DNA from: Chamaelirium japonicum
Lineage: Eukaryota; Streptophyta; Magnoliopsida; Liliales; Melanthiaceae
DNA length: 64,000 nucleotides
Assembly (NCBI GenBank): GCA_947650365.1
Contig: OX393557.1
Coordinates: 558,001 to 622,000 of the forward strand
Direction of reading: 5' to 3'
Made by a program: the position numbers and the translations under genes. The notes under the pieces are model-generated. The model was not told the DNA's origin, did no database searches, and saw only the letters and a list, made by a program, of their open reading frames with translations. Shown here in pieces: positions 1-64,000 of the stretch. Each line of letters opens with the position of its first letter. Positions within the stretch are counted from its first letter, which is position 1.

Positions 1-3000
1 TCCATTCTAATTAAATGGATACCTTCGTGCAAATGAATTAGAATGGATCCATTCTAATTCATTCGTACGATCGATTCTAATTCATTCATACGAAGGAATT
101 AGAATGGATCGTACGAATGAATTAGAATGGATCGTACGAATGAATTAGAATGGATCGTACGAAGGAATAAGAATGGATCGTACGAAGGAATTGTAATGGA
201 TAGTACGAATGAATTAGAATGGATACCTTCGTGCAAATGAATTAGAATGGATCGTACGAATGAGTAAGAATGGATCGTACGAATGAAATAGAATGGATCG
301 TATGAATGAATTAGAATGGATCGTGCGAATGAATTAGAATGGATCGTACGAATGAATTAGAATAGATTGTGCGAATGAATTAGAATGGATCGTACGAATG
401 AATTAGAATGGATCGTACGAATGAATTAGAATGGATCGTACGAATGAGTAAGAATGGATCGTACGAATGAAATAGAATGGATCGTATGAATGAATTAGAA
501 TGGATACGTGCGAATGAATTAGAATTGATCGTACGAATGAATTAGAATAGATTGTGCGAATGAATTAGAATGGATCGTACGAATGAATTGGAATGGATAC
601 ATTCGTGCGAATGAATTAGAATGGATCGTACGAATGAAATAGAATGTATCGTGCGAATGAATTAGAATGGATCGTACGAATGAATTAGAATGGATCGTAC
701 GAATGACTTAGAATGGATCCTTCGAATGAATTAGAATAGATTGTGCGAATGAATTAGAATGGATCGTACGAATGAATTAGAAAGGATACATTCGTGCGAA
801 TGAATTAGAATGGATCGTATGAGTGTGAATGAATTAGAATGGATCGTGCGAATGAATTAGAATGGATCGTACGAATGAATTAGAATGGATCGTACGAATG
901 AATTAGAATAGATTGTGCGAATGAATTAGAATGGATCGTACGAATGAATTAGAATGGATAAATTCGTGCAAATGAATTAGAATGGATTGTATGAATGAAT
1001 TAGATTGGATCGTATAAATGAATTAGAATAGATCGTAGGAATGAATTAGAATGGATCGTGCGAATGAATTAGAATGGATCGTACGAATGAATTTGAATGG
1101 ATACATTCGTGCGAATGAATTAGAATGGATCGTATGAATGAATTAGATTGTACGAAGGAATTAGAACGGATCATACGAATGAAATAAAATGGATCATAAT
1201 CTAATTCATTCATACGATCCATTCTAATTCATTCGCACAATCTATTCTAATTCATTCGTACGATCCATTCTAATTCATTCGCACGATCTATTCTAATTCA
1301 TTCGTACGATCCATTCTAATTCATTCGCACGAATGTATCCATTCTAATTCATTCATACAATCTATTCTAATTCATTCGTACGATCCATTCTAATTCATTC
1401 GTACAATCCATTCTATTTCATTCGTACGATCCATTCTTACTCACTCGTATGATCCATTCTAATTCATTCGCACGAATGTATCCATTCTAATTCATTCGTA
1501 CGATCCATTCTAATTCATTCGTACGATCCATTCTAATTCATTCGTCCGATCCATTCTAATTCATTCATACAATCCATTCTAATTCTTTCACACGATCCAT
1601 TCTAATTCATTCGTACGATCCATTCTAATTCATTCGTACGATCCATTCTAATTCATTCGTACGATCCATTCTAATTCATTCGCACGAATGAATCCATTCT
1701 AATTCATTCATACAATCCATTCTATTTCATTCGTACGATCCATTCTTACTCATTCGTAAGATCCATTCTAATTCATTGGCACGAATGTATCCATTCTAAT
1801 TCATTCATATGATTCACTCTAATTCATTTGTACGATCCATTCCAATTCATTCTAATTCTAATTTATTCGCACGAATGTATCCATTCTAATTCATTCGTAC
1901 GATCCATTCTAATTCATTCGCACAATCTATTCTAATTCATTCGTACGATCCATTCTAATTCATTCGCACGATCCATTCTAATTCATTTGCACGATCCATT
2001 CTAATTCATTCATACAATCCATTCTAATTCTTTTGCACGAATGTATTCATTCTAATTCATTACGAATGAGTAAGAATGGATTGTACGAATGAATTAGAAT
2101 GGATACATTCGTGCGATTGAATTAGAATGGATCATACGAATGAGTAAGAATGGATCGTACGAATGAAATAGAATGGATTGTACGAATGAATTAGAATGGA
2201 TCGTACGAATGAATTAGCATTGATCGTGCTAATGAATTAGAATGGAACGTACGAATGAATTAGAATGGATCGTAGAATGGATCGTATGAATGAATTAGAT
2301 TGGATCGTACGAATGAGTAAGAATGGATCATACGAATGAAATAGAATGGATCGTACGTATCAATTAGAATGGATACATTCATGAGAATGAATTAGAATGG
2401 ATCGTACGAAGGAATTAGAATGGATCGTACGAAGGAATTAGAATGGATCGTATGAATGAATTAGAATGGATACATTCGTGCAAAAGAAGTAGAATGGATT
2501 TTATGAATGAATTAGAATGGATCGTACGAATGAATTAGACGTACGATCCATTCTAATTCATTCGTACAATCTATTCTAATTCATTCGTACGATCCATTCT
2601 AATTTATTCGTACAATCCATTCTAATTCATTCGCACGAATGTATCCATTCTAATTCATTCCTACGATCCATTCTAATTCATTCATATAATCTATTCTAAT
2701 TCATTCGTACGATCCATTCTAATTCCTTCGTACGAATGTATCTACTCTAATTCATTCATACGATCCATTCTAATTCATTCGCACGATCCATTCTAATTCA
2801 TACGTATGATCCATTCTAATTCATTCATATGATCCATTCTAATTCATTCGTACGATCCATTCTAATTCATTCGCACGATCTATTCTAATTCATTCATACA
2901 ATCCATTCTATTTCATTCGTACGATCCATTCTAATTCATTCGCAAGATCCATTCTAATTCATTCATACGATCCAATCTAATTCATTCATACGATCCATTC

Positions 3001-3482
3001 AAATTCATTAATACGATCCAATCTAATTCATTCATACGATCTATTCTAATTCCTTCGTACGATCCATTCTAATTCATACGATCCATTTTAATTCATTCGT
3101 ACGATCCATTCTAATTCATTCGTACGATCCATTCTAATTCATTCGCACGATCCATTCTAATTCATTCATACGATCCAATCTAATTCATTCATACGATCCA
3201 TTCTAATTCATTCGCACGAATGTATCCATTCTAATTCATTCGCACGATCCATTCTAATTCTTTCATACAATCCATTCTAATTCTTTTGCACGAATGTATC
3301 CATTCTAATTCATTCATACGATCCATTCTAATTCATTCGTATGTTCTATTCTAATTCATTCGCATGATCCATTATAATTCATTCATACGATCCAATCTAA
3401 TTCATTCGTACGATCCATTCTAATTCATTCGTACGAATGTATCAACTCTAATTCATTCTTACGATCCATTCTAATTCATTCA

Positions 3483-3950
3483 TACATGTACGAATGAATT
3501 TGAATGGATACATTCGTGCGAATGAATTAAAATGGATCGTATGAATGAATTAGATTGGATCGTATGCATGAATTACAATGGATCGTGCGAATGAATTAGA
3601 ATGGATCGTACGAATGAATTAGAATGGATCCAACGAATGAATTAGAATGGATACATTCGTGCAAAAGAATTAGAATAGATTGTATGAATGAATTAGAATG
3701 GATCGTGCGAATGAATTAGAATGGATCGTACGAATGAATTAGAATGGATACATTCGTTCGAAAGAATTAGAATAGATCGTATGAATGAATTAGAATGGAT
3801 CGTATGAATGAAATAGAATGGATCGTACGAATGAATTAGATTGGATCGTGCGAATGAATTAGAATGGATCGTACGAATGAATTAGAATGGATCGTACGAA
3901 GGAATTAGAATGGATCGTACGAATGAATTAGAAAGGATACATTCGAATTC
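3483..3950 (+). repeat. Partial inversion module: TACATGTA to GAATTC
   Basis: An R-to-F flip at the palindrome TACATGTA (3483-3490) is followed by an F block and an F-to-R flip at GAATTC (3945-3950). The centre-to-centre distance is 461 bp, as in the complete modules. The R arm beyond GAATTC differs and there is no 29-bp tag, so only the left half of the module is present. Confidence 0.8.
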
Positions 3951-6900
3951 ATTCGTACGATCCATTCTAATTCCTTCGTACGATCCATTCTAATTCATTC
4001 ATACGATCCATTCTATTTCATTCATACGATCCATTCTAATTCATTCATACGATCTATTCTAATTCTTTCGCACGAATGTATCCATTCTAATTCATTCGTA
4101 CGATCCATTCTAATTCATTCGCACGATCCATTCTAATTCATTCATACAATCCATTCTAATTCTTTTGCACGAATGTATCCATTCTAATTCATTCGTTCGA
4201 TCCATTCTAATTCATTCGTACGATCCATTCTAATTTATTCGTACGATCCATTCTAATTCCTTCGTACGATCCATTCTAATTCATTCGTACGATCCATTCT
4301 AATTCATTCGCACGATCCATTCTAATTCATTCGTACAATCCATTCAATTTCATTCGTACGATCCATTCTTACTCATTCGTATGATCCATTCTAATTCATT
4401 CGCACGAATGTATCCATTCTAATTCATTCGTACAATCCATTCTTACTCATTCGTAATGAATTAGAATGGATACATTCGTGCAAAAGAATTAGAATGGATT
4501 GTATGAATGAATTAGAATGGATCGTGCAAATGAATTAGAATGGATCGTGCGAATGAATTAGAATGGATCGTACGAATGAATTAGAATAGATTGTGCGAAT
4601 GAATTAGAATGGATCGTACGAATGAATTAGAATGGATACATTCGTGCGAATGAATTAGAATTAGAATGAATTGGAATGGATCATACAAATGAATTAGAGT
4701 GGATCGTACGAATGAATTAGAATGGATACATTCGTGCCAATGAATTAGAATGGATCTTACGAATGAGTAAGAATGGATCGTACGAATGAAATAGAATGGA
4801 TTGTACGAATAAATTAGAAAGGATTCATTCGTGCGAATGAATTAGAATGGATCGTACGAATGAATTAGAATGGATCGCACGAATAAATTAGAATGGATCG
4901 TGTGAAAGAATTAGAATGGATTGTATGAATGAATTAGAATGGATCGTATGAATGAATTAGAATGGATCGGACGAATGAATTAGAATGGATCGTACGAATG
5001 AATTAGAATGGATACATTCGTGCGAATGAATTAGAATGGATCATACGAATGAGTAAGAATGGATCGTACGAATGAAATAGAATGGCTTGTACGAATGAAT
5101 TAGAATGGATCGTACGAATGAATTAGAATAGATTGTATGAATGAATTAGAATGGATACATTCGTGCGAATGAATTAGAATGGATCGTACGAATGAATTAG
5201 AATAGATCGTACGAATGAATTAGAATGGATCGTACGAATGAATTAGAATAGATTGTGCGAATGAATTAGAATGGATCGTATGAATGAATTAGATTATGAT
5301 CCATTTTATTTCATTCGTATGATTTATTCTAATTCATTCGTACGATTCATTCTAATTCAATCCATTCTAATTCATTCGTACGATCCATTCTAATTCATTC
5401 GTACGATCCATTCTAATTCATTCGTACGATTCATTCTAATTCAATCCATTATAATTCATTCGTACGATCCATTCTTTCTCATTCGTACGATCCATTCTAA
5501 TTCATTCGCACAATAAATAAGAAAGGATCGTGCGAATGAATTAGAATGGATCATATGAATGAATTAGAATGGATCGTATGAATGAATTAGAATGGATCAT
5601 ACGAATGAATTAGAATGGATTCATTCGTGCGAATGAATTAGAATGGATCGTACGTATGAGTAAGAATGGATTGAATTAGAATGAATCGTACGAATGAATT
5701 AGAATGGATCGTACGAATAAATTAGAATGGATCATACGAATGAATTAGAATGGATTGAATTAGAATGAATCGTACGAATGAATTAGAATGAATCATACCG
5801 TACGAATGAATTAGAATGGATCATACGAAGGAATTAGAATGGATCGTACGAATGAATTAGAATGGATCGTATTAATGAATTAGAATGGATCGTGCGAATG
5901 AATTAGAATGGATCGTACGAATGAGTAAGAATGGATCGTGCGAATGAATTAGAATGGATCATATGAATGAATTAGAATGGATCGTATGAATGAATTAGAA
6001 TAGATCGTGCGAATAAATTAGAATGGATCGTATGAATGAATTAGAATAAATTGTGCGAATGAATTAGAATGGATCGTACGAATGAATTAGAAAGGATACA
6101 TTCATGCGAATGAATTAGAATGGATCGTATGAGTGTGAATGAATTAGAATGGATCGTATTAATGAATTAGAATGGATCGTGCGAATGAATTAGAATGGAT
6201 CGTACGAATGAGTAAGAATGGATCGTGCGAATGAATTAGAATGGATCATATGAATGAATTAGAATGGATCGTATGAATGAATTAGAATGGATCGTTCGAA
6301 TAAATTAGAATGGATCGTATGAATGAATTAGAATAGATTGTGCGAATGAATTAGAATGGATCGTACGAATGAATTAGAATGGATACATTCGTGCGAATGA
6401 ATTAGAATTTCGTACGATCCATTCTAATTCATTCGCACGATCCATTTTAATTCATTAATACGATCCATTCTAATTCATTGACACGATCCATTCTAATTCA
6501 TTCACACTCATACGATCCATTCTAATTCGTATGAATTAGAATGGATCGTATGAATGAATTAGAATGGATCATACGAATGAATTAGAATGGATCGTATGAA
6601 TGAATTAGAATGGATCGTGCGAATGAATTAGAATGGATTATATGAATGAAATAGAATGGATCATACGAATGAAATAGAATGGATCGTACGAAGGAATTAG
6701 AATGGATCGTATGAATGAATTAGAGTGGATACATTCGTGCGAATGAATTCAAATAGATCATGCGAATGAATTAGAATGGATTGTAAGAATGAATTAGAAT
6801 GGATCGTACGAATGAAATAGAATGGATCGTACGAATAAATTAGAATAGATACATTCGTGCAAAAGAAATGGAATGGATTGTATGAATGAATTAGAATGGA

Positions 6901-9900
6901 TCGTGTGAATGAATTAGAATGGATCATACGAATGAATTAGAATGGATACATTCGTGCGAATGAATTAGAATGGATCGTGCGAATGAATTAGAATGGATCG
7001 TGCGAATGAATTAGAATGGATCATACGAATGAATTAGAATGGATCGTGCGAATGAATTAGAATGGATCGTGCGAATGAATTAGAATGGATACATTCATGG
7101 GAATGAATTAGAATGGATCATACGAAAGAATTAGAATGGATCGTACGAAGGAATTAGAATGGATCGTTTGAGTGAATGCGATTGGATCGTATTAATGAAT
7201 TAGAATGGATCGTACGAATGAATTAGAATAGATCATACGAATGAATTAGAATGGATACATTCGTGCAAATGAATTAGTATGGATCGTATGAATGAATTAG
7301 AATGGATCGTGCGAATGAATTAGAATGGATCGTACGAATGAAATAGAATGGATTCGCACGAATGAATTAGAATGGATCATCTGAATGAATTAGAATGGAT
7401 CGTTTGAGTGAATGCGAATGGATCGTGCGAATGAATTAGAATGGATTGTACGAATGAATTAGAATGGATCGTACGAATGAATTAGAATGGATACATTCGT
7501 GCGAATCCATTCTATTTCATTCGTACGATCCATTCTAATTCATTCGCACGATCCATTCTAATTCATTCATACGATCCATTCTAATTCATTCGTACGATCC
7601 ATTCTAATTCACTCGTACGATCCATTCTAATTCATTCGCACAATCTATTCTAATTCATTCGTACGATCCATTCTAATTTATTCGCACGATCCATTCTAAT
7701 TCATTCATACGATCCATTCTATTTTATTCGTATGATCCATTCTTACTCATTCGTACGAACCATTCTAATTCATTTACACAAAGGTATCCATTCTAATTCA
7801 TTCGTACTATCCATTCTAATTCCTTCGTCGATCCATTCTAATTCCTTCGTACGAATGAGTAAGAATGGATAGTACGAATGAATTAGAATGGATCATACGA
7901 ATGAATTAGAATGGATCGTACGAAGGAATTAGAATGGATTGTATGAATGAATTAGAATAGATCGTATGAATGAATTAGAATGGATCTTACGAATGAATTA
8001 GAAAGGAACGTACGAATGAATTAGAATGGATACATTCGTGCAAATGAATTAGAATGGATACATTCATGGGCATGAATTAGACTGGATCGTACAAAGGAAT
8101 TAGAATGGATCATACGAATGAAATATAATGGGTCGTACAAAGGAATTAGAATGGATCGTACATAGGAATTAGAATGGTTTGTACGAAGGAATTAGAATGG
8201 ATCGTACGAATGAATTAGAATGGATACATTCGTGCGACTGAATTAGAATGGATCGTACGAATGAGTAAGAATGGATCGTACGAATGAAATAGAATGGATC
8301 GTACGGATGAATTAGAATGGATCGTGTGAATGAATTAGAATGGATCGTACGAATGAGTAAGAATGGATCGTATGAATGAATCGTACGAATGAATTAGAAT
8401 GGATCGTACGAATGAATTAGAATGGATTGAATTAAAATGAATCGTACGAATGAATTAGAATGAATCATACCGTACGAATGAATTAGAATGGATCATACGA
8501 AGGAATTAGAATGGATCGTACGAATGAATTAGAATGGATCGTACGAATGAATTAGAATGGATCGTACGAATGAATTAGCATTGATCGTGCTAATGAATTA
8601 GAATGGAACGTACGAATGAATTAGAATGGATCGTATGAATGAATTAGATTGGATCGTATGAATGAGTTAGAATGGATACATTTCGTACGATCCATTCTAA
8701 TTCATTCGTACGATCTATTCTAATTCATTCATGCAATCCATTCTAATTCATTCGTACGTACGATCCATTCTAATTCATTCGTACGATCCATTCTAATCCC
8801 TTCGTATGATCCATTCTAATTCATTCGTACGGTATGATTCATTCTAATTCATTCGTACGATTCACTCTAATTCAATCCATTCTAATTCATTCGTACGATC
8901 CATTCTAATTTATTCATACGATCCATTCTAATTCATTCGTACGATCCATTCTAATTTCTTCGTATCGATCGTGCGAATGAATTAGAATGGATCGTACGAA
9001 TGAATTAGAATAGATTGTGCGAATGAATTAGAATGGATCGTACGAATGAATTAGAATGGATCGTACGAATGAATTAGAATGGATCGTACGAATGAATTAG
9101 AATGGATCGTGCGAATGAATTAGAATGGATCGTACGAATGAAATAGAATGGATTCGCACGAATGTATCCATTCTAATTCATTCGTACGATCCATTCTAAT
9201 TCATTCGTACAATCCATTCTAATTCATTCGCACGATCCATTCGCATTCACTCAAACGATCCATTCCAATTCATTCATATTAATTCATACGACCCATTCAA
9301 ATAGATTCGTGCGAATGAATTTGAATGGATCGTACGAAGGAATTAGAATGGATCGTACGAAGGAATTAGAATAGATCATAAGAAGAAATTAGAATGGATC
9401 GTATGAATGAATTAGAATGGATCGTATGAATGAATTAGAATGGATCGTGCGAATGAATTAAAATGGATCGTATGAATGAATTAGAATGGATCGTATGAAT
9501 GAATTAGAATGGATCAGGCGAATGAATTAGAATGGATCGTACGAATGAAATAGAATGGATTCGCACGAATGTATCCGAATGGATCGTACGAAGGAATTAG
9601 AATGGATCGTACGAAGGAATTAGAATAGATAGTACGAATGAATTAGAATGGATACCTTCGTGCAAATGAATTAGAATGGATCGTACGAATGAGTAAGAAT
9701 GGATCGTACGAATGAAATAGAATGGATCGTATGAATGAATTAGAATGGATCGTGCGAATGAATTAGAATGGATCGTACGAATGAATTAGAATAGATTGTG
9801 CGAATGAATTAGAATGGATCGTACGAATGAATTAGAATGGATCGTCCAAATGAATTAGAATGGATCGTATGCATGAATTAGAATGGATCGTGCGAATGAA

Positions 9901-9986
9901 TTAGAATGGATCGTACGAATGAATTAGAATGGATCGTACGAAGGAATTAGAATGGATCGTACGAATGAATTAGAAAGGATACATTC

Positions 9987-10179
9987 GAATTCATTCGTAC
10001 GATCCATTCTAATTCCTTCGTACGATCCATATTCTAATTCATTCGCACGATCCATTCTAATTCATTCACACGATCCATTCTAATTCATTCATACGATCCA
10101 TTCTAATTCATTCATTCACACAATCCATTCTAATTCATTCTAATTTATTCGTATGTGAGTGGATCGTGTTTTTTCGTGC
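9987..10179 (+). repeat. Partial inversion module: GAATTC to 29-bp tag
   Basis: An F-to-R flip at GAATTC (9987-9992) is followed by a short R block and the 29-bp tag (10151-10179), which begins GTATGTGAGTGG, has six T and ends CGTGC. The GAATTC-to-tag distance is 164 bp instead of 160. The four extra bases are one additional TTCA in the R arm. Confidence 0.8.
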
Positions 10180-10421
10180 TAATGAATTAGAATGGATCGT
10201 ACGAATGAATTAGAATGGATACATTCATGCGAAAGAATTAGAATGGATCGTATGAATGAATTAGATTGGATACATTCGTGCAAATGAATTAGAATAGATA
10301 CATTCATGGGAATGAATTAGACTGGATCGTACAATGGAATTAGAATGGATCATACGAATGAAATATAATGGATCGTACGAATGAATTAGAATAGATCGTA
10401 CGAATGAATTAGAATGGATAT

Positions 10422-10921
10422 GAATGGATCGTACGAATGAGTAAGAATGGATCGTACGAATGAAATAGAATGGATTGTACGAATGAATTAGAATGGATAC
10501 ATTCGTGCGAATGAATTAGGATGGATCGTATGAATGAATTAGAATAGATTGTGCGAATGAATTAGAATGGATCGTACGAATGAATTAGAATGGATACATT
10601 CATGCGAATGAATTAGAATGGATCGTATGAATGAATTAGAATGGATCGTATGAGTGAACTAGATTGGATACGAATGGATCGTACGAATGAGTAAGAATGG
10701 ATCGTACGAATGAAATAGAATGGATTGTACGAATGAATTAGAATGGATACATTCGTGCGAATGAATTAGGATGGATCGTATGAATGAATTAGAATAGATT
10801 GTGCGAATGAATTAGAATGGATCGTACGAATGAATTAGAATGGATACATTTATGCAAATGAATTAGAATGGATCGTATGAATAAATTAGAATGGATCGTA
10901 TGAGTGAATTAGAATGGATAC
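10422..10921 (+). repeat. Tandem duplication of a 250-bp satellite segment
   Basis: The sequence starting at 10422 recurs at 10672 with the same succession of unit variants: GAGTAAG, GAAATAG, GATTGTACG, a 28-bp unit, TTAGGATGG, AGATTGTGCG, and a final GTATGAGTGAA unit. It is a recent duplication of eleven or so units, visible because the variant order is shared. Confidence 0.75.
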
Positions 10922-13900
10922 GAAGGAATTAGAATGGATCGTACGAAGGAATTAGAATGGAGAATGGATCGTGCGAATGAATTAGAATGGATCGTGCGAT
11001 AAGAATGGATCATACGAATAAAATAGAATCGATCGTACGGATAAATGAATTTGGATCGTGCTAATGAATTAGAATGGATCGTACGAATGAATTAGAATGG
11101 ATCGTACAAATGAATTAGAATAGATTGTTCGAATGAATTAGAATGGATCGTACGAATGAATTAGAAAGGATATATTCGTGCGAATGAATTAGAATAGATC
11201 GTATGAATGAATTCGATTGGATCGTATTAATGAATTAGAATGGATCGTGCGAATGAATTAGAATGGATCGTACGAATGAATTAGAATGGATAGATTCGTG
11301 CGAATGAATTTGAATGGATCGTACGAAGGAATTAGAATGGATCGTACGAAGGAATTAGAATAGATCATACGAAGAAATTAGAATGGATCGTACGAATGAA
11401 TTAGAAATGGATCGTATGAATGAATTAGAATGGATCGTGCGAATGAATTAAAATGGATCGTATGAATGAAATAGAATGGATCGTATGAATTAGAATGGAT
11501 CGTACGAATGAAATAGAATGGATCGTACGAATGAATTAGAATAGATTGTGCGAATGGAATTAGAATGGATCGTACGAATGAATTAGAATGGATCATACGA
11601 ATGAATTAGAATGGATCGTTCGAATGAATTAGAATAGATTGTGCGAATGAATTAGAATGGATCGTACGAATGAATTAGAAAGGATACATTCGTGCGAATG
11701 AATTAGAATGGATCGTATGAGTGTGAATGAATTAGAATGGATCGTGCGAATGAATTAGAATGGATTGTATTAATGAATTAGAATGGATCGTGCGAATGAA
11801 TTAGAATGGATCGTACGAATGAGTAAGAATGGATCGTGCGAATGAATTAGAATGGATCATATGAATGAATTAGAATAGATCGTATGAATGAATTAGAATG
11901 GATCGTGCGAATAAATTAGAATGGATCGTATGAATGAATTAGAATAGATTGTGCGAATGAATTAGAATGGATCGTACGAATGAATTAGAATGGATACATT
12001 CGTGCGAATGAATTAGAATGGATCGTATGAATGAATTAGAATCGATCGTACGAATGAATTAGAATGGATCATGCGAATGAATTAGAATGGATCGTGCGAA
12101 TGAATTAGAATGGATCGTACGAATGAAATAGAATGGATTGTACGAATGAGATAGAATGGATCGTACGAATGAATTAGAATGGATACATTCATGCGAATGA
12201 ATTAGAATGGATCATACGGATGAATTAGAATGGATTCATTCGTGCGAATGAATTAGAATGGATCGTACGAATGAGTAAGAATGGATCGTACGATTGAATT
12301 AGAATGGGTTGAATTAGAATAAATCGTACGAATGAATTAGAATGGATCGTACGAATGAATTAGAATGGATCGTACGAATGAATTAGAATGGATTGAATTA
12401 GAATGAATCGTACGAATGAATTAGAATGAATCATACCGTACGAATGAATTAGAATGGATCATACGAAGGAATTAGAATGGATTGTACGAATGAATTAGAA
12501 TAGATCGTACGAAGGAATTAGAATGGATCGTACGAAGGAATTAGAATGGATAGTACGAATGAATTAGAATGGATACCTTCGTGCAAATGAATTAGAATGG
12601 ATTGTACGAATGAGTAAGAATGGATCGTACGAATGAAATAGAATGGATCGTATGAATGAATTAGAATGGATCGTGCGAATGAATTAGACTGGATTGTACG
12701 AATGAATTAGAATAGATTGTGCAAATGAATTAGAATGGATCGTACGAATGAATTAGAATGGATCGTACGAATGAATTAGAATGGATCGTATGAATGAATT
12801 AGAATGGATCGTGCGAATGCATTAGAATGGATCGTACGAATGAAATAGAATGGATTCGCACGAATGTATCCATTCTAATTCATTCGTACGATCCATTCTA
12901 ATTCATTCGTACAATCCATTCTAATTCATTCGCACGATCCATTCGCATTCACTCAAACGATTCATTCTAATTCATTCATATAATCCATTCTAATTCATTC
13001 GCACGAATGTATCCATTCTAATTCATTCATACGATCCATTCTAATTCATTTGTACGAATGTATCCACTCTAATTCATTCATACGATCCATTCTAATTCAT
13101 TCGCACGAATGTATCCATTCCAATTAATTCGTACGATCCATTCTAATTCATTCGCACAATCTATTCTAATTCATTCGTACGATCAATTCTAATTCATTAG
13201 CATGATCCATTCTAATTCATTCGTACGATCTATTCTATTTGATTCGTACAATCCATTCTTACTCAATCGTATGATCCATTCTAATCCATTCGCACAATCT
13301 ATTCTAATTCATTCGTACGATCCATTCTATTTTATTCGTACGATCCATTCTAATTCATACGATCTATTCTATTTCATTCATACGATCCATTTTAATTCAT
13401 TCGCACGATCCATTCTAATTCATTCATACGATCCATTCGAATTCATTCGTACGATCCATTCTAATTTCTTCGTATGATCTATTCTAATTCCTTCGTACGA
13501 TCCATTCTAATTCCTTCGTACGATCCATTCAAATTCATTCGCATGAATCTATCCATTCTAATTCATTCGTACGATCCATTCTAATTCATTCGCACGATCC
13601 ATTCTAATTCATTAATACGATCCAATCTAATTCATTCATACGATCTATTCTAATTCATTCACACGAATATATCCTTTCTAATTCATTCGTACGATCCATT
13701 CTAATTCATTCGCACAATCTATTCTAATTCATTAGTATGATCCATTCTAATTCATTCGTACGATCCATTCTAATTCATTAGCACGATCCAAATTCATTTA
13801 TCCGTACGATCTATTCTATTTCATTCGTACGATCCATTCTTATCGCACGATCCATTCTAATTCATTCGCACGATCCATTCTCCATTGTAATTCCTTCGTA

Positions 13901-15894
13901 CGATCCATTCTAATTCCTTCGTATCCATTCTAATTCACTCATACGATCCATTCTAATTCATTCATACGATCCATTCTAATTCATTCGCATGAATGTATCC
14001 ATTCTAATTCATTCGTACGATCCATTCTAATTCATTCGCACAATCTATTCTAATTCATTCATACGATCCATCCTAATTCATTCGCATAAATGTATCCATT
14101 CTAATTCATTCGTATAATCCATTCTATTTCATTCGTACGATCCATTCTTACTCATTCGTACGATCCATTCGTATCCATTCTAATTCATTCGTACGATCTA
14201 TTCTAATTCATTCGTACGATCCATTCTAATTCATTCATTCGATCCATTCTAATTCATTCGCACGAATGTATCCATTCTAATTCATTCGTACGATCCATTC
14301 TAATTCATTCGCACAATCTATTCTAATTCATTCATACGATCCATTCTAATTTATTCGCACGATCCATTCTAATTCATTCATACGATCCATTCTAATTCAT
14401 TCATATGATCCATTCAATTTCATTCGTACGATCCATTCTAATTCATTCGCATTATCCATTCTTATTCATTCATACGATCCATTGTAATTCATTCGTACGA
14501 TCCATTCTAATTCATTCGTACGATCCATTCTAATTCATTCGCACAATCTATTCTAATTCATTCGTACGATCCATTCTAATTCATTCGCATGATCCATTCT
14601 AATTCATTCATACGATCCATTCTATTTCATTCGTACGATCCATTCTTACTCATTCGTACGATCCATTCTAATTCATTTGCACGAAGGTATCCATTCTAAT
14701 TCATTCGTACTATCCATTCTAATTCCTTCGTACGATCCATTCTAATTCCTTCGTACGATCCATTCTAATTCATTCGTACGATCCATTCTAATTCATTCGT
14801 ATGATCCATTCTAATTCCTTCGTATGATCCATTCTAATTCATTTGTATGGTATGATTCATTCTAATTCATTCGTACGATTCATTCTAATTCAATCCATTC
14901 TAATTCATTCGTACGATCCATTCTAATTCATTCGTACGATCGATTCTAATTCATTCGTACGATTCATTCTAATTCAATCCATTCTAATTCATTCGTACGA
15001 TCCATTCTTACTCATTCGTACGATCCATTCTAATTCATTCGTATGATCCATTCTAATTCATTCGCATGAATGTATCCATTCTAATTCATTCGTATGATCC
15101 ATTCTATCTCATTCGTACAATCCATTCTATTTCATTCGTACGATCCATTCTAATTCATTTGCACGATCCATTCTAAATCATTCGCATGATCCATTCTAAT
15201 TCATTCGTACGATCGATTCTAATTCATTCAAATGATCCATTCTAATTCATTCGGACGAATGTATCCATTCTAATTCATTCGTACGATCCATTCTAATTCA
15301 TTCGCATAATCTATTCTAATTCATTCATATGATCCATTCTAATTTATTCGCAAGATCCATTCTAATTCATTCATACGATCCATTCTAATTCATTCATATG
15401 ATCCATTCTAATTCATTCGCACGATCCATTCTTACTCATTCGTACGATCCATCCTAATTCATTCGCACGATCCATTCTAATTCATTAATACGATCCATTC
15501 TAATTCATTCGCACGATCCATTCTAATTCATTCACACTCATACGATACATTCTAATTCATTCGCACGAATGTATCCTTTCTAATTCATTCGTACGATCCA
15601 TTCTAATTCATTCGCACAATCTATTCTAATTCATTCGAACGATCCATTCTAATTCATTCGTACGATCCATTCTAATTCATTCATACGATCCATTCTAATT
15701 CATTCGCATGATCCATTCTAATTCATTCGCACGATCCATTCTAATTCATTAGCACGATCCATTCTAATTCATTCGTACGATCCATTCTAATTCATTTATA
15801 CGATCCAACCTAATTCATTCATACGATCCATTCTAATTCTTTCGTACGAATGTATCCATTCTAATTGATTTGTACGATCCATTCTAATTCATTA

Positions 15895-16545
15895 GCACGA
15901 AAAAACACGATCCACTCACATACGAATAAATTAGAATGAATTAGAATGGATTGTGTGAATGAATTAGAATGGATCGTATGAATGAATTAGAATGGATCGT
16001 GCGAATGAATTAGAATGGATCGTGCGAATGAATTAGAATATGGATCGTACGAAGGAATTAGAATGGATCGTACGAATGAATTCGAATGTATCCTTTCTAA
16101 TTCATTCGTACGATCCATTCTAATTCCTTCGTACGATCCATTCTAATTCATTCGTACTATCCATTCTAATTCATTCGCACGATCCATTCTAATTCATTCG
16201 TACGATCCATTCTATTTCATTCATACGATCCATTCTAATTCATTCATACGATCTATTCTAATTCTTTCGCACGGATGTATCCATTCTAATTCATTCATAT
16301 GATCCATTCTAATTCATTCGCACGATCCATTCTAATTCATTCATACAATCCATTCTAATTCTTTTGCACGAATGTATCCATTCTAATTCATTCGTTCGAT
16401 CCATTCTAATTCATTCGTACGATCCATTCTAATTCATTCGCACGATCCATTCTAATTCATGCATACGATCCAATCTAATTCATTCATACGATCCATTCTA
16501 ATTCATTCGCACGAATGTATCCATTCTAATTCATTCGTACATGTA
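15895..16545 (-). repeat. Complete 651-bp inversion module, reversed copy
   Basis: Read on the minus strand this is TACATGTA (16538-16545), F block, GAATTC (16078-16083), R block, then the 29-bp tag (15895-15923). The TACATGTA-GAATTC centres are 461 bp apart, and GAATTC and tag are 160 bp apart, identical to the plus-strand copies. Confidence 0.85.
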
Positions 16546-17219
16546 TGAATGAATTAGAATGGATCGTACGAATGAATTAGAGTTGATACATTCGTGCGAA
16601 TGAATTAGAATGGATCGTACGAATGAATTAGATTGGATCGTATGAATGAATTATAATGGATCATGCGAATGAATTAGAATAGATCATACGAATGAATTAG
16701 AATGGATCGTACGAATGAATTAGAATGGATACATTCGTGCAAAAGAATTAGAATGGATTGTATGAATGAATTAGAATGGATCGTGCGAATGAATTAGAAT
16801 GGATACATTCGTGCGAATGAATTAGAATGGATCGTATGAATGAATTAGATTGGATCGTATGAATGAATTAGAATGGATCGTGCGAATGAATTAGAATGGA
16901 TCGTACGAATGAATTAGAATGGATCGTTTGAATGAATTAGAATGGATCATACTTATGAATTAGAATGGGTCATACGAATGAAATAGAATGGATCTTACGA
17001 AGGAATTAGAAAGGATCGTACAAACGAATTAGAATGGATCGTATGAATGAAATAGAATAGATCGTACGAATGAATTAGAATGGATCGTATGAATGAATTA
17101 GATTGGATCGTATGAATGAATTAGAATGGATTGTACGAATGAAATAGAATAGATCGTACGAATGAATTAGAATGGATCGTGCGAATGAATTAGAATGGGT
17201 CGTACGAATGAATTAGAAT

Positions 17220-17238
17220 GGATACACGATCCAGATCC
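17220..17238 (-). repeat. F-to-R junction motif, reversed
   Basis: Reverse complement of GGATCTGGATCGTGTATCC, which replaces a normal unit boundary where the array turns from F to R. Confidence 0.75.
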
Positions 17239-18188
17239 ATTCTTATTCATTCGCACAATCTATTCTAATTCATTCGTAGGATCCATTCTAATTCATTACT
17301 ATGATCCATTCTAATTCATTCATACGATCCATTCTAATTCATTCGTACGATCCATTCTAATTCATTCGCACGATCCATTCTAATTCATTCATACGATCCA
17401 TTCTAATTCATTCGTACGATCTATTCTATTTCATTCGTACAATCCATTCTTACTCAATCGTATGATCCATTCTAATCCATTCGCACAATCTATTCTAATT
17501 CATTCGTACGATCCATTCTATTTCATTCGTACGATCTATTCTATTTCATTCGTACAATCCATTCTAATTCATTCATACGATCCAATCTAATTCATTCATA
17601 CGATCCATTCTAATTCATTCGTACGATCAATTCTATTTCATTCATACGATCCATTCCAATTCGTTTGTACGATCCTTTCTAATTCCTTCGTACGATCCAT
17701 TCTATTTCATTCGTATGACCCATTCTAATTCATAAGTACGATCCATTCTAATTCATTCAAACGATCCATTCTAATTCATTCGTACAATCCATTCTAATTC
17801 ATTCATACGATCCATTCTAATTCATTCGTATGATCCATTCTAATTCATTCATACGATCCATTCTAATTCATTCATACGATCCAATCTAATTCATTCATAC
17901 GATCCATTCTAATTCATTCGCACGAATGCATCCATTCTAATTCATTCGCACGATCCATTCTAATTCATTCATACAATCCATTCTAATTCTTTTGCACGAA
18001 TGTATCCATTCTAATTCATTCGTACGATCCATTCTAATTCATTCGTATGATCTATTCTAATTCATTCGCATGATCCATTATAATTCATTCATACGATCCA
18101 ATCTAATTCATTCGTACGATCCATTCTAATTCATTCGCACGAATGTATCAACTCTAATTCATTCGTACGATCCATTCTAATTCATTCA

Positions 18189-18816
18189 TACATGTACGAA
18201 TGAATTAGAATGGATACATTCGTGCGAATGAATTAGAATGGATCGTATGAATGAATTAGATTGGATCGTATGCATGAATTAGAATGGATCGTGCGAATGA
18301 ATTAGAATGGATCGTACGAATGAATTAGAATGGATCGAACGAATGAATTAGAATGGATACATTCGTGCAAAAGAATTAGAATGGATTGTATGAATGAATT
18401 AGAATAGATCGTGCGAATGAATTAGAATGGATCATACGAATGAATTAGAATGGATACATTCTTGCGAAAGAATTAGAATAGATCGTATGAATGAATTAGA
18501 ATGGATCGTATGAATGAAATAGAATGGATCGTACGAATGAATTAGAATGGATCGTGCGAATGAATTAGAATGGATCGTACGAATGAATTAGAATGGATCG
18601 TACGAAGGAATTAGAATGGATCGTACGAATGAATTAGAAAGGATACATTCGAATTCATTCGTACGATCCATTATAATTCCTTCGTACGATCCATATTCTA
18701 ATTCATTCTCACGATCCATTCTAATTCATTCACACGATCCATTCTAATTCATTCACACAATCCAATCTAATTCATTCTAATTTATTCGTATGTGAGTGGA
18801 TCATGTTTTTTCGTGC
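18189..18816 (+). repeat. Inversion module, 628-bp copy
   Basis: TACATGTA (18189-18196), GAATTC (18651-18656) and the 29-bp tag (18788-18816) are in the usual order. The first arm is the standard 461 bp. The second arm is 137 bp, exactly one 23-bp unit shorter than the usual 160. The tag has one change, GATCATG for GATCGTG. Confidence 0.85.
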
Positions 18817-21800
18817 TAATGAATTAGAATGGATCGTACGAATGAATTAGAATGGATACATTCGTGCGAAAGAATTAGAATGGATCGTATGAATGAATTA
18901 GATTAGATCATATAAATGAATTAGAATGGATCGTACGAATGAATTAGAATGGATCGTGCTAATGAATTAGAATGGATCATTCGAATGAATTAGAATGGAT
19001 CGTGCGAATGAATTAGAATGGATCGTACGAATGAATTAGAGTGGATCGTACGAATGAATTAAAATGGATCGTTCGAATGAATTAGAATAGATTGTGCGAA
19101 TGAATTAGAATGGATCGTACGAATGAATTAGAAAGGATACATTTGTCCGAATGAATTAGAATGGATCGTATGAGTGTGAATGAATTAGAATGGATCGTGC
19201 GAATGAATTAGAATGGATCGTATTAATGAATTAGAATGGATCGTGCGAATGAATTAGAATGGATCATACGAATGAGTAAGAATGGATCGTGCGAATGAAT
19301 TAGAATGGATCATATGAATGAATTAGAATGGATAGTATGAATGAATTAGAATGGATCGTGCGAATAAATTAGAATGGATCGTATGAATGAATTAGAATAG
19401 ATTGTGCGAATGAATTAGAATGGATCGTACGAAGGAATTAGAATGGATACATTCGTGCGAATGAATTAGAATGGATCATATGAATGAATTAGAATCGATC
19501 GTACGAATGAATTAGAATGGATCATGCGAATGAATTAGAATGGATCGTGCGAATGAATTAGAATGGATCGTCCGAATGAAATAGAATGGATTGTACGAAT
19601 GAGATAGAATGTATCGTACGAATGAATTAGAATGGATACATTCATGTGAATGAATTAGAATTGATCATACGAATGAATTAGAATGGATTCATTCGTGCGA
19701 ATGAATTAGAATGGATCGTACGAATGAGTAAGAATGGATCGTACGAATGAATTAGAATGGATTGAATTAGAATGAATCGTACGAATGAATTAGAATGGAT
19801 CGTACGAATGAATTAGAATGGATCGTACGAATGAATTAGAATGGATTGAATTAGAATGAATCGTATGAATGAATTAGAATGAATCATACCGTACGAATGA
19901 ATTAGAATGGATCATACGAAGGAATTAGAATGGATCGTACGAATGAATTAGAATGGATCGTACGAATGAATTAGAATGGATCGTACGAAGGAATTAGAAT
20001 GGATCGTACGAAGGAATTAGAATGGATAGTACGAATGAATTAGAATGGATACCTTCGTGCAAATGAATTAGAATGGATCGTACGAATGAGTAAGAATGGA
20101 TCGTACGAATGAAATAGAATGGATCGTATGAATGAATTAGAATGGATCGTGCGAATGAATTAGAATGGATCGTACGAATGAATTAGAATAGATTGTGCGA
20201 ATGAATTAGAATGGATCGTACGAATGAATTAGAATGGATCGTACGAATGAATTAGAATGGATCGTATGAATGAATTAGAATGGATAGTGCGAATGAATTA
20301 GAATGGATCGTACGAATGAAATAGAATGGATTCGAACGAATGTATCCATTCTAATTCATTCGTACGATCCATTCTAATTCATTCGTACAATCCATTCTAA
20401 TTCATTCATACGATCCATTCGCATTCACTCAAATGATCCATTCTAATTCATTCATATGATCCATTCTAATTCATTCGCACGAATGTATCCATTCTAATTC
20501 ATTCGTACGATCCATTCTAATTCATTTCTACGAATGTATCCACTCTAATTCATTCATACGATCCATTCTAATTCATTCGCACGAATGTATCCATTCCAAT
20601 TCATTCGTACGATCCATTCTAATTCATTCGCACAATCTTTTCTAATTCATTCGTACGATCAATTCTAATTCATTAGCATGATCCATTCTAATTCATTCGT
20701 ACGATCTATTCTATTTCATTCGTACAATCCATTCTTACTCAATCGTATGATCCATTCTAATCCATTCGCACAATCTATTCTAATTCATTCGTACGATCCA
20801 TTCTATTTCATTCGTACGATCCATTCTAATTCATACGATCCATTCTATTTCATTCATATGATCCCTTTTAATTCATTCGCACGATCCATTCTAATTCATT
20901 CATACGATCCATTCTAATTCATTCGTACGATCTATTCTAATTTCTTCGTATGATCTATTCTAATTCCTTCGTACGATCCATTCTAATTCCTTCGTACGAT
21001 CCATTCAAATTCATTCGCACGAATCTATCCATTCTAATTCATTCGTACGATCCATTCTAATTCATTCGCACGATCCATTCTAATTCATTAATACGATCCA
21101 ATCTAATTCATTCATACGATCTATTCTAATTCATTCGCACGAATATATCCTTTCTAATTCATTCGTACGATCCATTCTAATTCATTCACACAATCTATTC
21201 TAATTCATTAGTACGATCCATTCTAATTCATTCGTAAGATCCATTCTAATTCATTAGCACGATCCAAATTCATTTATCCGTACGATCTATTCTATTTCAT
21301 TCATACGATCCGTTCTAATTCATTCATACGATCCATTCTAATTCATTCGCATGAATGTATCCATTCTAATTCATTCGTACGATCCATTCTAATTCATTCG
21401 CACAATCTATTTTAATTCATTCATACGATCCATCCTAATTCATTCGCACGAATGTATCCATTCTAATTCATTCGTACAATCCATTCTATTTCATTCGTAC
21501 GATCCATTCTTACTCATTCGTACGATCTATTCGTATCCATTCTAATTCATTCGTACGATCTACTCTAATTCATTCGTACGATCCATTCTAATTCATTAAT
21601 ATGATCCAATCTAATTCATTCATATGATCCATTCTAATTCATTCGTACGATCCATTCTAATTCATTCGCACAATCTATTCTAATTCATTCGTACGATCAA
21701 TTCTAATTCATTAGCATAATCCATTCTAATTCATTCGTACGATCTATTCTATTTCATTCGTACAATCCATTCTTACTCAATCGTATGATCCATTCTAATC

Positions 21801-23729
21801 CATTCGCACAATCTATTCTAATTCATTCGTACGATCCATTCTATTTCATTCGTACGATCCATTCTAATTCATACGATCCATTCTATTTCATTCATACGAT
21901 CCATTTTAATTCATTCGCACGATCCATTCTAATTCATTCATACGATCCATTCTAATTCATTCGTACGATCCATTCTAATTTCTTCGTATGATCTATTCTA
22001 ATTCCTTCGTACGATCCATTCTAATTCCTTCATACGATCCATTCAAATTCATTCGCACGAATCTATCCATTCTAATTCATTCGTACGATCCATTCTAATT
22101 CATTCGCACGATCTATTCTAATTCATTAATACGATCCAATCTAATTCACTCATACGATCTATTCTAATTCATTCGCACGAATATATCCTTTCTAATTCAT
22201 TCGTACGATCCATTCTAATTCATTCGCACAATCTATTCTAATTCATTAGTACGATCCATTCTAATTCATTAGTACGATCCATTCTAATTCATTAGTACGA
22301 ATGAATTAGAATAGATTCATTCTAATTCATTAGTACTATCCATTCTAATTCCTTCGTACGATCCATTCTAATTCCTTCGTACGATCCATTCTAATTCATT
22401 CGTACGATCCACTCTAATTCCTTCGTTTGATCCATTCTAATTCATTCGTACGGTATGATTCATTCTAATTCATTCGTACGATTCATTCTAATTCAATCCA
22501 TTCTAATTCATTCGTACAATCTATTCTAATTCATTAGTACTATCCATTCTAATTCCTTCGTACGATCCATTCTAATTCCTTCGTACGATCCATTCTAATT
22601 CATTCGTACGATCCATTCTAATTCCTTCGTATGATCCATTCTAATTCATTCGTACGGTATGATTCATTCTAATTCATTCGTACGATTCATTCGAATTCAA
22701 TCCATTCTAATTCATTCGTACGATCCATTCTAATTCATTCGTACGATCCATTCTAATTCATTCGTACGATTCATTCTAATTCAATCCATTCAAATTCATT
22801 CGTACGATCCATTCTTACTCATTCGTACGATCCATTCTAATTCATTCGCACGAATGAATCCATTCTAATTCATTCGTATGATCCATTCTAGTTCATTCGC
22901 AAGAATGTATCCATTCTAATTCATTCGTACGATCCATTCTATCTCATTCGTACGATCCATTCTATTTCATTCGTACGATCCATTCTAATTCATTCGCATG
23001 ATCCATTCTAATTCATTCGCATGATCCATTCTAATTCATTCGTACGATCGATTCTAATTCATTCAGACGATCCATTCTAATTCATTCGCACGAATGTATC
23101 CATTCTAATTCATTCGTACGATCCATTCTAATTCATTCGCACAATCTATTCTAATTCATTCATACGATCCATTCTAATTTATTCGCACGATCCATTCTAA
23201 TTCATTCATACGATCCATTCTAATTCATTCATATGATCCATTCTAATTCATTCGCACGATCCATTCTTACTTATTTCTACGATCCATTCTAATTCATTCG
23301 AACGATCCATTCTAATTCATTAATACGATCCATTCTAATTCATTCGCATGATCCATTCTAATTCATTCACACTCATACGATCCATTCTAATTCATTCGCA
23401 TGAATGTATCCTTTCTAATTCATTCGTACGATCCATTCAAATTCATTCGCACAATCTATTCTAATTCATTCGAACGATCCATTCTAATTCATTCGTACGA
23501 TCCATTCTAATTCATTCGTAACATCCATTCTAATTCAGTCGCACGATCGATTCTAATTCATTCGCACAATCCATTCTAATTCATTAGCACGATCCATTGT
23601 AATTCATTCGTACGATCAATTCTAATTCATTTATACGATCCAATCTAATTCATTCATACGATCCATTCTAATTCTTTCGCACGAATGTATCCATTCTAAT
23701 TCATTCGTACGATCCATTCTAATTCATTA

Positions 23730-23918
23730 GCACGAAAAAACACGATCCACTCACATACGAATAAATTAGAATGAATTAGAATGGATTGTGTGAATGAATT
23801 AGAATGGATCGTATGAATGAATTAGAATGGATCGTGCGAATGAATTAGAATGGATCGTGCGAAGGAATTAGAATATGGATCGTACGAAGGAATTAGAATG
23901 GATCGTACGAATGAATTC
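23730..23918 (-). repeat. Partial inversion module, reversed: tag and GAATTC
   Basis: The reverse complement of the 29-bp tag (23730-23758) stands 160 bp from GAATTC (23913-23918), as in full copies. The R block that follows does not reach a TACATGTA junction. Confidence 0.8.
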
Positions 23919-24882
23919 GAATGTATCCTTTCTAATTCATTCGTACGATCCATTCTAATTCCTTCATACGATCCATTCTAATTCATTCGTACGATCCATT
24001 CTAATTCATTCGCACGATCCATTCTAATTCATTCGTACGATCCATTCTAATTCATGCCCATGAATGTATCCATTCTAATTCATTTGCACGAATGTATCCA
24101 TTCTAATTCATTCGTACGATCCATTTAAATTCATTCATACGATCCGTTCTAATTCATTCGTACAATCCATTCTAATTCTTTCACACGATTCATTCTAATT
24201 CATTCATACGATCCATTCTATTTCATTCGTACGATCCATTCTTACTCATTCGTACGATCCATTCTAATTCATTTGCACGAAGGTATCCATTCTAATTCAT
24301 TCGTACTATCCATTCTAATTCCTTCGTACGATCCATTCTAATTCCTTCGTACGATCCATTCTAATTCATTCGTACGATCCATTCTAATTCCTTCGTATGA
24401 TCCATTCTAATTCATTCGTACGAATGAATTTGAATGGATCGTGCGAATGAATTAGAATGGATCGTTCGAATGAATTAGAATGGATTAGAATGGATCGTAC
24501 GAATGAATTAGAATGGATCGTACGAAGGAATTAGAATGGATCGTATGAAGGAATTAGAATGGATAGTACGAATGAATTAGAATAGATCGTACGAATAAAA
24601 TAGTATGGATCGTACGAATGAATTAGAATAGATTGTGCGAATGGATTAGAATGGATCATACGATTGAGTAAGAATGGATTGTACGAATGAAATAGAATAG
24701 ATCGTACGAATGAATTAGAATGGATCGTATGAATGAATTAGAATGGATCGTGCGAATGAATTAGAATGGATCGTACGAATGAATTAGAATGGATCGTATG
24801 AATGAATTAGAATGGCTCGTAGTAATGAATTAGAATGGATCCTACGAATGAATTAGAATAGATTGTGTGAATGAATTAGAAT

Positions 24883-24901
24883 GGATCTGGATCGTGTATC
24901 C
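24883..24901 (+). repeat. F-to-R junction motif
   Basis: GGATCTGGATCGTGTATCC sits exactly where an F block ends and an R block begins. It is followed by a CGTACGACC variant unit shared with the 49846 and 60374 copies. Confidence 0.75.
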
Positions 24902-25220
24902 ATTCTTATTCATTCGTACGACCCATTCTAATTCATTCGCACGATCCATTCTAATTCATTCGTACGATCTATTCTATTTTATTCGTACAATCCATTCTAA
25001 TTCATTCATACGATCCAATCTAATTCATTCATACGATCCATTCTAATTCATTCGTACGATCTATTCTATTTCATTCATACGATCCATTCTAATTCATTCG
25101 CATGATCCATTATAATTCATTCATACGATCCAATCTAATTCATTCGTACGATCCATTCTAATTCATTCGCACGAATGTATCAACTCTAATTCATTCGTAC
25201 GATCCATTCTAATTCATTCA

Positions 25221-25848
25221 TACATGTACGAATGAATTAGAATGGATACATTCGTGCGAATGAATTAGAATGGATCGTATGAATGAATTAGATTGGATCG
25301 TATGCATGAATTAGAATGGATCGTGCGAATGAATTAGAATGGATCGTACGAATGAATTAGAATGGATCGAACGAATGAATTAGAATGGATACATTCGTGC
25401 AAAAGAATTAGAATGGATCGTATGAATGAATTAGAATGGATCGTGCGAATGAATTAGAATGGATACATTCGTGCGAAAGAATTAGAATAGATCGTATGAA
25501 TGAATTAGAATGGATCGTATGAATGAAATAGAATGGATCGTACGAATGAATTAGAACGGATCATGCGAATGAATTAGAATTGATCGTACGAATGAATTAG
25601 AATGGATCGTACGAAGGAATTAGAATGGATCGTACGAAAGAATTAGAAAGGATACATTCGAATTCATTCGTACGATCCATTCTAATTCCTTCATACGATC
25701 CATATTCTAATTCATTCGCACGATCCATTCTAATTCATTCGCACGATCCATTCTAATTCATTCATACGATTCATTCTAATTCATTCACACAATCCATTCT
25801 AATTCATTCTAATTTATTCGTATGTGAGTGGATCGTGTTTTTTCGTGC
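25221..25848 (+). repeat. Inversion module, 628-bp copy next to the retrotransposon
   Basis: TACATGTA (25221-25228), GAATTC (25660-25665) and the tag (25820-25848). Here the first arm is 438 bp, one 23-bp unit shorter than 461, and the second arm is the standard 160. The retrotransposon lies 611 bp downstream of the tag start. Confidence 0.85.
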
Positions 25849-26430
25849 TAATGAATTAGAATGGATCGTACGAATGAATTAGAATGGATACATTCGTGCG
25901 AAAGAATTAGAATAGATCGTATGAATGAATTAGATTGGATCGTATAAATGAATTAGAATGGATCGTACGAATGAATTAGAATGGATCGTGCTAATGAATT
26001 AGAATGGATCGTGCGAATGAATTAGAATGGATCGTGCGAATGAATTAGAATGGATCGTACGAATGAATTAGAATGGATCGTACGAATGAATTAGAATGGA
26101 TCGTTCAAATGAATTAGAATAGATTGTGCGAATGAATTAGAATGGATCGTACGAATGAATTAGAAAGGATACATTCGTGCGAATGAATTAGAATGGATAT
26201 ATGAGTGTGAATGAATTAGAATGGATCGTGCGAATGAATTAGAATGGATCATATTAATGAATTAGAATGGATCGTGCGAATGAATTAGAATGGATCGTAC
26301 GAATGAGTAAGAATGGATCATGCGAATGAATTAGAATGGATCATATGAATGAATTAGAATGGATCGTATGAATGAATTAGAATGGATCGTGCGAATAAAT
26401 TAGAATGGATCGTATGAATGAATTAGAATA

Positions 26431-26435
26431 GATTG
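26431..26435. repeat. Target-site duplication, 5' copy (GATTG)
   Basis: GATTG immediately precedes the 5' LTR and recurs at 39475-39479 after the 3' LTR. Paralogous empty sites, with a single GATTG in the same succession of units, lie at 19400 and 45552, each 612 bp from the 29-bp tag start. The filled site is 611 bp from its own tag, in a copy that has one base less. Confidence 0.93.
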
Positions 26436-26516
26436 TGTTGGGGGTAGTCAAAAACCACATATCTTGGATAGCCCGTCCAGGAGTTGGAACCCTTGGAAGC
26501 CGAGCGTGCCCCTTTT

Positions 26517-26660
26517 CCAGCTCGCAAAGGAGCTCGCCTAACAGCTCGCAAGGAGCTCGCCTAAAAACAGCTCGCAAGGAGCTCGCCCCACAGCTCGCAA
26601 GGAGCTCGCCTAAACAGCTCACAAGGAGCTCGCCTAACAAATCGTAAGGAGCTCGCCCCC
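26517..26660 (+). repeat. LTR tandem repeat 1
   Basis: About six imperfect copies of CAGCTCGCAAGGAGCTCGCC with short CTAA or CA spacers, in U3. The copy in the 3' LTR lies at about 38550-38693. GAGCTC is palindromic, so each unit could form small hairpins. Confidence 0.8.
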
Positions 26661-26766
26661 ACAGGGAGCTGGATGGACACCTTGTATCTGAGTGCAACTC
26701 GCCCCTCCCAGATCCCGTAGGAGCACGCCCTGAATTCTGTAAATGGCTTAGACAAAGAACGCAAAG

Positions 26767-26890
26767 GATCTCGCCCAAGCTCGCCCAGGAGCTCGCCCAA
26801 GCTCGCTCCGGAGCTCGCCCAAGCTCGCTCCGGAGCTCGCCCAAGCTCGCCCAGGAGCTCGCCCAAGCTCGCTCCGGAGCTCGCCCAACT
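26767..26890 (+). repeat. LTR tandem repeat 2 (22-bp unit)
   Basis: The unit is GAGCTCGCCCAAGCTCGC plus TCCG, CCAG or TCAG. The 3' LTR (about 38806-38945) has one more unit than the 5' LTR, which accounts for nearly all of the length difference. Confidence 0.85.
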
Positions 26891-27216
26891 TGCAAAGAGG
26901 TCGCCCCCAGTAAAATCAGCATAAAGATTACCAGGTGTCGAGAACCTACTGAAGCTACGTGGACGATTGTGGTCCACGGAAGCCCATCAGAGTCGGTTTG
27001 AGACCTCCCAGACTTGAACATTCTAGAAGATTCCCCTGGCGGCCACAGAGCCGCAGCTGCTGTCACCCACTACTTCGTCAGGCGAGCTAGACGACAGAGA
27101 ATGTCAGGGGTCCAAGTTCCAAGAACTGTCAGAGACTATTGTGGGCTGGAGCGTGGGGGCCTAGAAGGTGCCGGAAAGAGCTGCCACGCGTCGCACCCCG
27201 ATAGGTCGCCCATGTC

Positions 27217-27223
27217 TATAAAT
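27217..27223 (+). promoter_or_regulatory. TATA box of the 5' LTR
   Basis: TATAAAT within CATGTCTATAAATGCACACC, about 200 bp before the LTR end, is the expected position for a U3 promoter. Transcription would start near 27245-27250, shortly before the R region. Confidence 0.7.
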
Positions 27224-27420
27224 GCACACCCCCAGGCTCCAAAGTACAGGTTCGAAATCCTATTCCCTACCACTTTGGTATACAACAGCTCTCCGTTGTG
27301 CTACCATCACTGACTTGAGCGTCGGAGGGTCTGCGCTCCTAAGGGAGCCAGCCGTTCTCACGTTCTCATTTCTGTCTTGCAGGTGACTCGCAAGGACCAG
27401 TGAAAAATCCCCCAAACATT

Positions 27421-27438
27421 TGGCGCCGTCTGTGGAAT
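27421..27438 (+). promoter_or_regulatory. Primer-binding site
   Basis: TGGCGCCGTCTGTGGAAT begins two bases after the 5' LTR. The TGGCGCC start, complementary to a tRNA 3' end carrying CCA, is common in plant Tat and Athila elements. I do not assign the tRNA species with certainty. Confidence 0.8.
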
Positions 27439-27508
27439 CATCGACTGGTTCCTGCGAGAACGCCCACGACCATACGGTTGTGCGCCGACGGCATTCATAA
27501 CCCCAAAG

Positions 27509-30010
27509 ATGGCTCCGGCGACGAGGGGGCGCAGGAGGACGAGGGCCCGTATGGGATCTGTGCACGGCGAACCCCCCGCTGAGACTCCCCAGCACCTTGT
27601 CCCGCTCAGTGACCAGCTCCTGTTGGAGATGCTGGCCACCCAGCGGGCAATGATGGAGGAGTTGACGCGCTTGCGTCAGGCTCCGGCGGCTAGCCGGCGA
27701 TCAGGACCATCGAGGCCCGCATCCCCCGCGTGACCTCCCGTCTCGTCGCGTCTGCCCACGACCGTCCCAGCACGGCGAGCTTCCTGCCCGGAGCCCCCGG
27801 TTGAGAGGACGGCAGTGCGTGGAACGAAGGAGACCCCGCTCACAAGGTTACAGAAGCTTGTAACCCAGCGGTCCAGTAACCAGGCGACCTCGCGCGCGAC
27901 CATCCCTCGTCGACGTAGCCGGAGCGTCGACTCTGACGGGTCGGAGGCGAGGTCTCAAGAGAGAGATCGTGACCCGCGCCATCGGCGACGAGGGAAAGAG
28001 CCCGCGGTGGCTATACCTTCCGAACCTCGAGAGGCGACGGCCTCCCATAGACCAACCGCCTCGCTGAAGGGACCAGCGCGTGAGCAGCCAGTAGGCCGCC
28101 GATCGATGGCCCCCGAGGGTCGCCGTGGGGTGGATCCGAACCTCCCTTGAGGAAGTGCACACGAGCGCCTAGGACCTGCGCAGCCGCCTTTGGGATTTCT
28201 CCCCGGGCACTGGCAGCGACCTAGTGCGCCAGTGGATTTACTGGAGGACCTCGCCGCCCATGGAGGAAGCTCGCCCTTCACCAGCGAGGTCCACCAAGAC
28301 GGTTTTCCGCACCACTGGACCCCCCCGAAGTTTGTATTGTTCGACGGGTCGCAAGATCCCATCGACCATCTCTTGGCCTACAGGAAACTTCTATTTTTCC
28401 GGGACCAGGACCACGTCCTGTGTCGAGCGTTCCCGAGCAGTCTGACCGGATCGGCGTTGAATTGGTTTCACAAGCTGCCGCCCGGCGTGATCCCCGACTT
28501 TCCAACTCTCTCTAGGCTATTCCTAGAGCAGTATCGCTGCAATAGGCAGCCCCCGAAGAGGATCGAATCTCTGTTTACTTTGGCCATGGGAGCTCGCGAA
28601 ACGCTCCGGTGCTTCGCAACGCGATTCCGAAGCGCCTACCTCGCTTTGGAAGACGCGGCGGGCCAGGATCGTACCGTGGTGAGTGCTTTCAGAAGCGCCC
28701 TCCCCAAGGGGGGCAAGCTTCATGACGCCTTAGTGATCAAGGACCCTCGCACAATGGTCGAACTATTCGCCCTGGTCCAGCAGCACATCAAGCTCGAGGA
28801 TGCGGTGCTAGATCGGAAGGGAAAGGCAGTAGAGCAGCGACCTCCTCCGGCTTTGCGACCTCTTGTCGTTAATGCTGTGGAGAGGAGGGAGGTGCCACTT
28901 ACGGTACCCTTGCCCGGACCGTCCGCAGCTCCTGCAGTACCGCCCGCTGAAGCCCCCGCGGTGGTCGCTGGAAGGCCGGCGAACTGGCGCCTGCCTCCGG
29001 GACCCGGGGAGCGGGACTTCACTGTGCTGACCCACTCGCCGGGGCAAATTTTCCATCAGATTCGGAATGAGCCTTTCTTCCAGTACCCGCCACCCCTACA
29101 GGTCGGAGAGCCCGGCTCTACCGACAACTCGCGGCGGTGCGCTTTTCATCGAAGCCCTGGGCATCACACTAATAGATGCCGGGCTCTGAAAAACCACCTG
29201 GAGGATTTGGTCACCTTGGGGCACTTGAACCAGTTCATCTCGCCCCCGAGGAGGTTCGAGGTGATTCCAGAGCGAGCCCCTCGGGAAGGAGATCGCCCAG
29301 GACTCGCGGAGCCCGCCTTACCTCCGCCTCCCCCGGGAGGACCGGCGATCTGCCACACCATTAGCGGGCGGCTGAGCGGCCCCAGATCAAGTAATGAAGC
29401 CCGCCGGCGGGTCAGGGAGATGGAGCGGGCGCAAAAGGTATTTTCTGTCTCGCTAACTCCTACTTTACTTCGAGCACCAAGGGTGGAAGCCCGTGATTTC
29501 CTCTGGTTTTCGGAGGACGACATGGCTGGGGTCGTCGCGCCCCACAATGACCCCCTCGTCATACGCCTGATGATGGCAAACATCGAGGTGAGGCGAGCTC
29601 TGGTGGATTCAGGGAGCGCCGTTGACATCCTCTTTCTGTCGGCCTACCTGCGAATGGGGTTGAGACTCGCCGACTTGTCTCCCTCGACGAGCTCCCTTAG
29701 TGGATTCACCGGTGAGGTCGCCAAAGTAGCGGGAGAGATAACCCTTACAGTGACAGCGGGCCCGGAAGCTCGCCAAGTCCGCTTCACGGTAGTCGACGGG
29801 AATTCGGCCTTTAACGCCATCCTTGGGCGGCCTTGGCTAAGGCAGATGAAGGCGGTGTCTTCACCCAACCATCAGGCCCTCAAATTTCCAACGACGAGCG
29901 GGGTCGTAGTCATTCGGGGAGATCAGGTAACCGCAACCAGATGCGAGCAGGATGCTCCTCACCTCATGGACTTGGAAGTCGCCGAGGCCAAGAGGCCCGC
30001 ATCCTCCTAG
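27509..30010 (+). pseudogene. gag-pro: gag-pro with two internal nonsense codons
   Basis: ATG at 27509 opens the frame that runs to integrase. Codons 75 (TGA, 27731) and 214 (TGA, 28148) interrupt the Gag N-terminus; the frame then stays open to TAG at 30008. The first segment is basic, then helical (LLLEMLATQRAMMEELTRL). A Retrotrans_gag-type capsid region lies at about 28320-28700 (KFVLFDGSQDPIDHLLAY, LTGSALNWFHKLPP). A CX2HX4HX4C knuckle encoded at 29138-29179 is of the Tat type. The aspartic protease follows, with catalytic D-S-G at 29606-29614 and ILGRPWL as the C-terminal hallmark. Both early stops could be CGA-to-TGA changes, which is inference. The start at 28190 that an ORF finder would give is a TTG and not real. 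The product would form particles and process the polyprotein. Confidence 0.85.
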
Positions 30011-30016
30011 CAATTA
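30008..30016 (+). promoter_or_regulatory. Candidate stop-codon readthrough site at the gag-pro/pol boundary
   Basis: The reading is TAG CAA TTA, with gag-pro and pol in the same frame and open on both sides. Stop followed by CARYYA is the established leaky context of tobamovirus replicase genes. It lies in the low-complexity linker between protease and RT, where such control would belong. None of the six other internal stops has this context. It could still be a chance CAG-to-TAG mutation. Confidence 0.5.
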
Positions 30017-31648
30017 CCGCCCGCTACGAGTGAGCTCCTGGGGAGTCCGCTGGGGACCTCCTCACCTAAGTCCCCTGCTCCACCCCCGGGTGGGAGCGGC
30101 GCGGACCTTAAGTTGGAGGAAGGTCGCCTGACAACCCCCAGGAGAGGAAGTTTTCCAGTGGCCGAACCACTTCAGGAGATCGACATTGGCGGTGCAAAAG
30201 GGCCGAGAATTATTAGTCTCGGGACCTCGTTAACCAAGGGCGAGGTCCAAGCCATAACCAGCTTGCTAAGGGAATACTGCGACGTATTCGCCTGGAGCTT
30301 CGCGGACATGCCAGGGATTGACCCGGAGGTCGCCTGTCATCGTCTGCACACCGTGAAGGAGTTCCCACCGGTCAAACAGAAAGCTCGGCACATACCTGCT
30401 GCGAAATCCATCGCAGTGGCGGCGGAGATAGACAAGCTAGAGCGAGCTGGCTTTATACGTGAGGCACACTTCCCCGAGTGGATCTCCAATATCGTGGCGG
30501 TGCCTAAGAAGAGCGGAGCGGTCAGAGTGTGCATCGACTTCTCCGACCTCAATAAAGCATGCCCGAAGGACGGTTTTCCTCTTCCAAGAATAGGCGCGCT
30601 GGTCGACGCAGCTGTCGGGTTCCGGGCTCTATCTTTCATGGATGGATACTGAGGGTATAACCAAATACCCCTCCACCCCGAAGATCAGGAGAAGACCGCC
30701 TTCTACTCCGGAGCGGGCTACCAGAAGCTATACTGCTATCGAGTGATGCCCTTCGGACTCAAGAACGCTGGAGCGACCTACCAAAGGTTAGTCACTCACA
30801 TGTTTAAAAATCAGATCGGCAGAAATGTCGAGGTATATGTTGACGACCTTCTGGTCAAAAGTCGAGAGCGAGGAGGGCATGTCGCCGACCTCCGCGAAAC
30901 CTTCGAAATACTGAGAAAGTACCGAATGAGGCTGAACCCGGCGAAGTGCGCATTCGGGGTGACTTCGGGGAAATTCCTCGGGTACCTGGTCACCCACAGG
31001 GGGATCGAGGCTGACCCTGGGCAAATCCGAGCACTTGTCGAAATGCCCGCACCAAGAACCCAGCAGGAAGTCCAGAGATTGAGCGGGCGAATCGCCATGC
31101 TTAATCGGTTTATATCCAAATCCTCAGACAATTGCCGACCTCTTTTCGAGCTGCTGCGAAAAGGAGCGAGCATTTGCTGGGATGAAAATTGCGAGCGCGC
31201 CTTTCAGAAGATCAAGGACTATCTGGCGAACCCGCCGATCCTAGCGGCACCAAAAGATGGCGCCGAGCTTGGCGTGTATCTCGCGGTCACGGAGAACGCC
31301 GTAAGCGGGGTCCTGGTAGTGGAAGAAGCAAAGGTAGAGCGGCCTGTCTATTTTGTGAGCCACATGATGCTTCCTGCCGAGCTCCGGTATCGACCAATCG
31401 AGAAGGTCGCTTTGGCCTTGGTCCTTACCGCGAGGAAGCTTCACCCCTACTTCTCGGCGCACACCGTCAAAGTCATCACGGAGCACCCCCTGAAGAGCGC
31501 CCTCTCCAGGCCTTCGGTAGCCGGCAGGTTGTATCGATGGTCTGCCGAGCTCGCCGCCTATGGATTGGAGTATGCCCCTCGAGTTGCTGTCAAAGGGCAG
31601 GCTCTCGCCGATTTCTTGGCGGACTTCCCCATAGAAGAACCAGTCTAG
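30011..31648 (+). pseudogene. pol: pol, part 1: reverse transcriptase and first RNase H, with nonsense codons
   Basis: The frame continues directly from gag-pro. A linker (30011-30170) leads to RT: FPPVKQKARHIP, RVCIDFSDLNKACPKDGFPLP and the catalytic YVDD at 30836-30847. TGA at 30650 interrupts the first catalytic block just after FMDGY, where the family usually has Ser. The RNase H that follows (about 31160-31640) reads VYLAVTENAVSGVLV, without the usual first catalytic Asp, as expected for the degenerate first RNase H of Tat elements. TAG at 31646 ends the segment. RT copies the genomic RNA into cDNA; this copy cannot make full-length enzyme without suppression of the TGA. Confidence 0.88.
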
Positions 31649-32302
31649 TACCAGGAGGATGAGCCAACTGAGGCACACCCTGGGAAGGCGAGGTTCTTGG
31701 ACAACCAAGGCGAGCGTCCTCCAAATGAGCGTCCAGAGGCGACGGGATGGGAATTGTTCGTCGATGGATCCTCCAACGCTTCGGGGGCTGGGATCGGGGT
31801 CGCTCTGATCGCCCAAGAGGTGCTGCTTGAGAAATCAGTCCGACTGGATTTCGCCGCTACCAACAATGAAGCGGAGTACGAGGCGTTACTGGCTGGTCTG
31901 GAGCTCGCTCAAGAGGTAGGCGCCAAACGCTTGAAAGTCTTTAGTGATTCCCAGCTAATTATTTGCCAAATCAATGGGGAGTACGCCTCCCGGGATGCAC
32001 GAATGGCGATCTACGTGGATCTGGTGAAGAGCAAGGCCGCGGAGTTCGAAAAGATCTCTTTCGAGCAAATTCCGCGAGCCGATAATAGGCGAGCTGATGC
32101 CTTGGCAAACGCCGCCTCCTTGCTGGGAACATCAGAAGCTCGGCAGATTCTCATTGAGGTCCAAAATCAGTCTCGGCTCCAGCTGGCGGAGTCCGCTGTT
32201 AACCAAGTTTCTACCGACGTATCTCCTGGCTGGTGGATCGCTCCCATTCTTCGTTTTCTTCAAAAGGGCGAGCTTCCAGAGGGTAGAGAGGAAGCCCGGT
32301 GA
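31649..32302 (+). pseudogene. pol: pol, part 2: archaeal-type RNase H
   Basis: The same frame, after TAG at 31646. The domain has the four acidic positions of an active RNase H: D in LFVDGSSNASG, E in NNEAEYEALLAGL, D in VFSDSQLI and D in NRRADALANAA. Such a second RNase H next to a decayed first one is the known hallmark of Tat-lineage elements; it removes the RNA strand during reverse transcription. The segment ends at TGA 32300 (after EEAR), possibly a former CGA. The ORF-finder start at 31697 is a TTG, and the real segment has no start of its own. Confidence 0.85.
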
Positions 32303-33469
32303 GTGGAGAAATGTGCTGGTCGCTATCTCATTCGCTGGGATCGCCTTTTTCGAAGATCTTTCGGCGGGCCGAATCTTCGTTGTATCGAGAGCCCGGAGAC
32401 CGAAGAAGCACTAAATTGCATCCATTCTGGTGAGCTGGGAAACCACGCTGGTGGGCGATCTCTAGCTGCGAAAGTTCGAAGGCAAGGATACTAGTGGCCC
32501 ACTCTGGAGCAAGACGCTTTGAAGGCCGCCCAGAGGTGCATCCAATGCCAGAAGCACGCCACGACGAACCATATGCCCACAGAAGAACTGCACCCTCTGG
32601 CGAGCCCCTGGCCTTTCCAGCAATGGGGGCTGGACATTGTGGGACCTTTCCCTGTGTCTACCCGGCAGAAGAAATTCATCTTAGTAGCTACGGACTACTT
32701 CACCAAATGGGTGGAAGCGGTCCCGCTAGCTAAGATTGGTGAGAAGCAAGTCAAGGACTTCCTTTGGAAGAATATCTTCTGCCGCTTTGGGTTGCCCCGA
32801 GTGCTCATCACCGACAATGGTCGCCAGTTCGACAACCGCTTGATCAGAAGCTTTTGTGTTGAATATGGGGTCGACCTAAGGTTCTCGTCCCCGAGGTACC
32901 CTCAAAGCAACGGGCAGGCCGAAGCTACGAACCGAGTAATCCGAGACAACCTCAAGAAAAGGTTGGAGGGAAAGAAAGGACTGTGGGAGCAGGAGCTCGA
33001 CGGCGTGCTGTGGGCTTATCGCACCACTCCACGTCGCTCGACCGACGAATCACCTTTCAGCCTAACTTACGGGTGTGAAGCCGTGCTGCCCATCGAAGCC
33101 GAGCTGCCAACGGAAAGGAAGCTCGCTGCAGGTGAGGTCGATAACGACGCTCTGCTCACCGACTCCCTCGACCAGCTCGAAGAAAGACGAGAGCGCGCCA
33201 ATCTACATCTTGCTGGATACCGACAAGAAATGAAGCGCGCATATGACAAGAGAGTCCGCCATCGGGCATTCAAAGCCGGGGACATGGTAATGAGAAAGGT
33301 GTTCACGAACACGCAGGAGCCTAATGCAGGGAAGCTCGCGGCGAACTGGGAAGGCCCCTACATAATACGCGAAGCGCGAGGCTCGGGGGCTTACCAGTTG
33401 ATGACCGCTGAAGGCGACCTGTTAGAGCGACCTTGGAATGCTTTGCACCTTCGTATGTTTTACGCGTAA
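32303..33469 (+). pseudogene. pol: pol, part 3: integrase
   Basis: The same frame, closed by TAA at 33467. The zinc-binding domain has HSGELGNH and CIQC, but TAG at 32492 falls between them, in a Tyr-stop-Trp-Pro context. The catalytic core follows with D in GLDIVGPF, D in ITDNGRQF and E in GQAEATN; the last two are separated by exactly 35 residues, the canonical DD35E. The C-terminal part (GDMVMRKV, NWEGPYII) fits the usual SH3-like DNA-binding domain without a chromodomain. The ORF from 32519 alone would encode the core without the zinc finger. Confidence 0.88.
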
Positions 33470-33507
33470 GGGGATTTTTGTAAGTTATCTTCTGAAGTTA
33501 TGAATGA

Positions 33508-34128
33508 ATGATGGGGTTTTCAACAAAGAATTCCACTCGGAAGCTCGCCGCAGCAAGAGCTCGTTTTATCTACAACGTAGTTCGCCGTTGTGCGGACTTA
33601 AAGCAAGACCGGGATCCTCAGAGGCAGCCAGTGGGCGACCTTGAGCTTCCCGGGGCAGTCCGCCGTTGTGCAGACTTAAAGCAAGACCGGGATCCTCAGA
33701 GGCAGCCAGTGGGCGACCTTGAGCTTCCCGGGGCAGTCTGCCGTTGTGCGGACTTAAAGCAAGACCGGGATCCTCAGAGGCAGCCAGTGGGCGACCTTGA
33801 GCTTCCCGGGGCAGTCCGCCATTGTGCGGACTTAAAGCAAGACCGGGATCCTCAGAGGCAGCCAGTGGGCGACCTTGAGCTTCCCGGGGCAGTCCGCCGT
33901 TGTACGGACTTAAAGCAAGACCGGGATCCTCAGAGGCAGCCAGTGGGCGACCTTGGGCTTCCCGGGGAAGTCCGCTGCCGAGTGGACTCTAAACCTAACC
34001 AGGATCCTTCGCGTTCACCTGCCATGAACGGAAGCATCCTGGCGATGGCGTACCCCTCGAAGGGCGAGCTCGCCGAACAGGATCATCGAGAGAAATTAAC
34101 CGGGCAGGGGGCAGCTAGCACTTATTAG
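33508..34128 (+). CDS. Uncharacterised ORF made of 26-residue repeats
   Basis: An ATG ATG start 38 nt after the integrase stop, 206 codons, in a different frame from pol. After a short basic leader the protein consists of five near-identical 26-residue units containing RCADLKQDRDPQRQPVGDL, then a degenerate sixth and a unique tail rich in charged residues. I do not recognise it. Because the DNA unit is 78 bp, the frame is preserved by any change in copy number, so openness is weak evidence of coding. Tandem repeats downstream of integrase are common in this lineage. It may be 3' untranslated sequence. Confidence 0.3.
   Translation: MMGFSTKNSTRKLAAARARFIYNVVRRCADLKQDRDPQRQPVGDLELPGAVRRCADLKQDRDPQRQPVGDLELPGAVCRCADLKQDRDPQRQPVGDLELPGAVRHCADLKQDRDPQRQPVGDLELPGAVRRCTDLKQDRDPQRQPVGDLGLPGEVRCRVDSKPNQDPSRSPAMNGSILAMAYPSKGELAEQDHREKLTGQGAASTY
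33583..33972 (+). repeat. Five tandem 78-bp repeats
   Basis: Copies start at 33583, 33661, 33739, 33817 and 33895, begin (C/T)GCCGTTGTGCGGAC or close variants, and differ by only one or two bases each. A decayed sixth copy starts at 33973. The near identity shows recent expansion. Confidence 0.95.
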
Positions 34129-34448
34129 TTTCCTTTCAAAATAAAAATGGTTTAAGTCTCTGAGGTAGGGAAGTTTTTGAAATCGTTTGGTTTGCTTAAT
34201 CGTTTTCCGAGCTCAGAGACTAATTACGATTTTGCGAGCATACCGAGTTTTCCGTTTGCATACACTTGAAAAATAAAAAGGATTGAATCGAATTAGCTAC
34301 CTCACCCGGGGTATCACTCTCGAGATCGCTGCGAAACTCCCGAAGCGGACTCACTGGTGAGACAGAGAAAGAAAGAAACAGGTGGACTTGAAAATTTCCA
34401 TTTCATTCATTTTTTCAAGATTACAAAAGGATTACAAAGAGATACAGC
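34129..34448. other. Non-coding gap between the repeat ORF and the antisense gene
   Basis: No ORF is supported. The sequence is A/T-rich compared with its neighbours. On the minus strand, just after the antisense stop, it reads TTTGTAATCC, TTTTGTAATC and AATGAATGAAATGG, which resembles plant polyadenylation upstream and near-upstream elements, so the antisense transcript may end near 34370-34420. That is inference. Confidence 0.5.
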
Positions 34449-35000
34449 TTAAGCTGGGCCCGCGCTAGCGCCCACGTCATCGCCGCCGCGCTTCCTCTTT
34501 TTCGACCTTTCGGCCTTGTACTTCTCGATGGCGTCAAGCACACCTTTTCGCAGGAGCTCGTTGAGCTGCGCCTGGAGGCGGCGTTGCTGAGCGAGGAGGT
34601 CTTGGAGATGCGTTTCCCTCAGAGACGCGATCTCATCCCTAGATGCCGCCAACTGACGTTGGAGCTCGGAGATTTCCTTCTGGGCGGCCTCTTCAGCTCG
34701 ACGGGCCCCTTGCGCATCGGATAGGGCGCGGTCGCGGGCATCCTCAACCGAAGCTAGTGTGGTGGTGAAAGTGGCGGCCCGCTGGCGCAATTCGGCGACC
34801 TCCGTATTAGAGGAGGCGACCTGCTGGCGCAGCCGGTCCACTTCAGCCCGCAGCTCGCCCGACTGGTCCATTTGGCGGATTCGGTAGATGTACTCGTCTA
34901 CTCTCCTCTCCGAGTCATGGAGAGTGTCATCGTAGAGGGCAACAATGTCCCCCGCGACGCCCGCGACCTCGTCGGCGAGAGCCCGGTTGACCCGCTCTGC
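34449..35000 (-). CDS. Antisense gene, exon 2: coiled-coil C-terminal part
   Basis: Reading on the minus strand from the acceptor at 35001/35000, the frame continues exon 1b (phase 0, codons GCA GAG CGG) for 183 codons to TAA at 34449. It begins AERVNRALADEVAGVAGD, passes an internal Met at 34871 (the start an ORF finder would choose) and forms a long heptad coiled coil (LRAEVDRLRQQV, EISELQRQLAASRDEIASL). It ends in a basic KKRKRGG stretch that could be a nuclear localisation signal. The 43 codons between acceptor and internal Met are free of stops, which supports the splice. Function is unknown; a dimerising nucleic-acid-binding role is a guess. Confidence 0.7.
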   Translation of the reverse strand, partial: AERVNRALADEVAGVAGDIVALYDDTLHDSERRVDEYIYRIRQMDQSGELRAEVDRLRQQVASSNTEVAELRQRAATFTTTLASVEDARDRALSDAQGARRAEEAAQKEISELQRQLAASRDEIASLRETHLQDLLAQQRRLQAQLNELLRKGVLDAIEKYKAERSKKRKRGGDDVGASAGPA

Positions 35001-35077
35001 CTGCGAAGAGGGCGAACAGTTTGAGTTAGAAGTTAGAGCAGGAATTTGGGGACAAAGGAGTATGAAGGTGGCCTTAC
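35001..35077 (-). other. Candidate intron of the antisense gene (77 nt, GT-AG)
   Basis: On the minus strand the donor is CTCGAG|GTAAGG and the acceptor CCCTCTTCGCAG|GCAGAG. Between them the sequence is pyrimidine-rich with TTCTAACTC, a good branch-point candidate about 35-40 nt before the acceptor. Without splicing the upstream frame stops at 35033. With it, two ORFs in different frames join in phase. No transcript is available, so this rests on sequence only. Confidence 0.7.
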
Positions 35078-36466
35078 CTCGAGCAGTCGGTTGATAAGAG
35101 TGATGTAGGGAGCCCGGGCGAAGATGTTGCGCCCCAAGATCTCCCGCATGAAGAAAGGGGCGCGCTCGGGGACGCCAGAGGAGGAGCCCGCCTGGCTCGC
35201 CTCGGCAGGAGCAGTGGGAGGAGGCGCAATGAAGGCAGCAGCGGCGGGCTCGTCCCCTTGGGCACCGGCAACCCCTTCGCTGCTAGGGGAAGGCACGGCG
35301 GCTCCCCCTTGTCCAGGCAGGTCCGAGGCTTCCGGGCTGGAGCACGGAAGGTCGTCCAGGATGGCTCCCAGGTCCGGAGACCAGTAGACCAACCCGCCCA
35401 GCTCCGGGAGAGGAGGAGTCTCAAGAGTGGCAGGAGCGGGCGCAGGCGCGAGCGCGGGCTCGGGCGCTGGGGCGCTAGCAGGCGCGGGCTCGGACACGGG
35501 CTCGAGCACGGGCGTGAGCGCGGGCTCGGGCGCTGGCGCGCTAGCAGGTGCGGGCTCGGACACGGGCTCGAACACGGGCACGAGCGCGGGCTCGGGCGCA
35601 GGCATGCTGGCAAGCGCGGGCTCGGACGCGGGTTCGGGCGCGAGCGCAGACGCGGGCTCGGGCACGGGCGCGGGCTTGGACGCGGGCTCGGACGCGGGCG
35701 CAGGCGCGGGCCCGGGCGCAGGAGCCGGCTCGTTCGCGGGCACAGGCTCGGACGCGGGCCCGAGCTCGGGCGCAAGCACGGGCGTGGGCGAGGGCTCGGG
35801 GGCAGTATGCGCGGGCTCGGGCACAGGCGCGCTAGCGGCAGAGGGCGAGGGCGCGGGCATGCTGGGGGCAGGCGCAGCTGGTGCCGAGGTCTTGGCCGGA
35901 GCGGGTGCAGAAGGCGTCGGGCTCGTTGGCACCGGTCCCTCGAGGGGCAGGGGAGGCATCGCTGTCGCAGAAGCGGGCTCGCCCTCGAGAGACCGTGGCT
36001 CCTCTTCTTCCGAGCTGGACTCGTCGCTGGAATCCTCGCCCGACGCCAAGCCCGCTTCCTCGAGGGCGGCTTTCCTCCTGTCCTCAACGACTCGTTCGTA
36101 GGCTTCACGAGCCTTGCGAACGGCGTCGTCCTCCGTCATTGGGCGGGCAGTTGAAGCCTTCTTCTTCTTCTTCTTTATATGGGCGCCCTCCATCTCTGGG
36201 GTCATTACCGCGACAAAGAGAGGTTTAGAGAGGTCGCCCGGGAACCCGCGCATCAGCACCTCGGCTATTGGGGTTTCCACCTCAGCCATACCGAGTAGGA
36301 GCTCGACGCGTGGGTCCTCAGGGTCGACCATAACAACTTGGCGTCGAGGGGGTTCCGGAGCTGGGGAGTGCGTAGGAGAATTGGGAACTAAGGGAGAGTT
36401 CGCCTGACCTGGGGCAACCTCGCGGGAGGGAGGCGGCGGCGAGGGAATATCCTCCTCACGGATCAT
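35078..36466 (-). CDS. Antisense gene, exon 1b: acidic and Ala-Pro-Glu repeat region
   Basis: Minus-strand ATG at 36466, overlapping the stop of exon 1a as ATGA, reads for 463 codons to the candidate donor at 35078. It starts with a Pro-rich stretch and a short conserved-looking part (DPRVELLLGMAEVETPIAEV), then KKKKKK and an acidic run (EDSSDESSSEEEE). About 150 residues of low-complexity Ala-Pro-Glu-Ser repeats follow, and last a sensible C-terminal part (FMREILGRNIFARAPYITL). The frame is open upstream of the ATG to 36664, where it encodes a KKGKKKR-type stretch, so this is probably the continuation of exon 1a after a one-base shift rather than a separate gene. Function is unknown. Confidence 0.65.
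35420..35890 (-). repeat. GC-rich imperfect repeats coding Ala-Pro-Glu
   Basis: Repeats of GCGCGGGCTCGGGCGC-like units with larger near-duplicates, for example the segments around 35440-35520 and 35520-35600. Several frames on both strands are open here because the repeat avoids stops; the plus-strand Gly/Arg and Gly/Ser ORFs are side products. Confidence 0.8.
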
Positions 36467-37404
36467 ATCGATGGCGTCTTCGTCGGCGAGCCTAATCGGG
36501 GAAGCCCGCTTCTTCTTCCCTTTCTTCGCCGAGGAGGTGCCGGTGCCGGAGGACGTCGCAGCATAATCTTCTGGCGGGTAGTGATGGCGCCAGTCCGGAG
36601 ATCCTTCCAGAGGAAGGAGAAATCCGGAGCCAGGATCTTCTCGGGAGTTCGCCCGCCAAGGAACTCATAGATCGCCTTGTCAAGAGCTTGCTCCTGAGCC
36701 CCGAAGATACACTTCTTCCCTTTGGCCCGGTACTCGCTGATCGCTTTGAAGTTGGGGAGCGGCGACCTTCCGGGATGGGAAGGAACGCCTGCGCAGGGAC
36801 CTCGCCACTCCCCCGCGACAACGAAGGGGTACTCTTTCCAGTACCTATCCTTGTTTTCGACCGCGGAGAAGGGGAGTACCTCGCCACTGCGGCCAGTGAG
36901 ATAGAACTGGCCGCAGTCCACCTCGCTGAAGATGGTCCCTGGCTTGAGGAACCATTTCTTCAGAAGGTAGGCGAGGGGGATCCTCACGTTGAGGGCTTCC
37001 TCAATACGAGAAAGCCCGTAGAGGATCCCCCATGAGTTTCCTGGAAGCTGGGCAGGGCATAAGCCCGCCAGCTCCAGTAGCTCGCTGGCGAGGTGGTTCA
37101 GGGGCAGCCGGAGCCCTGACCAGACCTGCCCCACGGAGACCGCCGTGCCGGAAAGCGGCCTCCCCGAGCGTGGGAGGGGCAGAATGGCGAGCTCCCGGGA
37201 AATGCCCGCCGTGGTCCGCAGACTGTCGGGGACGGGCGCGCCCCCAATGTCGTTGAACCAGACAACGGCGGGCACCTTAGGGGGAGCCTCGCCCTCGGTG
37301 CCGGGAGCTCGCACCGAGATGGGAGCGACATTGAGAGGCTCCTCCTGAGAGGTCGCAGCAGCAGCAGCAGCGGCTGAAGAAGAAGCGGCAGTAGAGGAAG
37401 CCAT
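36463..37404 (-). CDS. Antisense gene, exon 1a: N-terminal conserved domain
   Basis: Minus-strand ATG at 37404 in the context CTCATGGCTTCC, close to the plant start consensus, 313 codons to TGA at 36463. An Ala/Ser-rich leader is followed by a folded region with LRLPLNHLASELLELAGL and LPGNSWGILYGL. This resembles the PF04195 (putative gypsy-type transposon, Transposase_28) proteins that Tat elements of grasses carry in antisense, but I place it by memory of the pattern only. The last 40 or so residues turn basic and low-complexity (APPRRRKGRRSG), consistent with a frameshift between 36664 and 36465 into the wrong frame. The true continuation is then exon 1b. Confidence 0.65.
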   Translation of the reverse strand: MASSTAASSSAAAAAAATSQEEPLNVAPISVRAPGTEGEAPPKVPAVVWFNDIGGAPVPDSLRTTAGISRELAILPLPRSGRPLSGTAVSVGQVWSGLRLPLNHLASELLELAGLCPAQLPGNSWGILYGLSRIEEALNVRIPLAYLLKKWFLKPGTIFSEVDCGQFYLTGRSGEVLPFSAVENKDRYWKEYPFVVAGEWRGPCAGVPSHPGRSPLPNFKAISEYRAKGKKCIFGAQEQALDKAIYEFLGGRTPEKILAPDFSFLWKDLRTGAITTRQKIMLRRPPAPAPPRRRKGRRSGLPRLGSPTKTPSI

Positions 37405-37500
37405 GAGAGCAAGAGGGCGCTAGCGAGCTGCGAGTTGAGAGAGTTATGAGAGAAGGGAGAGCTGTTTTCACGCAGCGGTAAAAACACACCCCTCATCCCC

Positions 37501-37508
37501 TATTTATA
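37501..37508 (-). promoter_or_regulatory. TATA box of the antisense gene, with G-box and CCAAT upstream
   Basis: On the minus strand this reads CTATAAATAGGGG, 97 nt before the antisense ATG. A transcription start near 37470 would leave a leader of about 65 nt. Further upstream are an ATTGG (inverted CCAAT, 37604-37608) and a palindromic G-box CACGTG (37619-37624). The set looks like a compact plant promoter, so the antisense gene need not depend on the LTR. Confidence 0.6.
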
Positions 37509-37524
37509 GGCAAGTGAGAGGCAG

Positions 37525-38456
37525 GTGAATCGGGCCGCAGTTAATGCCCGAGCGCGCCCAACGAGGCGACACACCGACGGTCGAAACGACAGCTCGCCGT
37601 TCTCCAATCAGGCAGTGCCACGTGGACCACGCGTGGAAAAAGCTGCGCCGGCGCCGACACTATCATTTACTGACAAAAGAAGAGCGAATGAGGAGGAGAC
37701 ACGTATCTCACGCCGATCGGGATCTCATGATGAGATTCGCTGTATCAGCATCGAGCCTCGCGCCGCATTTAAGGTGAAGCGACCATTGGAGATTTGGTGC
37801 GATGCCCAAGTCACAAGACCGCTCGCGGCAGGTGCCCGCAGCTCGCCCGACGCAGACCCTGACCGCATGTGACAAGCTCGCACCGGAAGGAGATCGCTCG
37901 CGGCTGACGCTCCCGGCCCGCCCAGCGTTTGTGAAGTACTGAGAGTCAAAGCTCTCGACGCAGATCGCCCACGGTTGGTGCCCGCAGCTCGCCAGAGGTA
38001 GACCCTGACCGCGTGTGACAAGCTCACACCGGAAGGAGATCACTCATGGCTGAGGCTCCCGGCCCGCCCGACGATTGTTGCAACAGCATGGTCCTCGAGG
38101 TCTCACTAAGGAGTGGTAGCTCGAGTATTGAAGCCCACCCAGCGTTTGTGAAGTACTGAGAGTCAAAGCTCTCGACGCAGACCGCCCACGGTTGGTGCCC
38201 GCAGCTCGCCCGACGCCGACCCTGACCGCGTGTGGCAAGTCCGCACCGGAAGAAGATCGTTCGTGGCTGACGCTCCCGGCCCGCCCGGTGTTTGTGGAAT
38301 ACTGGCAGTCTAAGCTCTCGACGCAAACCGTCCGCGGTTACTATCTCCGTCTCGCCAGGAAACTGTTGCAGCAGACATTGATATCAGGCACATTACAAGG
38401 GATAGGAGCTCGCTAAGACTCCTGAGCAAGCGTCGAGTTTCCTCGATCACTCCCTC
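37525..38456. other. Non-coding region between antisense promoter and PPT
   Basis: No supported gene. It contains three imperfect direct copies of a block of about 146 bp beginning GTGCCCGCAGCTCGCC, at 37832, 37978 and 38195. The middle copy carries about 71 extra bases (38080-38150 region). Words such as GTGAAGTACTGAGAGTCAAA and GCTCCCGGCCCGCCC are shared. The short ORFs across it are not conserved between the copies. Confidence 0.7.
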
Positions 38457-38468
38457 AGGAGGGGGTAA
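38457..38468 (+). promoter_or_regulatory. Polypurine tract
   Basis: AGGAGGGGGTAA directly precedes the 3' LTR. Purine runs at this position prime plus-strand DNA synthesis. Confidence 0.85.
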
Positions 38469-39474
38469 TGTTGGGGGTAGTCAAAAACCACATATCTTGG
38501 ATAGCCCGTCCAGGAGTTGGAACCCTTGGAAGCCGAGCGTGCCCCTTTTCCAGCTCGCAAAGGAGCTTGCCTAACAGCTCGCAAGGAGCTCGCCTAAAAA
38601 CAGCTCGCAAGGAGCTCGCCCCACAGCTCGCAAGGAGCTCGCCTAAACAGCTCACAAGGAGCTCGCCTAACAGATCGTAAGGAGCTCGCCCCCACAGGGA
38701 GCTGGATGGACACCTTGTATCTGAGTGCAACTCGCCCCTCCCAGATCCCGTAGGAGCACGCCCCGAATTCTGTAAATGGCTTAGACAAAGAACGCAAAGG
38801 ATCTCGCCCAAGCTCGCCCAGGAGCTCGCCCAAGCTCGCTCCGGAGCTCGCCCAAGCTCGCTCAGGAGCTCGCCCAAGCTCGCCCAGGAGCTCGCCCAAG
38901 CTCGCTCCGGAGCTCGCCCAAGCTCGCTCAGGAGCTCGCCCAAGCTTGCAAAGAGGTCGCCCCCAGTAAAAGCAGCATAAAGATTACCAGGTGTCGAGAA
39001 CCTACTGAAGCTACGTGGACGATTGTGGTCCACGGAAGCCCATCAGAGTCGGTTTGAGACCTCCCAGACTTGAACATTCTAGAAGATTCCCCTGGCGGCC
39101 ACAGAGCCGCAGCTGCTGTCACCCACTACTTCGTCAGGCGAGCTAGACGACAGAGAATGTCAGGGGTCCAAGTTCCAAGAACTATCAGAGACTATTGTGG
39201 GCTGGAGCGTGGGGGCCTAGAAGGTGCCGGAAAGAGCTGCCACGCGTCGCACCCCGATAGGTCGCCCATGTCTATAAATGCACACCCCCAGGCTCCAAAG
39301 TACAGGTTCGAAATCCTATTCCCTACCACTTTGGTATACAACAGCTCTCCGTTGTGCTACCATCACTGACTTGAGCGTCGGAGGGTCTGCACTCCTAAGG
39401 GAGCCAGCCGTTCTCACGTTCTCATTTCTGTCTTGCAGGTGACTCGCAAGGACCAGTGAAAAATCCCCCAAATA
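38469..39474 (+). repeat. 3' LTR (1006 bp)
   Basis: Begins TGTTGGGGG directly after the polypurine tract and ends CCCCCAAATA. The terminal CA of the 5' LTR has become TA, a change at a base needed for integrase end recognition and therefore presumably post-insertion. It is 23 bp longer than the 5' LTR because it has one more 22-bp GAGCTCGCC repeat unit and one extra base. Confidence 0.96.
39273..39279 (+). promoter_or_regulatory. TATA box of the 3' LTR
   Basis: This is the copy of the U3 TATA box, with identical surroundings. From here it would drive readout transcription into the right-hand satellite. Confidence 0.65.
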
Positions 39475-39479
39475 GATTG
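39475..39479. repeat. Target-site duplication, 3' copy (GATTG)
   Basis: This is the second GATTG, followed directly by TGCGAATGAATTAG, so removing the element and one GATTG restores a normal satellite unit. Confidence 0.93.
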
Positions 39480-41403
39480 TGCGAATGAATTAGAATGGGT
39501 CGTACGAATGAATTAGAATGGATACATTCGTGCGAATGAATTAGAATGGATCGTATGAATGAATTAGAATCGATCATACGAATGAATTAGAATGGATCAT
39601 GCGAATGAATTAGAATGGATCGAGCGAATGAATTAGAATAGATCGTACGAATGAAATAGAATGGATTGTACGAATGAGATAGAATGGATCGTACGAATGA
39701 ATTAGAATGGATACATTCATGTGAATGAATTAGAATGGATCATATGAATGAATTAGAATGGATTCATTCATTCGAATGAATTAGAATGGATCGTACGAAT
39801 GAGTAAGAATGGATCGTACGAATGAATTAGAATGGATTGAATTAGAATGAATCGTACGAATGAATTAGAATGGATCGTACGAATGAATTAGAATGGATCG
39901 TACGAATGAATTAGAATGGATTGAATTAGAATGAATCGTACGAATGAATTAGAATGAATCATACCGTACGAATGAATTAGAATGGATCATACGAAGGAAT
40001 TAGAATGGATCGTACGAATGAATTAGAATGGATCGTATGAAGGAATTAGAATAGATCGTACGATGGAATTAGAATGGATAGTACGAATGAATTAGAATGG
40101 ATACCTTCGTGCAAATGAATTAGAATGGATCGTACGAATGAGTAAGAATGGATCGTACGAATGAAATAGAATGGATAGTATGAATGAATTAGAATGGATC
40201 GTGCGAATGAATTAGAATGGATCGTACGAATGAATTAGAATAGATTGTGCGAATGAATTAGAATGGATCGTACGAATGAATTAGAATGGATCGTGCGAAT
40301 GAATTGGAATGGATCGTGCGAATGAATTGGAATGGATCGTACGAATGAAATAGAATGGATTCGCACGAATGAATTAGAATAGATTGTGCGAATGAATTAG
40401 AAAGGATCGTACGAATGAATTAGAATGGATACATTCGTGCGAATGAATTAGAATGGATCATATGAATGAATTAGAATCGATCGTACGAATGAATTAGAAT
40501 GGATCATGCGAATGAATTAGAATGGATCGTGCGATTGAATTAGAATGGATCATACGAATGAAATAGAATGGATTGTACGAATGAGATAGAATGGATCGTA
40601 CGAATGAATTAGAATGGATACATTCATGCGAATGAATTATAATGGATCATACGAATGAATTAGAATGGATTCATTCCTGCAAATGAATTAGAATGGATCG
40701 TACGAATGAGTAAGAATGGATCGTACGAATGAATTAGAATGGATTGAATTAGAATGAATCGTACGAATGAATTAGAATGGATCGTACGAATGAATTAGAA
40801 TGGATCGTACGAATGAATTAGAATGGATTGAATTAGAATGAATCGTACGAATGAATTAGAATGAATCATACCGTACGAATGAATTAGAATGGATCATACG
40901 AAGGAATTAGAATGGATCGTACGAATGAATTAGAATGGATCGTACGAATGAATTAGAATGGATCGTACGAAGGAATTAGAATGGATACATTCGTACGAAT
41001 GAATTAGAATGGATCGTATGAATGAATTAGAATCGATCGTACGAATGAATTAGAATGGATCATGCGAATGAATTAGAATGGATCGTGCGAATGAATTAGA
41101 ATGGATCGTACGAATGAAATAGAATGGATTGTACGAATGAGATAGAATGGATCGTACGAATGAATTAGAATGGATACATTCATGCGAATGAATTAGAATG
41201 GATCATACGAATGAATTAGAATGGATTCATTCATGCGAATGAATTTGAATGGATCGTACGAACGAGTAAGAATGGATCGTACGAATGAATTAGAATGGAT
41301 TGAATTAGAATGAATCGTACGAATGAATTAGAATGGATCGTACGAATGAATTAGAATGGATCGTGCGAATGAATTATAATGGGTCGTACGAATGAATTAG
41401 AAT

Positions 41404-41422
41404 GGATACATGATCCAGATCC
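41404..41422 (-). repeat. F-to-R junction motif, reversed, one change
   Basis: Reverse complement of the junction motif with one C-to-T change (ACATGATCC for ACACGATCC). It closes the long F block that carries the retrotransposon. Confidence 0.75.
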
Positions 41423-44317
41423 ATTCTAATTCATTCGCACAATCTATTCTAATTCATTCGTAGGATCCATTCTAATTCATTACTATGATCCATTCTAATT
41501 CATTCGTACGATCCATTCTAATTCATTCGTACGATCCATTCTAATTCATTCGCACGATCCATTCTAATTCATTCATATGATCCATTCTAATTCATTCGTA
41601 TGTATCCATTCTAATTCATTCGTACGATCCATTCTAATTCTACGATCCATTCTTACTCATTCGTATTATCCATTTTAATTCATTCACACGAATGTATCAA
41701 CTATAATTCATTCGTATGATCCATTCTAATTCATTCGCACGAATGAATCCATTCTAATTCATTCGTACGATCCATTCTAATTCATTCGTACGATCCATTC
41801 TAATTCATTCGTACGATCCATTCTAATTCATTCATACAATCTATTCTAATTCATTCGTACGATCCATTCTAATTTATTCGTACAATCCATTCTAATTCAT
41901 TCATACGATCCATTCTAATTCATTCGCATGAATGTATCCATTCTAATTCATTCGTACGATCCATTCTAATTCATTCGTACAATCCATTCTAATTCATTCG
42001 CACGATCCATTCGCATTCACTCAAACGATCCATTCTAATTCATTCATATGATCCATTCTAATTCATTTGCACGAATGTATCCATTCTAATTCATTCGTAC
42101 GATCCATTCTAATTCATTTGTACGAATGTATCCACTCTAATTCATTCATACGATCTATTCTAATTCATTCGCACGAATGTATCCATTCCAATTCATTCGT
42201 ACGATCCATTCTAATTCAATCGCACAATCTATTCTAATTCATTCGTACGATCAATTCTAATTCATTAGCATGATCCATTCTAATTCATTCGTACTATCCA
42301 TTCTAATTCCTTCGTACGATCCATTCTAATTCCTTCGTACGATCCATTCTAATTCATTCGTACGATCCATTCTAATTCATTCGTACGATCCATTCTAATT
42401 CCTTCGTATGATCCATTCTAATTCATTCGTACGGTATGATTCATTCTAATTCATTCGTACGATTAATTCTAATTCAATCCATTCTAATTCATTCGTACGA
42501 TCCATTCTAATTTATTCGTACGATCCATTCTAATTCATTCGTACAATTCATTCTAATTCAATCCATTCTAATTCATTCGTACGATCCATTCTTACTCATT
42601 CGTACAATCCATTCTAATTCATTCGCACGAATGAATCCATTCTAATTCATTCGTATGATCCATTCTAATTCATTCGCACGATCCATTCTAATTCATTCAT
42701 ACGATCCATTCTATTTCATTCGTACGATCCATTCTTACTCATTTATATGATCCATTCTAATTTATTTGCACGAAGGTATCCATTCTAATTCATTCGTACT
42801 ATCCATTCTAATTCCTTCGTACGATCCATTCTAATTCCTTCGTACGATCCATTCTAATTCATTCGTACGATCCATTCTAATTCATTCGTACGATCCATTC
42901 TAATTTCTTCGTATGATCCATTCTAATTCATTCGTACGGTATGATTCATTCTAATTCATTCGTAAGATTCATTCTAATTCAATCCATTCTAATTCATTCG
43001 TACGATCCATTCTAATTCATTCGTACGATCCATTCTAATTCATTCATACGATTCATTCTAATTCAATCCATTCTAATTCATTCGTACGATCCATTCTTAC
43101 TCATTCGTACGATCCATTCTAATTCATTCGCACGAATGAATCCATTCTAATTCTTTCGTATGATCCATTCTAATTCATTCGTATGAATGTATCCATTCTA
43201 ATTCATTCGTATGATCCATTCTATCTCATTCGTACAATCCATTCTATTTCATTCGTACGATCCATTCTAATTCATTCGCACGATCCATTCTAATTCATTC
43301 GCATGATCCATTCTAATTCATTCGTACGATCGAGTCTAATTCATTCATACGATCCATTCTAATTCATTCGCACGAATGTATCCATTCTAATTCATTCGTA
43401 CGATACATTCTAATTCATTCGCACAATCTATTCTAATTCATTCATACGATCCATTCTAATTCATTCGCACGATCCATTCTAATTCATTCATACGATCCAT
43501 TCTAATTCATTCATATGATCCATTCTAATTCATTCGCACGATCCATTCTTACTCATTCGTACGGTCCATTCTAATTCATTCGCACGGTCCATTGTAATTC
43601 ATTAATACGATCCATTCTAATTCATTCGCACGATCCATTCTAATTTATTCACACTCATACGATCCATTCTAATTCATTCGCACGGATGTATCCTTTCTAA
43701 TTCATTCGTACGATCCATTCTAATTCATTCGCACAATCTATTCTAATTCATTCGAACGATCCATTCTAATTCATTCGTACGATCCATTCTAATTCATTCG
43801 TATGATCCATTCTAATCCATTCGCACAATCTATTCTAATTCATTCGTACGATCCATTCTATTTCATTCGTACGATCCATTCTAATTCATACGATCCATTC
43901 TATTTCATTCATACGATCCATTTTAATTCATTCGCACGATCCATTCTAATTCATTCATACGATCCATTCTAATTCATTCGTACGATCCATTCTAATTTCT
44001 TCGTATGATCTATTCTAATTCCTTCGTACGATCCATTCTAATTCATTCGTACGATCCATTCAAATTCATTCGCACGAATCTATCCATTCTAATTCATTCA
44101 TACAATCCATTCTAATTCTTTTGCACAAATGTATCCATTCTAATTCATTCGTACGATCCATTCTAATTCATTCGTATGATCTATTCTAATTCATTCGCAT
44201 GATCCATTATAATTCATTCATACGATCCAATCTAATTCATTCGTACGATCCATTCTAATTCATTCGCACGAATGTATCAACTCTAATTCATTCGTACGAT
44301 CCATTCTAATTCATTCA

Positions 44318-44968
44318 TACATGTACGAATGAATTAGAATGGATACATTCGTGCGAATGAATTAGAATGGATCGTATGAATGAATTAGATTGGATCTTAT
44401 GCATGAATTAGAATGGATCGTGCGAATGAATTAGAATGGATCGTACGAATGAATTAGAATGGATCGAACGAATGAATTAGAATGGATATATTCGTGTAAA
44501 AGAATTAGAATTGATTGTATGAATGAATTAGAATGGATCGTGCGAATGAATTAGAATGGATCGTACGAATGAATTAGAATGGATACATTCGTGCGAAAGA
44601 ATTAGAATAGTTCGTATGAATGAATTAGAATGGATCGTATGAATGAAATAGAATGGATCGTACGAATGAATTAGAATGGATCATGCGAATGAATTAGAAT
44701 GGATCGTACGAATGAATTAGAATGGATCGTACGAAGGAATTAGAATTGATCGTACGAATGAATTAGAAAGGATACATTCGAATTCATTCGTACGATCCAT
44801 TATAATTCCTTCGTACAATCCATATTCTAAATCATTCGCACGATCCATTCTAATTCATTTGCAAGATCCATTCTAATTCATTCATACGATCCATTCTAAT
44901 TCATTCACACAATCCATTCTAATTCATTCTAATTTATTCGTATGTGAGTGGATCGTGTTTTTTTGTGC
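44318..44968 (+). repeat. Complete 651-bp inversion module
   Basis: TACATGTA (44318-44325), GAATTC (44780-44785) and the tag (44940-44968) are spaced 461 and 160 bp. In this tag one C has become T, giving a run of seven T. Confidence 0.85.
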
Positions 44969-47900
44969 TAATGAATTAGAATGGATCGTACGAATGAATT
45001 TGAATGGATACATTCGTGCGAAAGAATTAGAATGGATCGTATCAATGAATTAGATTGGATCGTATAAATGAATTAGAATGGATCGTACGAATGAATTAGA
45101 ATGGATCGTGCTAATGAATTAGAATGGATCGTGCGAATAAATTAGAATGGATCGTGCGAATGAATTAGAATGGATCGTACGAATGAATTAGAATGGATCG
45201 TACGAATGAATTAGAATGGATCGTTCGAATGAATTAGAATAGATTGTGTGAATGAATTAGAATGGATCGTACGAAAGAATTAGAAAGGATACATTCGTGT
45301 GAATGAATTAGAATGGATCGTATGAGTGTGAATGAATTAGAATGGATCGTGCGAATGAATTAGAATGGATCGTATTAATGAATTAGAATGGATCGTGCGA
45401 ATGAATTAGAATGGATCATACGAATGAGTAAGAATGGATCGTGCGAATGAATTAGAATGGATCATATGAATGAATTAGAATGGATCGTATGAATGAATTA
45501 GAATGGATCATGCGAATAAATTAGAATGGATCGTATGAATGAATTAGAATAGATTGTGCGAATGAATTAGAATGGATCGTACGAATGAATTAGAATGGAT
45601 ACATTCGTGCGAATGAATTAGAATGGATCGTATGAATGAATTAGAATCGATCGTACGAATGAATTAGAATGGATCATGCGAATGAATTAGAATGGATCGT
45701 GCGAATGAATTAGAATGGATCGTACAAATGAAATAGAATGGATTGTACGAATAAGATAGAATGGATCGTACGAATGAATTAGAATGGATACATTCATGCA
45801 AATGAATTAGAATGGACCATATGAATGAATTAGAATGGATTCATTCGTGCAAATGAATTAGAATGGATCGTACGAATGAGTAAGAATGGATCGTACGAAT
45901 GAATTAGAATGGATTGAATTAGACTGAATAGTACGAATGAATTAGAATGGATCGTACGAATGAATTAGAATGGATCGTACGAATGAATTAGAATGGATTG
46001 AATTAGAATGAATCGTACGAATGAATTAGAATGAATCATACCGTACGAATGAGTTAGAATGGATCATACGAAGGAATTAGAATGGATCGTACGAATGAAT
46101 TAGAATGGATCGTACGAATGAATTAGAATGGATCGTACGAAGGAATTAGAATGGATCGTACGAATGAATTAGAATGGATCGTATGAATGAATTAGAATGG
46201 ATCGTGCGAATGAATTACAATGGATCGTATGAATGAAATAGAATGGATCGTATGAATTAGAATGGATCGTACGAATGAAATAGAATGGATCGTACGAATG
46301 AATTAGAATAGATTGTGCGAATGGATTAGAATGGATCATACGATTGAGCAAGAATGGATTGTACGAATGAAATAGAATAGATCGTACGAATGAATTAGAA
46401 TGGATCATGCTAATGAATAAGAATTGATCGTACGAATAAATTAGAATAGATTATGCGAATGAATTAGAATGGATCGTACGAATGAATTGGAATGGATACA
46501 TTCGTGCGAATGAATTAGAATGGATCGTATGAATGAATTAGAGTGGATACATTCGTACAAATGAATTATAATGGATCGTACGAATGAATTAGAATGGATA
46601 CATTCGTGCAAATGAATTAGAATGGATCATATGAATGAATTAAGATGGATCGTTTGAGTGAATGCGAATGGATTGTGCGAATGAATTAGAATGGATTGTA
46701 CGAATGAATTAGAATGGATCGTACGAATGAATTAGAATGGATACATTCGTGCGAATCCATTCTATTTTATTCGTACGATCCATTCTAATTCATTCGCACG
46801 ATCTATTCTAATTCATTCATACGATCCATTCTAATTCATTCGTACGATCCATTCTAATTCATTCGTACGATCCATTCTAATTCATTCGCACAATCTATTC
46901 TAATTCATTCGTACGATCCATTCTAATTCATTCGCACGATCCATTCTAATTCATTCATACGATCCATTCTATTTCATTCGCATGATCCATTCTTACTCAT
47001 TCGTACGATCCATTCTAATTCATTTGCACGAAGGTATCCATTCTAATTCCTTCGTACGATCCATTCTAATTCCTTCGTACGATCCATTCTATTTCATTCG
47101 TACGATCCATTCTAATTCATTCGTACGATCCATTCTAATTCCTTCGTATGATCCATTCTAATTCATTCGTACGGTATGATTCATTCTAATTCATTCGTAC
47201 GATTCATTCTAATTCAATCCATTCTAATTCATTTGTACGATCCATTCTAATTCATTCGTACGATCCATTCTAATTCATTCGTACGATTCATTCTAATTCA
47301 ATCCATTCTAATTCATTCGTACGATCCATTCTTACTCATTCGTACGATCCATTCTAATTCATTCGCACGAATGAATCCATTCTTATTCATTCGTATGATC
47401 CATTCTAATTCATTCGCATGAATGTATCCATTCTAATTCATTCGTACGATCCATTCTATCTCATTCGTACAATCCATTCTATTTCATTCGTACGATCCAT
47501 TCTAATTCATTCGCACGATCCATTCTAATTCATTCGCATGATCCATTCTAATTCATTCGTATGATCGATTCTAATTCATTCATACGATCCATTCTAATTC
47601 ATTCGCACGAATGTATCCATTCTAATTCATTCGTACGATCCATTCTAATTCATTCGCACAATCTATTCTAATTCATTCATACGATCCATTCTAATTTATT
47701 CGCACGATCCATTCTAATTCATTCATACGATCCATTATAATTCATTCATATGATCCATTCTAATTCATTCGCACGATCCATTCTTACTCATTCGTACGAT
47801 CCATTCTAATTCATTCCCACGATCCATTCTAATTCATTAATACGATCCATTCTAATTCATTCGCACGATCCATTCTAATTCATTCACACTCATACGATCC

Positions 47901-48246
47901 ATTCTAATTCATTCGCACGAATGTATCCTTTCTAATTCATTCGTACGATCCATTCTAATTCATTCGCACAATCTATTCTAATTCATTCGAACGATCCATT
48001 CTAATTCATTCGTACGATCCATTCTAATTCATTCGTACGATCCATTCTAATTCATTCGCACGATCCATTCTAATTCATTCGCATGATCCATTCTAATTCA
48101 TTAGCACGATCCATTCTAATTCATTCGTACGATCCATTCTAATTCATTTATACGATCCAATCTAATTCGTTCATACGATCCATTCTAATTCTTTCGCACG
48201 AATGTATCCATTCTAATTCATTCATACGATCCATTCTAATTCATTA

Positions 48247-48897
48247 GCACGAAAAAACATGATCCACTCACATACGAATAAATTAGAATGAATTAGAATG
48301 GATTGTGTGAATGAATTAGAATGGATCGTATGAATGAATTAGAATGGATCGTGCGAATGAATTAGAATGGATCGTGCGAATGAATTAGAATATGGATCGT
48401 ACGAAGGAATTAGAATGGATCATACGAATGAATTCGAATGTATCCTTTCTAATTCATTCGTACAATCCATTCTAATTCCTTCGTACGATCCATTCTAATT
48501 CATTCGTACGATCCATTCTAATTCATTCGCACGATCCATTCTAATTCATTCGTACGATCCATTCTTTTTCATTCATACGATCCATTCTAATTCATTCATA
48601 CGATCTATTCTAACTCTTTCGCACGAATGTATCCATTCTAATTCATTCGTACGATCCATTCTAATTCATTCGCACGATCCATTCTAATTCATTCATACAA
48701 TCCATTGTAATTCTTTTGCACGAATGTATCCATTCTAATTCATTCGTTCGATCCATTCTAATTCATTCGTACGATCCATTCTAATTCATTCGCACGATCC
48801 ATTCTAATTCATGCATACGATCCAATCTAATTCATTCATACGATCCATTCTAATTCATTCGCACGAATGTATCCATTCTAATTCATTCGTACATGTA
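48247..48897 (-). repeat. Complete 651-bp inversion module, reversed copy
   Basis: The reverse complement of the tag (48247-48275), GAATTC (48430-48435) and TACATGTA (48890-48897) have the same 160 and 461 bp spacings as the plus-strand copies. Confidence 0.85.
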
Positions 48898-49845
48898 TGA
48901 ATGAATTAGAATGGATCGTAGAATGAATTAGAGTTGATACATTCGTGCGAATGAATTAGAATGGATCGTACGAATGAATTAGATTGGATCGTATGAATGA
49001 ATTATAATGGATCATGCGAATGAATTAGAATAGATCATACGAATGAATTAGAATGGATCGTACGAATGAATTAGAATGGATACATTCATGCAAAAGAATT
49101 AGAATGGATTGTATGAATGAATTAGAATGCATCGTGCGAATGAATTAGAATAGATACATTCGTGCGAATGAATTAGAATGGATCGTATGAATGAATTAGA
49201 TTGGATCGTATGAATGAATTAAATGGATCGTATGAATGAATTAGAATGGATCATACGAATGAATTAGAATGGATCGTATGAATGAATTAGAATGGATTGT
49301 ACGAATGAATTAGAATGGATCGTTTGAATGAATTAGAATGGATCGTACTTATGAATTAGAATGGGTCATACGAATGAAATAGAATGGATCGTACGAAGGA
49401 ATTAGAATGGATCGTACAAACGAATTAGAATGGATCGTATGAATGAAATAGAATAGATCGTACAAATGAATTAGAATGGATCGTATGAATGAATTAGATT
49501 GGATCGTATGAATGAATTAGAATGGATTGTACGAATGAAATAGAATAGATCGTACGAATGAAATAGAATGGATCGTACGAATGAATTAGAATAGATTGTG
49601 CGAATGGATTAGAATGGATCATACGATTGAGTAAGAATGGATTGTACGAATGAAATAGAATAGATCGTACGAATGAATTAGAATGGATCGTATGAATGAA
49701 TTAGAATGGATCGTGCAAATGAATTAGAATCGATCGTACGAATGAATTAGAATGGATCGTATGAATGAATTAGAATGGATCGTAGTAATGAATTAGAATG
49801 GATCCTACGAATGAATTAGAATAGATAGTGCGAATGAATTAGAAT

Positions 49846-49864
49846 GGATCTGGATCGTGTATCC
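49846..49864 (+). repeat. F-to-R junction motif
   Basis: An exact copy of GGATCTGGATCGTGTATCC at an F-to-R flip. Confidence 0.75.
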
Positions 49865-51672
49865 ATTCTAATTCATTCGTACGACCCATTCTAATTCATT
49901 CGCACGATCCATTCTAATTCATTCGTACGATCTATTCTATTTCATTCGTACAATACATTCTAATTCATTCATACGATCCAATCTAATTCATTCATACGAT
50001 CCATTCTAATTCATTCGTACGATCTATTCTATTTCATTCATACGATCCATTCTAATTCGTTTGTACGATCATACGAAGGAATTAGAATGGATCGTACGAA
50101 TGAATTAGAATAGATCGTACGAATGAATTAGAATGGATCGTACGAAGGAATTAGAATGGATCGTACGAAGGAATTAGAATGGATAGTACGAATGAATTAG
50201 AATGGATACCTTCGTGAAAATGAATTAGAATGGATCATACGAATGAATTAGAATGGATCGTATGAATGAATTAGAATGGATCGTGCGAATGAATTAAAAT
50301 GGATCGTATGAATGAAATAAAATAGATCATATGAATTAGAATGGATCATACGAGTGAAATAGAATGGATCATACGAATGAATTAGAATAGATTGTGCGAA
50401 TGGATTTGAAAGGATCATACGATTGAGTAAGAATGGATTGTACGAATGAAATAGAATAGATCGTACGAATGAATTAGAATGGATCATGCTAATGAATTAG
50501 AATTGATCGTATGAATGAATTAGAATAGATTGTGCGAATGAATTAGAATGGATCGTACGAATGAATTGGAATGGATACATTCGTGCGAATGAATTAGAAT
50601 GGATCGTATGAATGAATTAGAGTGGATACATTCGTACAAATGAATTAGAATGGATCGTACGAATGAATTAGAATGGATACATTCGTGCGAATGAATTAGA
50701 ATGGATCATATGAATGAATTAGAATGGATCGTTTGAGTGAATGCGAATGGATCGTGCGAATGAATTAGAATGGATTGTACGAATGAATTAGAATGGATCG
50801 TACGAATGAATTAGAATGGATACATTTGTGCGAATCCATTCTATTTCATTCGTACGATCCATTCTAATTCATTCGCATGATCCATTCTAATTCATTCGTA
50901 CGATCCATTCTAATTCATTCGTATGATCCATTCTAATTCATTCGCACAATCTATTCTAATTCATTCGTACGATCCATTCTAATTCATTCGCACGATCCAT
51001 TCTAATTCATTCATACGATCCATTCTATTTCATTCGTACGATCCATTCTTACTCATTCGTACGATCCATTCTAATTCATTTGCACGAAGGTATCCATTCT
51101 AATTCATTCGTACTATCCATTCTAATTCCTTCGTACGATCCATTCTAATTCCTTCGTACGATCCATTCTAATTCATTCGTACGATCCATTCTAATTCATT
51201 CATACGATCCATTCTAATTCCTTCGTATGATCCATTCTAATTCATGCGTACGGTATGATTCATTCTAATTCATTCGTACGATTCATTCTAATTCAATCCA
51301 TTCTAATTCATTCGTACGATCCATTCTAATTCATTCGTACGATCCATTCTAATTCATTCGTACGATTCATTCTAATTCAATCCATTCTAATTCATTCGTA
51401 CAATCCATTCTTACTCATTCGTATGATCCATTCTAATTCATTCGCACGAATGAATCCATTCTAATTCATTCGTATGATCCATTCTAATTCATTCGCATGA
51501 ATGTATCCATTCTAATTCATTCGTACGATAGAATGGATCGTATGATTGAATTAGATTGGATCGTATGAATGAATTAGAATGGATTGTACGAATGAAATAG
51601 AATAGATCGTACGAATGAATTAGAATGGATCGTGCGAATGTATTAGAATGGGTCGTATGAATGAATTAGAAT

Positions 51673-51691
51673 GGATACACGATCCAGATAA
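51673..51691 (-). repeat. F-to-R junction motif, reversed, diverged end
   Basis: A reversed junction motif whose last two bases read AA instead of CC. It lies at an F-to-R flip. Confidence 0.7.
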
Positions 51692-52613
51692 ATTCTAATT
51701 CATTCGCACAATCTATTCTAATTCATTCGTAGGATCCATTCTAATTCATTACTACGATCCATTCTAATTCATTCATACGATCCATTCTAATTCATTCGTA
51801 CGATCCATTCTAATTCATTCGCACGATCCATTCTAATTCATTCATACGATCCATTCTAATTCATTCGTACGATCTATGCTATTTCATTCGTACAATCCAT
51901 TCTTACTCAATCGTATGATCCATTCTAATCCATTCGCACAATCTATTCTAATTCATTCGTACGATCCATTCTATTTCATTCGTACGATCTATTCTATTTC
52001 ATTCGTACAATCCATTCTAATTCATTCATACGATCCAATCTAATTCATTCATACGATCCATTCTAATTCATTCGTACGATCTATTCTATTTCATTCATAC
52101 GATCCATTCTAATTCGTTTGTACGATCCTTTCTAATTCCTTCGTACGATCCATTCTATTTCATTCGTATGACCCATTCTAATTCATAAGTATGATCCATT
52201 CTAATTCATTCAAATGATCCATTCTAATTCATTCGTACAATCCATTCTAATTCATTCATACGATCCATTCTAATTCATTCGTATGATCCATTCTAATTCA
52301 TTCATACGATCCATTCTAATTCATTCATACGATCCAATCTAATTCATTCATACGATCCATTCTAATTCATTCGCACGAATGTATCCATTCTAATTCATTC
52401 GCACGATCCATTATAATTCATTCATACGATCCAATCTAATTCATTCGTACGATCCATTCTAATTCATTCGTACGATCCATTCTAATTCATTCGCATGATC
52501 CATTATAATTCATTCATACGATCCAATCTAATTCATTCGTACGATCCATTCTAATTCATTCGCACGAATGTATCAACTCTAATTCATTCGTACGATCCAT
52601 TCTAATTCATTCA

Positions 52614-53264
52614 TACATGTACGAATGAATTAGAATGGATACATTCGTGCGAATGAATTAGAATGGATCGTATGAATGAATTAGATTGCATCATATGCAT
52701 GAATTAGAATGGATCGTGCGAATGAATTAGAATGGATCGTACGAATGAATTAGAATGGATCGAACGAATGAATTAGAATGGATACATTCGTGCAAAAGAA
52801 TTAGAATGGATTGTATGAATGAATTAGAATGGATCGTGCGAATGAATTAGAATGGATCGTACGAATGAATTAGAATGGATACATTCGTGCGAAAGAATTA
52901 GAATAGATCGTATGAATGAATTACAATGGATCGTATAAATGAAATAGAATGGATCATACGAATGAATTAGAATGGATCGTGCGAATGAATTAGAATGGAT
53001 CGTACGAATGAATTAGAATGGATCGTACGAAGGAATTAGAATGGATCGTACGAACGAATTAGAAAGGATACATTCGAATTCATTCGTACGATCCATTCTA
53101 ATTCCTTCGTACGATCCATATTCTAATTCATTCGCACGATCCATTCTAATTCATTCGCACGATCCATTCTAATTCATTCATACGATCCATTCTAATTCAT
53201 TCACACAACCCATTTTAATTCATTCTAATTTATTCGTATGTGAGTGGATCGTGTTTTTTCGTGC
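52614..53264 (+). repeat. Complete 651-bp inversion module
   Basis: TACATGTA (52614-52621), GAATTC (53076-53081) and the tag (53236-53264) have the standard 461 and 160 bp spacings. Confidence 0.85.
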
Positions 53265-56200
53265 TAATGAATTAGAATGGATCGTACGAATGAATTAGAA
53301 TGGATACATTCGTGCGAAAGAATTAGAATGGATCGTATGAATGAATTAGATTGGATCGTATAAATGAATTAGAATAGATCGTACGATTGAATTAGAATGG
53401 ATCGTGCTAATGAATTAGAATGGATCGTGCGAATGGATCGTGCGAATGAATTAGAATGGATCGTGCGAATGAATTAGAATGGATCGTACGAATGAATTAG
53501 AATGGATCGTTCGAATGAATTAGAATAGATTGTGCGAATGAATTAGAATGGATCGTACGAATGAATTAGAAAGGATACATTCGTGCGAATGAATTAGAAT
53601 GGATCGTATGAGTGTGAATGAATTAGAATGGATCGTGCGAATGAATTAGAATGGATCGTATTAATGAATTAGAATGGATCGTGCGAATGAATTAGAATGG
53701 ATCGTACGAATGAGTAAGAATGGATCGTGCGAATGAATTAGAATGGATCATATGAATGAATTAGAATGGATCGTATGAATGAATTAGAATGGATCGTGCG
53801 AATAAATTAGAATGGATCGTATGAATGAATTAGAATAGATTGTGCGAATGAATTAGAATGGATCGTATGAATGTATTAGAATGGATACATTCGTGCGAAT
53901 GAATTAGAATGGATCGTATGAATGAATTAGAATCGATCGTATGAATGAATTAGAATGGATCATGCGAATGAATTAGAATGGATCGTGCGAATGAATTAGA
54001 ATGGATCGTACGAATGAAATAGAATGGATTGTACGAATGAGATAGAATGGATCGTACGATCAATTCTAATTCATTCGTACGATCAATTCTAATTCATTAG
54101 CATGATCCATTCTAATTCATTCGTACGATCTATTCTATTTCATTCGTACAATCCATTCTTACTCAATCGTATGATCCATTCTAATCCATTCGCACAATCT
54201 ATTCTAATTCATTCGTACGATCCATTCTATTTCATTCGTACGATCCATTCTAATTCATACGATCCATTCTATTTCATTCATACGATCCATTTTAATTCAT
54301 TCGCACGATCCATTCTAATTCATTCATACGATCCATTCTAATTCATTCGTACGATCCATTCTAATTTCTTCGTATGATCTATTCTAATTCCTTCGTACGA
54401 TCCATTCTAATTCTATTGTACGATCCATTCAAATTCATTCGCACGAATCTATCCATTCTAATTCATTCGTACGGTCCATTCTAATTCATTCGCACGATCC
54501 ATTCTAATTCATTAATACGATCCAATCTAATTCATTCATACGATCTATTCTAATTCATTCGCACGAATATATCCTTTCTAATTCATTCGTACGATCCATT
54601 CTAATTCATTCGCACAATCTATTCTAATTCATTAGTATGATCCATTCTAATTTATTCGTACGATCCATTCTAATTCATTAGCACGATCCAAATTCATTTA
54701 TCCGTACGATCTATTCTATTTCATTCGTACGATCCATTCTTATCGCACGATCCATTCTAATTCATTCGCACGATCCATTCTCCATTCTAATTCCTTCGTA
54801 CGATCTATTCTAATTCCTTCATATCCATTCTAATTCACTCATACGATCCATTCTAATTCATTCATACGATCCATTCTAATTCATTCGCATGAATGTACCC
54901 ATTCTAATTCATTCGTACGATCCATTCTAATTCATTCGCACAATCTATTCTAATTCATTCATACGATCCATCCTAATTCATTCGCACGAATGTATCCATT
55001 CTAATTCATTCGTACAATCCATTCTATTTCATTCGCACAATCCATTCTAATTCATTCGCACAATCTATTCTAATTCATTCGTACGATCAATTCTAATTCA
55101 TTAGCATGATCCATTCTAATTCATTCGTACGATCTATTCTATTTCATTCGTACAATCCATTCTTACTCAATCGTATGATCCATTCTAATCCATTCGCACA
55201 ATCTATTCTAATTCATTCGTACGATCCATTCTATTTCATTCGTACAATCCATTCTAATTCATACGATCCATTCTATTTCATTCATACGATCCATTTTTAT
55301 TCATTCGCACGATCCATTCTAATTCATTCATACGATCCTTTCTAATTAATTCGTAGGATCCATTCTAATTTCTTCGTATGATCTATTCTAATTCCTTCGT
55401 ACGATCCATTCTAATTCCTTTGTACGATCCATTCAAATTCATTCGCACGAATCTATCCATTCTAATTCATTCGTACGATCCATTCTAATTCATTCGCACG
55501 ATCCATTCTAATTCATTAATACGATCCAATCTAATTCATTCATACGATCTATTCTAATTCATTCGCACGAATATATCCTTTCTAATTCATTCGTACGATC
55601 CATTCTAATTTATTCGCACAATCTATTCTAATTCATTAGTACGATCCATTCTAATTCATTCGTACGATCCATTCTAATTCATTAGCACGATCCAAATTCA
55701 TTTATCCGTACGATCTATTCTATTTCATTCGTACGATCCATTCTTATCGCACGATCCATTCTAATTCATTCGCACGATCCATTCTCCATTCTAATTCCTT
55801 CGTACGATCCATTCTAATTCCTTCGTATCCATTCTAATTCACTCATACGATCCATTCTAATTCATTCATACGATCCATTCTAATTCATTCGCATGAATGT
55901 ATCCATTCTAATTCATTCGTACGATCCATTCTAATTCATTCGCACAATCTATTCTAATTCATTCATACGATCCATCCTAATTCATTCGCACGAATGTATC
56001 CATTCTAATTCATTCGTACAATCCATTCTATTTCATTCGTACGATCCATTCTTACTCATTCTTACGATCCATTCGTATCCATTCTAATTCATTCGTACGA
56101 TCTATTCTAATTCATTCGTACGATCCATTCTAATTCATTAATACGATCCAATCTAATTCATTCATACGATCCATTCCAATTCATTCGTACGATCTATTCT

Positions 56201-59070
56201 AATTCTTTCATACGATCCATTCTTCCTCATTCGTACGATCCATTCTAATTCATTCGCACGATCCATTCTAATTCATCCGTACGATCCATTCTATTTCATT
56301 CATACGATCCATTCTTACTCATTCGTACGATCCATTCTAATTCATTCGCACGAATGTATCCATTCTAATTCATTCGTACGATCCATTCTAATTCCTTCGT
56401 ACAAACCATTCTAATTCCTGCGTACGATCTATTCTAATTCCTTTGTACAACCCATTATATTTCATTCGTATGATCCATTCTAATTCCTTTGTACGATCCA
56501 GTCTAATTCATTCCCATGAATGTATCCATTCTAATTCATTTGCACGAATGTATCCATTCTAATTCATTCGTACGATCCATTCTAATTCATTCGTACGTTC
56601 CATTCTAATTCATTCGTAAGATCCATTCTAATTCATTCATACGATCCATTCTAATTCATTCACACAATCCATTCTAATTCATTCTAATTTATTCGTATGT
56701 GAGTGGATCGTGTTTTTTCGTGCTAATGAATTAGAATGGATGGTACGAATGAATTAGAATGGATACATTCGTGCGAAAGAATTAGAATGGATCGTATGAA
56801 TGAATTAGATTGGATCGTATAAATGAATTAGAATGGATCGTACGATTGAATTAGAATGGATCGTGCTAATGAATTAGAATGGATCGTGCGAATGAATTAG
56901 AATGGATCGTGCGAATGAATTAGAATGGATCGTACGAATGAATTAGAATGGATCGTTCGAATGAATTAGAATAGATTGTGCGAATGAATTAGAATGGATC
57001 GTACGAATGAATTAGAAAGGATACATTCGTGCGAATGAATTAAAATGGATCGTATGAGTGTGAATGAATTAGAATGGATCGTGCGAATGAATTAGAATGG
57101 ATCGTATTAATGAATTAGAATGGATCGTGCGAATGAATTAGAATGGATCGTACGAATGAGTAAGAATGGATCGTGCGAATGAATTAGAATGAATCATATG
57201 AATGAATTAGAATGGATCGTATGAATGAATTAGAATGGATCGTGCGAATAAATTAGAATGGATCGTATGAATGAATTAGAATAGATTGTGCGAATGAATT
57301 AGAATGGATCGTACGAATGAATTAGAATGGATACATTCGTGCGAATGAATTAGAATGGATCGTATGAATGAATTAGAATCGATCGTATGAATGAATTAGA
57401 ATGGATCATGCGAATGAATTAGAATGGATCGTGCGAATGAATTAGAATGGATCGTACGAATGAAATAGAATGGATTGTACGAATGAGATAGAATGGATCG
57501 TACGATCAATTCTAATTCATTCGTACGATCAATTCTAATTCATTAGCATGATCCATTCTAATTCATTCGTACGATCTATTCTATTTCATTCGTACAATCC
57601 ATTCTTACTCAATCGTATGATCCATTCTAATCCATTCGCACAATCTATTCTAATTCATTCGTACGATCCATTCTATTTCATTCGTACGATCCATTCTAAT
57701 TCATACGATCCATTCTATTTCATTCATACGATCCATTTTAATTCATTCGCACGATCCATTCTAATTCATTCATACGATCCATTCTAATTCATACGTACGA
57801 TCCATTCTAATTTCTTCGTATGATCTATTCTAATTCCTTCGTACGATCCATTCTAATTCCTTTGTACGATCCATTCAAATTCATTCGCACGAATCTATCC
57901 ATTCTATTTTATTCGTACGATCCATTCTAATTCATTCGCACGATCCATTCTAATTCATTAATACGATCCAATCTAATTCATTCATACGATCTCTTCTAAT
58001 TCATTCGCACGAATATATCCTTTCTAATTCATTCGTACGATCCATTCTAATTCATTCCCACAATCTATTCTAATTCATTAGTACGATCCATTCTAATTCA
58101 TTCGTACGATCCATTCTAATTCATTAGCACGATCCAAATTCATTTATCCGTACGATCTATTCTATTTCATTCGTACGATCCATTCTTATCGCACGATCCA
58201 TTCTAATTCATTCGCACGATCCATTCTCCATTCTAATTCCTTCGTACGATCCATTCTAATTCCTTCGTATCCATTCTAATTCACTCATACGATCCATTCT
58301 AATTCATTCATACGATCCATTCTAATTCATTCGCATGAATGTATCCATTCTAATTCATTCGTACGATTCATTCTAATTCATTCGCACAATCTATTCTAAT
58401 TCATTCATACGATCCATCCTAATTCATTCGCACGAATGTATCCATTCTAATTCATTCGTACAATCCATTCTATTTCATTCGTACGATCCATTCTTACTCA
58501 TTCGTACGATCCATTCGTATCCATTCTAATTCATTCGTACGATCTATTCTAATTCATTCGTACGATCCATTCTAATTCATTAATACAATCCAATCTAATT
58601 CATTCATACGATCCATTCCAATTCATTCGTACGATCCATTCTAATTCATTCATACGATCCATTCTTCCTCATTCGTACGATCCATTCTAATTCATTCGCA
58701 CGATCCATTCTAATTCATCCGTACGATCCATTATATTTCATTCGTACGATCCATTCTTACTCATTCGTACGATCCATTCTAATTCATTCGCACGAATGTA
58801 TCCATTCTAATTCATTCGAACGATCCATTCTAATTCCTTCGTACAAACAATTCTAATTCATGCGTACGATCCATTCTAATTCTTTTGTACGACCCATTAT
58901 ATTTCATTCGTATGATCCATTCTAATTCCTTTGTACGATCCAGTCTAATTCATTCCCATGAATGTATCCATTCTAATTCATTTGCACGAATGTATCCATT
59001 CTAATTCATTCGTACGATCCATTCTAATTCATTCGTACGTTCCATTCTAATTCATTAGTAAGATCCATTC
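53236..59070 (+). repeat. Nested kilobase-scale segmental duplications in the satellite
   Basis: A recognisable R block containing ACTCAATCG and, about 600 bp on, AATTCATTTATCCG occurs three times: the second marker is at 54696, 55700 and 58142. Offsets are 1004, 2442 and 3446 bp, and the same offsets separate the 5' parts of the blocks. The F segment after the tag at 53236 matches that after 56695. Similar blocks occur near 13200, 20680 and 21700, and inverted near 46170 and 50250. This is what unequal exchange between higher-order repeats leaves. Confidence 0.75.
56695..56723 (+). repeat. 29-bp T-run tag without its module
   Basis: The tag GTATGTGAGTGG ... TTTTTT ... CGTGC again marks an R-to-F flip, but the R block before it is long and lacks the GAATTC junction. 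The downstream F block matches that after the 53236 tag, so this copy came by segmental duplication. Confidence 0.8.
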
Positions 59071-60373
59071 TAATTCATTCGCACGATCCATTCTAATTCA
59101 TTAATACGATCCAATCTAATTCATTCGTACGATCCATTCTAATTAATTCGTACGAATGTATCCACTCTAATTCATTCATACGATCCATTCTAATTCATTC
59201 GTATGATCCATTCTATTTCATTCGTATGATCCATTCTAATTCCTTCGTACGATCCATTCTTATTCATTCCCATGAATGTATCCATTCTAATTCATACGTA
59301 AGATCCATTCTAATTCATTTATACGATCCAATCTAATTCATTCATACAATCCATTCTAATTCATTCGCACGAATTTATCCATTCTAACTCGTTCGTACGA
59401 TCCATTCGAATTCATTCGCACGAATGTATCCATTCTAATTCATTCGTACGATCCATTCCGTGCGAATGAATTAGAATGCATCATACGAATGAATTAGAAT
59501 GGATATATTCGTGCAAATGAATTAGAATAGATCGTACGAATGAATTAGAATAGATCGTACGAATGAATTAGAATGGATTGTATGAATGAATTAGATTAGA
59601 TTGTATAAATGAATTAGAATGGATCGTACGAATGAATTAGAATGGATACATTCGTGCGAATGATTTAGAATGGATCGTACGAATGAATTAGAATAGATTG
59701 TGCGAATGAATTAGAATGGATCGTATGAATTAGAATTGATCGTACGAATGAATTAGAATGGGTCATACGAAGGATTTAGAATGGATCGTACAAATGAATT
59801 AGAATGGATCGTACGAATGAATTAGAATGGATACATTCGTGCGAATGAATTAGAATGGATCATACGAAGGAATTAGAATGGATCGTACGAATGAATTAGA
59901 ATGGATCATACGAATGAATTAGAATGGATACATTCGTGCGAATGAATTAGAATGGATCATACGAAGGAATTAGAATGGATCGTACGAATGAATTAGAATG
60001 GATCGTACGAATGAATTAGAATGGATCGTACAAATGAATTAGAATGGATACATTCGTGCGAATGAATTAGAATGGATCATACGAATGAATTAGAGTTGAT
60101 ACATTCGTGTGAATGAATTAAAATGGATAATACGAATGAGTAAGAATGGATCGTAGAATTAGAATGGATCGTATGAATGAATTAGAATGGATACATACGA
60201 ATGAAATAGAATGGATCGTATGAATGAATTAGAATGGATCATGCGAATGAATTAGAATGGATCGTACGAATGAATTAGAATGGATCGTATGAATGAATTA
60301 GAATGGATCATAGTAATGAATTAGAATGGATCCTACGAATGAATTAGAATAGATTGTGCGAATGAATTAGAAT

Positions 60374-60392
60374 GGATCTGGATCGTGTATCC
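60374..60392 (+). repeat. F-to-R junction motif
   Basis: An exact copy of GGATCTGGATCGTGTATCC at an F-to-R flip, followed by the same R units as at 49861. Confidence 0.75.
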
Positions 60393-61066
60393 ATTCTAAT
60401 TCATTCGTACGACCCATTCTAATTCATTCGCACGATCCATTCTAATTCATTCGTACGATCTATTCTATTTCATTCGTACAATCCATTCTAATTCATTCAT
60501 ACGATCCAATCTAATTCATTCATACGATCCATTCTAATTCATTCGTACGATCTATTCTATTTCATTCATACGATCCATTCTAATTCGTTTGTACGATCCT
60601 TTCTAATTCCTTCGTACGATCCATTCTATTTCATTCGTATGACCCATTCTAATTCATAAGTACGATCCATTCTAATTCATTCAAACGATCCATTCTAATT
60701 CATTCGTACGATCCATTCTAATTCATTCGCACGATCCATTCTAATTCATTCATACGATCCAATCTAATTCATTCATACGATCCATTCTAATTCATTCGCA
60801 CGAATGTATCCATTCTAATTCATTCGCACGATCCATTCTAATTCATTCATACAATCCATTCTAATTCTTTTGCACGAATGTATCCATTCTAATTCATTCG
60901 TACGATCCATTCTAATTCATTCGTATGATCTATTCTAATTCATTCGCATGATCCATTATAATTCATTCATACGATCCAATCTAATTCATTCGTACGATCC
61001 ATTCTAATTCATTCGCACGAATGTATCAACTCTAATTCATTCGTATGATCCATTCTAATTCATTCA

Positions 61067-61074
61067 TACATGTA
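61067..61074 (+). repeat. TACATGTA inversion junction
   Basis: This is an R-to-F flip at TACATGTA preceded by CATTCA, as in the complete modules. The first few hundred bases of the F block follow the module, then diverge. No GAATTC or tag follows at the expected distance. Confidence 0.75.
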
Positions 61075-64000
61075 CGAATGAATTAGAATGGATACATTCG
61101 TGCGAATGAATTAGAATGGATCGTATGAATGAATTAGATTGGATCGTATGCATGAATTAGAATGGATCGTGCGAATGAATTAGAATGGATCGTACGAATG
61201 AATTAGAATGGATCGAACGAATGAATTAGAATGGATACATTCGTGCAAAAGAATTAGAATGGATTGTATGAATGAATTAGAATGGATCGTGCGAATGAAT
61301 TAGAATGGATCGTACGAATGAATTAGAATGGATACATTCGTGCGAAAGAATTAGAATAGATCGTATGAATGAATTAGAATAGATCGTATGAATGAAATAG
61401 AATGGATCGTACGAATGAATTAAAATGGATTGTGCAAATGAATTAGAATGGATCGTACGAATGAATTGGAATGGATACATTCGTGCGAATGAATTAGAAT
61501 GGATCGTATTAATGAATTAGGATGGATCATGCGAATGAATTAGAATGGATCGTACGAATGATTTAGAATGGATCGTACGAAGGAATTAGAATGGATTGTA
61601 TGAATGAATTAGAATAGATCGGATTCATTCGTGCGAATGAATTAGAATGAATCGTACGAATGAGTAAGAATGGATCGTACAAATGAATTAGAATAGATTG
61701 TGCGAATGGATTAGAATGGATCATACGATTGAGTAAGAATGGATTGTACGAATGAAATAGAATAGATCGTACGAATGAATTAGAATGGATCGTACGAATG
61801 AATTAGAATTAGAATGAATCGTACGAATGAATTAGAATGGATCGTACGAATGAATTAGAATGGATCGCACGAATGAATTAGAATGGATCGTACGAATGAA
61901 TTAGAATGGATTGAATTAGAATGAATCGTACTAATGAATTAGAATGAATCATACCGTACGAATGAATTAGAATGGATCATACAAAGGAATTACAATGGAT
62001 CGTACGAATGAATTAGAATGGATCGTACGACTGAATTAGAATGGATTGTACGAATGAATTAGAATGGATCGTATGAATGAATTAGAATGGATCGTGCGAA
62101 TGAATTAGAATGGATCGTACGAATGAAATAGAATGGATTCGCACGAATGTATCCATTCTAATTCATTCGTACGATCCATTCTAATTCATTCGTACAATCC
62201 ATTATAATTCATTCGCACGATCCATTCGCATTCACTCAAACTACCCATTCTAATTCATAAGTACGATCCATTCTAATTCATTCAAACGATCCATTCTAAT
62301 TCATTCGTACGATCCATTCTAATTCATTCGCACGAATGTATCCATTCTAATTCATTCGTACGATCCATTCTAATTCATTTGTACGAATGTATCCATTCTA
62401 ATTCATTCGTACGATCCATTCTAATTCATTTGTACGAATATATCCTTTCTAATTCATCAGTACGATCCATTCTAATTCTTTCGCACAATCTATTCTAATT
62501 CATTAGTACGATCCATTCTAATTCATTCGTACGATCCATTCTAATTCATTCATACGATCCATTCTAATTCATTCGTACGATCCATTCTAATTCATTCGTA
62601 CGATCCATTCTAATTCATTCGCACAATCTATTCTAATACATTCGTACCATCCATTCTAATTCATTCGCACGATCCATTCTAATTCATTCATACGATCCAT
62701 TCTAATTCATTCGCACGAATGTATCCATTCTAATTCATTCGTATGATCCATTCTAATTCATTCGCACAATCTATTCTAATTCATTCATGCGATCCATTCT
62801 AATTTATTTGCACGATCCATTCTAATTCATTCAGACGATCCATTCTAATTCATTCATATGATTCATTCTAATTCATTCGCACGATCCATTCTTACTCATT
62901 CGTACGATCCATTCTAATTCATTCGCACGATCCATTCTAATTTATTAATACGATCCATTCTAATTCATTAGCACGATCCATTCTAATTCATTCGTACAAT
63001 CCATTCTATTTCATTCGTACGATCCATTCTAATTCATTCGCACGATCCATTCTAATTCATTCGCATGATCCATTCTATTTCATTCGTACGATCGATTCTA
63101 ATTCATTCATACGATCCATTCTAATTCATTCGCACGAATGTATCCATTCTAATTCATTCGTACGATCCATTCTAATTCATTCGTACGATCTATTCTATTT
63201 CATTCGTACGATCCATTCTAATTCATTCGTACGATCCATTCTATTTCATTCGTACGATCCATTCTAATTCCTTCGTATGATCCATTCTAATTCATTCGTA
63301 CGGTATGATTCATTCTAATTCATTCGTACGATTCATTCTAATTCAATCCATTCTAATTCATTCGTACGATCCATTCTAATTCATTCGTACGATCCATTCT
63401 AATTCATTCGTACGATTCATTCTAATTCAATCCATTCTAATTCATTTGTACGATCCATTCTTACTCATTCGTACGATCCATTCTAATTCATTCGCACGAA
63501 TGAATCCATTCTAATTCATTCGTATGATCTATTCTAATTCATTCGCATTAATGTATCCATTCTAATTCATTCGTACGATCCATTCTATCTCATTCGTACA
63601 ATCCATTCTATTTCATTCGTACGATCCATTCTAATTCATTCGCACGATCCATTCTAATTCATTCGCATGATCCATTCTAATTCATTCGTACGATCGATTC
63701 TAATTCATTCATACGATCCATTCTAATTCATTCGCATGAATGTATCCATTCTAATTCATTCGTACGATCCATTCTAATTCATTTGTACGAATGTATCCAT
63801 TCTAATTCATTCGTACGATCCATTCTAATTCATTTGTACGAATATATCCTTTCTAATTCATTCGTACGATCCATTCTAATTCTTTCGCACAATCTATTCT
63901 AATTCATTAGTACGATCCTTTCTAATTCATTCGTACGATCCATTCTAATTCATTCATACGATCCATTCTAATTCATTCGTACGATCCATTCTAATTCATT

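Follow-up and report, generated by a model that had tools for sequence, protein, structure and literature searches.

How can a satellite array that repeatedly reverses its direction place those reversals at the same distances from one another? The question is raised by a stretch of 64,000 nucleotides (the window, by which we mean all of the DNA analysed here), in which three kinds of inversion junction had been noticed at constant spacings and in both orientations. We find that this observation of the junctions is correct and that its interpretation needs enlarging beyond the three junctions.

The satellite array and its orientation switches

The left part of the window (1..26435) is a Chio-type satellite array, with monomers of 23 bp (GAATGAATTAGAATGGATCGTAC) and 28 bp (GAATGAATTAGAATGGATACATTCGTGC) whose orientation alternates, and the right part (39475..64000) is again Chio-type array; neither part is assigned a strand. 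The dominant 23-bp and the minor 28-bp monomer are a 5-bp deletion and one substitution apart, as in Chio1/Chio2: the longer form has an additional ACATT and reads CGTGC for CGTAC (in 62 of the 65 matches to the motif searched for). The motif TTCGTACGA, common to Chio and Chama satellites, has 669 exact copies in the window. Exact 23-mers number 1,110,541 forward and 1,124,000 reverse genome-wide, and together with the window these counts agree with the mixture of forward and reverse arrays and the great genomic abundance that characterize Chio. Because the monomer pair and TTCGTACGA fit the published description, as does the mixed orientation (PMC10264360, PMC12722358), the satellite is very probably Chio1/Chio2 of Chionographis japonica, a holocentric relative of the lilies. 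Two fragments of the consensus sequence are absent from the main text of the paper, which for this points to a figure and a supplementary table. The window is very probably centromere DNA, part of a holocentromere unit of this satellite. The alternating orientation of Chio arrays is already published, and a Chio-containing higher-order repeat cluster, CL73, is named for this species (PMC10264360, PMC12722358, in the passages that treat the satellite). The published accounts, as excerpted, also include the association of Chio arrays with CENH3 and treat alternating orientation as a feature of the CENH3-bound arrays. An exact 41-base satellite pattern had no match among viral contigs or genome contigs.

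The two parts are separated by a 13-kb Ty3-type LTR retrotransposon (26436..39474, plus strand), which lies inside the array with a 5-bp target duplication (GATTG) and whose LTRs differ at 9 of 982 sites. This element stands outside the inversion system. We considered and rejected an invertase or mobile element that moves the switches: among the frames listed for 26.0–39.6 kb, protein domains are confined to the LTR element, which on entering the array produced a target duplication there.

Hidden-Markov decomposition divides the ~51 kb of array into 62 arms, many in succession and 12 to 3,390 bp long, with 60 orientation switches. Leaving out three switches in the first 85 bp, we sorted the remaining 57 by junction motif, partly by eye (automatic clusters are coarser). 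Six recurrent types account for 41 of them (A 8, B 9, C 9, D 6, E 7 and F 2) and 16 are single. Type A is TACATGTA, type B is GAATTC (nine of the 18 GAATTC sites in the window are junctions) and type C is the tag. Type D (GGATACACGATCCAGAT) lies at 17220..17236 on the plus strand, with further copies at 24885 (-), 41404 (+), 49848 (-), 51673 (+) and 60376 (-). Type E (GGATACATTCGTGCGAATCC) lies at 46739..46758, also plus, with further copies at 7489 (+), 9150 (-), 12852 (-), 20328 (-), 50818 (+) and 62135 (-); a match to its motif at 9557 sits within an arm and is excluded from the count. The two F switches, at ~54059 and ~57505 (inside 54054..57510, plus strand), belong to a direct duplication of ~3.45 kb.

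Other readings of two of these types were considered. The tag might have been foreign DNA, an idea we set aside: its sequence looks like part of a monomer (GAGTGGATCGTG against GAATGGATCGTG) followed by T6, and T6 alone is alien. Nine of the ten T or A runs of at least six bases in the window are in tags and the tenth is in the retrotransposon, and since such runs are nearly confined to tags, all tags probably descend from one event. At E, a flip-flop by loop inversion between arms was also tried and rejected. The three E loci whose shared arms are long (12852, 20328 and 46739) agree with a whole unit copied either way, so that isomers are unnecessary.

Fixed spacings between junctions A, B and C

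Measured between centres, TACATGTA and GAATTC are 461 bp apart at 3483, 16538 (reversed), 18189, 44318, 48890 (reversed) and 52614, and 438 bp apart at 25221, exactly as originally observed. The fixed distance from GAATTC to the tag is likewise reproduced, at eight of the nine junction GAATTC sites and in both orientations; from centre to centre it is 177 bp at six places, 154 bp at 18651 and 181 bp at 9987, corresponding to 160, 137 and 164 bp as originally measured. The GAATTC junction at 3945 is without a tag, and one of the eight occurrences of TACATGTA in the window, at 61067, is without a GAATTC partner.

Eleven places contain A, B or C, and six of them have the full module. On the plus strand it reads A-B-C at 18189..18821 (B-C shorter by 23 bp), 25221..25853 (A-B 438 bp, one monomer less), 44318..44973 and 52614..53269; on the minus strand it is reversed to C-B-A at 15890..16545 and 48242..48897. 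The remaining five have a part only: A-B at 461 bp with no tag after it (3483..3950, +), B-C without A and 4 bp over the usual length (9987..10184, +), reversed C-B without A (23725..23918, -), the tag alone (56701..56728, +) and A alone (61067..61074, +). The solitary tag is in a direct duplicate of 53091-55975 (~3.45 kb apart, 92%). The solitary A shares 291-397 bp rightward with other A copies in six of seven pairs and 721 bp in one. Where a partner is missing, at two of the nine GAATTC and one of the eight TACATGTA junctions, the shared block stops inside the module.

The recurrence of these spacings exceeds chance. None of 100,000 shuffles of the junction labels reached the observed seven signed A-B or eight signed B-C neighbours, and against a rough null model with 23-bp phasing the multiplicity of arm lengths by itself has P = 0.00015. 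When the A-B arms are compared across the eight copies of A, over the first 440 alignment columns and with gaps excluded, identity is 96.9-98.7%; array segments matched for phase give a background of 80.4% (n=150, sd 3.8, maximum 89.3).

Probable copying of blocks larger than the module

How far does the likeness reach? Among the 28 pairs of A copies, the sequence shared around TACATGTA has a median extent of 467 bp leftward and 1,428 bp rightward, and reaches up to 2.8 kb; the shared blocks are mostly 96-99% identical against the 80.4% background and commonly extend past the module ends. On a larger scale, the recurrent switches D and E arrange the modules into mirror-image blocks, neither of them assigned a strand. 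About D (14408..20331), 14408-17223 matches 17511-20331 inverted, at 94.4% over 2.8 kb; about E (43351..49850), 43351-46452 matches 46754-49850 inverted, at 93.4% over 3.1 kb. The stretches that copies of D and of E have in common are often short, with medians of 140-193 bp (a statistic without a matched control), a point against block copying; it suggests that these switches persist where the arms were replaced.

At least one other copy at 95% identity or more exists for 82% of the 150-bp windows of the array. The nearest copy is inverted for 534 and direct for 480 of 1,014 windows (1,017 tried), and because inverted nearest copies are about as frequent as direct ones, copying appears blind to orientation. 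Within the window, copies at 95% identity or more are no nearer to one another than random (median distance 13.7 kb, random expectation 14.1 kb; n=6,304). Among the six full modules, pairs in opposite orientation are 97.9% identical and pairs in the same orientation 97.6% (8 and 7 pairs), the most extreme of 15 relabellings, so that P is at best 1/15; extra pairing between mirror copies, or gene conversion from arm to arm between mirror modules, could account for the difference.

The ends of the shared blocks carry information on how they were joined. From anchored pairs of A-E copies we collected 197 distinct block ends, which have no excess of out-of-register joins (6.6% against 8.9% at random; P that the null equals or exceeds the observed value, 0.90), and beyond 89% of 271 pair ends the register is maintained in both copies. 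Since an out-of-register excess is absent at these ends, they point to homology-directed copying. The ends gather at switches slightly and not significantly (6.1% against 3.9% within 15 bp, P=0.09). In-register block ends are equally expected from unequal crossing-over. The 57 switch windows are not over-copied, with a mean of 5.7 copies against 7.0 under a circular-shift null (P that the null equals or exceeds the observed value, 0.99). Copies of recurrent types differ by about 1% near the switch, and conservation is not clearly higher there, the minor-allele fraction being 1.0% within 26 bp and 1.1-1.4% in the next three bins. Because switch windows are neither more copied nor clearly more conserved, the switches probably hitch-hike on copied blocks.

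It had been proposed that the inverted junctions are copied as a package and that the package defines a higher-order repeat of opposing arms. The junctions are copied together, in both orientations; that the ~650-bp stretch is the unit of copying finds no support in the window, where homology overruns its ends and modules can be partial. Should we nevertheless think of a bounded A-B-C package of ~650 bp, amplified as such? The exact 461-bp A-B pair occurs 591 times genome-wide (294 on the plus and 297 on the minus strand, counting exact 461-bp spacing; the reversed-pattern control gives 0), with pairs on scaffolds C2, C3 and C4 among the first 100 matches listed. On scaffold C3, moreover, there is a true tandem higher-order repeat in direct orientation (TRF 6.9 copies): its 663-bp unit carries TACATGTA, GAATTC and a further two switches, and six A sites follow one another at 663-bp steps. 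Five compared units differ at 3-8 of 663 sites, in a dimer pattern, and their A-B part is 89-99% identical to the window copies. The proposed higher-order repeat has a counterpart on C3. Against a bounded package, no two modules in the window are head to tail, homology commonly overruns the module ends, and five of the 11 places hold a partial module. The genome has 2,265 A cores, and B lies within 900 bp at only seven of 20 A sites sampled on scaffolds C1 and C2. The spacings at these sampled loci are 461 (4), 438 (2) and 790 bp (1), and since 461 and 438 outnumber the other, the A-B arm must at the least count as a stable segment. We consider amplification of a bounded package unlikely.

The explanation that we favour, and hold to be probably right, is that kilobase blocks of array with several switches are copied by homology without regard to orientation, within the array and between chromosomes, A-B-C being no bounded package in the window. 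Orientation switches would have arisen rarely, each recurrent type probably once, most plainly so for the T6-tagged type C, and perhaps by template switching or fold-back within a monomer that has many short dyads. Blocks with several switches would then have been copied repeatedly in exchanges guided by homology, either gene conversion or break-induced replication, joined in register and with the donor's orientation ignored. The 461/160-bp spacings and their 23-bp, one-monomer variants would be the trace of this block copying, the mirror-image blocks around D and E its larger frame, and the C3 tandem a case in which a related four-switch unit turned, at a single place on another scaffold, into a direct higher-order repeat. 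Copies on other scaffolds are at hand: an A locus on scaffold C2 shares 5.8 kb at 98% with the window A at 18189 (scaffold C9), and among 51 listed places compared, scaffolds C2 and C3 have three cases of mirrored A pairs with the 1,644-bp distance of 16538/18189.

Mirror-image satellites elsewhere and the turnover of centromere DNA

The architecture had also been thought unknown from plant satellites. For alternating orientation that is too broad, since Chio arrays had been so described; for the fixed-ruler layout, we found no description in the openly licensed literature. The Chio papers, in the passages on array structure, speak of alternating orientation in general terms only (PMC10264360, PMC12722358), and neither recurrent switch types nor fixed spacings, mirror blocks or an analysis of block copying appear in those passages.

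Of the systems described so far, the 'macro-dyad' satellites of Tribolium beetles come nearest. In Tribolium madens, according to the sections of PMC13081366 on these satellites, TmSat1 and TmSat2 derive from a 110-bp unit and form kilobase inverted subarrays, mostly two per array, with conserved inversion sites (INV_1a 98.9%, INV_2 98.2%); a cassette lies between fixed points with a variable number of repeats, and interchromosomal exchange is suggested. The window is similar in its kilobase arrays of opposite orientation round inversion points, for example 14408-20331 and 43351-49850, and in the high similarity of inversion sites of one type, yet 16 of its 57 switches are single. The beetle sequences are unrelated to the window satellite, and their mostly two subarrays tend to equal length, whereas here one short satellite has ~60 switches in 51 kb, with many arms of very different lengths, and the copy number and divergence of its switches are like those of the rest of the array. 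The Tribolium brevicornis satellite (1,061 bp with ~470-bp inverted segments, as cited in PMC13081366) is a higher-order unit of opposing arms like the 663-bp unit of C3, but its arms are the monomer itself, while ours are built from 23-bp monomers. The authors, in the same text, say that no such symmetry has been documented outside Tribolium, and they take the conservation as a sign of structural significance; PMC13427858, in its accessible portion, names macro-dyads in the reference list only.

One could go further and suppose that the plant independently evolved a Tribolium-like mirror satellite, a genome-wide D-ABC-E-CBA-D lattice with fixed rulers and interchromosomal exchange either way, in which symmetry and not the 23-bp sequence would help to seed or hold centromere chromatin; we think this improbable. 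Somewhat less probable still is that mirror arms and switches would be kept by selection because hairpins, cruciforms or symmetric chromatin aid CENH3 loading, as has been proposed for the macro-dyads of the beetles. Alternating orientation does typify the CENH3-bound Chio arrays, by the published account, and the beetles have a similar layout. Single copies of four types, moreover, fold as single strands into a long stem (A z -9.9, B -7.3, D -6.2, E -13.2), whereas one copy of type C forms hardly a stem (z -1.7) and two mid-arm controls give z 0.4 and -3.6. Any inverted arm pair forms such a stem, so folding is not independent evidence for selection. Selection is further opposed by the ordinary copy number and conservation of the switches, and by the sister genus Chamaelirium, whose centromere arrays are oriented consistently, as far as PMC12722358 describes them.

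Local unequal crossing-over and slippage alone, with few later inversions, are very unlikely to suffice. Such processes do occur, as shown by the length steps of 23 bp, the 663-bp units in tandem and the direct duplication of 3.45 kb, but they give direct neighbouring copies, whereas here about half of the nearest copies (534 of 1,014) are inverted and copies lie no nearer than random, and the 5.8-kb copy at 98% sits on another scaffold. An assembly artefact from fold-back or mis-joined reads, to which satellite arrays are prone, is extremely unlikely: the long shared blocks mostly differ by 1-4% and not by near 0, the junctions and their spacings are repeated hundreds of times, on one strand as on the other, and the module, at 0.65 kb, is much shorter than the 14-26 kb of the libraries reported for the C. 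japonica assembly.

Returning to block copying by homology, which we prefer, recurrent and conserved inversion sites can be explained by it alone, so that conservation of switches is by itself no evidence of function, a warning that extends to Tribolium. With its 2,265 A cores and 591 exact A–B pairs, the genome supplies a data set on which block copying can be tested against function. In an otherwise uniform satellite, the orientation switches serve as directional tags by which the turnover of centromere DNA can be tracked. Blocks of it seem to move by homology, in register, indifferent to strand and between chromosomes, and this bears on how a holocentric plant keeps its ~100 centromere units similar to one another.

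Orientation switches and fixed spacings in the window

About 51 kb of the 64-kb window is satellite array, in which a 23-bp monomer dominates and a 28-bp variant differs by an added ACATT and by CGTGC in place of CGTAC. The sequence TTCGTACGA occurs 669 times within the window, and exact 23-mers number more than 2.2 million genome-wide in the window's own assembly. The holocentromere satellite described for Chionographis japonica consists of Chio1 (23 bp) and Chio2 (28 bp) (Kuo et al. 2023, PMC10264360), which lie 5 bp and one substitution apart, with a satellite share of the genome put at 16% (PMC10264360); TTCGTACGA is present in Chio (PMC12722358). By its monomer structure and TTCGTACGA, the window array is very probably Chio1/Chio2 of C. 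japonica, a match by description rather than by consensus letters. The alternating orientation of Chio, with forward and reverse mixed in its arrays, is already published (PMC10264360).

A circular hidden-Markov decomposition divides the array into 62 arms with 60 orientation switches. Three switches in the first 85 bp were excluded and the remaining 57 classed by junction motif, giving 41 in six recurrent types (A to F, where B is GAATTC and C a T6-bearing tag) and 16 single ones. Twelve of these 16 lie between 1199 and 9306, a stretch hinted to be older or differently connected. Copies at ≥95% average about 1 to 7 per 1-kb bin there, mostly below the rest of the array. The array is split by a 13-kb Ty3-type LTR retrotransposon (26436–39474) with gag, RT, RNase H and integrase domains, a GATTG target duplication and 9 differences in 982 sites between its LTRs. 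It also holds a second RNase H-like domain downstream of RT-RNase H, five near-identical 78-bp tandem repeats (33579-33975, 96% matching) and, on the opposite strand, two long open frames (35033-36466 and 36463-37404), neither with a Pfam match. With primes for reversed forms, x for single switches and the 12 singles of 1199–9306 omitted, the signed order reads A B E E' B C E' C' B' A' D A B C E' C' B' x D' A B C to the left of the retrotransposon and D A B C E C' B' A' D' x E x D A B C F C F x D' A E' to its right.

The original prediction had described a fixed-ruler inversion module, an A–B–C package of about 650 bp with A and B 461 or 438 bp apart, and all its listed spacings were reproduced in the window. 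The window has 7 signed A–B neighbours and 8 signed B–C neighbours, and none of 100,000 label shuffles reached either count. Identity among the eight A copies over their A–B arms is 96.9–98.7%, against a background of 80.4% in phase-matched array segments (n=150, maximum 89.3%). Because T6/A6 runs in the array are confined to nine tags (10157-10184 and eight other places), type C most likely has a single origin. Each tag consists of a monomer fragment with T6 after it.

Extent and movement of shared blocks

We anchored all copy pairs of types A–F at the switch and extended them outwards until the likelihood favoured background. For A pairs (n=28) the shared block has a median of 1,428 bp rightward and 467 bp leftward and reaches 2.8 kb, so A blocks commonly cross module borders. 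Some loci hold partial modules: for the B at 23913, without A, upstream sharing stops at 133–134 bp in seven of eight pairs (232 bp against 9987), and for the B at 9987, also without A, at 99–117 bp in four of eight and at 232–472 bp in the remaining pairs; the A at 61067 diverges from other A copies at 291–397 bp in six of seven pairs, and the locus at 3483 has B and lacks the tag. Shared flanks of D and E are often just 100–200 bp, with medians of 190 and 153 bp at D and of 193 and 140 bp at E. Comparison of the whole window yields mirror blocks about D (14408–17223 and 17511–20331, inverted, 94.4%) and about E (43351–46452 and 46754–49850, inverted, 93.4%), and an inverted second copy of 17014–22081 at 44970–50070 (5.1 kb, 91%). 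The module is therefore probably not the unit of copying in the window, since shared blocks commonly exceed its borders and some loci hold only part of it.

Unequal crossing-over or slippage alone, as the mover of these blocks, predicts direct and nearby copies. The best matches of 150-bp windows are direct in 480 cases and inverted in 534 (1,014 of 1,017 windows matched), and copies at ≥95% are no closer within the window than random (median 13.7 vs 14.1 kb, n=6,304), with 10.1% of them within 3 kb vs 11.8% at random. Among 197 distinct block ends, drawn from anchored A–E copy pairs rather than from every block, there is no excess at out-of-register places (6.6% vs 8.9% at random) and no significant enrichment near switches (6.1% vs 3.9% within 15 bp, P=0.09; 9.6% vs 7.4% within 30 bp, P=0.14), and both copies continue in register at 89% of 271 pair ends. 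Taken together, the near-equal orientations, random distances, in-register ends and lack of significant end enrichment at switches point to copying that is homology-directed and blind to orientation, for which gene conversion or break-induced replication would be a possible route.

Inverted junctions that were selected or preferentially amplified would be expected to exceed other array DNA in number or in conservation. The 57 switch windows are not over-copied (mean 5.7 vs 7.0 in a circular-shift null, P(null ≥ observed) 0.99); copies per switch are 5–9 for A–E, partly by how the types were chosen, 2 for F and 1–2 for singles, against a median of 7 for the 886 non-switch windows. The minor-allele fraction, counted without the B copy at 3947 and the D copy at 41412, whose flanks diverge early, is 1.0% (19/1,924) within 26 bp of switches, 1.2, 1.1 and 1.4% in the bins that follow and 3.3% in the outermost, which probably contains block ends; type D shows the opposite trend, with 2.3% at the switch and 0.8–1.2% beside it. 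Folding gives a long hairpin for A, B, D and E, one copy of each tried, and hardly any for C; this results from inverted arms and is not separate evidence of function. The switches of the window behave like other array DNA.

Copies elsewhere and a tandem of opposing arms

Across the genome the A core is present 1,120 times on the plus and 1,145 times on the minus strand, and a search with a shorter A core finds the exact 461-bp A–B pair 294 and 297 times; reversed-pattern controls gave 0 in both searches. By chance we estimate fewer than one exact pair in about 240 Mb of satellite, assuming B as common as A, and placing every site in 23-bp register does not change this. At 20 hand-picked A loci on scaffolds C1 and C2, B lies within 900 bp in seven, at 461 bp (four), 438 bp (two) and 790 bp (one). 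At one of these loci, on the 122-Mb scaffold C2, 5.8 kb match the A at 18189 of the window with 98% identity, so blocks travel between scaffolds; the window itself is C9:558001–622000. Steps were compared at 51 of the 100 listed 461-bp A–B places. Three mirrored A pairs among them lie 1,644 bp apart, like 16538/18189 in the window, with one 23 bp shorter and one at 1,547 bp; four same-direction steps between A–B modules on C3 (about 71.57-71.59 and 72.98-73.00 Mb) measure 9,063, 9,041, 9,016 and 9,076 bp, a possible sign of a long higher-order period.

The higher-order repeat of opposing arms that had been predicted does not hold for the window. It does exist in the genome, because at C3:2318406-2322382 (positions 1407-5383 of the extracted locus, L029) a 663-bp unit with four switches forms a true direct tandem. 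Six consecutive A sites (C3:2318406–2322188) are exactly 663 bp apart, and Tandem Repeats Finder reports 6.9 copies of 663 bp, with a better score for a 1,326-bp dimer. Each unit contains A, B and two further switches, one arm being just 34 bp. Among the five units compared, differences amount to 3–8 of 663 sites, and their A–B part matches the window copies at 89–99% identity. Alternating units are more alike, in keeping with the dimer.

Relation to macro-dyad satellites

We found no report of fixed-spacing inverted higher-order repeats in plants, in a literature of chiefly open-licence papers. Satellites of Tribolium madens are described with macro-dyad symmetries whose inversion sites are 98–99% conserved, with cassettes that have fixed points and with signs of exchange between chromosomes (PMC13081366); in the account of those authors, such arrays are documented in Tribolium only, and the conserved sites are read as structurally significant (PMC13081366). 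These macro-dyads are the closest architecture to the plant array. The plant array has the same layout, but differs in that it is made of one short satellite, its many switches follow closely on one another, and those switches are like other array DNA.
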